The notes under the pieces: generated by a model
Told to the model about the DNA's origin: nothing
The model's input: the letters and a program-made list of their open reading frames with translations, nothing else
The model's database searches: none
Source: Mariniflexile litorale
GTDB taxonomy: Bacteria; Bacteroidota; Bacteroidia; Flavobacteriales; Flavobacteriaceae
Assembly (NCBI RefSeq): GCF_031128465.2
Contig: NZ_CP155618.1
Coordinates: 319,501-383,500, forward strand
Direction of reading: 5' to 3'
Length of the DNA: 64,000 bases
Shown here: positions 1-64,000 of the stretch, piece by piece
How positions within the stretch are numbered: position 1 is the stretch's first letter
How the letters are laid out: each line of letters begins with the position of its first letter
Made by a program: the position numbers and the translations under genes

Positions 1-1274
1 TTAATGCCTTTTTTGTAAGCATCTACAATTACAGGAATAGAATGGTAGCCTGTCATCGTATTGGTTTCATTAGCATATAGCGTCCATACAGGTAATATTT
101 TTTTAGTCTCGTAATACGCTAACATAGAATTAACCATGTCTGAAACTTTGTCTGGAGCTAGAAATGTAAGTAATGGATTTTCAGCTCTAAAAGTATCCCA
201 AAGTGATAATGTAGAATAGGCGATATAATTGGTAGCTGTAACTATGCTATCGTTTTCTTTTCTAAATTCGCCATTTTTATCACTATAAGTTACAGGCGCT
301 ATTTGAGAGTGATAAAGCGCCGTGTAAAATATAGTTTTTAGTGAATCAACAGGAGTTTCAACTTCTATTTTGTTTAAAGCGGTATCCCAAATAGTTTTAG
401 ATTCTGCTTTTACCTTTTCAAAAGTTAAATCATCAATATCTAAATTCTCTTTTGCATTACTAACACTTACAGATGAAACTGCGACTTTCACAAATAATTC
501 ATTAGAAATTTTATTATCAAAAAATAGCTGAGATTTAACTTTGTCTCCTTCAGCAAACATGTTTTCTCTTTGTTTTCCATCTACAACTAATACATGTTGT
601 GAAATTGGTTTAGAAAATTTAGCAACAAAAAACACCTTTTGATTTTTTGCCCATCCCGTACTAAATCGGTAACCACTCATAGTATATTCGTCTTCAATGG
701 TAATAGATGTGCTTAATGCTTTATCCCAATTAATAGCGAATCCCAAATCTACGACTACAGATTGTTTATCATTTTCTGAAAATGTGTATTTATGATATGC
801 CGTACGTAATGATGATGTTAACTCTACGTTTATTTTAGGAGTCTCTAAAAAAACCTGATAATATCCTGGACTCGCCTTTTCATTATCATGACTGTAAGAT
901 GATTTATATGGAAGTGAATCCCTTGACGTGGTATTGATTGTTAAATCAACATTTTTATTTACTGGCATAAATAAGATATCGGCCAAATCACCAATACCCG
1001 TTCCGCTTAAATGCAAATGACTAAACCCTGCTATAATAGAATCTGAATAATGATATCCTGAACACCAATCCCAACTTGAAATACCATTGTCTGGACTTAC
1101 TTGAACCATTCCAAAAGGAACCGTAGCCCCTGGATATGTATGACCATGACCACCTGTTCCTATAAAGGAATTTACAAATTCACTTGAATCTTTTTCAGGT
1201 AGACTATTATTTACGTTATTTTTGCAACTAGTTATTAAAACTAAAAACAAGATTGACTTTGTAATGTTCTTCAT
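1..1274 (-). CDS. GH92 alpha-mannosidase-like lipoprotein (3' end outside window)
   Basis: The reading frame is open from an ATG at 1274 to the window edge, giving the first 424 residues of a protein whose family is usually about 750 residues long. It starts with a lipoprotein signal ending in LVLITSC. A GH92 N-terminal beta-sandwich follows, with the hallmark stretch FIGTGGHGHTYPGATVPFGM and then SPDNG. The start of the (alpha/alpha)6 catalytic domain is also present (FYTALYHSQIAP, SLWDTFRAENPLLT). GH92 enzymes are calcium-dependent exo-alpha-mannosidases. The region carrying the family's catalytic acid lies beyond the window, so activity cannot be judged. The gene is divergent from the LytS/LytTR pair, with 121 bp between start codons. 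This is the third GH92 of the window and the least like the other two at its N-terminus. Confidence 0.88.
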   Translation of the reverse strand, partial: MKNITKSILFLVLITSCKNNVNNSLPEKDSSEFVNSFIGTGGHGHTYPGATVPFGMVQVSPDNGISSWDWCSGYHYSDSIIAGFSHLHLSGTGIGDLADILFMPVNKNVDLTINTTSRDSLPYKSSYSHDNEKASPGYYQVFLETPKINVELTSSLRTAYHKYTFSENDKQSVVVDLGFAINWDKALSTSITIEDEYTMSGYRFSTGWAKNQKVFFVAKFSKPISQHVLVVDGKQRENMFAEGDKVKSQLFFDNKISNELFVKVAVSSVSVSNAKENLDIDDLTFEKVKAESKTIWDTALNKIEVETPVDSLKTIFYTALYHSQIAPVTYSDKNGEFRKENDSIVTATNYIAYSTLSLWDTFRAENPLLTFLAPDKVSDMVNSMLAYYETKKILPVWTLYANETNTMTGYHSIPVIVDAYKKGI

Positions 1275-1395
1275 AGCAAACTGTAGTAATTTAATGTTAA
1301 ATTTTCATGAATTATCTGGTTATTGAAATTAATTTAGACGGACAACACTTAAAAAGCCCTAAACACCAAAAAAAACTTATTTAAATTATATTATA

Positions 1396-2451
1396 ATGAA
1401 AAATGAAAATAAATTACACCAAATATCATGGCGTTATCATGTTGTCTTTTGGATGGTATACTTTCTATTTAATACATTCCGTTGGGGTAGCTATTTTAAT
1501 GATTATGAGTATTCATTGAAATCAAATATGTTAGGTTTTCCTATTCATATGGCTCTTAGTTATCTAAATATTTTTATTCTCATGCCGTTTTTGATCTATA
1601 GAAAAAAATATTTTTTATATATCCTTTCTGTTTTATCTGCCATTTTTATAATGGTTTTAGTAAAATTTAATTTAACGTATTTATTGATAAGTCAGAATGT
1701 ATGGCCCGAAGGACCAGAGTTCCTAAACAAATTATCTTTCAATTACACCATAGATATGATGATTGGTGAATTGTATGTTATCACATTTGTTGCAGCTATA
1801 AAAATAACACTAGATTTTTTAAAAGAACATAAAAGAGTCACGGACCTTGAAAAAGCACAATTAGAAACTGAATTACTTTTTTTAAAGAATCAAATTTCAC
1901 CTCATTTCTTTTTTAATACACTTAATAATATCTATTCTTTATCTGTAGAAAAGTCTGAAAAAACACCCAAAATAATATTAAAACTCTCTGAATTAATGCG
2001 TTATATGCTTTACGAAACAAAAGAGAGGCGGCAAACACTAGAGAACGAGATACTTTGTATCCAAAATTATATAGATTTAGAAAGAGTTAGATATGATGAT
2101 TCTCTTGAAGTGAATATGTCTATATCTGGCGATATTCAAGATAAAGAAATTGCCCCCATATTATTATTAACATTTATTGAAAATGCCTTTAAACATGGGG
2201 CGAATAAAAATATAGGTAAAGTTAAAATTGTTATTAACTTTAAAATCAAAGAAAATTTTCTTTATTTTACCGTTATTAACCCCTTACCATTAATAACAGA
2301 TCATAAAGACAACCTGAAGCAATCCAGTGGGATTGGATTGGAAAATGTTAAAAAAAGACTGGAATTAGGTTACAACAAAAAAGATTATGATCTGAAAATA
2401 AAAAGTCATAAAAATAAATTTGTAGTAAAACTCAAAATTAAAGTTGGTTAA
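1396..2451 (+). CDS. LytS/YehU-type sensor histidine kinase
   Basis: Membrane histidine kinase of the His_kinase (PF06580) type, 351 residues. Four hydrophobic segments lie at about residues 15-30, 45-68, 72-98 and 120-142. A short coiled linker leads to the phosphoacceptor motif NQISPHFFFNTLNN, with His170 as the likely phosphorylated residue. The ATPase N-box is FIENAFKHG (Asn262) and the G-box is GIGLENVKKRLEL. There is no obvious extracellular sensor domain, so the signal is probably sensed in the membrane. The LytTR response regulator follows 59 bp downstream on the same strand. The pair sits between a divergent GH92 gene and the convergent nagB fusion. It may control the GH92 gene, but nothing in the sequence proves that. 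Confidence 0.9.
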   Translation: MKNENKLHQISWRYHVVFWMVYFLFNTFRWGSYFNDYEYSLKSNMLGFPIHMALSYLNIFILMPFLIYRKKYFLYILSVLSAIFIMVLVKFNLTYLLISQNVWPEGPEFLNKLSFNYTIDMMIGELYVITFVAAIKITLDFLKEHKRVTDLEKAQLETELLFLKNQISPHFFFNTLNNIYSLSVEKSEKTPKIILKLSELMRYMLYETKERRQTLENEILCIQNYIDLERVRYDDSLEVNMSISGDIQDKEIAPILLLTFIENAFKHGANKNIGKVKIVINFKIKENFLYFTVINPLPLITDHKDNLKQSSGIGLENVKKRLELGYNKKDYDLKIKSHKNKFVVKLKIKVG

Positions 2452-2510
2452 TATTTAACAATACTCTCAAAGTAATTCTTATTAATTACTTATAATATAA
2501 AAACAAAAAC

Positions 2511-3221
2511 ATGACCATTAGTTGTTTAATTATTGATGATGAACCATTAGCAATAAATATTATTAAAAATTATTTAGAACAAATTGAAAATTTTGAAATA
2601 GTAAACACATTTAATAATGCTATAGATGGTTTAAATTTCTTAAAAAACAATTCTGTTGATGTTATTTTTTTAGATATCAATATGCCTGTACTAGATGGTA
2701 TTAATTTTATTAAAAGTTTAGATGAACCGCCCTTATTAATAATTACCAGTGCTTATGATGAATTTGCTATAGAAACTTATGAATTAGATGTTTTAGATTA
2801 CTTAGTAAAACCTATTGAGTTTCCAAGGTTTATGAAAGCTCTAAATAAAATAGAAAAAAGACTTGATATTGTAAAAACTCCTTTAGAAAAGACTAAAGAA
2901 CGTCCTTTCATTTTTGTTAAAATTGACAAAAAGAAAATGAAGAAAATTTTTCTTGATGAAATTTTAGTTATTGAAAGTTTAAAAGATTATTTAAAAATTA
3001 ATACCTTAACAGGTAGATACATTGTACACAGTACGCTATCGGATTTTACAAATTTATTACCTTCTAGGGATTTTATAAGAATACATAGATCTTATACTAT
3101 TGCCATTGATAAAATTGATGCTGTTGAAGGGAATAGTGTCGAAATTGAAGGACTTAGATATGTAATTGGCCGATCTTATTTGGAAGAAGTAAAACAGAAA
3201 ATTTTAAATTCTTCTATTTAA
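2511..3221 (+). CDS. LytTR-family response regulator
   Basis: Response regulator of 236 residues. The N-terminal receiver domain (about 1-120) has the acidic pair IIDDEP at residues 8-12, the phosphoacceptor Asp55 in FLDINMP, and a conserved TSAYD and KP pair (LVKPIEF). The C-terminal LytTR DNA-binding domain (about 132-232) contains the typical segments FLDEILVIESLKDYLKI and IRIHRSYTI. LytTR proteins bind direct repeats upstream of their targets. The gene is almost certainly co-transcribed with the LytS kinase just upstream. It ends before a stem-loop shared with the convergent nagB fusion. Confidence 0.92.
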   Translation: MTISCLIIDDEPLAINIIKNYLEQIENFEIVNTFNNAIDGLNFLKNNSVDVIFLDINMPVLDGINFIKSLDEPPLLIITSAYDEFAIETYELDVLDYLVKPIEFPRFMKALNKIEKRLDIVKTPLEKTKERPFIFVKIDKKKMKKIFLDEILVIESLKDYLKINTLTGRYIVHSTLSDFTNLLPSRDFIRIHRSYTIAIDKIDAVEGNSVEIEGLRYVIGRSYLEEVKQKILNSSI

Positions 3222-3285
3222 AAAATGGCAATACCATTTGTCAATTACTATTATTGGAAATTCAAACCATACATAGCATAAAAAA

Positions 3286-3321
3286 TTGATGGCTACCATT
3301 TATTAAAAAGATAACCATCAA
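3286..3321. terminator. stem-loop between convergent genes, likely bidirectional terminator
   Basis: The arms TTGATGGCTACC and GATAACCATCAA pair at 10 of 12 positions around a 12-nt A/T-rich loop. A-rich and T-rich runs flank the structure on both sides. It lies between the 3' ends of the LytTR regulator and the nagB fusion, where a shared terminator is expected. Confidence 0.5.
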
Positions 3322-3381
3322 TAACCAAAAAATAAACTAATTTTAAATGCTATTAATCAGAATTAGTATATACCGTTTTTT

Positions 3382-5319
3382 TTAAAAATAATAACGCTTA
3401 AATGCCTCAATAGCAGCATAATCTGCTAATCCTAAATCATTATATTTTTTTGCCGTTTCTCTATTTCTATCTTCAACACGTACCCAAAACTCTCTAGAAT
3501 CATCTCCTTGAAACATAACACCATCTTTTTGAGATTGGTGATAAAAAATAGCGTGTCGCTTTTTAAGAACTTGATCTGGACTCATAGGAACAGCCATCTC
3601 TATTTGCGAAGATTCCCACTCATGCCATGCGCCACGGTATAACCATACCCAACAATCATCCATGAAAGGTTTAGGTTTCAATATCTTTAATGCTTCGAAT
3701 AAACTATCTAAACAAACTTTGTGAGTTCCATGAGGATCGGCTAAATCGCCTGCTGCATAAATTTGATGTGGTTTTATTTCTTCAATAAGATGACACATGA
3801 TTTTTATATCGGCTTCAGAAAGATTACTTTTTTTCACAGTTCCTGTTTCGTAAAACGGAAGGTCTAAAAAATGAACGTTTTCATCAGTAAGCCCTATGTA
3901 TCTAGTTGCAGCTAAAGATTCACTTCTTCTAATTAAACTTTTTAGTTTTCTAACCTCAATAGAATCAATATCATTTTCAGATTTATTTTTTAAAAAATCT
4001 ATAATTTGCTGTGACTCAGTTGATTTTGAATTGAAAGCCATAGATATTTCAGCAAACTTTAAAGCTTCCTCATTAGAAACTGCAATATTTCCCGAAGTTT
4101 GATATGCCACATGAACCTCGTGTCCTTGTTCTACTAATCTATCAAATGTACCTCCCATGGAAATGACATCGTCATCGGGGTGCGGACTAAAAATAATCAC
4201 TCTCTTTTTTGCTGGTGTAGAACGTTCCGGTCTATAAGTATCATCTGCATTTGGTTTTCCTCCTGGCCAACCTGTGATGGTATGTTGTAATTTATTAAAC
4301 ATTTTAATGTTTAAATCATAAGCAGTGCCTTCTTCTGTTAAAAGGCTAGCCATACCATTATCATTATAATCCTTATCTGTAAGTTTAAGAAAAGGTTTAT
4401 TTGTTAATTCACTTAACCAAACTACAGCTTTCAGTTTTAATTCATCAGTCCAAATACATGATTTTACAAGCCAAGGTGTTTTTACTCTTGTTAATTCTGA
4501 TGAAGCTTCACTATCTAAAACAAAGGTTGTGTTATTATGCTCTTGTAAATAAGTTGCAGGCACTTGTGAAGTTACGTCGCCTTCTATAGTTTTCTTTAAT
4601 ATTTCAGCTTTACTAATTCCCCAAGCAAGAAGCACGATACGTTTAGCACTTCTTACGGTACCTATTCCCATGGTAATGGCTTTTCTAGGGACGTTATCAA
4701 TACCTAAAAAAGAAGGAGCCGCATCAATACGTGTAATATGATCTAAAGTTATACTTCTTGTTCCTGAGTTAATATGAGACCCTGGTTCATTAAACCCGAT
4801 GTGACCTGTTCTGCCAATTCCCAGTAATTGAAAATCCAATCCGCCATACGATTTTATTTTCATTTCATAATCAATACAAGACTGTCTAAGTTCTTCGAAA
4901 CTTACTGTACCATCTGGAATATTAATATGTTCTGGTGATATATCTACATGATCAAAAAGATGATCGTGCATAAAGTAATGATAACTCTGAATATTATCTT
5001 TATCCATAGGATAATATTCATCTAAATTAAAAGTAATAACGTTTTTAAAACTTAAGCCTTCCTCTTTGTGCATTCTTACAAGCTCTTCATACACTTTTAT
5101 TGGTGAAGATCCTGTTGCTAAACCCAAAACACAAGGTTCATTTAATTCTTCTTTTCTATGAATTAAATTTGCAATTTCTTTTGCTACTAAAATGGAAGCT
5201 TCTAAAGAAGAATCGAAAATAACATTATGAATTTTCTCAAAACGAGTATCTTCAAATTTACCTGCTTCTTTATACCCAATTCCTTCTTTTTCCTTATAGC
5301 TGATATCTTGTTTAATCAT
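3382..5319 (-). CDS. nagB: glucosamine-6-phosphate deaminase fused to a PIG-L/LmbE deacetylase-like domain
   Basis: Protein of 645 residues. The N-terminal half (about 30-290) is a NagB isomerase-deaminase that converts glucosamine-6-phosphate to fructose-6-phosphate and ammonia. Key sites are LGLATGSSP (phosphate binding), the catalytic Asp100 in FNLDEYYP, and GIGRTGHIGFNEPGS with His173 and Glu178. Thr171 stands where the E. coli enzyme has an Asp that assists the ring-opening His. The C-terminal half (about 372-560) is a PIG-L domain with the zinc motif SPHPDDD (378-384) and ADPHGTHK. Fusions of this kind are, as I recall, common in Bacteroidota, and the second domain's substrate is not certain. 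It may handle N-acetyl groups on GlcNAc derivatives. The gene is the last of the leftward cluster, 141 bp after the GH29 gene, and would take the amino sugar released by GH89. Confidence 0.88.
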   Translation of the reverse strand: MIKQDISYKEKEGIGYKEAGKFEDTRFEKIHNVIFDSSLEASILVAKEIANLIHRKEELNEPCVLGLATGSSPIKVYEELVRMHKEEGLSFKNVITFNLDEYYPMDKDNIQSYHYFMHDHLFDHVDISPEHINIPDGTVSFEELRQSCIDYEMKIKSYGGLDFQLLGIGRTGHIGFNEPGSHINSGTRSITLDHITRIDAAPSFLGIDNVPRKAITMGIGTVRSAKRIVLLAWGISKAEILKKTIEGDVTSQVPATYLQEHNNTTFVLDSEASSELTRVKTPWLVKSCIWTDELKLKAVVWLSELTNKPFLKLTDKDYNDNGMASLLTEEGTAYDLNIKMFNKLQHTITGWPGGKPNADDTYRPERSTPAKKRVIIFSPHPDDDVISMGGTFDRLVEQGHEVHVAYQTSGNIAVSNEEALKFAEISMAFNSKSTESQQIIDFLKNKSENDIDSIEVRKLKSLIRRSESLAATRYIGLTDENVHFLDLPFYETGTVKKSNLSEADIKIMCHLIEEIKPHQIYAAGDLADPHGTHKVCLDSLFEALKILKPKPFMDDCWVWLYRGAWHEWESSQIEMAVPMSPDQVLKKRHAIFYHQSQKDGVMFQGDDSREFWVRVEDRNRETAKKYNDLGLADYAAIEAFKRYYF

Positions 5320-5460
5320 TTATTGGTTTCTTTACATTATTGATATAAAATTACTTACTTAAGTCTTCTCAAAATCAAAAATTTCGACTAATAACCAATG
5401 TACTTCGGCAAAGGAATATTTTTTATAAAACCATCCATTTAAACATCTTTTGGTGTTTAT

Positions 5461-7554
5461 CTATTTTTCCATGACACTAATTTCTCCAATGGTAACACTG
5501 TTACCATTTCCTATGGCAGACACAGCCACAAAACGCATATATCTAGTTTCTAAAATATTGAATGTTTTTATTTGTTCTGTAGGATTGTTTTTAATATTTG
5601 AAAATTCTCCTTCAGCCTGCTTCGTCCAATTTTTATTATCCAAACTTGTGTAAAATTTGTAGTTAGAAATGAGATTTAAATTGCCACCTATTTGTTGTGG
5701 AAAATATTTAAACCCATTTATCTTTTGTTTAGCCCCCATATCAACAATTATTTCTTGAGGAAGTTTATTTTTCTCATCTCCCATCATCCAAGTTGTATTT
5801 GGATCGCCATCAATAATTTTATCGACTTTTTTTAAATCTCCACTTGTAGCAAAAATTACTTTCCAGTTTTCTTTAGACTTACCAAAACGCGCTGTATTAA
5901 TAGTGCTGCTAACATTTTCAGTTGTATTATAAGCTATTGCTTTTATTTTTAAAGCATTAGTGTGTTTAAATGGTATATTATATAATGTACTTTGAATTGT
6001 TGGTTGAGAACCATCAATAGTATAGTATATTTTATTGTTATTTTCAGCTTTTATAACGACGACTCCTTTTTTATTTCTTTGTATTACAGGAGAATAAACT
6101 AAAGTAGGTGCGTTATAAGCTTTAATTGCAGATATAACAAGGCTTGCTTTGGAATTTGTAATATTCACTCTAAGAGCAGTCGCTTCAACCCTTGGTATTC
6201 TTAATATTCTTTTATACCCAATAGTAGTCTCATTGGCTACGGTTTGCCATTTTCCATCTACTCTTGCTTCAACATTAAATTCTTTTACACGTTGGCCGAG
6301 TTTAATAGATTCTTGCAAAAGAATACGGTTTATAGCTGTAGGTTTTTCAAATTCAAATAAAACAGAAGCCGTTTTAACAGTATCGTCTGTTGCCCAATAG
6401 GTTTCCTTATTTGTATCTACTAAATTATTTACTGAATACAAATCATCATCACCTCGAACATTATCTGCTGAAATTTTGCATCCTGAAAGCAGTTCATTTT
6501 TAAAATCTGTTTTAATGATTGCTGTTAATTCTTTTAATCTAGCTTCGTCATTTTCATTAACAAGTCCTCTTTTATCTACAGGAAGGTTTAATAAAAGATT
6601 TGCGTTTCTTCCTATAGATTCATAATAGATATCTACCATGTCTTCAATTGGTCTAACTTTATCATCTTCAATGGCATGATAAAACCAACCTGGTCTTATT
6701 GAAACATCTGCTTCTCCTGGAACCCATTTTTCACCATCTTCATGCCCAGACATAAATTCTGTGTAATGTACTTTTCCTGCTAATTCATCTTTTTGGCGAA
6801 GTAAACTCCAATTTGTTTTACCCGCTCTTCCTTCTTCGTTTCCTATCCAACGTGCTTCAGAAGGGCCAACACCCCAGACTAATGTTTTTGGTGCAATTTC
6901 ATATATCATTTTATAAGTTTCATCCCAATTGTAATACTCAAGAGTGTTTATTTTTCTTGTTTCATTAGCACCTCCATAATAACCATCTCCACCATTAGCA
7001 CCATCAAACCAGATTTCAAACACGTCTCCATAGTTGGTCAACAATTCTTTTAATTGATTTCTGAAATATGTAATATAACCTGGCTTTCCATATTCTGGAT
7101 GATTTCTATCCCAAGGTGAAAGGTAAATTCCTAATTTTAAACCGTATTCTCTACAAGATTCGGCTAATTCTTTAACGACATCTCCTTTACCGTTTTTCCA
7201 AGGTGAGTTTTTTACGGAACGTTCTGTATAATCTGAAGGCCATAAACAAAAGCCATCATGATGTTTGGCTGTTATTATAATGCCTGTCATGCCAGCTTCT
7301 TTTGCAATACGAGCCCATTGTTTAGTATCTAAAGCGGTAGGATTAAATAATTTGGGCGATTCATCGCCATAGCCCCACTCTTTATTTGTAAATGTGTTTA
7401 ATGAGAAATGTACAAAAGCGTAAAACTCCATTTCGTGCCAACTTAATTGTTTTTGAGATGGTGTAGGGCCATATGCTAAAGGCGGCTTAACTTGCTCTTT
7501 ACAGCTATTTAAAAGAAGAAGGCTAAAAGAACAAAGTATAACAAGCTTTTTCAT
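5461..7554 (-). CDS. GH29 alpha-L-fucosidase with C-terminal discoidin-like domains
   Basis: Exported lipoprotein of 697 residues (signal ending LLLLNSC, followed by K-E, an acidic pattern compatible with surface display). The GH29 TIM barrel spans about residues 30-345. It shows LFNPTALDTKQW, the motif AKHHDGFCLWPS, and EIWFDGANG with Asp184 as the expected nucleophile of this retaining family. The motifs resemble the subfamily that acts on alpha-1,3/1,4 fucose. After the barrel come an F5/8-type C (CBM32-like) domain (about 350-455), a short chitobiase-C-like segment (IYYTIDGSQPT) and a second discoidin-like domain (about 555-695). It sits between the HGSNAT-like gene and nagB, with gaps of 227 and 141 bp, and may have its own promoter. 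It would trim fucose decorations. Confidence 0.9.
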   Translation of the reverse strand: MKKLVILCSFSLLLLNSCKEQVKPPLAYGPTPSQKQLSWHEMEFYAFVHFSLNTFTNKEWGYGDESPKLFNPTALDTKQWARIAKEAGMTGIIITAKHHDGFCLWPSDYTERSVKNSPWKNGKGDVVKELAESCREYGLKLGIYLSPWDRNHPEYGKPGYITYFRNQLKELLTNYGDVFEIWFDGANGGDGYYGGANETRKINTLEYYNWDETYKMIYEIAPKTLVWGVGPSEARWIGNEEGRAGKTNWSLLRQKDELAGKVHYTEFMSGHEDGEKWVPGEADVSIRPGWFYHAIEDDKVRPIEDMVDIYYESIGRNANLLLNLPVDKRGLVNENDEARLKELTAIIKTDFKNELLSGCKISADNVRGDDDLYSVNNLVDTNKETYWATDDTVKTASVLFEFEKPTAINRILLQESIKLGQRVKEFNVEARVDGKWQTVANETTIGYKRILRIPRVEATALRVNITNSKASLVISAIKAYNAPTLVYSPVIQRNKKGVVVIKAENNNKIYYTIDGSQPTIQSTLYNIPFKHTNALKIKAIAYNTTENVSSTINTARFGKSKENWKVIFATSGDLKKVDKIIDGDPNTTWMMGDEKNKLPQEIIVDMGAKQKINGFKYFPQQIGGNLNLISNYKFYTSLDNKNWTKQAEGEFSNIKNNPTEQIKTFNILETRYMRFVAVSAIGNGNSVTIGEISVMEK

Positions 7555-7781
7555 GGAAATATTTATTTTTTTAATAAATGCTAAAGTCTATAAAAGATTT
7601 ATCTAGAACGTATTATTTCGACAAACAACAATTTTAAAATGTATTTGGAACACTTTTTTTGAAGATAAACTATCATAATGCTATAAATATTCTAAAATAA
7701 TTAATTCAAGCCATTCTAAAAAATCTCATGATTTTATGATTGATTTCAATTGAAACCACTAAAGGCAAAAAACATTGATAA

Positions 7782-8921
7782 TTATATTTTAATATAAACT
7801 CTTTTCTTGTCAAGCCACCATCCTAACGACCAAGATAATAACATAAAAACTGTTGCTGTAATTAAAGCTCCAAATGAACCAGGAAATATATTCTGAAAAA
7901 CATTTTCACTGACCCATTCAAAAAGATCCATGCCTGAACTTGTTTTAATATGACGTAAAACGATATAAAACAACTCAGAAAACAAATAAATAAACAAAGG
8001 ATTCTTTCCGAAAACCTCAAAAAAAGTAACACCAAACTTTACTTTTTTTATTTCCATTAAATAAATCAAAATTGCCATTATAGATAAATCTAATCCTATG
8101 GTGTATATAGTGAATGAACTCGTCCATAGCTTTTTTGAAATTGGAAATATTAAATCCCACCAAAGTCCTAAAGCTGTTAAAACAAAACCTGCAATAAGTA
8201 ACTTAGAAATACCTTCAAAAGTCTTTCCTTTTTGTTGCACAAAAACTCCTGCTACAAATCCTGCAACAACATTTACAATAGCGGGTAACGTACTTAAAAC
8301 ACCTTCAGGATCAAACGGAATACTGTCTTTTTTGTAAATATGACCTTCCCCTAACAGGTATAAATCCAATTTAGTAACGGCATTAGTAGCCATATTTAAA
8401 ACCCCACCTGAGTCGCCAAACATATATAATATTGCCCAATAACCTAACAGAATAATTCCTGATAAAATTAACGCCATTCTTTGTGATAGGGAATAGAAAA
8501 TAATAGATGTAAAAAAGTAGCATAAAGCAATACGTTGCAACACGCCCATGATACGAGTCTCGCTAATTGGCTTTAGTTCCCATGATCCATCTACTTGTTG
8601 AAAAAATGGAAACCAATACATTAAATATCCTATCAAAAAAATAAGAAACGTTCGTTTTAATATTTTTTTCCAAACACTTCTGGATGAAGCTGATTTTAGT
8701 TTTCCAATTGAAAAACTCATGGCATTACCCATGGCAAATAGAAATGAAGGAAACACTAAATCAGCAAGTGTAAATCCAAACCAATTGGCATGTATCAAAA
8801 AAGAGTACAAGGGAGCTCCAGTACCAGGTGTGTTAACAACAATCATTAAACAAATGGTTAAACCTCTAAAAACATCAAGCGACAAAAACCGATTAGATTC
8901 TTTAATACGTGCTACTTCCAT
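7782..8921 (-). CDS. HGSNAT-like transmembrane N-acetyltransferase (DUF5009/NagX family)
   Basis: Polytopic inner-membrane protein of 379 residues with about ten hydrophobic segments. It begins with the family signature SLDVFRGLTICLMIVVN. A second signature, HANWFGFTLADLVFPSFLFA, follows; its His44 aligns with the active-site histidine of human heparan-alpha-glucosaminide N-acetyltransferase. The human enzyme passes an acetyl group from cytosolic acetyl-CoA to terminal alpha-glucosamine on the far side of the membrane. That allows alpha-N-acetylglucosaminidase (NAGLU, GH89) to act. A GH89 gene is present in this locus at 20.7 kb. The start lies 12 bp after the SSS symporter stop, so the two are clearly co-transcribed. 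The acceptor here is not proven, and many bacterial family members have no known substrate. Confidence 0.82.
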   Translation of the reverse strand: MEVARIKESNRFLSLDVFRGLTICLMIVVNTPGTGAPLYSFLIHANWFGFTLADLVFPSFLFAMGNAMSFSIGKLKSASSRSVWKKILKRTFLIFLIGYLMYWFPFFQQVDGSWELKPISETRIMGVLQRIALCYFFTSIIFYSLSQRMALILSGIILLGYWAILYMFGDSGGVLNMATNAVTKLDLYLLGEGHIYKKDSIPFDPEGVLSTLPAIVNVVAGFVAGVFVQQKGKTFEGISKLLIAGFVLTALGLWWDLIFPISKKLWTSSFTIYTIGLDLSIMAILIYLMEIKKVKFGVTFFEVFGKNPLFIYLFSELFYIVLRHIKTSSGMDLFEWVSENVFQNIFPGSFGALITATVFMLLSWSLGWWLDKKRVYIKI

Positions 8922-8933
8922 TTATCAGATGAT

Positions 8934-10511
8934 TTAATTTGTTCCCAATAGCACATAGATTAGAACAGTAACCGCACACAGAGAAATTGCCATAGGTTTG
9001 GTGTATTTCCATGCTTTAATTTCTACTATATGTAAATCATCTTGATTAAATTCTTTATTTGAAGGGTATAAATAAGACACACCAAACATAACAGCTAGAT
9101 TTAATAAAAACTCTATTCCCCAAATATGCACAAAGTGGATATCAACCTTAAAAACAAAAGTTGTTAAAATATAAAATATAAGTCCTACAAACAGTGCTAC
9201 TTTGGCTCCCGTTGCTGATACTTTTTTAAGAAAAAACCCAGCTAACATAATAGAGGCTATAGGTATAAAGAATATACCATTTAATTGCTGTAGTAATTGG
9301 TATAAACCATCTGGTGCATTGGCTACCATGGGTGCGACTAATATGGCGAATATAGCTAAAACAGTTGTGGTTAATTTACCGACTCTAACTAATTTAATAT
9401 CTGTACAATTTTTTTCTAAATGCGTTTTATATATATCTATACTAAAAATAGTTGCAGCACTATTTAGTACACTATTAAATGTGCTTAACACAGCCCCTAA
9501 TACTATAGCTGCAAAAATACCGACTAAGCCTACTGGCAATACTTTTTTAATAAGCTCTGGATAAATCATATCTTGATTATCGTACAGAGAATCACCGAAA
9601 TAATAAAAACCAATTACGCCTGGTAGAATAATGATGATTGGAACTAATATTTTTAAAACCCCCGTAAAAAGCAGTCCCTTTTGTGCCTCAACTAAATTCT
9701 TTGCACCAAAAGCACGTTGAATGATGGTTTGATTCATGCACCAAAAATAAATTTGATTTATAATTAAACCTGTAAAAAGTACTTCAAAAGGTAATACGGA
9801 ATCTTTTGATCCTATCACGTTAAACTTTTCTGGACTGTTCTTGTAAACTTTGCTTAAACCTTCTAACGGATTTCCATCACCTATACTTAATAGTGCCAAT
9901 AATGGAATAAGAAGTCCTCCTATTAACAGGCCATAACCATTGATGGTATCTGAAATAGCCACCGCTTTTAACCCTCCAAAAATGGCATAAACAGAACCTA
10001 AAACACCTATAAGTACAACGGTAATCCATAAACCTTCATCTTTAGAAACTTCTAAAACTTCAGAGATATTGAATATGCTTTCAATATTTATTGCTCCTGT
10101 ATAAAGCACTATAGGGAGCAAGGTTACTATAAATGAAATCATTAAAAATAATGCTACTAAAGTTCTGGTTGCATTATCAAATCTCTTTTCCAAATATTGA
10201 GGAATTGTAGTAAGCCCCATTTTTAGATATTTTGGAATAAAATAAATAGCAGCAGCCACTAAAGCTAATGCCGATGTTACTTCCCAAGCAATAATTATAA
10301 AGCCATTTTTATAAGATGACCCATTCATACCTATAAGATGTTCGGTTGAGATATTTGTAAGTAACATAGAACCTGCAATAACAACGCCTGTTAAACTTCT
10401 GCCACCAAGAAAGTAACCATCTTTTGAGGCTAGCTTTTCTTTTCTAAGTTTAAACCAAGAATAAAAAGCAACAAAAGCCGTGAAGGCTATAAAAGTAATA
10501 ACAGTATACAT
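8934..10511 (-). CDS. sodium:solute symporter (SSS/SGLT family), candidate inositol or sugar importer
   Basis: Integral membrane protein of 525 residues with about 13-14 transmembrane segments in the SSS (SGLT) fold. Typical family stretches are YFLGGRSL near the N-terminus, TIPQYLEKRF, and the long helix with GLKAVAISDTING. The family couples Na+ entry to uptake of sugars, inositols, uronates or other small solutes. Sequence alone does not fix the substrate. The gene lies 103 bp after the inositol oxygenase gene and 12 bp before the HGSNAT-like gene. This context makes myo-inositol (as in mammalian SMIT proteins of the same family) the most economical guess. An N-acetylhexosamine or glucuronate is the main alternative. 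Confidence 0.88.
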   Translation of the reverse strand: MYTVITFIAFTAFVAFYSWFKLRKEKLASKDGYFLGGRSLTGVVIAGSMLLTNISTEHLIGMNGSSYKNGFIIIAWEVTSALALVAAAIYFIPKYLKMGLTTIPQYLEKRFDNATRTLVALFLMISFIVTLLPIVLYTGAINIESIFNISEVLEVSKDEGLWITVVLIGVLGSVYAIFGGLKAVAISDTINGYGLLIGGLLIPLLALLSIGDGNPLEGLSKVYKNSPEKFNVIGSKDSVLPFEVLFTGLIINQIYFWCMNQTIIQRAFGAKNLVEAQKGLLFTGVLKILVPIIIILPGVIGFYYFGDSLYDNQDMIYPELIKKVLPVGLVGIFAAIVLGAVLSTFNSVLNSAATIFSIDIYKTHLEKNCTDIKLVRVGKLTTTVLAIFAILVAPMVANAPDGLYQLLQQLNGIFFIPIASIMLAGFFLKKVSATGAKVALFVGLIFYILTTFVFKVDIHFVHIWGIEFLLNLAVMFGVSYLYPSNKEFNQDDLHIVEIKAWKYTKPMAISLCAVTVLIYVLLGTN

Positions 10512-10522
10512 AAGTGGTTAGT

Positions 10523-10549
10523 GGTTTAGTTGGTTTAGTTGGTTTATGC
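10523..10549 (-). repeat. three tandem GGTTTAGTT-type 9-mers in the symporter leader
   Basis: Two perfect copies and one imperfect copy of GGTTTAGTT lie directly before the symporter ATG. In coding sense the leader reads as repeated AACTAAACC. It is A/C-rich and lacks a Shine-Dalgarno sequence, as is common for Bacteroidota. Copy-number slippage here could alter translation, but that is speculation. Confidence 0.5.
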
Positions 10550-10614
10550 TACAAAGTACTAGGGCATCATTTACCCTAAGCACCTCATAACATGATTTAT
10601 CGAATTATTAAAAT

Positions 10615-11487
10615 TTAAAATCTCAATTTTTCTGGCAAATATTTGGATACTAATGCTTTGTAATAAGGTAGTAATGCTTTTACATCTGGTTTAACAGGTG
10701 CTTTAGTGTATAAATCGTAAGGATTAAACTTTCTTACCCATTCAAACATTTCAATATCTTTATCATTCATTAAATGTGCATAAGCATTGTCTCTATGTTG
10801 GGAGTAAAACGAATGAAATCTAATCATATATAATGCTGGCTCTGGTAAATAATCTTTCATTATTTGATACAGATATTCATCGTGACCCCAACTCATTTTG
10901 ACATTATCAAGTCCGCAATTCTCTTTATAAACACCAAGTTTCGTGTTAAATTTGGGGTTTATATAATCTGGGTTTTCTTTAAAAAACTCTGAATACACAA
11001 TCTTATCTGAATAAGCACATCCTACAGGAAACGTATCGCCTACTACAGCCCATTGTGGTTCTCCAAAAAGACATAAAACTTTCCCTAAATCATGTATAAA
11101 TCCAGTAAGCACAAACCAATCGGGGTGACCATCTGCTCTAATAGCTTCAGATGTTTGTAAAAGGTGTTGTGTTTGATCTAAATCTATATCTGGATCACTA
11201 TCATCTACAAGTGTGTTTAAAAACTCTACAGCTTCCCAAACAGACATTTCTTTTCTATCAAATTTTAGAAACTCTTCTTCTTTACTACAAACAAAATCAT
11301 AGGTTTGGTAAATATGATTTATTCTATAAAACTCTTTAACAGTTTCTACACGTTCTGAATCTACATAATTTCTAAATTCGTCTTTTTCCTTTTTACTTTC
11401 AGATGGATCTGGATATCTCATTAACAAATCATCTTCCCATTCATCTAAATTATTTAATGGGTTATTAGAGTCTATAGACTTTTTCAT
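10615..11487 (-). CDS. myo-inositol oxygenase (MIOX)
   Basis: Soluble 290-residue protein of the MIOX family (PF05153), which uses a di-iron centre and O2 to cleave myo-inositol to D-glucuronate. All six metal ligands of the mouse enzyme can be placed: His108 (DQTQHLLQ), His132 and Asp133 (FIHDLGK), His202 (WGHDEY), His225 (IRFHSFY) and Asp258 (NPYDLY). Their spacing is almost the same as in the animal protein. Length and N-terminal region ([13 protein letters not shown]) also match. There is no signal peptide, so it acts in the cytoplasm. It is the first gene of the unit that continues with the SSS symporter. A motif shared with the SusC1 promoter lies 55 nt before its start. Its product would join glucuronate released by GH115. 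MIOX is best known from eukaryotes, so its place in a PUL is notable. Confidence 0.93.
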
Positions 11488-11542
11488 GATATTTAATATT
11501 GAAAATTAACTTATACGAAACTAAATTTTTCACTAAAGAAAA

Positions 11543-11573
11543 GGATGGATTAATACATCAAAAATATGGATAT
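11543..11573 (-). promoter_or_regulatory. candidate HTCS1 operator upstream of inositol oxygenase
   Basis: On the plus strand this site reads GGATGGA, 12 nt, AAATATGGATAT. The same two blocks with exactly the same 12-nt spacing occur at 39840-39870 before SusC1. The site ends 55 nt before the MIOX start, compared with 56 nt at SusC1. In coding sense it holds two TCCAT units 21 bp apart, a two-turn direct repeat as used by AraC-family dimers. HTCS1, encoded next door, has an AraC-type domain. The regulator assignment is inferred. Confidence 0.6.
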
Positions 11574-11609
11574 ATTTAAGGTATAAACATGTTTTTTATA
11601 TGGAAAATA

Positions 11610-14600
11610 TTAATTTATTAGTTTACTGGGAGGAAAACCGAATTGCTTTTTAAAGCATCTACTAAAATATAAGGGATCATTAAACCCTACTAAATTGGTA
11701 ACTTCTGATACGTTATACTTCTTAGTTTTTAAAAGCTGTGCCGACTTTTTTAAACGAATGGTTCTTATAAATTCATTAGGTGCTAAATCTGTTAGTTCTT
11801 TAATTTTTCGATATAATTTTGAAGAACTAACACCTAACGCATTACACAAATATGCTGTTGATAAATCTACTTCACTTAAATTATCATTAATTAAAGTTGT
11901 TACTTTTTCCATAAACTCCTCATCAATTGGGGAATGAGTAAGTAAGTCTATTTCACTTTCTACTTCTCCTGAAAATTTAGTTTTTAATTCTAATCTAGAC
12001 TTTATAATATTTTCGATAACGGTTTTTAAAAGCGAAGGATCGAAAGGTTTTACTAAATAGCCATCGGCTCCTAAACCATAACCTTTCACTTTATCTTCAT
12101 TTTCAGAAAGCGCAGTTAATAAAACGACAGGAATGTGACTAATAAATTCATCATTTTTTAATTCTTTACAGAAATCCAATCCATTCATAACTGGCATCAT
12201 AATATCTGCAATACAAATAATAGGTTTAATTTGTCTGCAAATCCGCAAGCCTTCTTCTCCATTTTCTGCATTGTAAACTTTATAATAATCGGATAAATAA
12301 TCGACCAAATATTTCCTAAGTTCATTATTGTCTTCAACAACTAATATTTTTTGTTTTAACTCTGTACTCTGAATTATTTTCTTAGCAGGTAAAGCTGGAA
12401 TTATGGGTTCATTTTTATCTTTTAAATCATATTCAAAAACTTCTTTATCTTTATAAAAGTCGCGACCTACTGGAATCTCGACAGTAAACACACTTCCTTT
12501 GTTAGGTTCACTATCTACTTTAATGATTCCTTTATGAAGTTCTACTAAAGATTTAACTAACGATAAACCAATACCAGAACCTGTATTATTTTCTTTGCTA
12601 TTCGTAGCTTGGTAAAATCTTGTAAAAATCTTTTCTTGGCTTTTTAAAGGAATACCTATTCCATCATCACTTACTTCAATAACTAAAAAATTGTCATGAC
12701 CTTCTTTTATCCTAATAAACAAATCTACGTGACCATATTTATTTGTGAATTTTAAAGCGTTTGATAATAAATTATAAAGAATTTTATCATATTTATCATT
12801 ATCTACCCAACCAACAATGTCTTCGTTTTCTGAAATAAAATTTAATTGAATTTTCTTATTATACGCCAATTCTTTAAACGATTCAAAAATGTTTTTGGAA
12901 TAAGAAACAATATCTGTTTTTGATACTTTCAGTTTTAACTCTCCTGTTTGTGCTTTTCTAAAATCAAGTACTTGATTTACTAATGTTAGTAATCTAGTGG
13001 CATTTTGATGAATAAGATTGAATCTGCTTTTTTGATAATCTGTAGCAGTTTCTCCCCCTTCTTCTAATAATTGTTTAGCAGGCCCTAAAATAAGTGTTAA
13101 CGGGGTTCTCAACTCATGTGATATATTGGTAAAAAATCGAAGTTTTTCATTATTTAGTTTAACATCGCGCTCCCTATTTACTTTTTCTGTTAGTAATTCT
13201 TGTTTTAACCTAATCCTATTCTTCTCTTCTCTTCTAATAAAATAGAAGATAAGTATAAAAACAACTGCAAATAAAATAAACGCTTGAGGTGTTAACCAAA
13301 ATGGTGGTGTAATTTTTATTTTATAAGAAGCTGCTTTACTCCAATAACCGTAACTATTACTTGCCTTTACTTTAAACACATAATCGCCAGGATACAGGTT
13401 GGTGTACTGAATAGTTCTAGAATTGCTATTTGTTAAAATCCAGCTCTTATCAAAACCTTCTAACATGTATTCAAATTTATTGAGCTTGTTATCTGAAAAT
13501 GACGGAGCAGAAAATTGAATTGAAAAATTACGATTCTTATAATTAAGCTCTACATTCTTACTAAAATTTAAATCCTTTAAAAGAGGTATTTGTCCATTAA
13601 TGTCCATACCTGGAAGCACTTCTTTATTTTGAATTTTAAATTCTGTTATAATTGGAATTGGAGACCAATTATTTTCAATAATATCTTGCGGCGAAAAATA
13701 AATTATGCCATTTTTCCCTCCTAAATAAATATTTGAATATTCGAAATTATAAAACCCACTAGAGCTAAAAACATCTAACCTATTCCCACTATTTACTTGA
13801 TATACATTAATATCTTTTAAATTATTTTTAAGTCTTGCAACACTATTGTTGTTCATGTTTAACCACAAATCTCCATTAGTATCTACCACCATATCTGTAA
13901 TCCACTTACCTACAAGTTCTTTTGGCTTTGATAAATATTTAAAATTATTAATTGATGCATCATAATAACTCAATCCTGTTCTAGTAGACACATAAACTTT
14001 ACCGTAATTATCTACTAAAACATCACTTACATCCTCATCGTTAACAAGACCATTTGCTTCATTTGCTTGTAATTTGTATATTATAACCTCTCCTGTTCTA
14101 ATAGCATATTTACCAATTCCTGTTTGAGTTGCAAACCATAAATTACCTGTATGATCTTTTTCAATAGCATTAATAGCAAAGCCAGGAAGTAATTTACTTT
14201 TAACATCCTGTACTTGTAAATTTTCTATATTTAATATAACGGCTCCTTCTCCAAAAGAACCTATCATAATAGTAGTATCTGTAATTTTAGAAAAAGCAAA
14301 TACAGATGAAATTTCAAAACCAACATTAATTATTTTCGATTGATTAGTGATATAATCATAAACTAATATTTTCCCATTCCATAGCCCACAAAAAAAAGTT
14401 TTTCCATCTATAGAATAAATACTAGCAATATCCTTTTGATTATTATATAATGGAACAAAACCTTCTGAATTTGAAACAAAAAGTCCATTATGTCTTGTAG
14501 CAGCAATAATTTTACCATCATATGTTTTAGAAAAACCTCTTATACGAGGAGCTTGATTTCCTATATATTTGGATATATCTTTATTTAAAGTAAACTGGTT

Positions 14601-15653
14601 TTCGTACGGGTCATATTTATCCAACCCATCCTCAGTACCAATCCATAAGACGCCTGAAGCATCAAAATACAGAGCATAAACCAAGTTATCAACTAGTGAT
14701 GTATCATCGGACAAAACAGAATAATACCATTTGTATTTGCCTTTATTAATATCTTCTAATCGATCACATTCAATTAAGCCACCCAAAGTTCCAACCCAAT
14801 ATTTACCGTCTGGTGCTTGGGCTACAGTTAAAAAATAAGGTCCTAAACTAGCTCTAGTTTCATCATCCTGTATGTAAAGGTTTTTAAACTCATTAGTTTT
14901 TATATCTAATTTGTATAGACCTTCACGGGTACCAACAAATATGTCTTTCTTAGCATCTTCATAAATAAAATTAATATATGGATTTTTCTCCTCTGAATTA
15001 GGAATAGAGAGTGTGTAATTATATATTTTAACAACATCTCCACTCGTACTTAAAGTGATTTTTGCTACCGAAGCAGTTCCAAAACTACCCACCCAAATAT
15101 TTCCTTTTTTATCTTCAAAAATTTCTTTCACATATTCAAAACCTTTAATAGAAACTTTTTCAAATTTCTTTTCTTCTGGATAAAATATATAAACTCCTTT
15201 TGTTTTGGTACCTACCCAAACTCGTTTAAATTTATCTATATGTATAGATCTAATCTCTTCATCAGGTAAACTATTTGGGTTATTTTTTTCTGATAAAAAA
15301 GTAGTAAAGACATGTGTATCACTTTTAAAAAGGGTTAATCCTTTTCTGGTCCCTATCCATAAATTATTAGAAGCTTCATCATATTCTAACGCTGTGATAT
15401 CATCATTATAAATTCTATTTTCACCCGGAAAAGAACTTAAATAGGTTTTGAATTGATACCCATCAAAACGATTTAAACCAGAGAAGGTACCAAACCACAT
15501 AAAACCATTCTTATCTTGAGCGATGTATCTAACAGAATTATGAGACAAACCACTATCATCATTATAGTGCTCGAACTTTATATTTTGAGAATTGGATAAA
15601 TTAATAGCACTAATAAAAAATAAAAAAAGTAATATGTACAGATGCTTTTTCAT
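11610..15653 (-). CDS. hybrid two-component system regulator HTCS1
   Basis: One-polypeptide sensor-regulator of 1347 residues. Domain order: signal peptide (1-22), two-component-regulator beta-propeller repeats (about 28-680; repeats such as FMWFGTFSGLNRFDG and LWIGTRKGL), Y_Y_Y domain (about 700-775), one transmembrane helix near 785-808, HisKA with NISHELRTPL (His846), HATPase, receiver with ADIMMP (Asp1150), and a C-terminal AraC-type HTH (about 1245-1345). HTCS proteins bind an oligosaccharide in the periplasm and activate the PUL that makes it. The gene follows the phosphoesterase by 53 bp at the end of Unit B. It is the natural candidate to bind the motif found before SusC1 and before MIOX. 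Confidence 0.95.
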   Translation of the reverse strand: MKKHLYILLFLFFISAINLSNSQNIKFEHYNDDSGLSHNSVRYIAQDKNGFMWFGTFSGLNRFDGYQFKTYLSSFPGENRIYNDDITALEYDEASNNLWIGTRKGLTLFKSDTHVFTTFLSEKNNPNSLPDEEIRSIHIDKFKRVWVGTKTKGVYIFYPEEKKFEKVSIKGFEYVKEIFEDKKGNIWVGSFGTASVAKITLSTSGDVVKIYNYTLSIPNSEEKNPYINFIYEDAKKDIFVGTREGLYKLDIKTNEFKNLYIQDDETRASLGPYFLTVAQAPDGKYWVGTLGGLIECDRLEDINKGKYKWYYSVLSDDTSLVDNLVYALYFDASGVLWIGTEDGLDKYDPYENQFTLNKDISKYIGNQAPRIRGFSKTYDGKIIAATRHNGLFVSNSEGFVPLYNNQKDIASIYSIDGKTFFCGLWNGKILVYDYITNQSKIINVGFEISSVFAFSKITDTTIMIGSFGEGAVILNIENLQVQDVKSKLLPGFAINAIEKDHTGNLWFATQTGIGKYAIRTGEVIIYKLQANEANGLVNDEDVSDVLVDNYGKVYVSTRTGLSYYDASINNFKYLSKPKELVGKWITDMVVDTNGDLWLNMNNNSVARLKNNLKDINVYQVNSGNRLDVFSSSGFYNFEYSNIYLGGKNGIIYFSPQDIIENNWSPIPIITEFKIQNKEVLPGMDINGQIPLLKDLNFSKNVELNYKNRNFSIQFSAPSFSDNKLNKFEYMLEGFDKSWILTNSNSRTIQYTNLYPGDYVFKVKASNSYGYWSKAASYKIKITPPFWLTPQAFILFAVVFILIFYFIRREEKNRIRLKQELLTEKVNRERDVKLNNEKLRFFTNISHELRTPLTLILGPAKQLLEEGGETATDYQKSRFNLIHQNATRLLTLVNQVLDFRKAQTGELKLKVSKTDIVSYSKNIFESFKELAYNKKIQLNFISENEDIVGWVDNDKYDKILYNLLSNALKFTNKYGHVDLFIRIKEGHDNFLVIEVSDDGIGIPLKSQEKIFTRFYQATNSKENNTGSGIGLSLVKSLVELHKGIIKVDSEPNKGSVFTVEIPVGRDFYKDKEVFEYDLKDKNEPIIPALPAKKIIQSTELKQKILVVEDNNELRKYLVDYLSDYYKVYNAENGEEGLRICRQIKPIICIADIMMPVMNGLDFCKELKNDEFISHIPVVLLTALSENEDKVKGYGLGADGYLVKPFDPSLLKTVIENIIKSRLELKTKFSGEVESEIDLLTHSPIDEEFMEKVTTLINDNLSEVDLSTAYLCNALGVSSSKLYRKIKELTDLAPNEFIRTIRLKKSAQLLKTKKYNVSEVTNLVGFNDPLYFSRCFKKQFGFPPSKLIN

Positions 15654-15706
15654 AAAGTATTTACAAGTTACTGTTTTTTTTACATAGAAAAATTTATTTA
15701 TATTTA

Positions 15707-17533
15707 TTAGTCTATGCGTTTAACTGAATTTGTTTTTATATTAATTTTAAAATGATTGGAAGGTGCTCCTTTAAGTGTTTTTTGAAATATTTTTGCCCAC
15801 AACACAAAACTTTTATTATTCGTTTTCTCTAGCTCATTACAAACTATTCTGTATTGCTTCAACCTATTATCCCCAATATCTTTAACAGCTAATTCATCTG
15901 CATTTCTTAATCTGTAAAAATCATATATCATATCAAAGCCTGTCCATGTTTTAAAATCTGAAATAAGTAAATTATTAAGCATTAATTGTTTATTGGTTTC
16001 TAAACTATCTTTATTAACTTCTAATAAACCTTTACCTGAAAGTTTTAGAAAAGAGTCTAAAAAATCAGTAGGAAAATCTTTTTTTAAAAACCTAAGACGA
16101 ACCAATTCTTTTAAATGCCATTCGGTAAAATCTTTATAATCTACAGATTTAAGAATATCTTTATTCCAAATTTTAACATGCTTTGTTGCTTCTAAATGAG
16201 TATATTCTTGTTCGTAAAAAGGGAATAAACTATTGAAATTTTCAACTGAATTTAAAACCACTGTCTCTACTTCAAACTCGAAATCAGAAAGAATATTAAG
16301 TATTTTATAAGCAGGCTTGTAGGCTGCCAATGAAGGTGTTTGAATATTAAACAATGTATGCTTTGTGTCTATTTTTCTAACACCTGTATCGTTTATATGC
16401 ATGTGACCTCCAAAATGAATCTTAATACCGGCATTGGCAAATGCTTTTGCAACAGCTTCATCTGGAACTCTGTGTAACTGCATTTTATCTGCTCCAAAAA
16501 ATTGTTTTAAATCTGCTGATGCAGCATCATTGAAATCAATCATAGGATAATGACTAAAGGCTATTAAAACTTTATCATTTCGTTTTGCTTCTTCTGCAAC
16601 TTTTTTAACCCAATTAATTAAATGATTTTTGTACAACAGCACATTGTTATAGCCCACACTTGCACTAGAAAAATCGTTAGGATTGTCCTTTAAACCCGAT
16701 AAATTTTCATTAGGCACATATACATTGGCGTCTATCGCTAATAGCCAAACATTTTTTACGGGTTCTGCCAAGTAACTCGCATCTGGAAGCAACAAACTAG
16801 TATTTTTAATGGGATATACTCTTTTATCTAAATCAGCTTCTTTTAAAGCTTCATCAAAGTTGTAATTTTCATACTTGTATTCTGAAAAAGGAGTTTCCCA
16901 ATACAAATCGTTTATTTTAGGAAAAAAACCAAAATCAGACATTTCATGCATCATCTCCTTATAACCCCAATTCTTAATATCGGAAGTTATAATAGGTTCT
17001 AATGCATTTTCGTTTAGCACTGAAGTAATTTTAAAACTGGTAATAATTTGTTCTTTACCATCTTGCCCTAAAAAGTCTGTTTTTTTAGCTTCTTGAGAAA
17101 ATGGTCTTACAGCATCATGATTTCCTGTGGTTACATAAAAAGACATGCCATACTTTATTGAATATTCATTAAGTATGCGTCTTAGCCCTCTAATATGTAT
17201 AGGTTGTCCATCATCACTAAAATCACCTGGAAGTGCAACTAATTTTATGCCTCTTTTTGCTATATCATTTAATGCTGTTATAAAGGCAAAGTAATTTTCA
17301 TTAAAAATTCTTGTAGACTGTAATTGCGAACTCATTGTTCTGATATTTGCATACTCCCCTGTTAAAGGGTTTTTAATTCCTTTATAAGTATGATCTTGAA
17401 ATTCTCCATAAATATCTGCAAAATGAGCATCGGCAATAAAGGCTATCTGAACATGCTCTATATCTTTTTCCTGTTTGGCTTTACAAGAGCTTAAAGAAAA
17501 CAATAGTAATAAAACTCCTAACAGTTTAACCAT
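15707..17533 (-). CDS. lipoprotein metallophosphoesterase (calcineurin-like)
   Basis: Lipoprotein of 608 residues (LFSLSSC at 12-18) with a complete calcineurin-like dimetal site: Asp35 and His37 (FIADAHFAD), Asp104 (PGDFSDD), Asn138 and His139 (TTGNHDA), His328 (FSHYPM), and His377 and His379 (GGHMHIND). Family members hydrolyse phosphomono- or phosphodiesters outside the cytoplasm. The C-terminal 200 residues form an all-alpha-looking extension that I do not recognise. The gene starts 27 bp after the GH115 stop and precedes HTCS1, so it belongs to the glycan operon. A phosphatase is unusual among neutral-glycan enzymes. Here it could act on inositol phosphate or a phosphoceramide diester left after sugar removal. 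The substrate is unproven. Confidence 0.85.
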   Translation of the reverse strand: MVKLLGVLLLLFSLSSCKAKQEKDIEHVQIAFIADAHFADIYGEFQDHTYKGIKNPLTGEYANIRTMSSQLQSTRIFNENYFAFITALNDIAKRGIKLVALPGDFSDDGQPIHIRGLRRILNEYSIKYGMSFYVTTGNHDAVRPFSQEAKKTDFLGQDGKEQIITSFKITSVLNENALEPIITSDIKNWGYKEMMHEMSDFGFFPKINDLYWETPFSEYKYENYNFDEALKEADLDKRVYPIKNTSLLLPDASYLAEPVKNVWLLAIDANVYVPNENLSGLKDNPNDFSSASVGYNNVLLYKNHLINWVKKVAEEAKRNDKVLIAFSHYPMIDFNDAASADLKQFFGADKMQLHRVPDEAVAKAFANAGIKIHFGGHMHINDTGVRKIDTKHTLFNIQTPSLAAYKPAYKILNILSDFEFEVETVVLNSVENFNSLFPFYEQEYTHLEATKHVKIWNKDILKSVDYKDFTEWHLKELVRLRFLKKDFPTDFLDSFLKLSGKGLLEVNKDSLETNKQLMLNNLLISDFKTWTGFDMIYDFYRLRNADELAVKDIGDNRLKQYRIVCNELEKTNNKSFVLWAKIFQKTLKGAPSNHFKINIKTNSVKRID

Positions 17534-17560
17534 AACACTATTTTAGTATTTCTAAATGAA

Positions 17561-20524
17561 TTAGTTCCTCTTTTTTGTTTCAGAAGGAAAAGCATATGAT
17601 TTTTTCCATCCTCCTAAATCAATTAAAATTTGATCTAACATAACACCAGAATCTACCATCCAAACTTTTAAAGTATGCTTTCCAGCCTTATTTACAATTT
17701 GTTTTACAGATTGTACACTCGCATTTTTAAGTACATTTTGTTTCCATGTGTCACTTCTTCCAAACGTTTGGAAATCGACTAGTACAGGTTCTGCATCATC
17801 AATAGATACTGCGCAACGAACACCGCGTCCTTCATGAATGGCATGTGTTGGGACTGCTTGTAAGTTCAGATCAACTTCTCCGAAATTAAAGGTATAAAAA
17901 TCATACTCTAATGAAGGACTATTTTTTTGTATCAAATTTAAATCAGTTATCGAACTTGTACTTCTTGGCAATGCTGCAATGACTTTGCCAGTATACCCCA
18001 TGCCATCATATATTTCCCATTTCGCTTCCTTTCCAGTAATATTTCGTGTCGGATTTTCAGCATGTATGGATACAAAACCTTTGTCTTCTATAAAGCCTTT
18101 ATAACCTTCTAATACTTTTAATTTCGGATTAAAAACTGACACACCAATTGTTACTGTGCTATCTGCACTAACAAAATCAATCGCACTATTCACTTTATAA
18201 CTTGGCGGAATTAATTGAAAATCATGCCCTAAAGGCGCTTCTTTTTTGTTTTCTCCTGTTGGCACTTTATCCCAATCTATACTTACCCATAAGCGTTTTT
18301 CTTGTTTACTGTTAACATTAGTTAGTATACCTTCGGTTTCTGAAATTTTAATCCAATCACTTTTCGGTATTGCTTTCCATTCTACTTTCCCTTCTCCTTT
18401 TAAAAATATATCCATAAAGTAATGGTTGTCTGTATAGCTATTAAAAACTGGTAAAACATCAGCAAAACTGTTTACAATGTCATGATTTACTTCCATTTCA
18501 TAACCTTCTAACGCGATCCCTAATGTTGGTTTTTCTTTTGAACCTACAACGGCATAAGCTGGTTTAGAAAACACTGGTAAAAATCTAGGTTGCATCGTCA
18601 TGATATGATTCCATTTGCCTTCTGCTAGCGTTTTATTATAATAATCTGTTTCTTTTAAAATACGATTATATGCATTTTCCGATTGTTCACTATAAAAATT
18701 TGCACTCAATTTTCCTTGTTGAGATACAAACTTATTTTTATAGAAATACAACCACTTCTCACTCAGTTTTGAAGCACCAATTACTGGGTAATAAACCAAT
18801 TGATAAAAAGCAGCTTTACGGTTTTCTGGAACCTTTTTATATAAACGCTCTGCCGTTTCAACTATAATCTCGTAAGCGTTTATTTTACATGTTACCTCAT
18901 CACCATAATGATACTGAGTCAACGTTGTTTCACCTGCTTTAGTAACAGGTTCTACCTCACTCCAAGCCATAAATTCTGGACGTCTTATATACGACAACCT
19001 GTTATTTTCAAATAATAAATTAGTTGTCTCTGAAGCTATATGAGCTCCAAATTCTCTGGTTGCCCAAGTTTTCATATGTTCCTTTACAGATACGCTTTTT
19101 TCAAAAGGCTTCATATCCCAAGCCATGTCTAAAAACAATTCTATATTGTATTCATGAGGTTTGATATCTCCGCAGTTCAAAATCCATAAATCTCTAGATT
19201 TAAATTCGTAAGCTTTAGACATTTCTTCCCACATTAAAACAGGGTTTGTAGAGTTTAGCCATAAATAATCGTGCGGTCTTCCCCAGTAAGATGTATGGTA
19301 ATAAACACCTGCACCACCTTTACGTTTTTGTTCATCAGGTGTGCTTAATTGTCGGATGTAACCATAATTATCGTCAGTCCAAACAAGTGTGATATCTTCT
19401 GGTAAATTCAATCCGTTTTGGTAATAGGTTAAAACCTCTTTATAAGGTACAAAAGCTTGCGGAATGGTATTTGGATTTTTCTTAGTTTCCTGTTTTAAAA
19501 TAGCTCTTTGATCTGTAATTATTTTTTCTAATAATTTTACTTGTTGATCGGTATCATCTTCCCCAACAATCATTGGTGAATCGTGTTCACCTCGCATACC
19601 TGTGGTGTAAATATTTTCAAACTTCGCCGTTTCTTTGACCCGCTTTTTAAATAAGTTTTTTATAACTTCAGAATTGGTGTCATAACGATACTCACCCATC
19701 GTTTCATGATTCCATTCTGTATTAATGTTACTTAGCATAGGTTCAGCATGCGAAGTTCCTATAACAATGGCATAATCATCTGCCACTTGTTTATTTTCTG
19801 GATACGAATAAAAAGGTTTTGTGCTTCGGTGCATCGCAGGCCATATGGTGTTTGCTCGTAAGCGCAATAGTAATTCGAATACTTTTGCGTAGGTTTTTGG
19901 CCCCATATCACCCGTTTCTGGCTCATAATTTAAAGCAGCCCAACGTTGTAAGCCCCAATCTTCATCGTTTAAAAACACACCTCTATATTTTACCGAAGGT
20001 TCGCCATATATTTTTGTGTGTATGGATAGTATTAATTCTTCCTTTTTATCTGGCGTCACATCTGCCCACCATTCCCAAGGCGAAACATTTAACATTCTAG
20101 AAACCTCTAACAAACCATAGGCGGTTGCTCTTCTATCGGAACCAACAATAACCAATGCTTTTTCAATACCTTTAAATGGGTTTTCTACGACTTCAATTTT
20201 ATATGTTTCCCATTTCCCTTTTACTTGAGAAATATCTATTTTCTGTTTTGATACTAAGCCATCAATCCATTTACTTTTACCAAGTGTTCCGGCGATGATA
20301 GAAAATTTACCAACGGTATTTATTTCAATAGTTTTATTAGAAATATGATGAATATCGCGTGCTAAAATATCGGCCGCTATTTCTACAACTTTGGCATCTT
20401 TTTTATCGATTAGAATACTCGCTTTTTCTTGTCCTGATACTATAGAAAATGAGTTTTGTGCACTTAAATCATTCGACAAAATAATGAGTAACAAAAGAAT
20501 ACTATGATACTTAATTTTAAACAT
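17561..20524 (-). CDS. GH115 alpha-glucuronidase (Unit B copy)
   Basis: Secreted protein of 987 residues with a cleavable signal (to about residue 22, ending LSAQ). The family layout is visible: an N-terminal domain with IVGSDRRATAYGLLEVSR, then the TIM barrel starting at KYRGVFLNDEDWGLQRWA, with NTIWPAMHRSTKPF, HAEPML, GMRGEHD and WTDDNYGYIRQL. A C-terminal region of beta domains ends with GKHTLKVWMVD. Characterised GH115 enzymes remove alpha-1,2-linked (4-O-methyl)glucuronic acid, mainly from xylan. No xylanase or xylosidase accompanies this copy. Its neighbours are GH89, a PI-PLC remnant and a phosphoesterase, so GlcA alpha-linked to inositol is an attractive substrate. A diverged paralogue is encoded at 49.6 kb. 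Confidence 0.93.
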   Translation of the reverse strand: MFKIKYHSILLLLIILSNDLSAQNSFSIVSGQEKASILIDKKDAKVVEIAADILARDIHHISNKTIEINTVGKFSIIAGTLGKSKWIDGLVSKQKIDISQVKGKWETYKIEVVENPFKGIEKALVIVGSDRRATAYGLLEVSRMLNVSPWEWWADVTPDKKEELILSIHTKIYGEPSVKYRGVFLNDEDWGLQRWAALNYEPETGDMGPKTYAKVFELLLRLRANTIWPAMHRSTKPFYSYPENKQVADDYAIVIGTSHAEPMLSNINTEWNHETMGEYRYDTNSEVIKNLFKKRVKETAKFENIYTTGMRGEHDSPMIVGEDDTDQQVKLLEKIITDQRAILKQETKKNPNTIPQAFVPYKEVLTYYQNGLNLPEDITLVWTDDNYGYIRQLSTPDEQKRKGGAGVYYHTSYWGRPHDYLWLNSTNPVLMWEEMSKAYEFKSRDLWILNCGDIKPHEYNIELFLDMAWDMKPFEKSVSVKEHMKTWATREFGAHIASETTNLLFENNRLSYIRRPEFMAWSEVEPVTKAGETTLTQYHYGDEVTCKINAYEIIVETAERLYKKVPENRKAAFYQLVYYPVIGASKLSEKWLYFYKNKFVSQQGKLSANFYSEQSENAYNRILKETDYYNKTLAEGKWNHIMTMQPRFLPVFSKPAYAVVGSKEKPTLGIALEGYEMEVNHDIVNSFADVLPVFNSYTDNHYFMDIFLKGEGKVEWKAIPKSDWIKISETEGILTNVNSKQEKRLWVSIDWDKVPTGENKKEAPLGHDFQLIPPSYKVNSAIDFVSADSTVTIGVSVFNPKLKVLEGYKGFIEDKGFVSIHAENPTRNITGKEAKWEIYDGMGYTGKVIAALPRSTSSITDLNLIQKNSPSLEYDFYTFNFGEVDLNLQAVPTHAIHEGRGVRCAVSIDDAEPVLVDFQTFGRSDTWKQNVLKNASVQSVKQIVNKAGKHTLKVWMVDSGVMLDQILIDLGGWKKSYAFPSETKKRN

Positions 20525-20527
20525 GTC

Positions 20528-20695
20528 TTATTTTTTAATTTTTTCGTAATTATTTCCTTTAAAACTGACTTTAAAAGAATATTTATAGAGTTTCGTTGGT
20601 ATGTAATAATCTGTTGAAATCACCTGAGCACTAGAAGCCTTTGCTTTTTCAAATCGGGTATAATCATTCGATTTTATTATAAAAATCGCTGTCAT
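20528..20695 (-). pseudogene. C-terminal remnant of a Ca2+-dependent PI-phospholipase C
   Basis: A 55-codon open frame starts 2 nt after the GH89 stop and ends 3 nt before the GH115 start. It encodes NDYTRFEKAKASSAQVISTD followed by a short tail with YKYSFKVSF. This matches from memory the C-terminal end of Ca2+-dependent phosphoinositide-specific phospholipase C proteins (PF16670), where (F/R)xxAxASGAQxIsTDY is the usual ending. The family is about 300 residues or more, and the N-terminal 85 percent, with the catalytic histidines, is missing. I read it as the stump of a deleted gene in the operon. It shows that the locus once held an enzyme for phosphoinositides. A short independent gene is possible but less likely. 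Confidence 0.65.
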
Positions 20696-20697
20696 TT

Positions 20698-22920
20698 TTA
20701 ATAATTGTATTGAATAGGCTGCATTTTAGCGGTTAGAGTTACAATACGACTTCGGTATTTATCATATAATTCCTTAACAACAACTCGAGCATTACCTTGG
20801 GCATCAATTGGAAAATCTTTTCGATCGGTTACCCAATTCCATTCCCACTGTTTTATAGTCTCATCGAATGCGTTTTGATCAAAATGCTTCCAATCTTTTT
20901 TAACGGTTGCAAAAAACTGTTCCCATCTGGGTTTGTAAAAATCGGAAAATAATCCACTCCATTGTCGGTTGCTGTACTCATGTAATCTATTATTGGCATC
21001 TCCCCAAAGCGTAATTAAATCTCTTGCATTTTGTTCGTAAAGTGCCTTTTCTTGTTCGGTTTGCCCCCAACTTCTAGCATCTGCAATCCATGGACCAAGC
21101 AAGAAATCTTTTCGTGTGCCCAAAAGCATATCCATATCATCAATTAAGGCGATAAACTCGTTACTATATTTATCAAAATCGGCTTTATTATTGGCCTTAT
21201 AAGCTGTGGTTATTTGTTGTTGCAATGGTAAAGCGTAGTTTGCTAGAACTTGTCGGGTTAAATCGACTAAATCGTATTCAAAACCATCTGAATCTTTATT
21301 TAACGGTATTGTTTTTACAAATAAATTCCAAGCCGGTAATAAATCTTCAGGCGCATAATTTAGCTTGGTTCTTGCCCATCGTCTATAGCCTTCAAATGTT
21401 GGTCTTGCCACAATAATAGATTCGGCACCATCGCGAATTACTTGTCCGTTATAAACGGTTTTCACCATAACATCCCAAGCTTTCAAAATATCTGTATTTG
21501 ATTGCCCATAACGATTTAAAGTATAGCGCTCTAACCAAGTACTTAAATCTATTGGTGTATCTCGCCAGGTGTTATCGGTCATTAATTCATATAAAACAGG
21601 ATTTTGCTCAATAGATTCCATGGTTAATCCAATTCCTTTTAACTTACCTGCATGGGCATCATTTAAGGCTTTGGCAGGTTCGCTGGCAACGGTTTCTATG
21701 CGACCAAACATGCTAATATTTCCGCCAAAACTGTGTAACATATTCCAAATCCATTGTTTTCCATAAAAGGCTTCGGTACGTTTCCAAACTGGTTCTATTT
21801 CTGAGGCTAAATCGAGAATAATCATTTTATCATCTGGAACAGGAGCCAATAACCCCTTAATTTGTGGTGCTTGCCAAAAATCTCTATGACTGTAAAACAA
21901 CCACCCTTGCATCACCCAAACGGCATCGGGATCGGCAGATTTCATGCCTTCGTAAACCTTACTACTTAAATTAGATAAATATTCGGGGTCGTTAGATGGC
22001 GGTGTATTTTCATTAAACGTGTCGGCAGAATACAAATGATCTGTGCCGTAAATACGCTCTTGGGTTTCTAAGAATTTCTTTCCGATTTCAGCAAATAACG
22101 GATCGTTAGCATCTAGGATATACGTATCGGAAAAATCGTTCCCCCAATTGGTTTGTTTTAAATTAGCTTCAGGAAAAAAGGTTTTAAAAGACGCAGGAAC
22201 ATGCCCTGTAAACGCTGGTAAAACAGGTTTCATGCCTAATGCTCTTTCACGTTTTAAAATCTTTATTTGTAAATCGCGGTGCGTGTCTTTCCAATGTTGC
22301 GATAAAGGACCACCCCAACCATCTAAATTCCCCATCCAAAACCACGAAAAATAAGCTGGTCCGCTAAAAAAAGTGCTTAAATTAGCATCTGTAAAACCAT
22401 AAGATTTATACACTTCGTCCCAAATATACTCTTCGCCTGTAATGGCTAATGGCATATTAATACCGTGTAAAGCCATCCAATCGATTTCTTTTTCCCAACG
22501 TTCCCAATCCCACCAACTCATAGTGTAATTAAACGTACAGTAGTTTAAATAATAGCGGTACTCGTAAGGTGTTTTTTTATGAACTAGTGTTTTTAAAGCA
22601 GGTAGTTTTTTTGGTAAATTAAGGTTTGTACCATTCCAAGTAATTTGGCTGTTTGTATATTCCTTTAAATAATAATAAAAAGCAGAAGCAATAGAAACGC
22701 CGTTATTACCACGTAAAATAATTTTATCGTTTTTGGATTCAATTTCAAACCAATCTTCTTCTTCGGATATTTTATCAATTTCTATAATAAACTGCGAAGC
22801 ATGGTTTGGCGCAATACGTTTTATTAGCGCGCTTTCTGGCGAGTCGGTACTTGTTGTTTGCTTTTCTTCACAAGAAACAAACAGTAAAAAAACACAAAAT
22901 AGGCTAATACTTAACTTCAT
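20698..22920 (-). CDS. GH89 alpha-N-acetylglucosaminidase (NAGLU family)
   Basis: Lipoprotein of 740 residues (FLLFVSC, then E-E-K, compatible with surface display). The three NAGLU domains are present: a small N-terminal alpha/beta domain (about 30-110), a TIM barrel (about 115-450) and an all-alpha C-terminal domain (about 455-740). The barrel carries YRYYLNYCTFNYTMSWWDWE, PAFTGHVP and the two catalytic glutamates: Glu304 in TFNENTPP and Glu435 in GLTMESIEQNP. These match Glu316 and Glu446 of the human enzyme. GH89 removes terminal alpha-linked GlcNAc, for instance from alpha-1,4-GlcA in heparan fragments. It does not act on unacetylated GlcN, which fits the HGSNAT homologue in the adjoining unit. 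The start is 5 bp after the GH2 stop. Confidence 0.95.
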   Translation of the reverse strand: MKLSISLFCVFLLFVSCEEKQTTSTDSPESALIKRIAPNHASQFIIEIDKISEEEDWFEIESKNDKIILRGNNGVSIASAFYYYLKEYTNSQITWNGTNLNLPKKLPALKTLVHKKTPYEYRYYLNYCTFNYTMSWWDWERWEKEIDWMALHGINMPLAITGEEYIWDEVYKSYGFTDANLSTFFSGPAYFSWFWMGNLDGWGGPLSQHWKDTHRDLQIKILKRERALGMKPVLPAFTGHVPASFKTFFPEANLKQTNWGNDFSDTYILDANDPLFAEIGKKFLETQERIYGTDHLYSADTFNENTPPSNDPEYLSNLSSKVYEGMKSADPDAVWVMQGWLFYSHRDFWQAPQIKGLLAPVPDDKMIILDLASEIEPVWKRTEAFYGKQWIWNMLHSFGGNISMFGRIETVASEPAKALNDAHAGKLKGIGLTMESIEQNPVLYELMTDNTWRDTPIDLSTWLERYTLNRYGQSNTDILKAWDVMVKTVYNGQVIRDGAESIIVARPTFEGYRRWARTKLNYAPEDLLPAWNLFVKTIPLNKDSDGFEYDLVDLTRQVLANYALPLQQQITTAYKANNKADFDKYSNEFIALIDDMDMLLGTRKDFLLGPWIADARSWGQTEQEKALYEQNARDLITLWGDANNRLHEYSNRQWSGLFSDFYKPRWEQFFATVKKDWKHFDQNAFDETIKQWEWNWVTDRKDFPIDAQGNARVVVKELYDKYRSRIVTLTAKMQPIQYNY

Positions 22921-22925
22921 TTCTT

Positions 22926-26204
<3,279 letters not shown>

Positions 26205-26224
26205 TTAAGTTGTTTTTTAGACGA

Positions 26225-27793
26225 TTAAAGCTTTTCTACTAATGTTGAAGCTTCAGCATCTAAAGTGGTGTTTTCGGTATCTTTTAATATAATTTGTTCT
26301 TTAGTGTCTTTGTTTAAAGTGATGTTGTTTATCTCTAAAGTCTTCACATCATCGAACACAAAAGCAGGACGAAAATCGGTGTCATCGAGTGTGAACTTTA
26401 TGTTATCTAAACGAATACCTTGGGCATGCCTAACATAAAGACCATAAGCAGGATATTCGCCAAACATAGAGAACTCGGGAGATGCCGTAATTTCTTCTGG
26501 CACTAGATCCAAACGACTTAAAGGCATATACGCCATCCCTTTTGAGGCTTTACCAGGATAGTTAATTTCAATATTCTCTAGCGTTACATTTTCAATTTTA
26601 TAACCCGGAATACCTACAATAGCCGATGAAAAAGGGTTATGAAAAAAATCGACTTCTGGCCCTCTTAAATCATAATTAATATCGGGTCTACCAAAAGGCA
26701 CTTGCACTTTCATATTTTTAATAGTTACATTTTTAAGACTTCCTGGTTTTTCTCCAGAACGATGCCCTAATCTTAAAAAGATAGCATTTCCGGTATTTTC
26801 GGCGGTAATATTATTGACCGATACATTTTCTATAAAACCACCATCTACCGTTTGAATGGCAATTGCAGAACGAAACGTATCAAAAACCTTAATATCTTCA
26901 ATAGTTATATTTTTAAAACCACCAATAGAAGCAGTTCCAAATTTAATAGCACTTGCACTAGAGCGAATGGTGCAATTAGCGATATAAACCGAATCGTTAA
27001 AATACCCCGGATAATACGATTTTAAACAAATAGCATCGTCTGCCGAATCGATATCGCAATTGGTTATTTTAACATTTTTACAGTCTGTTATATCGATACC
27101 ATCGTTGTTCCAATACGCGCGATTAACAATTTTTAATTTATTAATAGTTAGGTTAGAACATAGCTCGAAAGACAAGCCCCAACAAGCGGCTTGTCCTACT
27201 TTTAATCCCTCAATTAAAATAGTGTTGCATTGCGAAAAACGAAACAGTTTTGGTCGCATGGTTTCATTTGGCCGGTGTCTGCGGGTGTTGTAATTTGGAT
27301 CTACAGCAATACCTGCGTGATGCAAGCTATCTACTGCTATGGCCAAAGCCAACCCTTGCCCATCTATTTCACCTTTTCCTTTTAGAGCGATATTATTGGC
27401 TTTATGGGCTAAAATTAAAGCCAATTGAGAGTTATCGTCTTTTTTAGGAGAAGTTGGTCTATCCGGAAATTCCATTTTATAATAGTCCTTCGGGTTTGTG
27501 CTTCCTAATAACACAGCACCTTCTTCAAAATATAAAGTGACGTTACTTTTAAGTTGAATACTACCCGATAAAAAACGGCCTTTAGGGAAAACAACTTGTC
27601 CGCCATTATTTTTAAAAGCCGCATCTATCGCTTTTTGTAAGGCTTTGGTGTTTAAGGTTTTGCCGTCTGGAATGGCTCCAAAATTGGTAACTAAATAATC
27701 TTTAGGTTTATTTTCGACCTTTTGTTCTATACATTTAGCGCCGAGCAAAAACATTATTAAAATTGAAAAGCTGAATCTAATTATATTTTTCAT
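26225..27793 (-). CDS. GH28-like right-handed beta-helix glycosidase
   Basis: Lipoprotein of 522 residues (MFLLGAKC). The N-terminal motif NFGAIPDGKTLNTKALQKAI and the beta-helix repeats identify the GH28/pectate-lyase-like superfamily. Two catalytic blocks are conserved: NNDGIDI (about 228) and SADDAICLKS (about 250), which supply the acidic residues. The usual GHG block is replaced by FGTASIGG, so the classical His is absent, and RIK is not evident. This places it in a divergent branch whose substrate need not be polygalacturonate. GH28 enzymes are inverting. It is in the same operon, 29 bp after the alpha/alpha-toroid gene and 29 bp before GH2. Confidence 0.82.
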   Translation of the reverse strand: MKNIIRFSFSILIMFLLGAKCIEQKVENKPKDYLVTNFGAIPDGKTLNTKALQKAIDAAFKNNGGQVVFPKGRFLSGSIQLKSNVTLYFEEGAVLLGSTNPKDYYKMEFPDRPTSPKKDDNSQLALILAHKANNIALKGKGEIDGQGLALAIAVDSLHHAGIAVDPNYNTRRHRPNETMRPKLFRFSQCNTILIEGLKVGQAACWGLSFELCSNLTINKLKIVNRAYWNNDGIDITDCKNVKITNCDIDSADDAICLKSYYPGYFNDSVYIANCTIRSSASAIKFGTASIGGFKNITIEDIKVFDTFRSAIAIQTVDGGFIENVSVNNITAENTGNAIFLRLGHRSGEKPGSLKNVTIKNMKVQVPFGRPDINYDLRGPEVDFFHNPFSSAIVGIPGYKIENVTLENIEINYPGKASKGMAYMPLSRLDLVPEEITASPEFSMFGEYPAYGLYVRHAQGIRLDNIKFTLDDTDFRPAFVFDDVKTLEINNITLNKDTKEQIILKDTENTTLDAEASTLVEKL

Positions 27794-27822
27794 TAATTAT
27801 TTTTAATTCTTGGTTTTACGCA

Positions 27823-29619
27823 TTAACCCATTGTCATGGTATGGTGAAATGGTGTATATCCTGTTAGATAAACATGCTCACCATCCGTATGCAAACTACC
27901 ATTATGATAGGTGTAATCTTCACTCTCCAAGTTATTTATTCTTTCATGCTCCACTTTCCCTGGCCCAAATTGTATAACATCGGTTCCGGTGGATAATTCA
28001 CCTAATCCAGATTTTAAAAAGTAATTCCCCTTTTCATCCTTTTGAACTCCAGAAATTACGCTTCCTTCTTTAAAACACATCTCTATTGTAACTTCAACAT
28101 TTGGTGGCCCATCTACTTTGAAATCTAGATTTAAAACGCCATTATTTTCGGTAATTTCAATAACTGAAACTTGTGTTTTTACGTCTACTTTTGTTCTCGA
28201 ATCAAAAGCCATTTTATTCCAAAACCTTCCATCTTGTGAAGGAGATAGTTTATAATCACCCGTATCTTGTTGAAATTCGTCTGCAAGTGGTTGATAATAA
28301 TCGCCTTGTTTTGTTTCCTTTAAAATATACGTATTTCCTTCTTTCACTATACCATCACTACTAAAATAGCCCATTCTAAAAAACGTCGTAGATAATCGCA
28401 TGTATTTAAGAATGGCATCACCTTTTCTAAACATTAAAAAATTTGGATTTGATGATCTACCAGATACGATCATAATTGGTTTATCGTTTCCACCAAATAG
28501 CGTTATAGACGTTTTTCCGCGTCGAATTCGAGCTAAACTGGAGTTCGTAAAAAACTTTTCAAAATCATTTTCTATTTTATAATTAAGGGAAACTTCATTT
28601 TGAAGTTCGCTATTTTCCATAAAATTAACCAAGGTATGCGATAAAATTTCGGTAGTAAAATTAGGAAGCCTTTCTATAAGATGTACCATATGTACAAATA
28701 TTGGATTCTTGGTACGAATGGCCATATAACGATATTGTAAATAAAATTTAGAAACATCTAACTCCATAAATTGATCCTGTCTTCTAGAATCAACAGTTAC
28801 TAAATCACCATTAGTTTCTGTATAATAGTAGTACGTTATGAGGTTTGTATTTACTTTATTTAATAAATCTGGTTTATTAAGCAATCTAGCCATGGCTATA
28901 AGTGCCTTATCAATAACGTTCGAATACACACCACTTCGCTCCAAATAATGTCCATCATTATTTAAATAAACACCTTCTGCTAACCACTGGTTAATTCTAC
29001 TAACATATCTCTCATCAGGATATAAGGAATTGATATTTGCTAAAGCAGCAGAAATAACCCATCGATGATTTGGAGTATGAACTCCTCCTGTTACTAGGGC
29101 TTCCCCTGCTTTTAATATAAAACTTTTTAACTTATCTCTAAGTCCTTCAAATTCCTTTTGTTTTTTTAAATTTAAAACAACTGCTGAAGAACAGATATAC
29201 TCTAATACAAAAGCAGTATCTGGTGGTGATTGTCTATTACCTCCTGCATCTAAAGTTCCATCGCTATATTGTCCCTTTAATAAAATATCCAAGACTTGAT
29301 TTAAATTCTCCGTTAGAATTTTTGATTTAAAATAAACCGATTCTGAATGTGATAACGAAGCAGACATAATGGAAATAGCTGCTGCTAACGGTCTGTAATT
29401 ATTTATGATTCTATTTGACTCAAATGACCCTTTCTCTAAAATGCTTTTAACGGTTGCATCATTATTTAAAAGAAGTTTTTTCATTAATTGCGTATCCAGT
29501 TTTGGAGAAAGATTACTAAAAAATGAATTATTTGCAATGGCTACATCTGCAACCAAAGTACCTGCCAATGTTAGACTACTTAATCTTATAAATTCACTAC
29601 GACTCATTTGATTTTTCAT
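27823..29619 (-). CDS. putative alpha/alpha-toroid glycan lyase or hydrolase, family not recognised
   Basis: Exported protein of 598 residues. The N-terminus (SRSEFIRLSSLTLAGTLVAD) resembles a Tat signal with only one Arg, so export may be by Sec. Residues about 60-330 are helical repeats in the style of polysaccharide-lyase toroids. They contain the block HTPNHRWVISAALANI (Asn184, His185, Arg186) and YLERSGVYSNVIDKAL with Tyr225 and Tyr232. An Asn/His/Tyr/Arg set of this type is used by several uronate-specific lyases. The second half is beta-rich (about 350-590), like the antiparallel sheet domains of heparinase-type and PL8-type lyases. I cannot place it in a named CAZy family. PL27 or an unclassified family are possibilities. 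It lies in the middle of the Unit B operon. Confidence 0.6.
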   Translation of the reverse strand: MKNQMSRSEFIRLSSLTLAGTLVADVAIANNSFFSNLSPKLDTQLMKKLLLNNDATVKSILEKGSFESNRIINNYRPLAAAISIMSASLSHSESVYFKSKILTENLNQVLDILLKGQYSDGTLDAGGNRQSPPDTAFVLEYICSSAVVLNLKKQKEFEGLRDKLKSFILKAGEALVTGGVHTPNHRWVISAALANINSLYPDERYVSRINQWLAEGVYLNNDGHYLERSGVYSNVIDKALIAMARLLNKPDLLNKVNTNLITYYYYTETNGDLVTVDSRRQDQFMELDVSKFYLQYRYMAIRTKNPIFVHMVHLIERLPNFTTEILSHTLVNFMENSELQNEVSLNYKIENDFEKFFTNSSLARIRRGKTSITLFGGNDKPIMIVSGRSSNPNFLMFRKGDAILKYMRLSTTFFRMGYFSSDGIVKEGNTYILKETKQGDYYQPLADEFQQDTGDYKLSPSQDGRFWNKMAFDSRTKVDVKTQVSVIEITENNGVLNLDFKVDGPPNVEVTIEMCFKEGSVISGVQKDEKGNYFLKSGLGELSTGTDVIQFGPGKVEHERINNLESEDYTYHNGSLHTDGEHVYLTGYTPFHHTMTMG

Positions 29620-29681
29620 CTATAATATATTTATTGTTTTTTATCTATCATTGGTAATATTCTCAAACATATTGATTCATA

Positions 29682-30248
29682 TCAATTATTAACAATTTCG
29701 GTTAAGGTACAATTAACGCCCAATGGGTTTTTTGCTATTTTACATATTAATGGAAACTCTGGGTTATTTAAAATCCATAATTCGGTTTCATCAATCTCTG
29801 CTTTTACAAATAAAACATCTACAATTTTGCCATCAATAACCACTTCGTTGGTCACTTTAGTTTTATCTAAATTATAAGTTGTATTGTTATAAACAAACTT
29901 GTTATTGGCCACCAAATCGCTAAATGCCGATTTAGAAATCATAAAAAAAGTATCGGTAGGTTCTAAAACTAATAAATCTGGCGATTCACCTTGGTTAAAA
30001 GTTAAACCTGTGCCATTTTGTAAAGCTTCTGGTAAAATGGCATAGGTTCGTTTTGTTTTACGTAAATCCCAATCTATAATCAGCGTATCGCCCACAAAAG
30101 TAGGACGTAAATTTACCGGTCTTGTTTGTCCGTACAATTTACAAATATATTGCAGCTCTGTGTTGTTTGTTATTTCTGGAATATGCCCTTGCGCTTGTCC
30201 TGTATTATATAGTAAGCATCCAATGGCTATTAAAATTATTTTTGTCAT
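29682..30248 (-). CDS. small secreted protein of unknown function
   Basis: Secreted 188-residue protein that I do not recognise. The open frame extends to 30305, but that would overlap the upstream GH92 gene. The ATG at 30248 begins a clean signal peptide (MTKIILIAIGCLLYNTGQAQ) and lies 4 bp after the GH92 stop, so I use it. The mature part looks like an all-beta domain: VGDTLIIDWDLRKTKRTYAI, then a middle part with FFMISKSAF and ELWILNNPEFPLICKI. Two cysteines (near the C-terminus) could form a disulfide. Its place between GH92 and the toroid protein suggests an accessory glycan or lipid binding role. This is context only. Confidence 0.7.
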   Translation of the reverse strand: MTKIILIAIGCLLYNTGQAQGHIPEITNNTELQYICKLYGQTRPVNLRPTFVGDTLIIDWDLRKTKRTYAILPEALQNGTGLTFNQGESPDLLVLEPTDTFFMISKSAFSDLVANNKFVYNNTTYNLDKTKVTNEVVIDGKIVDVLFVKAEIDETELWILNNPEFPLICKIAKNPLGVNCTLTEIVNN

Positions 30249-30252
30249 TTTT

Positions 30253-32520
30253 CTATATTTTTTTAGGTGGTAAAATAGTAGTTCCCCAAGCCGAAGGTTT
30301 TGCACTCATGGTAAACGTAAGCTCACCGCCTTTTACAATATCTTCGTGCATTATCCATGCTTTATCGTATGGTTTTCCGTTTAAATACGCTTGTTTGATA
30401 TACCTGTTTTTAGCACTTAAATTTTTAGTAGAAATTTTAAAATACACGCCCTCTTGCACTTCTATTTTAGTTTCTTCCAGCATAGGTGTATTTATTAAAT
30501 AATACGGCTGACCAGCGTTAGGATAAAGCCCCATCATATGAAAAGCTAACCAAGAAGACATGGCGCCAGAATCGTCGTTACCAGGTAAACCAAAGTTAGT
30601 CGCGTTAAAGTTGTTTCTAATAATTTTACCAATTCTATCGCTACTTAAATCCGGACGACCAATCCAGTGATACAAGGTTGGTGTTAAAAACGAAGGCTCG
30701 TTGGCTACGTTGTATAAATCTTTATCAAAAAAAGTATTCAGCCTATTTTTAAACACCTCGCTACCGCCAGATTTTTTAATAATCTCTGGAATATCGTGTG
30801 GTAAACTAAACGAGTATTCCCACGAGTCGCCTTCATAAAAGAACACACACCAATGGCAAACATACCAAGGCGATTCTTTTACATGCGTGGTATATTTAAA
30901 TGTTGGCTTCTGTATTTTTGAAGTTCCAAAAACAATAGCGTCTAACCAATTACCGTCTTCATCTTTAGGCATAATAAAGCCTTTAAAACCTTCATCTTCA
31001 TAATTATCCCGCCACAGGTTTTCCCAATAACTCGATTGTTTAATGTAACGCTCGTAAATATCATTATATCCCAAGCCTTTTGCTACGGTTGCAATATTAT
31101 AATCGTTGTAGGCATAATCGATGGTTCTGTTACCCGCACGCGGAATTCCGTAAGGGATATACCCTAAACTTAAATACTCAACTAAACCTCCACGCCCTTC
31201 GGCTTCTTCGTTTCCTCCTGGTGGCACCTCGGCATCTTTAAGCATCGCTTCCAAAGCCAACTCATAATCGATGCCTTTTAAATTCTTAACAAAAGCATCG
31301 GCTAAAACAACCTCAGCATTAGAACCACCTTGTGTACGTCCGTTTGCATTTCCGCTTCGTCCTTCTGGTAAATAGCCATCTCTTTTATAAATATTAAGCA
31401 TAGCGTTTACAATATCGACTTCGCGCTCTGGATCGATAAGTGTAATTAACGGGCTTGAAGTTCTAAAGGTGTCCCAAATACAATAAAAATCGTCGTAATA
31501 AGGTACTTCGTTCCAAAGTGGATTTTCGCCACTTCTATCTACCGGCATTAACATGGTATGATACAAACCGGTGTAAAACATTTTTTTATACTCAAGTGAT
31601 GTATCTTCAGCGATAGTAATACGCTTTATAATTTTTTCCCATTTATTTTCTAAGCTAGATAATACCTTGTTAAAATCCCAATGCGGAATTTCAACCTTTA
31701 TATTATTTTTGGCTTTAGAAGCACTCAAATATGAAATTCCGATTTTTACGTTCAACCTTTTATTTCCTTTATTTCCGAAGGAAAGTAACGCCCCTGTTTT
31801 TTCGCTAGAATCGAATTGTAATGGCTCGTTAGCAACTAGTTTTCCGTTTTTCCAGGTTACGTATTTTGCAATAGGCTGATCGAATTCTGCCCAGAAAAAC
31901 ACCGTGTATGCAGGTCCATTATTCCAACCTCCTCTAATTCTGCTATAACCTCTCACTTCGGTAGCTGAAATAATTTCAATCTCAGAACCCACAAATTGCT
32001 GAGATTCTCTACTGTTAGGAATTTCCTTTTCTCCTAAGAAAAAACCAGCATCTATTTTAAATTCTTTACTTGCGGCTTCGGGATATGTAATACGATAGAA
32101 GGCAACTTTTTCGGCAGTAGTAATTTCTGTTTTAATATTATTTTCTTTAAAAACAGTTTCATAATAACCAAGTTTTACGTTTTCTTCGGCACGAAAAGAG
32201 GTTTGATCTATTTTATCCAAAGCGCCAGAAAAAGGCATGACTTGAATATTACCATATTTTGGTCCGCCACCAGTACCACTAACATGTACTTGACTAAAAC
32301 CAGTTACTTCTTTTGGCATTGGCAACCAACCACTATTTGGAGACACTGTACAGTCGGGACTTGGTTTTACCATGCCGTAAGGACAAGATGGTCCTATAAA
32401 AACGCGTCCTGTACCTTCAGAGCCTATCATAGGATCTATGTAATTATGTAGTTTTTCTTGTGCGTTAATTAGGCTGTAAAACCCAAATATTAATACTAAA
32501 AATAAAATGTTTTTTTTCAT
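30253..32520 (-). CDS. GH92 alpha-mannosidase (copy b)
   Basis: Secreted 755-residue protein with a cleavable signal (ending LINAQ). It has the complete GH92 structure. The N-terminal sandwich shows NYIDPMIGSEGTGRVFIGPS, CPYGMVKPSPD and GFSQVHVSGTGGG. The (alpha/alpha)6 catalytic domain shows GLYHTMLMPVDRSG, CIWDTFRTSSPLITL, EGRSGNANGRTQGGSNAEVV and GLPGNDDSGAMSSWLAFHMMGLYP, the last carrying the conserved acidic residues near the calcium site. GH92 enzymes are exo-acting inverting alpha-mannosidases. It lies 9 bp after another GH92 gene in the SusC1/SusD1 operon. The two probably differ in linkage. Mannose is a main head-group sugar of some GIPCs and of GPI anchors. Confidence 0.93.
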   Translation of the reverse strand: MKKNILFLVLIFGFYSLINAQEKLHNYIDPMIGSEGTGRVFIGPSCPYGMVKPSPDCTVSPNSGWLPMPKEVTGFSQVHVSGTGGGPKYGNIQVMPFSGALDKIDQTSFRAEENVKLGYYETVFKENNIKTEITTAEKVAFYRITYPEAASKEFKIDAGFFLGEKEIPNSRESQQFVGSEIEIISATEVRGYSRIRGGWNNGPAYTVFFWAEFDQPIAKYVTWKNGKLVANEPLQFDSSEKTGALLSFGNKGNKRLNVKIGISYLSASKAKNNIKVEIPHWDFNKVLSSLENKWEKIIKRITIAEDTSLEYKKMFYTGLYHTMLMPVDRSGENPLWNEVPYYDDFYCIWDTFRTSSPLITLIDPEREVDIVNAMLNIYKRDGYLPEGRSGNANGRTQGGSNAEVVLADAFVKNLKGIDYELALEAMLKDAEVPPGGNEEAEGRGGLVEYLSLGYIPYGIPRAGNRTIDYAYNDYNIATVAKGLGYNDIYERYIKQSSYWENLWRDNYEDEGFKGFIMPKDEDGNWLDAIVFGTSKIQKPTFKYTTHVKESPWYVCHWCVFFYEGDSWEYSFSLPHDIPEIIKKSGGSEVFKNRLNTFFDKDLYNVANEPSFLTPTLYHWIGRPDLSSDRIGKIIRNNFNATNFGLPGNDDSGAMSSWLAFHMMGLYPNAGQPYYLINTPMLEETKIEVQEGVYFKISTKNLSAKNRYIKQAYLNGKPYDKAWIMHEDIVKGGELTFTMSAKPSAWGTTILPPKKI

Positions 32521-32529
32521 GTTAGTATA

Positions 32530-34875
32530 TTATTTTGTTTTGGTAGATACTGGTATTGAATTATTATTAGCTTCTTTAGTCATTTTTAAAAGCAATGTGC
32601 CTCCATTCGTAATATCACTATGTTTTATACTGAAATTGTCTATCTTTTTATTATTGAAATCAACAGCATTTATATACAAATTTTCTGTGGAATTTTTTTC
32701 TGCTTGAATAACAAATTCTTTTCCAGAATAATAATCTGAATTTAATTTTATAGTTATTTTATTGAATAATGGACTTCCTATTTGGTACTCTGGATTTTCT
32801 TCAGTTCCTCCATTCATTTGAAACAATCCTATTTTCATTAATACGGCTAAACTTCCCATTAAGCCTTGATCTTCATCACCATTATAACCTGTTGCAGGCG
32901 ACAAACCTGAAAATACATTTTTAACAACCTGTCTAGACCAATATTGTGTTAAATCTGGACGCCCCATTTTATTAAAAATAAATGCGGTTTGTATTGAAGG
33001 TTGATTTCCGTAGTTAATTGGTATTCGGCTATACTCTGGGTGTAACTCTGCAGCATGCGATGTACCTGAAGTAAATTTTAATGTTGCGGCCGTTTCAAAT
33101 TGCTTATTTAATTTTTCTACAGCTTTTGTATTTCCACCCATTAAACTAGCTAAACCTTCTATATCGTGAGGCACAAACCAAGTAGATTGTGCGCCATTAG
33201 ATTCTATAAATCCGTTTTCATATTGATAGGGATCAAAGCCTTCTCGCCATACACCATGTTCATTTTTAGGACACATCCAGCCTAACTTTTTATTAAAAAT
33301 GTTTTGGTAATTTTTAGATCTATTCAAAAAGTAATTATAATCATCTTCATACTTTAATTTCTTAGCTAATTGGGCTAAAGTCCAATCTTGGTAAGCATAC
33401 TCCATCGTCTGACTAGCACCATCTTGATGTATTCCAAAATCACCTTCGGGTAATGGGTATGGCACATAACCTTTGTCTAAATAATATTTTAAGCCGCCGC
33501 CCATATTTGTATTATGTTCATATCCTGCTTTTCCCATAATACCATTAAGCATGTGATTTTTTTTAAGCGCAACATACATGGAATCTAGATTTTCTTTTAT
33601 TAACCCTTTTTGAATAGCACTTATTATAAAAGGTGTAGATGAAGCCCCCGTCATGACATACGTATAATTCCCTCCAGAAGGCCCTCGCGGAACTAAACCA
33701 CCATCTTTATAATATTGCATTAAAGATTGGGTAAATTCTTCCATCATTTCTGGATAGACTAATCCCCAAAGTGTGTTGATGGTCCATTGTGCACCCCAAA
33801 AAGAATCGGAATTATATTGATTGAATTTAGGTCTACCATCATTACCCAGTGGTATTTGACCGACTCTGAATTTCTCTCCAGTATTGTCTGGATAAGCACC
33901 ATTATAATCACTAATAGTTCTACGCCCTTGTAAGGCGTGCCAAAGATCTGTATAAAATCTTCTTTGATCGGTTTCTGTGCCTCCTTCAATTTTAATTCTT
34001 GACAATAAATGATTCCATTCTGTTTTTGAATCTGATACTATTTTATCAAAATTCCAATGTGGCAATTCTTCTTGAATATTGTTATTTGCATTTTCAATAG
34101 ATGTATATGAAATACCAACTTTCATTAATACGTCTTGATTTAATTTTTTCAAATGAATCAAGTAATTTTTTGTAGCACTATCTTGTTCTATTGACGAGAT
34201 AGGTGTATCTAATTTTATTTTAAAAAATAAAGTGACTGTTTTTGGACGTCTGTGTGTAGGTTTCATCACTAACTGCCCTGATAATTCTTTTTCATTATCC
34301 TTATTTAAAATACCATCAAAATTTTCTGATGGCCCTAATAATGTATTTAGGTTAAAAAGGATTGCTTTATTAGTATTTGGGGTTAAAAAAGAGTGCTTAT
34401 GAAAGCCAACTCTTTTGGTACTCGTTAATTCTGAAGCTATATTGTATCGGTCTAATTTCAAATAATGATAACCGGGTGATACTTTTTCTGTATCATGGCT
34501 GAATTTTGAATAAAAATCTGAAAAAATACTTTTCTTATTTTTGTTATTAACTATGACAGGCATTATAGAAAGACCCGACATTTGCCAAGCATGAATGTGG
34601 CTAAACCCTTTAATAGTATCTGTTTTATACTTATAACCACTGCCCCAAGCGCCATTTATCTCAGTATCTGGACTTAAATTCACCATTCCGAAAGGTCGGC
34701 TAGCTGAAGAAAAGAAAAACCATCTAGAATTTTCTGTATCAAGCAATGGGTACACTTTATCTACTAAGTGTGCTTCCTTAACTTGTTGCTGTTCCTCTTT
34801 TTTACATGATGCTAGTAAAATAAAAACTAAGCTTATACTGATGATTACTTTTATTTGAACTCGATTTAATTTCAT
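32530..34875 (-). CDS. GH92-family lipoprotein (copy c, divergent)
   Basis: Lipoprotein of 781 residues (IFILLASC, then K-K-E-E, compatible with surface display). It is clearly GH92 by SRPFGMVNLSPD, GFSHIHAWQMSGL, the helical domain segment FYTDLWHALQGRR, VPRGPSGGNYTYVMTGASS and NGDEDQGLMGSLAVLMKIGL. The N-terminal signature lacks the usual GTGGHG run and reads VYPLLDTENSRWFFFSSA, so the substrate pocket may differ from copy b. It is the first enzyme gene after SusD1, 208 bp downstream and past a stem-loop, so its mRNA level may be set by partial termination. Catalysis is likely alpha-mannosidase, but the divergent signature leaves room for another alpha-hexoside. Confidence 0.85.
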   Translation of the reverse strand: MKLNRVQIKVIISISLVFILLASCKKEEQQQVKEAHLVDKVYPLLDTENSRWFFFSSASRPFGMVNLSPDTEINGAWGSGYKYKTDTIKGFSHIHAWQMSGLSIMPVIVNNKNKKSIFSDFYSKFSHDTEKVSPGYHYLKLDRYNIASELTSTKRVGFHKHSFLTPNTNKAILFNLNTLLGPSENFDGILNKDNEKELSGQLVMKPTHRRPKTVTLFFKIKLDTPISSIEQDSATKNYLIHLKKLNQDVLMKVGISYTSIENANNNIQEELPHWNFDKIVSDSKTEWNHLLSRIKIEGGTETDQRRFYTDLWHALQGRRTISDYNGAYPDNTGEKFRVGQIPLGNDGRPKFNQYNSDSFWGAQWTINTLWGLVYPEMMEEFTQSLMQYYKDGGLVPRGPSGGNYTYVMTGASSTPFIISAIQKGLIKENLDSMYVALKKNHMLNGIMGKAGYEHNTNMGGGLKYYLDKGYVPYPLPEGDFGIHQDGASQTMEYAYQDWTLAQLAKKLKYEDDYNYFLNRSKNYQNIFNKKLGWMCPKNEHGVWREGFDPYQYENGFIESNGAQSTWFVPHDIEGLASLMGGNTKAVEKLNKQFETAATLKFTSGTSHAAELHPEYSRIPINYGNQPSIQTAFIFNKMGRPDLTQYWSRQVVKNVFSGLSPATGYNGDEDQGLMGSLAVLMKIGLFQMNGGTEENPEYQIGSPLFNKITIKLNSDYYSGKEFVIQAEKNSTENLYINAVDFNNKKIDNFSIKHSDITNGGTLLLKMTKEANNNSIPVSTKTK

Positions 34876-35014
34876 CTATTTCTTGTCTATAGACATATAT
34901 TTATTAGTAACACAACAGATTTACTGTATTACTTATATGATTGTGTCTGTATTTTAAAATGAATTTGTTACAGTTTTAAAAAACTGCATATTTAGCTGAG
35001 ATGAATTTTAAAAA

Positions 35015-35044
35015 TATAGGCAGACAAAAACTCGCCTGCCTATA
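35015..35044 (-). terminator. stem-loop after SusD1 (likely partial terminator)
   Basis: Perfect 9-bp arms TATAGGCAG and CTGCCTATA surround a 12-nt loop. In coding sense the stem is followed by ATTTTTAAAA. It lies 40 nt past the SusD1 stop and 140 nt before the GH92 copy c start. Such stem-loops after susD can make susCD mRNA more abundant than enzyme mRNA. Confidence 0.6.
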
Positions 35045-35083
35045 ATTTAAACTAAACAACTAACTATTCAAAAAAACTTATTA

Positions 35084-36715
35084 TTAATTATTGTAATTAG
35101 GATTTTGTGTAATACTACCTCCTGTATTATCAATTTCTGTTTGAGGAATCGGTCTTAAAAGGTGCTTAGCTTGAAGCGCATCATTTAATTCTGCATGCGG
35201 ATTATGTAATAAAACACGCTCAATTAATTTTCCTGTTCTTTTTAAATCCATCCATCTATTAACTTCTCCTGCTAATTCTCTAGCTCTTTCGTCTAGTATA
35301 AAATCAAGATTTACTTCTGCAGGTAATACTGGTGTAATTAAACCTGCTCTAGAACGTAACGTTGTAAGACGCGCAGCTGCATCTATTGAATTATTTGATT
35401 TAAAATAAGCTTCAGCCGCTATTAAGTAAGCTTCACCAGCACGCATCATAACCATATCTCTTTCTCCAACAGAAGGTTGATCTGGTTGTGTAAAAGGAAT
35501 TGATGGATCTGCAAATTTTATAAACTGTGGGTAATGTACAGGTGTTGTTCCGTCATTTGTAAAATAAGTTCCCGGATTGAAAACCACATATGGTACTGCT
35601 GCTATCTCAGCTGGTGTCCATGCTACTTTAGGAAAATATATAGCTCTTTCCCCTGCTGAAACATTTGCACCGTTTTTCCCTACATAATCTACAGTAGCAA
35701 GAATTTCTCTACTAAAAGTCGCTTCAGCTCTAGTGTCGTTATCTTCATAAAGACTATAATAAAAAGGTGTAGGCATTGGATCTAGACCTTTAAGAGTTCT
35801 TGTCAAACCTGGGTAATCAAAAAAGCGAAACTGGTACAACATATGTCTTGAGTTACCCCAACCTCTGCTTACAGAATTACTTCCGAACAAATAAGAGAAT
35901 ACCACCTCAGAATTTCTTTGATTGGTTATGCTTACCAAACTTGCAAATGATGGTACTAAATTATGATTAGCTATAACCGTTTCTGCTAAAGTTGCTGCAT
36001 CTGTAAAATCGTTAGCCGCTGCAAATGATTTATAACCTCTAGTTAGTAATACTTTAGACGTAAGGTGTCTTACAGCATCTTTAGATACTCTTCCAAAAAC
36101 AGTTGGAGTTTCTAATACCCCTGCAAGAGCATCTTGAAGGTCTTGTACTATTTGTGTATAAACTTGTTCTTCTGTAGCACGAGTATAATCTCTAGTAGCA
36201 GTTATAGCTCTTTCAAGTATTAATGGTACCCCACCATAATTCTCAACTAATTTAAAATAAGCCCAAGCTCTAAAAAATTTAGCTTCTGCGATTCCTCTAT
36301 TTTTATCTGTATCTGAAAGACCTTCAATATCTTCTAACTCTTGTTCAGTAACTAAATTAGCTGCAGCAATGATACTATATTGATTTTTCCAATATACACG
36401 TACTACATTATTTAGTGGCGTTAAATTCACATAATCATTAAGATCATTAGTACCAGTAATAGCAGTACCTCTTGTTACAATATCGGTACCTATATCTTCC
36501 AAAGAATAGTACATATTTGATTCATAATATGTTGTAGTTTCTCTAGATCTTTCATATGCAGAAGCTACCAACTGACCGAAAATAGTGGGATCTGTTTTTA
36601 TATTATCTACACTTAACGATGAATTGTTTTCTTCCTCGAGAAAACTCTCACAACTTGTTATGGAAGCACCAGTAACAAGTAAAATTAAAATTAATTTATA
36701 GTTTATATATTTCAT
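35084..36715 (-). CDS. SusD-like glycan-binding lipoprotein (SusD1)
   Basis: Outer-membrane surface lipoprotein of 543 residues. The signal ends in ASITSC and is followed by E-S-F-L-E-E-E, a typical surface-export pattern. The SusD/RagB fold is shown by the TPR region (AEAKFFRAWAYFKLVENYGGVPLILE), ATEEQVYTQIVQDL, RHLTSKVLLTRGY and the C-terminal block ERDMVMMRAGEAYLIAAEAY with ILDERARELAGEVNRWMDL. SusD proteins cap the SusC transporter and capture the oligosaccharide. It follows SusC1 by 23 bp. Unit B enzymes are encoded downstream. Confidence 0.95.
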   Translation of the reverse strand: MKYINYKLILILLVTGASITSCESFLEEENNSSLSVDNIKTDPTIFGQLVASAYERSRETTTYYESNMYYSLEDIGTDIVTRGTAITGTNDLNDYVNLTPLNNVVRVYWKNQYSIIAAANLVTEQELEDIEGLSDTDKNRGIAEAKFFRAWAYFKLVENYGGVPLILERAITATRDYTRATEEQVYTQIVQDLQDALAGVLETPTVFGRVSKDAVRHLTSKVLLTRGYKSFAAANDFTDAATLAETVIANHNLVPSFASLVSITNQRNSEVVFSYLFGSNSVSRGWGNSRHMLYQFRFFDYPGLTRTLKGLDPMPTPFYYSLYEDNDTRAEATFSREILATVDYVGKNGANVSAGERAIYFPKVAWTPAEIAAVPYVVFNPGTYFTNDGTTPVHYPQFIKFADPSIPFTQPDQPSVGERDMVMMRAGEAYLIAAEAYFKSNNSIDAAARLTTLRSRAGLITPVLPAEVNLDFILDERARELAGEVNRWMDLKRTGKLIERVLLHNPHAELNDALQAKHLLRPIPQTEIDNTGGSITQNPNYNN

Positions 36716-36738
36716 TTTTCTTGAATTTATTTTAAAAA

Positions 36739-39700
36739 TTAAAAGCTTAAATTAATACCAGTCATGATTGTACGAGACATAAAAGCAGCTCCCCATTGGT
36801 CTCTTCCTGCATTTTCCGGATCCCATCCATCAAATTTTGTTATTACAAAAGGATTTTGTACCGTAGCGTAAATTCTTAAACTCTTTGCTTTAAGCTTATC
36901 TAAAATTGAAGATGGAAATTTATAACCTAAAGTCATATAGCCTACTTTTACAAATGAAACATCTTTGTAATGTGCGGCAGAACCATATTCTCCTGGGTTA
37001 CCTGGTTGGTACCATTCATTTGTAGGGTTTTCAGGCGTCCAATAATCTACATCATATCCATTAAAAGTTCTATTAGGTTGTTCTTGCCATCCCCATGCAT
37101 AATTACTATGGAAATTACTTCTGTACATGTTACCTTGACTAATGTTAAGTAAAAAAGAGAAATCAAAGTTTTTATAGTTCATAGTATTAGTAAAACCTCC
37201 TGTCCATTTTGGAGTAACTTGCCCTATTACTTTTCTATCTGCAGATGTAATATCTCCACTTTCATCAACATCTGTCACTCTTACTTGACCAGGACGTTGA
37301 CCAAATGTTGCTGCCTCTGCAGCCTCATCAAGTTGCCATATGCCTGCAAACTCATAATCGTATACGGCCCCAATTGGTTCTCCTACTTTATGTATAAGAT
37401 TAGTACCACCAACATTAAAAATAATTTCATCATTTTGATATAATTTATCAAGTGTATTTTTATTAGATGCGAAATTAAAATTTGTGGTCCATCTAAAATT
37501 CTCATTATCAACATTCACCGTATTTATTCCTATCTCGATACCTTTGTTACTAGATTCACCTACATTACTAAAAGTTCCATCATAACCAGATACTGCTGAC
37601 AATGGAGTGAAGAATATAATATCAGTATTTTTTCTATTATAATAATCAATGGATCCATTGATTTTATTGTTTAAAAAACCAAAATCAATACCTACATTTA
37701 TTTCAGTAGTTTTTTCCCAAGTAAGATCAGGATTGGCTAAGCCACTAACATAAGCTGTTGACACAGAATTATCTCCTAAATTAACGGCATTGTTATCTAA
37801 TAACGATTGTGATGCTAAAGGAACAAGCCCTCCTCCTTGGCCATTATTACCTGTTTGTCCATAACTCAATCTAAGCTTAGCATTAGAAAATGTTTGTTGA
37901 TCTTGCATAAAATCTTCATCCATTATCTTCCAAGCAAATGCTGCAGATGGGAAAAATGCCCATTTATTCTTATCGGAAAGGATAGAAGCACCATCATAAC
38001 GCCCTGTAAAAGTGAATAAGTATTTATCCATAAGAGTATAATTAATCCTACCCGTATAAGATTCTAATGTTTGTTTAGAAAAATCACTTGAAACTTCTCT
38101 AATGTCTAGTCCTGCATCCAAGTTATAAAACGTAAACTCATCTGTGCTGAAGTTTCTAACTTGATTATAGTATCCTTCTTTACGTTCTAAAAATCTTGAA
38201 ACAACTCCAGTTACATCTAAAGCATGAATACCTTTTTCGTACTTATAATTGAAAATATTATCCCAAGAATAAGAGAAGTAATTTGAATTATTTACTTGAG
38301 CTCTTCTGTTTGCAGGATTACCACTTACACTTTTAGAATATAATGCACGATATTCTCCAAATCTATTATACTTAATATTTGGTGAAAATTTTGTAGTAAC
38401 AGTCAAACCTTCTAAAGGAGTAATTTGTAAAGCTATATCTCCAATGTACTGTAAAAACTTGTCCTCTCTAATTTCATTTTCAGCCTCAAATAATGGATTT
38501 GTTATCTGAGTTTCCTTGCTTGTTGGAAAAAAACGTAAAGATCCATCTGCGTTATAAGGACGACCTATAGGTTTTAATCTGTAAGCACTTCTAAATCCTT
38601 CAAAACTTCCTTGGTTTTGAATAGCGGTAGTAATATAGTTACTAACGCTTATATTTAACCATTTGGTAAGATCACTTTTTAAACTTCCTCTAATATTATA
38701 TCTTGTATAATCTTCTCCTCTGGCTGTTCCTTCATCTTTAGTATATGCCATACCTGTTGAAAAGGTTGTAACATCATTTCCTCCACTTAAACTAATAGTA
38801 TGATTCGTTTGAAAACCATTATTAAGCATTAGGTCTATCCAATCTGTGTCTACACCATCAGCAACATTTTGTAATTCTTCGGCATCTAAATAATCAGATA
38901 AATTAACATCACTTGCTCTGTAGCTAAGATTCCCAGTAGGTGAAGCAAACACACCACCAACAGCAGCATCTTTTATAAGCTGTAAATATCCAGAAGCATT
39001 AAAAACAGATGGTAAATGATAAGCCTGTTTAAAGCCTATATAATTACTATAATCAACCTGTAACTTACCACTTTTACCACGTTTGGTTTCAATTAAAACC
39101 ACACCATTACTTCCTCTTGACCCATATACAGCTGTTGCTGAAGCATCCTTAAGAATGTTCATACTGCTAATATCAGCAGGATTCAAGAAAGAAATATCAT
39201 CAACAAAAATTCCATCTACAATGAAAAGTGGATTTTGCCCTGGAGTAAATCCATTTGCATTGTTAGAATTAATAGTACTCGCTCCACGAATACGTATATT
39301 AAAACTTCCTCCTCCAGGTTTGTTATCTGTACGTTGAATAACAACCCCTGCTGTTTGTCCTTGTAACGCAGAAATAGCATCTACCTTATTAGCTTGATCT
39401 ATTTGCTTAGAACTAATTTGAGCTACTGAACCTGTTAAATCACTTTTCTTTACAGAACCGTAACCAATAACAACGACTTCATCTAACTGAGCTGCATCTT
39501 CCGTTAGTTTTACATCAAACTTCGAATTACCATTATAAGTAAGTTCTAATGTTTCGTAACCTAAATAAGAGAACACAAGTACATCACCTGATTTCGCTTT
39601 AATTTTATAATTGCCATCAAAATCTGTAGCACTACCAGTTGAAGTACCTTTAACAATAACATTAACTCCTGGTATTGGAACGTTTTGATTGTCTGTCACA

Positions 39701-39783
39701 ACACCAGAAACATCGCTTTGTGCCCATGATGTTGATGATAAGCCTATTATTAAGGCTATCATAAAGAGTTTAATTTTACCCAT
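36739..39783 (-). CDS. SusC-like TonB-dependent transporter (SusC1)
   Basis: Outer-membrane transporter of 1014 residues. Signal peptide to about residue 21 (TSWAQ), carboxypeptidase-regulatory-like domain (about 24-100, VSGVVTDNQNVPIPGVNVIV), a TonB-box-like stretch DEVVVIGYGSVKKSDLTGSV, plug domain (about 110-230, with ILKDASATAVYGSRGSNGVV) and a beta-barrel to a terminal Phe (ITMTGINLSF-like ending). It imports oligosaccharides using the TonB complex. It is the first gene of the Unit B operon. A motif shared with the MIOX promoter lies 56 nt upstream of its ATG, which suggests HTCS1 control. Confidence 0.96.
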   Translation of the reverse strand: MGKIKLFMIALIIGLSSTSWAQSDVSGVVTDNQNVPIPGVNVIVKGTSTGSATDFDGNYKIKAKSGDVLVFSYLGYETLELTYNGNSKFDVKLTEDAAQLDEVVVIGYGSVKKSDLTGSVAQISSKQIDQANKVDAISALQGQTAGVVIQRTDNKPGGGSFNIRIRGASTINSNNANGFTPGQNPLFIVDGIFVDDISFLNPADISSMNILKDASATAVYGSRGSNGVVLIETKRGKSGKLQVDYSNYIGFKQAYHLPSVFNASGYLQLIKDAAVGGVFASPTGNLSYRASDVNLSDYLDAEELQNVADGVDTDWIDLMLNNGFQTNHTISLSGGNDVTTFSTGMAYTKDEGTARGEDYTRYNIRGSLKSDLTKWLNISVSNYITTAIQNQGSFEGFRSAYRLKPIGRPYNADGSLRFFPTSKETQITNPLFEAENEIREDKFLQYIGDIALQITPLEGLTVTTKFSPNIKYNRFGEYRALYSKSVSGNPANRRAQVNNSNYFSYSWDNIFNYKYEKGIHALDVTGVVSRFLERKEGYYNQVRNFSTDEFTFYNLDAGLDIREVSSDFSKQTLESYTGRINYTLMDKYLFTFTGRYDGASILSDKNKWAFFPSAAFAWKIMDEDFMQDQQTFSNAKLRLSYGQTGNNGQGGGLVPLASQSLLDNNAVNLGDNSVSTAYVSGLANPDLTWEKTTEINVGIDFGFLNNKINGSIDYYNRKNTDIIFFTPLSAVSGYDGTFSNVGESSNKGIEIGINTVNVDNENFRWTTNFNFASNKNTLDKLYQNDEIIFNVGGTNLIHKVGEPIGAVYDYEFAGIWQLDEAAEAATFGQRPGQVRVTDVDESGDITSADRKVIGQVTPKWTGGFTNTMNYKNFDFSFLLNISQGNMYRSNFHSNYAWGWQEQPNRTFNGYDVDYWTPENPTNEWYQPGNPGEYGSAAHYKDVSFVKVGYMTLGYKFPSSILDKLKAKSLRIYATVQNPFVITKFDGWDPENAGRDQWGAAFMSRTIMTGINLSF

Positions 39784-39839
39784 ATTATGTTTTATTTTAG
39801 TTTATAGTGGGGCTAAATTATTGTTAAAGACATGTTAAA

Positions 39840-39870
39840 GGATGGACATATTATTCCAAAATATGGATAT
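39840..39870 (-). promoter_or_regulatory. candidate HTCS1 operator upstream of SusC1
   Basis: GGATGGA, 12 nt, AAATATGGATAT on the plus strand, identical in both blocks and in spacing to 11543-11573. In total 24 of 31 positions match. It lies 56 nt before the SusC1 ATG. In coding sense it gives two TCCAT units 21 bp apart. Binding by HTCS1 is inferred from its AraC-type domain and gene position. Confidence 0.6.
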
Positions 39871-40177
39871 TTTGTTCAGTACTCATGTTTAATAGGCTAA
39901 TATGTCCATTTCACAAAAGCTTCCATGGTTACAGAGTGAAATAATCCTTAGTTGTGGACAAAATATATGTAGCTTTTTTATTTCTAACTTTCCCAGATTG
40001 TTAAAACATCTGAGGTTTTTGGTAATGCGATAAATACCAGAAGTTAATTGGAATTTTGAATTAAGGTATTTTTTTATGTATCTCAAATTCTAGCTAAACC
40101 TAACCCTTACTAATACACCTTAATATAATGAAAATGTTTTCTATTGTTATATACTACTACTTACATCTTCAATATAA
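39871..40177 (-). other. non-coding gap before SusC1 with a possible gene remnant
   Basis: This stretch separates the DUF2264 stop from the SusC1 control region. I see no intact gene. In minus-strand sense, around 40030-40065, it can be read as LNSKFQLTSGIY. That resembles LNTEFQLISGIN read from the GH43 pseudogene at 45002-45037, and about 77 percent of roughly 39 bases match between the two places. Both look like fragments of an Ig-like domain. A 65-codon open frame (39889-40086) covers part of it but has no other sign of being a gene. The stretch may be scar tissue between two PULs that were joined or reshuffled. Confidence 0.4.
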
Positions 40178-41410
40178 TTAATCTTTTATTGCATGATCAA
40201 TAGCCGTGTTTTGCCCAGACCAGATCTTTTTTTGTGTCCAGGGTTGATAAGGATTACTCCAAAAAGCATCATTAGAAGGTAATCCAAGAACCAGAAAAGC
40301 TTCAGAACATAAATACAAACTTCCTGTAGAAATATACCCCTCACCAATATTTGGCTGATGGCCATATAAACCAATTTGTAACCAGCCATTTTTATTAAAA
40401 GTTCCAGGAGCATTTATTTGATTATAGATCATGGTATATAATGCAGAACGTACTTGTTCGGGGCTTATCTCTATAGGTAATTCTGTCCAAAGTGCTATTT
40501 GTGATAATAATTGAAACGCACCAAAACGATATGCTAGCGATCTACCAATGGGAGGATATGTTCCATCAGGTGAAATGAGGCGCTCTTGAATAGCTGCATA
40601 ACGTTTAGCACGTTTTAATGCTACATCATAATCATTTTTAGCATTCTTATCTTTTTCATAAAGCACTTTTAAAATATCTAGTATCATGGGTTGAATAACA
40701 AAACTATTATAATAATCCCAATGAAAATTGGGTCCATCTCCATACATACCATCACCTAAATACCATTCTTTATGTTTGTTTAAAGGGTAGTCTAAACGCA
40801 TCATATCTGCATCTGCATCAAACTTAAGTAATGCAGCTTCTATCATTCCTGAAAAAAGTAACCAATTACTATAATATGGTTTTATAACTCGTGTAGATTT
40901 TAAAGCGTTAATTACATTTTCTTTTGTGGTTGTATCTAAAGGCTCCCACAATTGTTTTGGTGCTCTAATTAGTGCTTGTGCAAAAAAGGCAGCGTCCACT
41001 AAAGGTTGTTTATCGTTGTTAAAATTCATAAAATCTGGCGACTTAGGATTCGTTGCATTATGAATACATTTTTGAGCTAATAAAATGTATTTTGCTCTTA
41101 ACTTACCTTCCTCTGTTTTATCTGGTCCTAATTCCAACCAAGGAGCCATCCCTGAAAGCAACCTACCAAAAGCTTCTAGATATGTTACATGTGTACGATC
41201 GTCCCATGCGCCTGGAGATTTTTCTACTGGCATTAATTTTTTCAATTCGTTTTTGCTTAATGAAGTTAAAACAGGATCTCCAATTTTAATTAATGAAGAC
41301 ACGAAAAATTCTCGAACCTCTTTAGGTGTTTCTTCTTGTGAATATATTTTATTTATGGATAGAATAGAAATTCCCAAAACTATTAGGATGTATTTTAATT
41401 GATAAATCAT
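40178..41410 (-). CDS. DUF2264 protein, possible beta-glucuronidase (GH154-like)
   Basis: Secreted 410-residue protein (signal to about residue 24, INKIYSQ). It matches the DUF2264 family: an (alpha/alpha) barrel with WDDRTHVTYLEAFGRLLSGMA near the start, then NWLLFSGMIEAALLKF, WYLGDGMYGDGPNFHWDYYN, and SPDGTYPPIGRSLAYRFGAF. Asp and Glu residues in the DGMYGDGP and PDGTYP segments are candidates for catalysis. My recollection is that CAZy GH154, which includes a beta-glucuronidase acting on arabinogalactan proteins, covers DUF2264 members. I am not certain of that link. It is the last gene of Unit A, 394 bp before SusC1 and 150 bp after the multidomain protein gene. Confidence 0.75.
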   Translation of the reverse strand: MIYQLKYILIVLGISILSINKIYSQEETPKEVREFFVSSLIKIGDPVLTSLSKNELKKLMPVEKSPGAWDDRTHVTYLEAFGRLLSGMAPWLELGPDKTEEGKLRAKYILLAQKCIHNATNPKSPDFMNFNNDKQPLVDAAFFAQALIRAPKQLWEPLDTTTKENVINALKSTRVIKPYYSNWLLFSGMIEAALLKFDADADMMRLDYPLNKHKEWYLGDGMYGDGPNFHWDYYNSFVIQPMILDILKVLYEKDKNAKNDYDVALKRAKRYAAIQERLISPDGTYPPIGRSLAYRFGAFQLLSQIALWTELPIEISPEQVRSALYTMIYNQINAPGTFNKNGWLQIGLYGHQPNIGEGYISTGSLYLCSEAFLVLGLPSNDAFWSNPYQPWTQKKIWSGQNTAIDHAIKD

Positions 41411-41513
41411 ATAAATTGTAGTTTAAAAATTCTTGACTTTATTTGAAATGTAAAATATAATTAAATTATAAAACACTTGTATCATTTTGAGTAATATAAA
41501 ATATCTATAAGCA

Positions 41514-41540
41514 AAAAGACTATCTGCTGAATAGTCTTTT
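41514..41540 (-). terminator. terminator after the multidomain protein gene
   Basis: Perfect 10-bp arms AAAAGACTAT and ATAGTCTTTT with a 7-nt loop lie 20 nt past the stop at 41561. The 3' arm ends in a T run in coding sense, as expected for an intrinsic terminator. DUF2264 would then depend on read-through or its own promoter. Confidence 0.65.
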
Positions 41541-41560
41541 ACTTTACATATAATATTATT

Positions 41561-44374
41561 TTAGTGTTTTATTAAGAGCTTTTTTATTGAGGTTTTTTCT
41601 CCTTTGTTTAATTTAAGTATATACATACCTGATGGTAATTTAGAAACATTTAGTTCTCCATGGGCACTATTTACGAAGTTTTTAGTTTTTAATAATCTGC
41701 CATTTATATCATATATATTGGCTGTTGTTAATTCATTACTATTATCTATAGAACTAAAATTTAATATATTATCTGCTGGTATTGGCCAAAAAGACAACCC
41801 TTCTATACAATTATTTTCACATGTTTCGGTTGAAAGGGTTTTATTATAAAGATTAGCAATGTCTTGAGCTGTTAATTCATAATTGTAAATTCTAAAGTCA
41901 TCAATACGCCCACTTAATAAGGGATTTGTAGAGAATTGACTTTTCCCTATATAATTAAACATAGGTTTAAAATCGATAGGTCTAGCTGTTACGGTATTAG
42001 ATTCATTAATTAAAATGCCATTAATATATAATCGTGCTGCGGTAGCTCCTAAAGTAATAGCCACATGAGACCATTGATTTTCGGTTAAGGCTACTGTGGC
42101 ATCCAACGTTTGTAAACCACTGCCATTATTAATTCCAAATTGCACATATCCTGTACCAGAATATGGAGACATATACATAAATTCGTTTGGGTTGTTACCA
42201 AAGTCGAAAATACGTTGCCAAACATTACCACCATTCCAATACACCCATGTTGCTACTGTAATTTCTTCTTGATTTGCTATATCTGGTGGTACCTGCAAGA
42301 AAGAGCTGCCATTTAAAACCAAGGATTCTGAACCAATTTCACCACTATCGTATGAAATAGCTCCCGATGAAGCTGTATGATTTAAGTTTATTGATGTATC
42401 TAAAATGTTTTGCTCAAATTCATAATGAGCAACAAGGGCATTATTTCCACTAGTAGTTGCTGAAACTTCAACAGTATAAGAAGAACTATTTAATGAACTA
42501 TCAACAGCCTTTATTTTGTAAAAATATTGCCTCCCTATGGTTACTGTATTATCTACAAATGATGTAGTAGTAACGTTTCTTCCTATAGTACTATAAGTTC
42601 CTCCAGCAGATTCTGCTCTAAATATAGTATAACCTGCAACATCTCCTTCAGGACTAACCGTCCAATTAAGTTGTATAGATTCTGGATTCCCTGTAGCTAT
42701 TAAGTTAGTTGGTGCTGTTGGGGCATCAAATTCTACGGGTGCACCTATTGGTAAAAAACGCCATTGTTGGCTATGAGCATCTGTTCCTGTTTCTCGCTCC
42801 CATTGGCGAACGTTAGCATTATCTGTAATAGAAGCAGCATCTAAAAACTTACCACTTACACGACTACCAATAAAAAACCAACCATCCTCAGCATACTCAA
42901 TAAACCAATGTCTGTTTAAACTTGAGCTATCTCCGGCAGATACTATATTCGTATTATTATCAAGACGAGAAGCATCAACTGCTAATTTTTGAATTGTAGC
43001 ACTTCCTAAGCCAATTTTATAATAGGTAAAATCGCCTCCAACATCAGCAGGTACCATACTCATTTCCCACTGTTGGAACAATTGATCTGCATCTGAACCA
43101 ATTACAATATTAGCACCATTGGCAGTAGAACCCCCTGCTACTTGTATTACCTTTCCACTTTCACGATTTACTAACTTATACATACCGTTAATAGCTGGCT
43201 GTACATCCTCTCCCCATTGAATATTGATAAGGCGTTCTGCGTTAGGTTGATTTTGGTGATAACCCGTACCTCCAGGCATTTGCATAAAAAACTCTCTTTG
43301 TGGGCCTTGTCCATCATAAAAAACAGCTCTGTCTTTAGAAACAAATTTGTACGATGTGGCTACCGCTTGCCTTTCTGATGCACCTAGGTAAGCTTCTACT
43401 TGACCATCATCATTACGGTATACTGCAGCCGCAGTCCAATTCCCTCTGTTTTCAGTATAAGCTAATCGAGACCCTTTTGTTGCTTTTAAAAAACGACCTC
43501 CTGTATACTCTGGTGTTCCCCACCATATACCCATTTGTAAACCATACTCAAGTCCTGCCATAGCTTCAATTACGTTATGCAATTCATCATTACTTGCATA
43601 GTTACCATCTTGTCTAACAAGTTCAAAAAATGATGCATAGTTAGCAAAACTTCCCGCTAATTGGTGCGTAGTACCTTCCTCGAGCGTATTCTTTAAATAC
43701 GTATACCAAGGTTCTGCTTGATCCGTATTTAATGTACTTGAAGTAATTCGTACACCATCAAGTTCGGGTAGTTTGCGCAACTCTGTATTTAGAGCCAAAC
43801 TGAATGGTTTATCTCCATTACCATATGTACTACCATTATCGCATTCATTACATGGCGCTACTGAAATTACGTTATGGCCTGCATCTTCAAAATAACGAAT
43901 AGTAGCTGCAATGTTTGCTGCCCATGCCACTGGATCGTAACCACCATTAGATGGATCACCATAACTAGCATCAACAGAATTACGAATGCTATTCATGGTT
44001 AAGTTCATTGGGCGCCCTAATAAAGCAAGATAACCAAGACGTTTATTAAGTAACAATTTAATATCTGGATGAAGTTCATCATTATTTGGTCCTACCAATG
44101 GTAGATGAGTGAAATAGGATACACGAACTACATCAACGTTATCAATTCCCATGAAAGAAATAGATCTTTTAACATTAGTTTCATTTGCTTGTGCAGTGTC
44201 TAGGCCCCATACTAATGGTTTAGCAACACCTGTAGCATTTATATCGTAGATTAATATTTCATCTGCCGAAGGTTGAACTTCGAGATGACTACTAGTGCTC
44301 GTTTGGGCATTAATTTGCCATATCCCTATTGCAAAGAGCAAAAAGAACGAAATAAAAAGTGGTGGTTTTTTCAT
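41561..44374 (-). CDS. secreted multidomain glycoside hydrolase-like protein (ricin lectin, FN3, LamG, T9SS tail)
   Basis: Secreted 937-residue protein. Domain order: signal peptide (1-23), an unassigned N-terminal catalytic-like domain (about 30-390), ricin-type lectin (about 395-548, GMYKLVNRESGKVIQVAGGS), fibronectin III (about 553-640, APTNLIATGNPESIQLNWTV), LamG/concanavalin-like domain (about 645-835) and a type IX secretion sorting domain (about 860-937, ending in KKLLIKH). The N-terminal part reads like a clan GH-A TIM barrel. Glu177 in APCNECDNG could be the acid/base, and Glu265 (NDELHN) or Glu308 (AYTENRGNW) the nucleophile. I cannot name the family. The lectin and LamG modules point to a polymer or cell-surface glycan. 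A promoter motif shared with SusC2 lies 131 nt upstream, so it is probably the extracellular endo-enzyme of Unit A. Confidence 0.8.
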   Translation of the reverse strand: MKKPPLFISFFLLFAIGIWQINAQTSTSSHLEVQPSADEILIYDINATGVAKPLVWGLDTAQANETNVKRSISFMGIDNVDVVRVSYFTHLPLVGPNNDELHPDIKLLLNKRLGYLALLGRPMNLTMNSIRNSVDASYGDPSNGGYDPVAWAANIAATIRYFEDAGHNVISVAPCNECDNGSTYGNGDKPFSLALNTELRKLPELDGVRITSSTLNTDQAEPWYTYLKNTLEEGTTHQLAGSFANYASFFELVRQDGNYASNDELHNVIEAMAGLEYGLQMGIWWGTPEYTGGRFLKATKGSRLAYTENRGNWTAAAVYRNDDGQVEAYLGASERQAVATSYKFVSKDRAVFYDGQGPQREFFMQMPGGTGYHQNQPNAERLINIQWGEDVQPAINGMYKLVNRESGKVIQVAGGSTANGANIVIGSDADQLFQQWEMSMVPADVGGDFTYYKIGLGSATIQKLAVDASRLDNNTNIVSAGDSSSLNRHWFIEYAEDGWFFIGSRVSGKFLDAASITDNANVRQWERETGTDAHSQQWRFLPIGAPVEFDAPTAPTNLIATGNPESIQLNWTVSPEGDVAGYTIFRAESAGGTYSTIGRNVTTTSFVDNTVTIGRQYFYKIKAVDSSLNSSSYTVEVSATTSGNNALVAHYEFEQNILDTSINLNHTASSGAISYDSGEIGSESLVLNGSSFLQVPPDIANQEEITVATWVYWNGGNVWQRIFDFGNNPNEFMYMSPYSGTGYVQFGINNGSGLQTLDATVALTENQWSHVAITLGATAARLYINGILINESNTVTARPIDFKPMFNYIGKSQFSTNPLLSGRIDDFRIYNYELTAQDIANLYNKTLSTETCENNCIEGLSFWPIPADNILNFSSIDNSNELTTANIYDINGRLLKTKNFVNSAHGELNVSKLPSGMYILKLNKGEKTSIKKLLIKH

Positions 44375-44505
44375 TAGTTTAGTTTATTAGGTTTAGTTAT
44401 ATCTTTTGTGTGTAGTTATAGATCACAAACTCCTTCTATACAGAAAAAATTTATTTAAAACATCAAAAGGCACTATGCAAAAAACATAAAATTATAAGAT
44501 GCTTA

Positions 44506-44542
44506 GGGTAATAAATCGGTTGAAATTGGCGTACAAAATGCC
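44506..44542 (-). promoter_or_regulatory. candidate HTCS2 operator upstream of the multidomain protein gene
   Basis: This 37-bp stretch matches 57487-57523 before SusC2 at 27 of 37 positions without gaps. Conserved blocks are GGG, ATAAATC, TGAAA and AAAATG. It ends 131 nt before the ATG at 44374. Both sites are upstream of minus-strand genes in the same orientation. HTCS2 is the likely binder, by position only. Confidence 0.5.
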
Positions 44543-44598
44543 TTATACCTAATTTATTCTTTAATTGTTTTAAAAAAGTAGGATGATTGCTTTTTAAA

Positions 44599-45142
44599 CT
44601 ATTTATAAGAATGAATTCCTGTAGTGGTTGGTTCTACAGGAATAATACTCCCGCCTACATTAAATTCTAATTTATTATGAATACTTTGCGGTTGAAACCA
44701 GCTGCAGCTCCCATAGTTACACCTTTAGGACGATTAAAACAGTGATAAACAATATATCACATGTTAGTCTCTGGAGTTTGTAGGGCATTATTCATGTATC
44801 TAAAATGGCATATCTTACTCCTTAATTTGGACTTCTTGCTATACCATCTTCAGATCACATAAAATAATACTTGCCATTTCTATAAAATGCTGTATTGTTC
44901 TGTTTTGATTTGAAAATTTATAGTTTTTAGTTAGTTCAACTATTGAAAATGTATATCCTACTGAACCATTCCTAAAATATTGAGGGTTTGCTGGCTATAA
45001 CATTAATACCTGAAATTAATTGAAACTCGGTATTCAGGTTTTTTTATTTAAAGGAAGATAAATAGTATTATTTTCATCATCAATAGCCACATTATTCTTT
45101 TTAATTACTTCAGTATTAAACCCTATAAAAAAGCATTTTCTC
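44599..45142 (-). pseudogene. decayed GH43 gene segment (Ig-like domain plus GH43 C-terminus)
   Basis: Reading leftward from the GH43 stop at 45143, other frames give recognisable protein pieces. First come NVAIDDENNTIYLPLNKKT and LNTEFQLISGINVIAS, which look like an Ig-like domain. Then come NGKYYFM-stop-SEDGIARSPN-stop-GVRYAILDT and NNALQTPETNM-stop-YIVYH, followed by FNRPKGVTMGAAAGF. These match the end of a GH43 catalytic domain, where KYYFMWSEG and DWYIVYHR are typical. Two of the stops are TGA where Trp is expected. The last piece, LEFNVGGSIIPVEPTTTG, runs to a stop at 44599-44601. At least two frameshifts and three internal stops show a dead gene. Most of this GH43 domain is deleted. 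The frame right after the intact GH43 ORF (GENRRKCFFIGFNTEV) joins directly to the remnant. Confidence 0.72.
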
Positions 45143-46165
45143 CTATTTTCTCCATTTTTTTAAAAGAGACGCTTCTTCCGTTTGCGTTATTGGGATTACA
45201 GTACCATGACGTGGGTGAAAATTCATTGAAATGGCATCATCAACTACTGAAAAACTCATTAAATCTGTACTTTTTGTAAATTGATATTTTCCAGAGGTAT
45301 ACATATCATACATTAAAATATAAGTATCTGAACCAATCAGCTTAAAAATACTAGAACCCTCAACTGGTTTATCTGTTACGTTCATAAAACCTTCTAACTC
45401 CTTATATCCACTTGTTAAATTATCTGAAATAGCCTGCATAATCCCTTTTTTAGATTCATCTTCATTTTTGAAAAAGAGATGGTATTTTCCATCTTTATAA
45501 ATAATATCGCCATCAATACATGCTGCATTGCTTGGACTGTAATATAATTGTTTTGGAACAGTTTCTAATCCTGTGAAATCTTTATTTGCATAGGCATAAT
45601 AAATAATATCTGGACCTTTATCACCTAACATAGACCAGTAAATCATATATTTATTAGTATCCTTATCATAAATAGTTTGCGGTGCCCAAACACGTTTTAC
45701 ATCCCCAAACTCTTTAGGATAAGTTTCTGGTATGTTTATAACTGTAGATGACCAATTAATTAAATCGGTAGATTTCATTAAAACCATAGCATAATTATTC
45801 CATCCCTGTTCTGTCACATACAAATCTGTTACAACCATGTAGAATGTTGTTCCATCTTCACCACGCAAAATATGAGGGTCTCGCACACCGCCAGATGTAC
45901 TAATAGCTTTAGAATCTATAATAGGTTCATTATTATTAAGTGCATAATAATTATAACCATCTTTACTTAGAGCATAACGTATTGACTCTTCTCCTGGGCC
46001 GTTTCCTACAAAATAAGTAAATAGATAATTTTTAAATTGAATATCATTTGTTGTAGCTGATTTGGTGTTTAAATCACTAGCTGTTTTCTTGTAAAGTTTA
46101 TGACAAGATGTTAGTAGTAAAATAAAAAGTGCAAAACTAATCGCAAATATTCTTTGTAATTTCAT
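45143..46165 (-). CDS. GH43-family glycosidase (possibly truncated by a frameshift)
   Basis: Lipoprotein of 340 residues (LLLTSC, no acidic run after Cys). A five-bladed propeller is complete: Asp96 in GGVRDPHIL is the expected base, Asp218/Asp220 in CIDGDIIYKDG includes the pKa modulator, and Glu269 in PVEGSSIF is the expected acid. GH43 enzymes are inverting, with arabinofuranosidase, xylosidase or galactosidase activities, and the subfamily cannot be fixed by eye. The ORF ends at KKWRK-stop. A shift of one base would continue into the remnant downstream, so the ancestor was probably a longer two-domain protein. The catalytic domain itself looks whole. It follows GH2 by 6 bp. Confidence 0.87.
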   Translation of the reverse strand: MKLQRIFAISFALFILLLTSCHKLYKKTASDLNTKSATTNDIQFKNYLFTYFVGNGPGEESIRYALSKDGYNYYALNNNEPIIDSKAISTSGGVRDPHILRGEDGTTFYMVVTDLYVTEQGWNNYAMVLMKSTDLINWSSTVINIPETYPKEFGDVKRVWAPQTIYDKDTNKYMIYWSMLGDKGPDIIYYAYANKDFTGLETVPKQLYYSPSNAACIDGDIIYKDGKYHLFFKNEDESKKGIMQAISDNLTSGYKELEGFMNVTDKPVEGSSIFKLIGSDTYILMYDMYTSGKYQFTKSTDLMSFSVVDDAISMNFHPRHGTVIPITQTEEASLLKKWRK

Positions 46166-46171
46166 CTCTTT

Positions 46172-49387
<3,216 letters not shown>

Positions 49388-49422
49388 TTAGTAGTTTATA
49401 CTATTTAAGATACTAAATGACA

Positions 49423-49456
49423 GAGCAAAGAAGTTGAGAGACTAACATCTTTGCTC
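49423..49456 (-). other. stem-loop between GH115 and GH2 genes of Unit A
   Basis: Arms GAGCAAAGA and TCTTTGCTC (9 bp, perfect) enclose a 16-nt loop, 140 nt past the GH115 stop. No T run follows directly, so it may be an mRNA-processing or stability element and not a terminator. Confidence 0.4.
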
Positions 49457-49463
49457 ACGTCAT

Positions 49464-49510
49464 AAACAACTAAACAAACTAAACAAACTAACTAAACAAA
49501 CTAAACTAAC
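49464..49510 (+). repeat. tandem AAACAAACT / AAACTAAC repeat
   Basis: About five degenerate copies of a 9-nt A/C-rich unit (AAACAAACT) lie next to the stem-loop. The composition resembles the leaders before several start codons in this window but in the opposite orientation. There is no spacer structure, so it is not a CRISPR array. Confidence 0.5.
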
Positions 49511-49596
49511 TTTTATTTTAACTCTAAAAGGCCTTGTTATATACTATAATAAACTTACAAAGCCGTTAAAGAGTTATACTTATTTTTTTATAAAAA

Positions 49597-52497
49597 CTAC
49601 TTGGTTTTAGGGTTAACCAAGGTGGGTTTTGGACCTAAATAAGAGTTTTTCATACCACCAAAATCAACAACTACTTTTTGTATAACCATGCCTGGATTAC
49701 CTGAAATCAATTTCAAAGTATGCTTCCCCGGTTTATCAATTAATATTTTACTTGTATTAATGGTGCTATTTCTAATAACATTTTTTTTCCAATCAAATGA
49801 GTATTCTGGTGAAGCTGTTGTTTCCCAACTTACCATACTATTATCTATTTGAACTCCATAAGTGGTGCCATTTTTTTCATCTTTACCAAATAATGGTAAG
49901 GCATAGGTATGTACGGTTACCCAACCTGCTGTTTCTGAATAAAAATCGTACTCTACACTCGCATTTCTCCAACCTTTATCTACAATAGTTCCTAATTGAA
50001 CACTATTTCCCTCATAACCTAGTTCTTCAATAACTTGAATTTTCATACCATTCTTTTCGTACTTTCTAGAAAATTCGGAAGGCGAAATAGAAACGACACC
50101 GTTATCTTCAACATAAAGAACATTTAACTCTTCTGCGCTTGTTGCCGGGTTATGTAATGACAAGTGAACTTTTTCTATCTGATCTCCTGCATTTATATGA
50201 ATCTCTCCTTTAATGTTAGTTCCTACTGGAGCTTTGGACCAATCAACAGTAACATTAACGGTTTCTTGCGTACTGGTTTTTCCTTTATTTTTACTAAGTA
50301 AAATCCAGCTATTATCTGTTTTAGCAGACCATTTTAAATCGTTTTTACCTTTATTAAAAACCTCAATACTATGAGATTGTTTTGTAAACTTGTTAAACCT
50401 AGGTAATACATTAATAGTATTTATTGAAGATCCACTTGGTATAAACACACCCATTTCTGAATTTTCTGGTAAATCTATTTTTTCTGTTTCAGGGAGTTGA
50501 ATTTCTGGAAGTCTTTCTGGAGCGGTCATTATTCCTGTCCATTTCCCGTTTTCTAAGCCATTATAATGTGCTGTAATTTCTGTTAAACGAGCATCATATG
50601 CTTTAACATCATCAATCAAACCATTTGTAGCAGCTCTACCTTGTTGCGCATACCAACGGTTTTTTTGAGCCGCTAACATTTTTTTACTCACTAATGATGA
50701 TCCTACTACAGGATAATATAGGAGATGATAAAAACTTGATTTATATTGATCCGGTAATTCTTTAAGAAGTTTTTCTGCTTTACTAGCTATTCTATCGTAT
50801 TCATCAATACGATTTTGTGCTTCATTATAATTGGTAAAAGAAAACTCTGTATCGATTATTCGTTCTTTAGCATCGATACTATTCCAACGCCAATCCCAAC
50901 CCATATATTCTGGTTTACGTTCAAAACCTAAATGGAAATAACTGTTATAAATATCTTTAAAATCTTCTTTGTATTTATTTCCAAAAATGGAGGCTAAAAA
51001 AGAACTATTGTAATCTGGTACGGTATTATAAGTTACCATATCAATATCCCAAGCTAAGTCTAAGAAAAACTGCATTCCCAACTCACCTGGTTTAATATCG
51101 CCAACATTAAGTAACCAATAACGGTCTGCCCCATTTTGGTATGCTTTAAACATTTCCTCATAAATTAGAGCTGGTGGGGTTGTATTTAACCACAAATAAT
51201 CGTTAGGTTCTCCTAAATATGATATGTGATAATAAACTCCTGCACCTCCTTTACGTTTCGCTTCTTCATTATCACTTAACTTTTTAATATAACCAAAATT
51301 GTCATCTGGCCAAACTATTGTAACATCGTCAGGTAATTTCATACCACTTTCATAAATGTCTAAGACTTCTTTGTATGGAACAAATATTTGTGGGATTTCT
51401 TCTTTAGATTTTTTAATATATTTTGTTAATATATCTCTTTCGGCATCTATAACTTGTTCTAAAACATTTGCTTTAGTATAACCTTCTGGTACATCTTTCA
51501 TTCCTGTATCGTGAATACCACGCATACCAACTGTGTATATGTTTTCAAATGGAGCGGCTTCTTTTACTCTTTTATCAAGAGCAGCAAGTACCCCTTTTTT
51601 ATTTCTTACATAATCCCAAGCTCCATCAATTTTTTTATCCCATTCTGTAGTGTTATTATACAGCAATGGTTCTGCATGACTACTAGTCATCATAATTGCA
51701 AATTTATCTGCAACCATTTTATTTTCTGGATATTTATAAAAGGCACCAGTAACCTCGTGCATAGCGGGCGCTAACATGTTTGCTTTTAAACGAAGAAGTA
51801 ATTCGCAAACTTTCTCGTAAGTATTTGGTCCAATATCATTTATTTGTGGATCCATTAATTTTGAAGCCCAAGGTTTTAAACCCCAATCTTCGTCATTTAT
51901 AAATACACCTCTATATTTAACAGAAGGTGCTTTTGATATAAAATCTATATCAGCAATACTAAGTTCTTTTCTTTTAACAGTAGGCACATCTGCCCACCAA
52001 TACCAAGGAGAGACTCCAATGGTTTTGGAAAGATCGAAAACACCATAAGCGGTTCCTCGTCTATCACTACCTATTATTACTAAGGCATTGTCAACATTAG
52101 GTAATGGATTTTTAACTGTTTTATACAAATATCTTTCCCAATTACCTTCTAATTCTGTACTATTTACTTTACCGCTTTTTATTAACTGATTTATTAATTT
52201 GCTTTTACCAAGCGTACCAATTATAATAGCATTTTTTGCTTTTGGCTTGTTACTCGATACTACAGGTAATTTAGCAGTAACTCGCTCTATATCTTCAGCT
52301 AATAATTTTGATGCCATTTTTACAACTTCAAAATCTGAAGCATCATAATAAATGGTAGCCGTATTATTTTTATTTACAATAGAGAAAACTGAGGCATCAC
52401 CTGTTGTGTTAACTAAACTTAACTGTGCTTGTAACGTATTAATTCCTAGTGTAATTACAAATAGTGAAATTAATTTACTTAGATGATTTGTTCTCAT
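49597..52497 (-). CDS. GH115 alpha-glucuronidase (Unit A copy)
   Basis: Secreted 966-residue protein (signal to about residue 24, NTLQAQ). It has the same layout as the copy at 17.6 kb: N-terminal domain with IIGSDRRGTAYGVFDLSK, barrel start KYRGVFINDEDWGLKPWA, then MLAPAMHEVTGAFYKYPENK, GMRGIHDTG and WPDDNFGYIKKLSD, and C-terminal beta domains ending GKHTLKLISGNPG. The two copies are clearly paralogous but differ along their length, so they may accept different aglycones. GH115 releases alpha-1,2-linked glucuronate. As the first enzyme after SusD2, in a unit with GH2, GH43 and DUF2264, it could act on a glucuronidated hemicellulose or arabinogalactan-type glycan. Confidence 0.93.
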   Translation of the reverse strand: MRTNHLSKLISLFVITLGINTLQAQLSLVNTTGDASVFSIVNKNNTATIYYDASDFEVVKMASKLLAEDIERVTAKLPVVSSNKPKAKNAIIIGTLGKSKLINQLIKSGKVNSTELEGNWERYLYKTVKNPLPNVDNALVIIGSDRRGTAYGVFDLSKTIGVSPWYWWADVPTVKRKELSIADIDFISKAPSVKYRGVFINDEDWGLKPWASKLMDPQINDIGPNTYEKVCELLLRLKANMLAPAMHEVTGAFYKYPENKMVADKFAIMMTSSHAEPLLYNNTTEWDKKIDGAWDYVRNKKGVLAALDKRVKEAAPFENIYTVGMRGIHDTGMKDVPEGYTKANVLEQVIDAERDILTKYIKKSKEEIPQIFVPYKEVLDIYESGMKLPDDVTIVWPDDNFGYIKKLSDNEEAKRKGGAGVYYHISYLGEPNDYLWLNTTPPALIYEEMFKAYQNGADRYWLLNVGDIKPGELGMQFFLDLAWDIDMVTYNTVPDYNSSFLASIFGNKYKEDFKDIYNSYFHLGFERKPEYMGWDWRWNSIDAKERIIDTEFSFTNYNEAQNRIDEYDRIASKAEKLLKELPDQYKSSFYHLLYYPVVGSSLVSKKMLAAQKNRWYAQQGRAATNGLIDDVKAYDARLTEITAHYNGLENGKWTGIMTAPERLPEIQLPETEKIDLPENSEMGVFIPSGSSINTINVLPRFNKFTKQSHSIEVFNKGKNDLKWSAKTDNSWILLSKNKGKTSTQETVNVTVDWSKAPVGTNIKGEIHINAGDQIEKVHLSLHNPATSAEELNVLYVEDNGVVSISPSEFSRKYEKNGMKIQVIEELGYEGNSVQLGTIVDKGWRNASVEYDFYSETAGWVTVHTYALPLFGKDEKNGTTYGVQIDNSMVSWETTASPEYSFDWKKNVIRNSTINTSKILIDKPGKHTLKLISGNPGMVIQKVVVDFGGMKNSYLGPKPTLVNPKTK

Positions 52498-52531
52498 TGA
52501 TAAAGTATTTTTGTTTAAATTTAATTTAAAA

Positions 52532-52566
52532 ATCCCGTTATGTGTTAAAAAAACACATAACGGGAT
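52532..52566 (-). terminator. strong stem-loop after SusD2
   Basis: A perfect 15-bp hairpin (ATCCCGTTATGTGTT with its complement) closes a 5-nt loop only 7 nt past the SusD2 stop. TTTTTAAATT follows in coding sense. This is the best intrinsic terminator of the window, yet GH115 starts 34 nt further on. Partial read-through, favouring susCD mRNA, is the likely outcome. Confidence 0.8.
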
Positions 52567-52573
52567 AAAGCTA

Positions 52574-54235
52574 TTAATTATATCCTGGGTTTTGTGTTAA
52601 CTCTACCTCACGATTACCTTCAATTTCATCAGCAGGAATTGGCCAAAGATTATAGGTTTCTTTCATTCCATCTTCTAATTCCGTATAATAAGGGTTAAAT
52701 CTAGATACACGATCGTATAATAACCCTAAACGCATTAAAGTTAATCGTCTCTTTTCTTCAACACCAAATTCACGTATACGTTCGTCTAAAATGTAGTCAA
52801 TATCCATTTGTGCAGCAGTTGCTTCAGAGGCATTAGCCCTTGTACGCACCACATTAACATCATCAGCAGCAAGTTGGAACTGTTCATTTGCAATATAAGC
52901 TTCTGCTCTTAACAAATATGTTTCTGCCAAACGCAACATGTACTGATCGGTATAAGTACCTCCAGCAGCACTTGTTAAACTATACGGATCATTGTTATCG
53001 TACAATCCTTCAGGGTGATTAAATGGTGTTGTTGCTTTAGTTTGATAAGCATATAGACTACGACTACGAGGTGTCGTTTCTGTGGAAACTATTATTCCAG
53101 GTGTAGATTGCAATGCAATGGTGTTATTAGAATTGTACTCTCTCATAAAATTATGATTGGCATTTCTAATATCATTTACAAAATCTGGGTTGGTGTTATT
53201 TCCACCCCATACCGTATTGCTAAAATACTCTGTTGATATCATCCAACCAATACCTCTACCACCCGTGTAATCGCCTACAGGCCATTTATTAAAAGCACCT
53301 GATCTATTTAAAGGAGCATGGTGTCTTTCTAACATGTAAGACCCGTCTTTACTAGACGATTGAAGCCCGCCACCAGGTACATCCAGTTCAAATTGAATAA
53401 CCCATAAACCTTCTGTATTTCCAATAGATCTATTTTGATTTCCGGTTCTAAATAAATCCCAATATTCATCTTTATCAGTTTCACTAGATCGCGTACCAAA
53501 ACGGTTCGTCATTAAAGCTGTGTTAGGATCATTTATTACTGTTGTTGCCGCCAAAATAGCCTCTTCGTTTTTTCCTAAAGTAATAAATACCTCAGCCAAA
53601 TAGTGGTAAGCTACCAAATTGCTAACTCGGCCATCTACTACATCCGTAATTCCCGGTAAATTTTGAGAAGCAAACTCTAAATCTTCTACAGCCTGATTAA
53701 GCACAGCTTCTTTAGAAGCTCTTACAAAATCAATTTTAGGAGCTGTTACTTCATTAATTACTAAAGGAACTCCTCCATATAAATAAACTAGTGTACGATA
53801 AGAAAAGCCTCTAATAAAGCGAGCCTGAGATACAATATCCTTAGTTTCCTCTTCTGTCATATTTGAAGCAGCAGATCTATCAATTATAGTATTTGCTTCA
53901 GCTATCGTTTTATAAAGCAAATTCCAATGTACTGTTGCTATTTGACCTGAAGGAGCATAAGCTTCAGACATTCTGCTATGTCTTTGGGTACCATTATTTT
54001 CCCCATCATAAACAATGTCTGTTCCGTACAAAAAGTCGAACGGACGGTTTTCATCACGACTATAAAATTGCCTTCTAACTAAATAATATAAATTATTTAC
54101 TGATGCTGTAAAATCATCATGCGTAACGTATGCATTTGCCGAACTTAAAAAGTCTTTCGGCGACTCGTCTAAAAAGTCTTCTTTACAAGAACTAAACAAA
54201 GAGACTAATGCTAATAATATAAATGTTTTTTTCAT
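52574..54235 (-). CDS. SusD-like glycan-binding lipoprotein (SusD2)
   Basis: Surface lipoprotein of 553 residues. The signal ends in SLFSSC and is followed by K-E-D-F-L-D-E, an acidic surface-export pattern. SusD/RagB features include QARFIRGFSYRTLVYLYGGV, ASKEAVLNQAVEDLEFA, YHYLAEVFITLGKNEEA, and the C-terminal YMLRLAETYLLRAEAYIANE with ILDERIREFGVEEKRRLTLM. It would bind glycan at the cell surface together with SusC2. The start is 11 bp after the SusC2 stop. It differs widely from SusD1, so the two pairs should have different ligands. Confidence 0.95.
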   Translation of the reverse strand: MKKTFILLALVSLFSSCKEDFLDESPKDFLSSANAYVTHDDFTASVNNLYYLVRRQFYSRDENRPFDFLYGTDIVYDGENNGTQRHSRMSEAYAPSGQIATVHWNLLYKTIAEANTIIDRSAASNMTEEETKDIVSQARFIRGFSYRTLVYLYGGVPLVINEVTAPKIDFVRASKEAVLNQAVEDLEFASQNLPGITDVVDGRVSNLVAYHYLAEVFITLGKNEEAILAATTVINDPNTALMTNRFGTRSSETDKDEYWDLFRTGNQNRSIGNTEGLWVIQFELDVPGGGLQSSSKDGSYMLERHHAPLNRSGAFNKWPVGDYTGGRGIGWMISTEYFSNTVWGGNNTNPDFVNDIRNANHNFMREYNSNNTIALQSTPGIIVSTETTPRSRSLYAYQTKATTPFNHPEGLYDNNDPYSLTSAAGGTYTDQYMLRLAETYLLRAEAYIANEQFQLAADDVNVVRTRANASEATAAQMDIDYILDERIREFGVEEKRRLTLMRLGLLYDRVSRFNPYYTELEDGMKETYNLWPIPADEIEGNREVELTQNPGYN

Positions 54236-54246
54236 ATTTGTTTTTT

Positions 54247-57200
54247 TTAAAAAGATACATTAATACCGAATGAATATCCGCTCATTACTGGTCTTCCGCC
54301 AGCAGACATACCAACTCCATAAACATTATCCGATACATTTTGATATTCAGGATCCCAACCATTCCATTTTGTCCAGGTAGCTAAATTTTTACCACTAACA
54401 AAAACACTTAGATCAGATATTGATAATTTATCTAGAATAGCATTATCAAAACTGTATTTCAGGGTTATATCCTGCAAACGCACAAAGCTTCTGTCTTCAT
54501 ATCGAGTACCTGTAATACCAGGTCTATTCGGAGAAAGCGCATTTAATCCATCAGGATTTTCTGGAGACCAATAATCGATGCCACTTAAATTATTACGAAA
54601 AATCGAATTACTGTCTCTATATAAAGCATTATCATTTCTAGAAATATAAGTGTTATTACCACCTTGAATAGAGTTAAAAAATACACTAAGCGAAAATTGC
54701 TTGTAAGTAAATGTATTTAATAAAGAAACTCGGTATCCAGGATCTTTTGTACCTATAATCTTACGGTCATCTGCTTGAGTGATTAAACCATCATCATTTT
54801 GATCAACAATACGATATTGACCTGCCTGATAACCTGCAGGTATATTTTCTTCTCCTATTTGATAAATACCATTAGTTTCATAGTCATAGATTGCTCCTAT
54901 TGATTCTCCTATAAACAAATTACTTTGAATCAAATCGTCCTCTTTTCCATCGCCATCGGCATCTTCGCCTGTAAGCTCAAGAATTTTATTTTTATTTTTA
55001 GAATAGTTAGCTGTTGCTGTCCATTTAAAATCTTGAGTACGAACAATATTTCCTGTTAAAGAAATTTCAATCCCTTTATTTTCAAGTTTCCCCACATTGG
55101 TTTGAATTTCATCAAAACCTGTTAAATAAGGAATTCTTACTTTATACAAAAGATCATCGGTAGTACTTTGGTAAACATCTATAGTACCATTTAATTTATT
55201 AGAAAATAAAATAAAATCGACACCAACATTAAGACCAGCTGTTTTTTCCCAACGTAAATCACCATTAGCTAGTGAAGCTAATTCTTGACCAAAAGCGGTA
55301 GTCCCACCCTCACCAAAAACATAAGAAGCTCTGGTATCTAATCTCGCCAAAGATGTATATCGTGGTGTTTGATTCCCACTAAGACCATAACTAGCTCTTA
55401 ATTTTAAATTATTTACAAAATCGGCATTATCCATAAAAGATTCGCTAGACACAATCCAACCCAACGCACCTGATGGAAAATAAGCTGTTTTTTCGTTATC
55501 TGCGAAAGCAGAATAACCATCTTTTCTAATTGTACCTGTAACAATATACTTATTGTTATATTTATAATTGAATCTAAACATTTGGTAATTTAACTGATCG
55601 GAGTATGCTCCAGAACTTATTTCAGGAAGACCTCCAAGACTAAGCTTATTATATCCCAAAGAAAGCCTATCAAAACTTGTAGCGTATGCATTTGTATTAT
55701 CCCATTTACGCTCCATTGCCCCATAAAGCAACGTTGCACCTACATCATGTTTCCCAAAAACTCTGTTGTATTTAAGAATATTATCTAAAGTATAATCATT
55801 ATAAAATCTTATATCTTTCCCAGCTTCTCCATTACCACCAGCTGCATAAATACTAGCACCATAACGTTTTTCAATTCTATAATTATTACCAAAATTCAAA
55901 CGGTAAGATAACCCAGGTATAAAAGGAAAATCGATTTCAGAATAAATATTTGCAAACAAATAATCCTTACGCTCTAAATCTTCTGTATTAGACCCTAAAA
56001 ATGGATTTGAATCTAAAGTTCCAGTAGGATTTCGTACTAAATCTCCATTTTCATCATAAGGTGTCAAGACAGGCGGTGCTATTACAAGACTGTATAAATT
56101 TGGCTGATCTCCATCTTGATTCACAAAAGAACCAAAAGCTTGCACACCTATATTCCACCAGTCTGTCGCATCTGCATCAAGATTAACACGTATGCTTTTA
56201 CGTTGAAAGTCATCTCTTTTAATATAACCTTCTTGCTCTGTTAATCCTAAAGATACTAAATAGCTCATTTTTTCTGACCCACCTGTAACGCTGATTTTAT
56301 TATCCATTACATAACCGGTTTGAGTACCTTCATCCCACCAATTATAGTCTGTATCTTTAAATAATTCAGGATTACCTGAATTTACAGGTATACCAAGCAT
56401 ATCATTTGGATTAAGATCTCGCTGTTCAAAATAACCCGTAAAAGCAGGGTTTGGAGTGGTATACTCAGGAGCTAAAAAAGCCCTGTCGTAAAGTTGCATA
56501 TTAAGATAATCAATATATTCTTCACGTTGCATAGGTCTCAAATCTTCAGAAGGTGCTTGTGTAGCATAAGAAGAAGAAATAGTTATTTTAGGCTTTTGAT
56601 CACGTTTCCCGCTTTGGGTAGTAATTAAAATTACACCGTTTGCTGCTTGAGCACCATACACAGCCGTAGAACTAGCATCTTTTAGAACATCTATAGACTT
56701 TATATCTGCAGGGTTTAGCGAAGAAAGCGAACCATTATATTGTATTCCATCTAGAATTATAAGCACATCTGAATTTCCATTGATAGAAGTTCTACCTCTT
56801 ATACTTATTTCAGGAGTAGCCCCAGCACTATTTACCTGACCAATATTTAAACCAGGCACAGTCCCTTGTAAGCTCTGTGCAATATTAGTATTAGGAGAAT
56901 CCCGAAAAGTCTCTAAGTCAGCACTAGCAACAGCACCCGTTACATCGCTTTTCTTTGAAGTACCGTAACCTATCACGACCACTTCATCTAACAATGCAAT
57001 ATTTTCTTCTAATGCTACATCTATTGTATTCTTCCCATTGGCATCAACCTCTTGTGTTTTATATCCTACATATGAGAACACCAAAACACTAGAGGTGTTA
57101 ATATTAATACTAAATGTTCCATCAAAATCAGTGGAAGCACCTGTTGTTGTTCCTTTTAAAATGATCGTAGCACCTGCAATAGGCAGTCCATTTATATCCG

Positions 57201-57321
57201 TTACTGAACCAGTAATCGTTTTTTGCTGCGCGAAGGCAGTTGTAATTCCAAGCCCTAAAAAGACCAAAAGGAAGAGTCTTTTACTATTAAAGGCAAAAAA
57301 GGGGTGTAATAATTTCTTCAT
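54247..57321 (-). CDS. SusC-like TonB-dependent transporter (SusC2)
   Basis: Outer-membrane transporter of 1024 residues. The signal peptide is long (about 31 residues, ending TTAFAQ). Then follow the carboxypeptidase-regulatory-like domain (ITGSVTDINGLPIAGATIIL), the stretch DEVVVIGYGTSKKSDVTGAV, the plug (VLKDASSTAVYGAQAANGVI) and the barrel ending in SFGINVSF. It is the first gene of Unit A. HTCS2 is divergent, with 449 bp between start codons, and a motif shared with the 44.5-kb site lies 165-202 nt upstream. These point to HTCS2 control. Confidence 0.96.
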   Translation of the reverse strand: MKKLLHPFFAFNSKRLFLLVFLGLGITTAFAQQKTITGSVTDINGLPIAGATIILKGTTTGASTDFDGTFSININTSSVLVFSYVGYKTQEVDANGKNTIDVALEENIALLDEVVVIGYGTSKKSDVTGAVASADLETFRDSPNTNIAQSLQGTVPGLNIGQVNSAGATPEISIRGRTSINGNSDVLIILDGIQYNGSLSSLNPADIKSIDVLKDASSTAVYGAQAANGVILITTQSGKRDQKPKITISSSYATQAPSEDLRPMQREEYIDYLNMQLYDRAFLAPEYTTPNPAFTGYFEQRDLNPNDMLGIPVNSGNPELFKDTDYNWWDEGTQTGYVMDNKISVTGGSEKMSYLVSLGLTEQEGYIKRDDFQRKSIRVNLDADATDWWNIGVQAFGSFVNQDGDQPNLYSLVIAPPVLTPYDENGDLVRNPTGTLDSNPFLGSNTEDLERKDYLFANIYSEIDFPFIPGLSYRLNFGNNYRIEKRYGASIYAAGGNGEAGKDIRFYNDYTLDNILKYNRVFGKHDVGATLLYGAMERKWDNTNAYATSFDRLSLGYNKLSLGGLPEISSGAYSDQLNYQMFRFNYKYNNKYIVTGTIRKDGYSAFADNEKTAYFPSGALGWIVSSESFMDNADFVNNLKLRASYGLSGNQTPRYTSLARLDTRASYVFGEGGTTAFGQELASLANGDLRWEKTAGLNVGVDFILFSNKLNGTIDVYQSTTDDLLYKVRIPYLTGFDEIQTNVGKLENKGIEISLTGNIVRTQDFKWTATANYSKNKNKILELTGEDADGDGKEDDLIQSNLFIGESIGAIYDYETNGIYQIGEENIPAGYQAGQYRIVDQNDDGLITQADDRKIIGTKDPGYRVSLLNTFTYKQFSLSVFFNSIQGGNNTYISRNDNALYRDSNSIFRNNLSGIDYWSPENPDGLNALSPNRPGITGTRYEDRSFVRLQDITLKYSFDNAILDKLSISDLSVFVSGKNLATWTKWNGWDPEYQNVSDNVYGVGMSAGGRPVMSGYSFGINVSF

Positions 57322-57770
57322 AAGTTTACATTTTAATTAGTTTTAGTTATTAATTATTTGCTAATAAAACTTTAGGTACATTATTTAAGTAGGTGCTGCA
57401 TGTCAAAATATTTAACACGAAATAATAACTTAACTAAAGTTGGTTAATCGCAAGTGTAAAAATAACACTTAACAAGAGACACTTATGGGGTATAAATCAG
57501 CTGAAAATAGCACAGAAAATGACGTGGCTACTGGCTTTATTTAGTTTTAGTAATAAAAATAATACATTAATATAATTAAATTTATCCAATGAACTTGCTT
57601 TCTCTTAAAAAACATTTAATTCATATCCCTCTTAATAATCTAAAAAGACTATTTTTAAAGTAATTATTTTTGCAGGAATCAATAATAAATGTTATTTATA
57701 CACTTATTTTTAAACTTATAACTTACTTTTAATACGAACCTTTTAATTAGTTAAATTTAGATCTGCTTTT
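57322..57770. other. divergent control region between SusC2 and HTCS2
   Basis: This 449-bp stretch has no gene that I can find. It is AT-rich and must carry the promoters of both SusC2 (leftward) and HTCS2 (rightward). The candidate operator at 57487-57523 is the only conserved element I can show. I could not place clear -33/-7 boxes with confidence. Confidence 0.6.
57487..57523 (-). promoter_or_regulatory. candidate HTCS2 operator upstream of SusC2
   Basis: A 37-bp stretch that matches 44506-44542 at 27 of 37 positions without gaps. Conserved blocks are GGG, ATAAATC, TGAAA and AAAATG. Within it, GAAAATAGC and GAAAATGAC form an imperfect direct repeat 12 bp apart. It lies 165 nt before the SusC2 start, next to HTCS2, which has an AraC-type DNA-binding domain. 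Confidence 0.5.
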
Positions 57771-60700
57771 ATGATGATAAAAAATGTCTTTAGCTTTCTT
57801 TTCTTTTTACTTTATGTTAATGCCATCTATTGTCAGGATTCTAAATTAGAGTCTAAATCAATTGAAGACATTTTAACTTTTCATTTATTAGATGTAGAGT
57901 CAGGATTATCCCATAATGTTGTTAATAATATTGAGCAAGATTCACTTGGTTTTATTTGGGTGGGTACTATAGAAGGCTTAAACCGTTATGATGGAACAAG
58001 CTTTACAAAATTTAAAAAAGACTATAAAAATCCTGAAACGAGCTTAAACAATAACCATGTATCACAGATAGAGGTAGACATTAAAGGTAATTTACTCATA
58101 GCTACAGATGAAGGATTAAATATTTACAATACCAAACATGAAACTTTTGAAATATTTAAACAAAACAACAAACAACTAACCTCCGTTATTAGCTCTTTTG
58201 CAATTGGTCCCAATAAAGAACTTATTGTAGGAACTTCACAAAACGATTGGGGATTAAGATTTATTGATAAAGAAGGTAAATTAAAATCTTTTAGCCATGA
58301 ATTAAATATCAATTCTTTATCATCAAATTATATTTCTAAACTACTTGTTCAAGGAGATTCCATTTTATACATTGGAACGAACAGTACTGGTTTAAACAAA
58401 TACGATTATAAAACAAAAAAAATAACACGCATATCTTATAAAAAAAACAGTGCTATTTCTTCATTGTCCATACATGCTCTTTATGAAGATTTTAAAGGAA
58501 ATTTATGGATAGGTGGCTCTGATGGTCTGCAAGTTATAACCACTAAAGGAGACACCTTAAGTTTGAAATCATCTGTGCTTTACGGCAAAGGACTGAGTGA
58601 CGGTACTGTTCTTTCTTTTCAGGAAGATAATCAAAATAATATGTGGATTGGAACCCGTAACGGCGGATTGAACATCCTTGATATTCCTTCATTTTTATCG
58701 AAAAAAGGACTTTCTATAAAATGGTTTTTACCCAAAAGTGATGGATCTAGTGTTTATAATAGAACGGTATCATCCATCAAAATGGATAAAGAGGGAAACA
58801 TGTGGTTAGGGACTAGTACTGGTTTAAATTTTGTTAATCCTAATGGAGAACCTGTTAAGCGCTTTCAAAAGAACATTGACAATCCTAACGGACTCGCACA
58901 TGATAGAATTGGAGCATTTGCACAAAAAAGTGATGGTAAAATTTGGATTGGCACTGATGGTGCTGGATTGAATCTTTTTGATCCAAATACAGGCAAATTT
59001 TCCAATTACACACATAAACCCAATAATCTCCAAAGTTTAAGTAATGACTATATAATTTCCTTACTCGACGATAAAAAAAATAGAGTCTGGATTGGCACTT
59101 ATGGAGGAGGTTTAAATAAGATGAATCCAGAAACTGGAAAATACACGCATTATTTACAAGGGAATGTGGAGGATGGTAGTGATGTTAGGAAAATATTTGA
59201 AGATAGTAACGGGCAAATTTGGATTGGGACAAATCGTGGTGGTTTGTTTAAATACATAGAAGCAGAAGATAGATTTGAATATATTAAAAGCTTAGGAAAG
59301 ATAGATATCAGAGATATTACCAGTGATAAATACGGGTATTTATGGATGGCTACTTATGGAGATGGTATTTTAAAATATGACCCTAAAAATGATAGTGCTA
59401 TTTTTTACAACATGAATAATACAAAAGGCATGACAAGTAATGTCATTTTCTGCCTTTTGCTCCTTAAAAACGGAGATATACTTTCAGGAACTAGATACGG
59501 GGGGTTAATTAGAGTGAACTCAAAAACCAACACTGCCATAAGTTTCACAGAAAATGATGGACTTAGCAACAATACAGTTAGTAGTATGGTAATGGAAAAT
59601 GACACAAATATATGGTTAGGTACTTTCGAGGGAATTAGTCATTTTGATACTACTACAAATAAAATTGAGAATTTAAATACCATTAATAATATCCAACGGA
59701 GTGAGTTTAATGTTGGAGCTGTATTAAAAAGTAAAAACGGGTTCCTCTATTTTGGAGGAAATAAAGGTTTTAATATGTTCAATCCTAAGAACCTTACAAG
59801 TAATACCCCAAAAACATATTCAATAGTTTTTGAAAACATACAAGTGTTAAATAAAAAAGTTCATGTATCCCCCAATAACAATGATGCTATTCTAAAAGAA
59901 TCTATTTCATATCAAAACCATATTACTTTAACCCATGATCAAAGTTTATTTTCAATAGATTTTGTGGTGTTAAAATACCCAATAGCAACAAATATTACCT
60001 ATTCATATATATTAGAAGGCCACCACAATCATTGGATAGAAAACAAAAGTAATGGTACAGCCAACTTAAGTAATGTGCCTCCGGGAAATTACATATTAAA
60101 AGTAAAGGCAAAACTAGGCTCGGGTAAAGAAGTATTTAACAAATTATCAGTAATTATTACACCTCCTATCTGGAAAACAATACCGGCTTATATTTTATAC
60201 GTGATTTTAACAATTATGGCCATATATGTAGCCTTAAAATACTATTCTGAACACATAAAATTAAAGAACTCATTACTCTTTGAAAAGAAACAGCGGCAAC
60301 TTGAACACGATTTTAATAAAGAAAGAATTCAGTTTTTTACAAGCTTCTCTCATGAATTACGAACACCGCTGACTTTAATTTTAGGACCAGTTGACGATAT
60401 GCTTCATGAACTACGTAATAAAAAACATCAAGACAATATGCATTTGATAAAAAAAAATGCAACTTACTTATTTCAATCTATTAATAAACTTTTAGAATTT
60501 AGAAAATCTGAAGTAGGACTGAGTGATTTAGCAGTAGGCAAATACAATGTACCATCAATATTAAAACAATTAGTAGATAATTACGTTTTAATGGCACAAA
60601 AAAAAGGAATTGCTCTAACTTATTCTATACCTAATGAAGATTTTATAGCATGGTTTGATTTAGAAAAAATTCAGATAATTGTAAACAACTTACTATCAAA

Positions 60701-61892
60701 TGCCATAAAGCATTGTAAAGAAAAAGGAAACATTCATGTAGTGCTTAATTATGATGAAGAACATTTCAGAATAATAGTTGAAGATACAGGTTCTGGAATT
60801 CATCCAGAAGACTTTAGTCATATCTTTGAATGGTATTACCAATCTAAATCATTACCAAGAAAAAAAGGTTCTGGAATTGGTCTTGCATTATCTAAAAATT
60901 TCGCCGAATTACACAAAGGAAAAATAACAGTAGAAAGCGAATTAGGTAAAGGTTCTTCTTTTACTCTTAGTATACCTAGAGATGAATCTTTATTTGCTAT
61001 GATACCAATAAACCAGTCTTCAATTGAACCCTTGGAAGATGCGGATTTGTCTCCTTTAAATGCTTGGGGACCATCTTCCATTAAAGTACCTGAGAAAAAA
61101 AGAAAACTAAATGTTAAATTAGATGAAGATAGATTAGTTATATTAATAATTGATGACAATCCAGATATTCTTAAATATCTAGAAGGATTACTTGATAACC
61201 AATATGACATTATTTATGCTGAAAACGGACAGGAAGGTATCGATAAAGCTATAAAATATGTTCCAGATTTAATTATTTCAGATATTATGATGCCTAAAAA
61301 AAGTGGCATCGATTTGTGTGAAATACTAAAAAGGGAAATGACCACTACACACATTCCTATCATATTATTATCAGCTAAAAGCAATACTGAAAGTATTAAA
61401 GAAGGGTATGAAACAGGTGCAGATGATTATATCGTAAAACCATTTAATAGCCAAATTCTTCAAGCCAGAGTCAAAAATCTTATTGATAACCGAAAATCAT
61501 TAAGAAAATATTTTTTAGGACAAGAAGATCCACTTCATTCTTTTTCTACAGAACAATCAAAACTACTCGATAAAGAGAAGGAGTTTTTGAGAAAACTAGA
61601 AACTATTATTTTAAAAAATTTAAAAGACGGAAATGCAAATGTAAAAGATATTACTGATGAAATAGGCATGAGTAGAACGCCTCTTTTTAGAAAAATTAAA
61701 GCCATAACAGGTAAAAATATAAATGAATATATAACCATGGTTAAATTAAAAAAAGCAGCTTCTCTTATAAAAAATGAAGGACTTTCTGTTTCACAAGCAG
61801 CCTTTGAAGTCGGATATAATAGCCCTAAATATTTCAGACAATTATTTAAAAAACAGTTTGGTGTTGTGCCTTCAGATTATAAAAACAAATAA
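57771..61892 (+). CDS. hybrid two-component system regulator HTCS2
   Basis: Sensor-regulator of 1373 residues. The signal peptide (to about residue 21, IYCQ) is followed by propeller repeats (about 35-690; FIWVGTIEGLNRYDG, LWIGGSDGLQV, MWIGTRNGGLNI), a Y_Y_Y domain (about 715-790, ending VPPGNYILKVKA), a transmembrane helix near 803-823, HisKA with SHELRTPLTLILG (His861), HATPase with NNLLSNAIKH and the G-boxes, a receiver with ISDIMMP (Asp1171) and an AraC-type HTH (about 1270-1370). The start codon may be either of two adjacent Met codons. It is the only plus-strand gene of the main cluster and is divergent from SusC2, the usual arrangement for the regulator of a PUL. Confidence 0.95.
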   Translation: MMIKNVFSFLFFLLYVNAIYCQDSKLESKSIEDILTFHLLDVESGLSHNVVNNIEQDSLGFIWVGTIEGLNRYDGTSFTKFKKDYKNPETSLNNNHVSQIEVDIKGNLLIATDEGLNIYNTKHETFEIFKQNNKQLTSVISSFAIGPNKELIVGTSQNDWGLRFIDKEGKLKSFSHELNINSLSSNYISKLLVQGDSILYIGTNSTGLNKYDYKTKKITRISYKKNSAISSLSIHALYEDFKGNLWIGGSDGLQVITTKGDTLSLKSSVLYGKGLSDGTVLSFQEDNQNNMWIGTRNGGLNILDIPSFLSKKGLSIKWFLPKSDGSSVYNRTVSSIKMDKEGNMWLGTSTGLNFVNPNGEPVKRFQKNIDNPNGLAHDRIGAFAQKSDGKIWIGTDGAGLNLFDPNTGKFSNYTHKPNNLQSLSNDYIISLLDDKKNRVWIGTYGGGLNKMNPETGKYTHYLQGNVEDGSDVRKIFEDSNGQIWIGTNRGGLFKYIEAEDRFEYIKSLGKIDIRDITSDKYGYLWMATYGDGILKYDPKNDSAIFYNMNNTKGMTSNVIFCLLLLKNGDILSGTRYGGLIRVNSKTNTAISFTENDGLSNNTVSSMVMENDTNIWLGTFEGISHFDTTTNKIENLNTINNIQRSEFNVGAVLKSKNGFLYFGGNKGFNMFNPKNLTSNTPKTYSIVFENIQVLNKKVHVSPNNNDAILKESISYQNHITLTHDQSLFSIDFVVLKYPIATNITYSYILEGHHNHWIENKSNGTANLSNVPPGNYILKVKAKLGSGKEVFNKLSVIITPPIWKTIPAYILYVILTIMAIYVALKYYSEHIKLKNSLLFEKKQRQLEHDFNKERIQFFTSFSHELRTPLTLILGPVDDMLHELRNKKHQDNMHLIKKNATYLFQSINKLLEFRKSEVGLSDLAVGKYNVPSILKQLVDNYVLMAQKKGIALTYSIPNEDFIAWFDLEKIQIIVNNLLSNAIKHCKEKGNIHVVLNYDEEHFRIIVEDTGSGIHPEDFSHIFEWYYQSKSLPRKKGSGIGLALSKNFAELHKGKITVESELGKGSSFTLSIPRDESLFAMIPINQSSIEPLEDADLSPLNAWGPSSIKVPEKKRKLNVKLDEDRLVILIIDDNPDILKYLEGLLDNQYDIIYAENGQEGIDKAIKYVPDLIISDIMMPKKSGIDLCEILKREMTTTHIPIILLSAKSNTESIKEGYETGADDYIVKPFNSQILQARVKNLIDNRKSLRKYFLGQEDPLHSFSTEQSKLLDKEKEFLRKLETIILKNLKDGNANVKDITDEIGMSRTPLFRKIKAITGKNINEYITMVKLKKAASLIKNEGLSVSQAAFEVGYNSPKYFRQLFKKQFGVVPSDYKNK

Positions 61893-61989
61893 GTTACAAT
61901 AGCTTTTTATAAAGGCTTTTCTGGACACAAAGCAGGTTCATCGTTTGAGTTTTAAAAACCTGTAGTAGAATAACCAACCTTAGTTTCAA

Positions 61990-64000
61990 TTAATAATTTT
62001 TATATGTTTTACGTTTTAAGTCTTCTATTTCAATAATTTGTGATGGATTAAATTTATCACTTACCATATATCCAAGCAAACTATGACGAAGCTGTTTTGC
62101 AACGGGTCTATCAATTATATTTGAAATTAAATCAATAGACGAAAAAATTAATTTCCCATTACCTATTTTAGCTTCAAATACATTTGATAAATGATGATTG
62201 GTTACAAAATTATCAATAACACGAACGATTGGTGTTACCGCTAAAGAATCGGTAATAATTGATTTAGAATTAATACATAAGTCCCACCACTGCCAATCCG
62301 TATGAGAACTTGTTGGAAAATCATTAAACGCAGCATGGTTATTATCTAATAAAACACCCATAGTCGCTGGTTGGTTTGGAAAATGTACAGGACTCCAAAA
62401 AACAGGCACAAAACGCCCTTCTATCCCTTTTAAGGTTTTAGGATCAGGACTTAATAATACTTTTTTTCCTTTTTCTAAAGCCTCAGAAGCTTCATGTATT
62501 GATGAAGTAATTAAAACCTCATCTGAATCTATTGAAACATTTTTAGGATATACCCAAATATGCCAGTTATTTCTATACTTTGTACCTTTTAAACTAACAG
62601 ACACTGTTAATCTTTTCGCTTTTTTAGCAATAATAGGATACTCAATACTTCCTAAATTGATATTATTTCCAATACTTAAATTTACATTGTTAAAAGTTCC
62701 ATTTTTAATGAGAGTACCTTCGTCATCAATAATATCCCATTCAATAGTTTGGTTTTCTATATCTTTAAAAAAGTTTGCTATTTCTATAGAAGCATTAAAT
62801 GATTCCCCTTCTATATAAACAGCTTTTTCAAATCGAATTAGCGGTACCAGTTCTGAATTAAATTGACTAAATTCTTCAGCCGAAATAATCCCTTTCGATT
62901 CCCAAAATGCATTAAGCAATCCAACCAATGCTGTACCTTGCCCAGGGAAATCTTGTAATTGCAATAATTGAAACCCGTCAAAACTTGGAGTTTTTAAAGC
63001 ACGCTCAATTTCTTCCTTGTATAATAAAGCTGCTAATTTTCCTGAATTATATGTGAAATCTGGAGCTAAATGCATCAATCCTTTTTTTTCTAAATCTTGC
63101 TTAACCGCTTTAAAATTAAGTGGGTCTAAAACACCTGTATACTTTTCTATTTCGCTCAGATCTGGATACACCGAATATTGACCAATTTCGTGAGATATCA
63201 AAGGAATTTCTACGTGCGCGCTTCCTAAAGTATAATCAGCATTAAAATGTGGCGGGGTATCATTAAAAATACCTTGTCCCCTAACCCAACCTTTATCTGT
63301 TTTTTGAGTTACAAAAAAATCATCTTCCATTTCTGGTCTCGTTCCCATTGGTCTCTGGAAAGAAAAAGCTGTAGTGGCATACATGTGCCTATTATCTTTG
63401 TTCTTCAAATCGGCTACCATCGTATTTAAAAGACTAGCATCACCTTGTAATTCATTACCCAAAGCCATAAAAAGGAATGATGGATGGTTACCATAATCAT
63501 TGATTATTTTTAATGCTTCCGATTTTAAAAATTGTGTTGTTTTATCGTCCTCACCTACTTTCAAGCTCCAATGAGGTAATTCTACCTGATAATAAAATCC
63601 TGCTTCATCAGCAGCTTCAAAAGCAGCTTTAGGCGGACACCAAGAATGGAATCGCAAATGATTTAATCCATAGCTTTTTGCTTGAGCAATAAGCTTAAGC
63701 CATGCTTCTTTTTCCATTGGAGGATGACCTGTTAATGGAAATATGACGCATTCTAAATTTCCTCTAAGAAAAATTCTATTTCCATTTAGAGTTAAGTCAC
63801 CAGCTTTATTTTCTAGAGATTTAAATCCAAATCTAGTTTTAATGGTTTGATCTCCTGAATGTATTGTAACATCATATAAAACTGGATTAAATTCATCCCA
63901 CAATTCTAAATTATCAGGCTTATCTAAACTAAAACTAACAACATTATTTTTATAAGACGGCTGAATAGCTTTATTAAAAACAATCGTTCCATCTATCGAA
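61990..64000 (-). CDS. GH2-like glycosidase (5' end outside window)
   Basis: The frame is open from the window end to a stop at 61990, giving the last 670 residues. There is no start within the window. A start at 63903 would be a TTG inside a continuous domain (NLELWDEFNPVLYDV), so it is not real. Visible parts are the end of an Ig-like GH2 domain (TRFGFKSLENKAGDLTLNGN), the TIM barrel with RGNLECVIFPLTGHPPM, acid/base Glu in ALGNELQGD and nucleophile Glu in ISHEIGQYSVYPD, and a C-terminal beta-rich region with a further domain. The barrel differs from the two LacZ-type enzymes and resembles GH2-related enzymes of unknown specificity. It converges with HTCS2, with 97 bp between stops. Confidence 0.8.
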   Translation of the reverse strand, partial: SIDGTIVFNKAIQPSYKNNVVSFSLDKPDNLELWDEFNPVLYDVTIHSGDQTIKTRFGFKSLENKAGDLTLNGNRIFLRGNLECVIFPLTGHPPMEKEAWLKLIAQAKSYGLNHLRFHSWCPPKAAFEAADEAGFYYQVELPHWSLKVGEDDKTTQFLKSEALKIINDYGNHPSFLFMALGNELQGDASLLNTMVADLKNKDNRHMYATTAFSFQRPMGTRPEMEDDFFVTQKTDKGWVRGQGIFNDTPPHFNADYTLGSAHVEIPLISHEIGQYSVYPDLSEIEKYTGVLDPLNFKAVKQDLEKKGLMHLAPDFTYNSGKLAALLYKEEIERALKTPSFDGFQLLQLQDFPGQGTALVGLLNAFWESKGIISAEEFSQFNSELVPLIRFEKAVYIEGESFNASIEIANFFKDIENQTIEWDIIDDEGTLIKNGTFNNVNLSIGNNINLGSIEYPIIAKKAKRLTVSVSLKGTKYRNNWHIWVYPKNVSIDSDEVLITSSIHEASEALEKGKKVLLSPDPKTLKGIEGRFVPVFWSPVHFPNQPATMGVLLDNNHAAFNDFPTSSHTDWQWWDLCINSKSIITDSLAVTPIVRVIDNFVTNHHLSNVFEAKIGNGKLIFSSIDLISNIIDRPVAKQLRHSLLGYMVSDKFNPSQIIEIEDLKRKTYKNY

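Follow-up and report, generated by a model that had tools for sequence, protein, structure and literature searches.

Which substrate is served by a SusC/SusD locus that also carries genes for phosphate and inositol handling? The question arises from positions 3382-39783, minus strand, of the window (the whole stretch of Mariniflexile litorale DNA that was analysed, 64,000 nucleotides), where Pfam and NCBIfam scans confirm the gene families named in the initial annotation, the PI-PLC remnant (see below) excepted. The cluster had been read there as a PUL for the head groups of glycosyl-inositol-phospholipids (GIPC or GPI-like), and the co-occurrence of myo-inositol oxygenase (MIOX), SusCD, GH115 and PI-PLC genes described below supports this reading. 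Gene content, co-localisation, a conserved gene order, clade structure and a gene remnant were observed; from these we infer every substrate and the order of the reactions, and consider it probable that the locus is a PUL for inositol-phosphate glycans, most likely plant-type GIPC head groups. GIPC are described as sugars-Man or GlcN(Ac)-GlcA-inositol-P-ceramide (PMC12201980, PMC9113257), and their share of the lipids in plant plasma membranes is given as about 45% at most (PMC9113257).

The operon starts with a SusC-like TonB-dependent transporter (SusC1, 36739..39783; Pfam Plug and CarbopepD_reg_2; homologues in related MIOX loci) and a SusD-like lipoprotein (35084..36715; SusD_RagB, E 5.6e-27; lipobox pattern), and continues co-directionally with GH92, GH92, GH28, GH2, GH89 and GH115 genes, the arrangement of SusC/SusD-type PULs; all genes of this locus are on the minus strand. 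The two alpha-mannosidase-like proteins are GH92a (32530..34875; Pfam GH92, E 5.8e-135; lipobox pattern), a conserved core gene whose cluster is present in 22 of 33 stretches (the 31 loci with the window's type of MIOX, the window included, plus genomes G100 and G117), and GH92b (30253..32520; Pfam GH92, E 3.6e-139). GH28 (26225..27793; Pfam GH28, E 2.3e-22), whose nearest NCBIfam model is that of the rhamnogalacturonidase BT4146 (NF049898; 284.5 bits, below the cut-off of 500), is followed by a beta-galactosidase-like GH2 (22926..26195; Pfam GH2 domains and Bgal_small_N). A PUL-type hybrid two-component regulator, HTCS1 (11610..15653; Pfam Reg_prop, HisKA, HATPase_c, Response_reg and HTH_18), lies inside the locus, and at its far end there are an alpha-L-fucosidase-like GH29 with F5/8-type domains (5461..7554; Alpha_L_fucos, E 2.4e-38; F5_F8_type_C) and NagB, a glucosamine-6-phosphate deaminase, fused to a LmbE/PIG-L-type domain (3382..5319; PRK02122, 1067.9 bits; Pfam Glucosamine_iso and PIG-L). 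The GIPC structures consulted offer no evident task for GH28 or GH2, and GH28, GH2, GH125, GH29 and GH3 vary among loci.

A neighbouring, separate SusCD locus (40178-57321) contains GH43, a second GH2 and a second GH115. It was rejected as a part of the same system, because the genes labelled in the stretches of the relatives include neither a DUF2264 nor a LamG homologue. These stretches hold GH2 genes like that of the second PUL (about 40-47%) and weak GH43 matches.

Inositol uptake and catabolism are covered, with functions assigned by homology, by MIOX, the SSS symporter linked to it and UxaC and UxuA, each present in two copies in the genome. MIOX (10615..11487; E 1.8e-111; no signal peptide by eye) matches the whole Pfam domain PF05153 (positions 2-249 of 249), aligns with residues 18-288 of mouse MIOX (E 2.3e-88) and retains, by eye, the conserved blocks (22 residues, and DLYTK) that we take to carry the metal ligands. 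The adjacent Na+/solute symporter (SSS, 8934..10511; PRK10484, 722 bits) is a probable inositol transporter. Whole-domain MIOX was identified in 62 of the 397 Flavobacteriaceae genomes compared (one with internal stops), and two types were distinguished, that of the window (31 loci) and clade B (33 loci). Within 30 kb of the window-type MIOX we found GH115 in 16 of 31 loci, PI-PLC-C1 in 15 and GH89 in 11, against about 0.58, 0.33 and 0.16, respectively, expected if genes were spread uniformly over genomes of rounded size; since the relatives were gathered through MIOX and are related to each other, these counts are not independent events. The co-occurrence of MIOX, GH89 and GH115 near SusCD, put forward as a check of the initial annotation, was thus observed. 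Near the other MIOX type the corresponding counts were 0/33 for GH115, 1/33 for PI-PLC and 0/33 for GH89. The surroundings of clade B were read for 20 of its 33 loci (one only 7.5 kb long): an SSS homologue, 62-66% identical, adjoins MIOX in all 20, and GH92, GH89, GH115, HGSNAT and the metallophosphoesterase (MPE) had no match in these stretches.

Within the family, the window-type MIOX travels with SusCD, GH92, GH115, PI-PLC-C1, a phosphoesterase and the SSS symporter. Among the 23 core loci, defined as MIOX loci with SusC and GH92, MPE was found in 20, HTCS1 in 22, SSS in 22 and GH115 in 16, or 20 when a distant GH115-like protein is counted; the remaining three (G317, G127 and G369) lack both. 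Outside the family, one genome carries MIOX-SusC-SusD-Metallophos-HGSNAT-GH89, with a different phosphoesterase, and G100 and G117 hold the same GH115 clade together with GH89 and HGSNAT in genomes where no full-length MIOX was found.

The PI-PLC remnant that had been noticed earlier does exist: in tblastn, PI-PLC-C1 proteins of related loci matched 20674-20531 on the minus strand (45-48 residues aligned at 50-70% identity, lowest E 1.9e-16), although scanning the ORFs against Pfam and NCBIfam gave no match there. Sequence and translation of 20531..20674 correspond to the C-terminal end, about 48 codons, of a Ca-dependent PI-PLC (PI-PLC-C1, PF16670), that is, a remnant and not a member gene, and it is all that the locus itself holds of a lipid phosphodiester enzyme. 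The 207-aa ORF at 29682-30305 was discarded as the remnant, as the PI-PLC proteins match 20531-20674 instead. The remnant sits between GH89 (20698-22920) and the GH115 gene (GH115a, 17561-20524), in the same place as the intact gene of the relatives, which lies immediately upstream of GH115a, with a gap of 3-52 nt, in all 10 related loci with both genes called. An intact PI-PLC-C1 is encoded elsewhere in the M. litorale genome. Searched in reverse, 30 of 33 PI-PLC-C1 matches are full-length, and 15 of the 33 have a window-type MIOX no more than 30 kb away; four genomes with core loci (G308, G115, G164 and G211) gave no PI-PLC-C1 match at E<=1e-10.

GH115a (Pfam GH115, E 2.3e-131) is a GH115 member that covers PF15979 (positions 2-335 of 335) and PF17829 (1-172 of 172). 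In a tree of 59 of the 85 GH115 matches (26 were left untyped, and characterised xylan and arabinogalactan enzymes were outside the tree) it falls in a single clade of 18 (SH-aLRT 100), distinct from the family's 41 remaining GH115s in the tree; as these 18 had been picked beforehand by similarity clustering, what the tree tests is the intrusion of other GH115s into the group, not the likeness of its members. No grouping with GH115s of other loci, as could be anticipated for an arabinogalactan or xylan PUL, was observed among the 59. Of the 17 GH115s located up to 30 kb from a window-type MIOX, 16 belong to the clade, G115:C22:211510 being outside it. GH115a adjoins MPE (15707..17533; Pfam Metallophos, E 6.1e-10; lipobox pattern) in 14 of the 14 loci with both, and the order PI-PLC, GH115a, MPE is constant across many genera. 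A reverse search for MPE in 110 genomes retrieved 11 loci in 10 genomes, of which, by comparison of coordinates, four have a window-type MIOX nearby, one has PI-PLC together with the other MIOX type, three have PI-PLC without MIOX and three have neither. GH115a is a candidate alpha-glucuronidase for the GlcA-inositol bond.

GH89, an alpha-N-acetylglucosaminidase (20698..22920; Pfam NAGLU, E 4.9e-148; lipobox pattern), has the three NAGLU domains PF12971, PF05089 and PF12972 and matches human NAGLU (4xwh, E 1.5e-163). It was found in only 8 of the 23 core loci, the other 15 being without it in the stretch read, and is thus optional; of 33 GH89 matches, 11 are found at most 30 kb from a window-type MIOX. 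The HGSNAT/NagX-like transmembrane glucosamine N-acetyltransferase (7782..8921; NagX_SO_3504, E 1.3e-47) matches human HGSNAT in a PDB sequence search (E 1.8e-22) and reaches 162.7 bits with the NCBIfam NagX equivalog, whose cut-off is 480, so that it is homologous to HGSNAT and is not filed as NagX.

Two proteins of the locus gave no Pfam or NCBIfam family. UNK598 (598 aa, 27823..29619) also had no significant PDB sequence match, profile search included, and showed no sequence-family relation to PL8/PL17/PL33-type lyases. Foldseek with its AF2 model (mean pLDDT 65.7) gave hyaluronate, GAG and alginate lyases as top matches (E 1e-7 to 1e-6, TM about 0.4) among 53 matches at E<=0.001 that also comprise GH127 and epimerases, so that an alpha-toroid plus antiparallel beta-sheet fold is possible. 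With this predicted polysaccharide-lyase-like fold, UNK598 is a candidate uronate lyase. For UNK207 (29682..30248, ATG start at 30248), a small protein with homologues after GH92b in related loci, the AF2 model (mean pLDDT 85.5) found no fold match at E<=0.001, the best being weak PNGase and RseB matches.

On GIPC, these proteins could act as follows. The head group would be released by a Ca-dependent PI-PLC, encoded in the locus of relatives and elsewhere in the genome of M. litorale, or by phospholipases of other organisms, and imported by SusCD. GH92, GH29, GH2 and GH28 may trim the outer sugars, a terminal GlcN would be acetylated by HGSNAT, allowing its removal by GH89, the phosphate would be removed by the metallophosphoesterase, and GlcA would be cut from inositol by GH115. 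Inositol would reach the cytoplasm through the SSS symporter and be converted by MIOX to glucuronate, which, with the GlcA freed by GH115, would enter the UxaC/UxuA hexuronate pathway, the amino sugar being handled by NagB.

Much of this gene set would also suit a GPI anchor glycan (Man-Man-Man-GlcN-inositol-P-lipid), for example that of plant arabinogalactan proteins, in which GH92 would take the mannoses, HGSNAT and GH89 the GlcN and MIOX the inositol, with GH115 acting on other chains of the same glycoprotein. GH92, HGSNAT, GH89, PI-PLC-C1, MPE and MIOX fit the GPI structure, and the second PUL with GH43, GH2 and GH115 lies next door. Among named MIOX loci (the best 80 of 554, mostly Flavobacterium, reaching at most 10 kb on each side), 58 hold MPE, only 9 have GH115a beside it and 32 of the 58 have neither GH115a nor UNK598, which indicates that the GlcA step is not universal; the many Flavobacterium loci without GH115 in its usual place leave room for GPI-type or other inositol glycans. 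In the stretches read for G297, G144 and G329, MIOX is paired with GH89 and GH28, whereas GH92, GH115 and MPE are absent. Nevertheless, one GH115 clade recurs in 16 of the 23 core loci, including the window, and 20 have GH115 or a GH115-like gene, whereas GPI, to our knowledge, has no alpha-GlcA; moreover, GPI degradation would need the GH89 that 15 core loci lack in the stretch read. Between GIPC and GPI the sequence does not decide, but the window's own GH115 favours GIPC, and we regard GPI as an unlikely target.

It is more doubtful still that the substrate is another inositol-phosphate glycan, such as a fungal or algal IPC-type sphingolipid or an undescribed inositol glycolipid, on which the same enzymes would meet a different order of sugars. 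Such a substrate would accommodate the glycoside hydrolases that vary by locus, and the named hosts (again the best 80 of 554 loci) include, besides Flavobacterium strains whose names contain 'Root', Polaribacter, Maribacter and Algibacter, the lipids of whose algal food are poorly known. These three are marine genera, and Zostera noltii is a seagrass. As Zostera noltii is named among the monocots with GIPC (PMC12201980), marine hosts are compatible with plant GIPC; in addition, the presence of GlcA on IPC is presented as specific to plants (PMC9113257), which, given the frequency of GH115 in core loci, argues against this alternative.

An arabinogalactan, pectin or xylan PUL carrying the inositol genes as unrelated passengers is very improbable. 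PULs of this kind often contain GH115, GH2, GH28 and GH29, GH28 resembles BT4146, and the closest solved GH115 is BtGH115A; against this stand the constant order of PI-PLC, GH115a and MPE, the adjacency of the latter two in all 14 loci with both, and the separation of the GH115a clade from the 41 other GH115s in the tree. A glycosaminoglycan locus, suggested by HGSNAT and GH89 (the lysosomal heparan sulphate pair) and by the GAG-lyase-like predicted fold of UNK598 acting on heparan-like chains, is hardly credible and was rejected, since no sulfatase family was detected among the 29 window proteins scanned (E<=0.001), we know of no role on heparan for MIOX, MPE, PI-PLC or an alpha-glucuronidase, and the GlcA of heparan is beta-linked.

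Extending the GIPC reading, we tentatively propose, at somewhat less than even chances, that Bacteroidota hold a dedicated, modular catabolism of GIPC head groups, in which PI-PLC-C1 would be a GIPC phospholipase C, the new GH115 clade a GlcA-inositol hydrolase, HGSNAT with GH89 an optional module for GlcN-type head groups and UNK598 a new lyase family on core 4-linked GlcA, with sugars, phosphate and inositol feeding hexuronate metabolism. The literature searched (titles and beginnings of abstracts, the broadest search being covered in part) contained no dedicated bacterial gene cluster for GIPC head groups. If the reading is correct, the locus family would show who eats plant GIPC head groups, provide enzymes with which the structures of a difficult glycolipid class could be studied, assign a substrate to one GH115 clade and one PI-PLC family, and imply that Flavobacteriaceae can use inositol through an oxygenase instead of iol clusters.

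The M. litorale locus shares with SusC/SusD-type PULs of Bacteroidota the SusCD pair, the HTCS regulator and the series of glycoside hydrolases on one strand, but adds a phosphoesterase, PI-PLC (in relatives), MIOX and a probable inositol symporter, and would be directed at a lipid head group instead of a wall polysaccharide. HGSNAT and GH89 recall the lysosomal HGSNAT-NAGLU pair, in which terminal alpha-GlcN is N-acetylated and then removed by GH89; here, however, the pair is bacterial, stands beside MIOX and GH115, and would presumably act on GlcN-GlcA-inositol. The inositol phosphate glycans proposed as the input of the locus are also products of Botrytis cinerea GIPC-PLC1 (BCIN07g04350), which cleaves plant GIPC into ceramide and these glycans during infection (PMC11496612). 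That enzyme is fungal and annotated as a sphingomyelinase, and catabolism of the released glycan is not described in the sections of the report consulted (PMC11496612). The closest solved GH115 to GH115a (618 bits), Bacteroides thetaiotaomicron BtGH115A (PDB 5by3), has a chain of 783 residues against 987 and was reported to be active on arabinogalactan and not on xylan; later authors have questioned the linkage, and inositol is not mentioned in the consulted part of the source (PMC9063842). Bacterial iol clusters also serve myo-inositol catabolism, whereas the M. litorale locus would use the MIOX route; a survey of 810 Flavobacteriaceae species reported iol clusters in 2% (PMC9430895), compared with the 62 of 397 genomes in which we identified whole-domain MIOX.

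The leftward operon, for which the initial annotation had proposed the head groups of glycosyl-inositol-phospholipids as substrate, runs from SusC (36739-39783) as first gene to NagB-LmbE (3382-5319) as last. Pfam and NCBIfam scans identified in it SusC, SusD, GH92a, GH92b, GH28, GH2, GH89, GH115 (GH115a, 17561-20524), a metallophosphoesterase (MPE, 15707-17533), an HTCS regulator (HTCS1, 11610-15653), inositol oxygenase (MIOX, 10615-11487, minus strand), an SSS symporter (8934-10511), an HGSNAT/NagX-like protein, GH29 and NagB-LmbE. Together with the homology of the HGSNAT-like protein to the human enzyme (E 1.8e-22), of MIOX to mouse MIOX (E 2.3e-88) and of GH89 to human NAGLU (E 1.5e-163), these scans confirm the gene inventory named previously. 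UNK598 (27823-29619) and UNK207 (29682-30248), both on the minus strand, were assigned to no family by the Pfam and NCBIfam scans. Hexuronate genes are present outside the window in the same genome (UxaC and UxuA, two copies each). A second SusCD locus (40178-57321), with GH115, GH2, GH43, a DUF2264 protein and a LamG/ricin-B lectin protein bearing a Por secretion tail, and with an HTCS beside it (57771-61892, plus strand), is probably an arabinogalactan-type or other PUL. The window edges cut a GH2-type protein (61990-63999; best NCBIfam match exo-beta-1,4-galactosidase BT4151, 632.7 bits, below the cut-off of 1500) and a further GH92 gene (3-1274), the latter separated from the PUL end by a sensor histidine kinase and a LytTR response regulator (1396-3221, plus strand).

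Whole-domain MIOX gave 64 matches in 62 of 397 family genomes (one, in G006, with internal stops), which split in two by score: 31 window-type loci (at least 362 bits; 72-90% identity to the window protein) and 33 loci of a second type, clade B (313-327 bits; 45-49% identity in the 20 read). GH89 and GH115 (both E<=1e-20) and PI-PLC-C1 (E<=1e-10) occur in 29, 56 and 30 of the 397 genomes, respectively. Within 30 kb of the window-type MIOX we found GH115 at 16 loci, PI-PLC-C1 at 15 and GH89 at 11, the corresponding counts for the other type being 0, 1 and 0; if the copies present were placed uniformly, approximately 0.58, 0.33 and 0.16 loci would be expected (rounded genome sizes). SusC and GH92 are present in 23 of the 31 window-type loci (core loci), and the co-occurrence of MIOX, GH89 and GH115 near SusCD envisaged in the initial annotation was thus borne out. 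Since the loci are related by descent, the counts show maintained linkage and not independent events.

The 23 core loci share HTCS1 (22), SSS (22) and MPE (20), and carry GH115 (16) or a distant GH115-like protein (8; one or other in 20), PI-PLC (14 by ORF matching, 15 by six-frame search), GH89 (8), HGSNAT (8), GH29 (7) and GH125 (5). GH28, at 26225-27793 in the window, recurs in 12 of the 23; galacturonic acid is unnamed in the passages on glycosylinositol phosphorylceramide (GIPC, a plant-type membrane lipid) drawn on here. In the stretches read, the remaining eight window-type loci lack GH92; three of them (G297, G144 and G329) contain SusCD, GH89 and GH28, and SSS is present in four of the other five. 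Hexuronate genes were observed in 12 of the 31 window-type stretches.

Gene order is conserved, GH115a adjoining MPE in 14 of 14 loci with both. An intact PI-PLC lies directly upstream of GH115a in all ten relatives with both among the ORF calls (gaps of 3-52 nt), and six-frame searches placed the two alike in an eleventh locus (G339). The PI-PLC remnant claimed earlier for the window is real: PI-PLC-C1 proteins of related loci match 20674-20531 (minus strand) through their C-terminal residues (50-70% identity, E down to 1.9e-16), and the remnant stops just ahead of the GH115 start at 20524. Given the intact gene at that place in relatives, the window locus most likely once carried a PI-PLC, since lost. 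One intact PI-PLC-C1 is encoded elsewhere in the genome (C1:3349464-3350441), in a locus (L191, G000:C1:3340000-3359999; 4216-13063) formed by a SusC-like gene and its neighbour, PI-PLC-C1 and MPE-like sequence. The latter is split between two adjacent frames, of which the upstream frame contains a GDPD-type domain, and its counterpart in G014 is a single 865-aa frame. In G207, G323 and G335 an esterase (BD-FAE/alpha-beta hydrolase) is fused to PI-PLC-C1 (cluster 52; 612-617 aa) just upstream of GH115a.

The GH115 proteins of these loci form a single clade in a tree of 59 of the 85 matches (26 unplaced; family sequences, with characterised enzymes outside the tree): 18 members (SH-aLRT 100), apart from 41 other family GH115s, including the window's second GH115. 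Sixteen accompany MIOX; the other two, from G100 and G117, occur with GH89 and HGSNAT in genomes without full-length MIOX. The closest solved enzyme to GH115a is BtGH115A (618 bits), followed by 4zmh (543 bits; named as an uncharacterized protein in the PDB), which we take to be a Saccharophagus enzyme. The distant GH115-like family (cluster 23; approximately 685 aa; L043:11730-13781 and seven more loci; Pfam GH115 E 8.7e-19) is found in eight MIOX loci, four of them without GH115a, and is possibly a functional stand-in for it.

The initial annotation gave the anomers and linkage of the GIPC core as (Man or GlcN(Ac))-alpha-GlcA-alpha-1,2-inositol-P-ceramide. Plant GIPC, in the parts of the literature considered, consists of ceramide-phosphate-inositol-GlcA with a further mannose, glucose, GlcNAc or GlcN, and outer arabinose, galactose, mannose and fucose, free-amine (GlcN-type) forms having the highest share in barley grain (PMC12201980); GlcA on IPC is there termed plant-specific (PMC9113257), a Botrytis phospholipase C frees Hex-uronate-inositol-P as well as larger heads, and a different plant showed acetylated ones (PMC11496612). 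A link between such acetylated heads and the esterase-PI-PLC fusion is a guess. The conserved row PI-PLC, GH115 and MPE, then MIOX and SSS, would provide stepwise inositol release and use, with GH92 acting on Man-type heads, HGSNAT and GH89 on GlcN-type heads and GH29 on the fucose of head groups; GH28 and GH2 remain unexplained. We regard GIPC head groups as the probable substrate of the window locus, and are more confident that it is an inositol-phosphate glycan of some kind. Family linkage, the conserved PI-PLC-GH115a-MPE order and the GH115a clade support the candidate PUL.

UNK598 may add to this. Its AF2 model (pLDDT 65.7, moderate confidence) has hyaluronate, chondroitin and alginate lyases as top Foldseek matches (E approximately 1e-7 to 1e-6, TM approximately 0.4), the 53 matches at E<=0.001 also taking in GH127 arabinofuranosidases and epimerases. 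Invariant residues include N184-H185 and tyrosines such as Y225 and Y232, which we take to resemble lyase motifs. Lyase action at C4 of the core GlcA, the boldest and an unproven step, would suit a GIPC-type head.

With the window MIOX as query, we also considered 80 named loci (the best 80 of 554, mostly Flavobacterium; up to 10 kb per side). In view among these best 80 are SSS-like proteins (79), MPE (58), HGSNAT-like proteins (54), UNK207 (37), UNK598 (22), GH115a (9) and GH89 (2). GH115a is the upstream neighbour of MPE in only 9 of the 58 MPE loci, the others showing a 282-283 aa ORF (such ORFs adjoin MPE in 19 loci), UNK207, GH28, an esterase/PI-PLC type, UNK598, GH29 or the stretch end, and neither GH115a nor UNK598 is in view in 32 of the 58. 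A DUF4861 protein lies near MPE at L123:1345-2196 (Pfam), with one similar by eye at L112:2932-3783. The GlcA step in Flavobacterium is therefore either not encoded where it usually lies, carried out by a different enzyme, or dispensable. These counts lowered our estimate for GIPC and raised those for a GPI glycan, still an unlikely substrate, and for other inositol glycans, which we consider somewhat less likely again; they weaken the GIPC reading for the whole locus family more than for the window, because the window has GH115a.

To look outside the family, 295 genomes of the class were scanned for MIOX (E<=1e-40), which 24 of them have; three of these belong to the same family as the window. 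Four surroundings were read: G475 has MIOX, SusC, SusD-like, a metallophosphoesterase, HGSNAT-like (31.6%) and GH89; G504 has MIOX, SusC, SusD-like and UNK598 (45%), SusD-like being called by position and eye in both; G669 has MIOX, SusC and SusD; and G681 has MIOX and an SSS gene (30.5%) amid housekeeping genes. Xanthocytophaga (L187) has consecutive MIOX, HGSNAT-like, GH89, metallophosphoesterase and a GH28 piece. The phosphoesterases of stretches L239 and L187 belong to PF00149 and do not match the window MPE at E 1e-10, suggesting that a different protein seems to fill the same step.

Exact-term searches of open-access literature returned nothing joining GIPC to PULs or to Bacteroidetes glycoside hydrolases, or inositol oxygenase to polysaccharide utilization, and the text of PMC9246714 names neither inositol oxygenase nor phospholipase C. 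In the passages considered of an inositol survey (PMC9430895), 2% of 810 Flavobacteriaceae species are reported to have iol clusters, and the one mention of inositol oxygenase concerns a yeast. In the 20 clade B stretches read (L091-L110), an SSS gene 62-66% identical to that of the window directly adjoins MIOX in all, none matches GH92, GH89, GH115, HGSNAT or MPE, and further matches are SusC in four, SusD in one, NagB in one and, again in one, the esterase/PI-PLC reference over its esterase half. The simplest reading is an apparent free-inositol module outside iol clusters, and SSS would then be an inositol transporter common to this module and the PUL. The window locus would be a PUL with a membrane lipid head group as its target.
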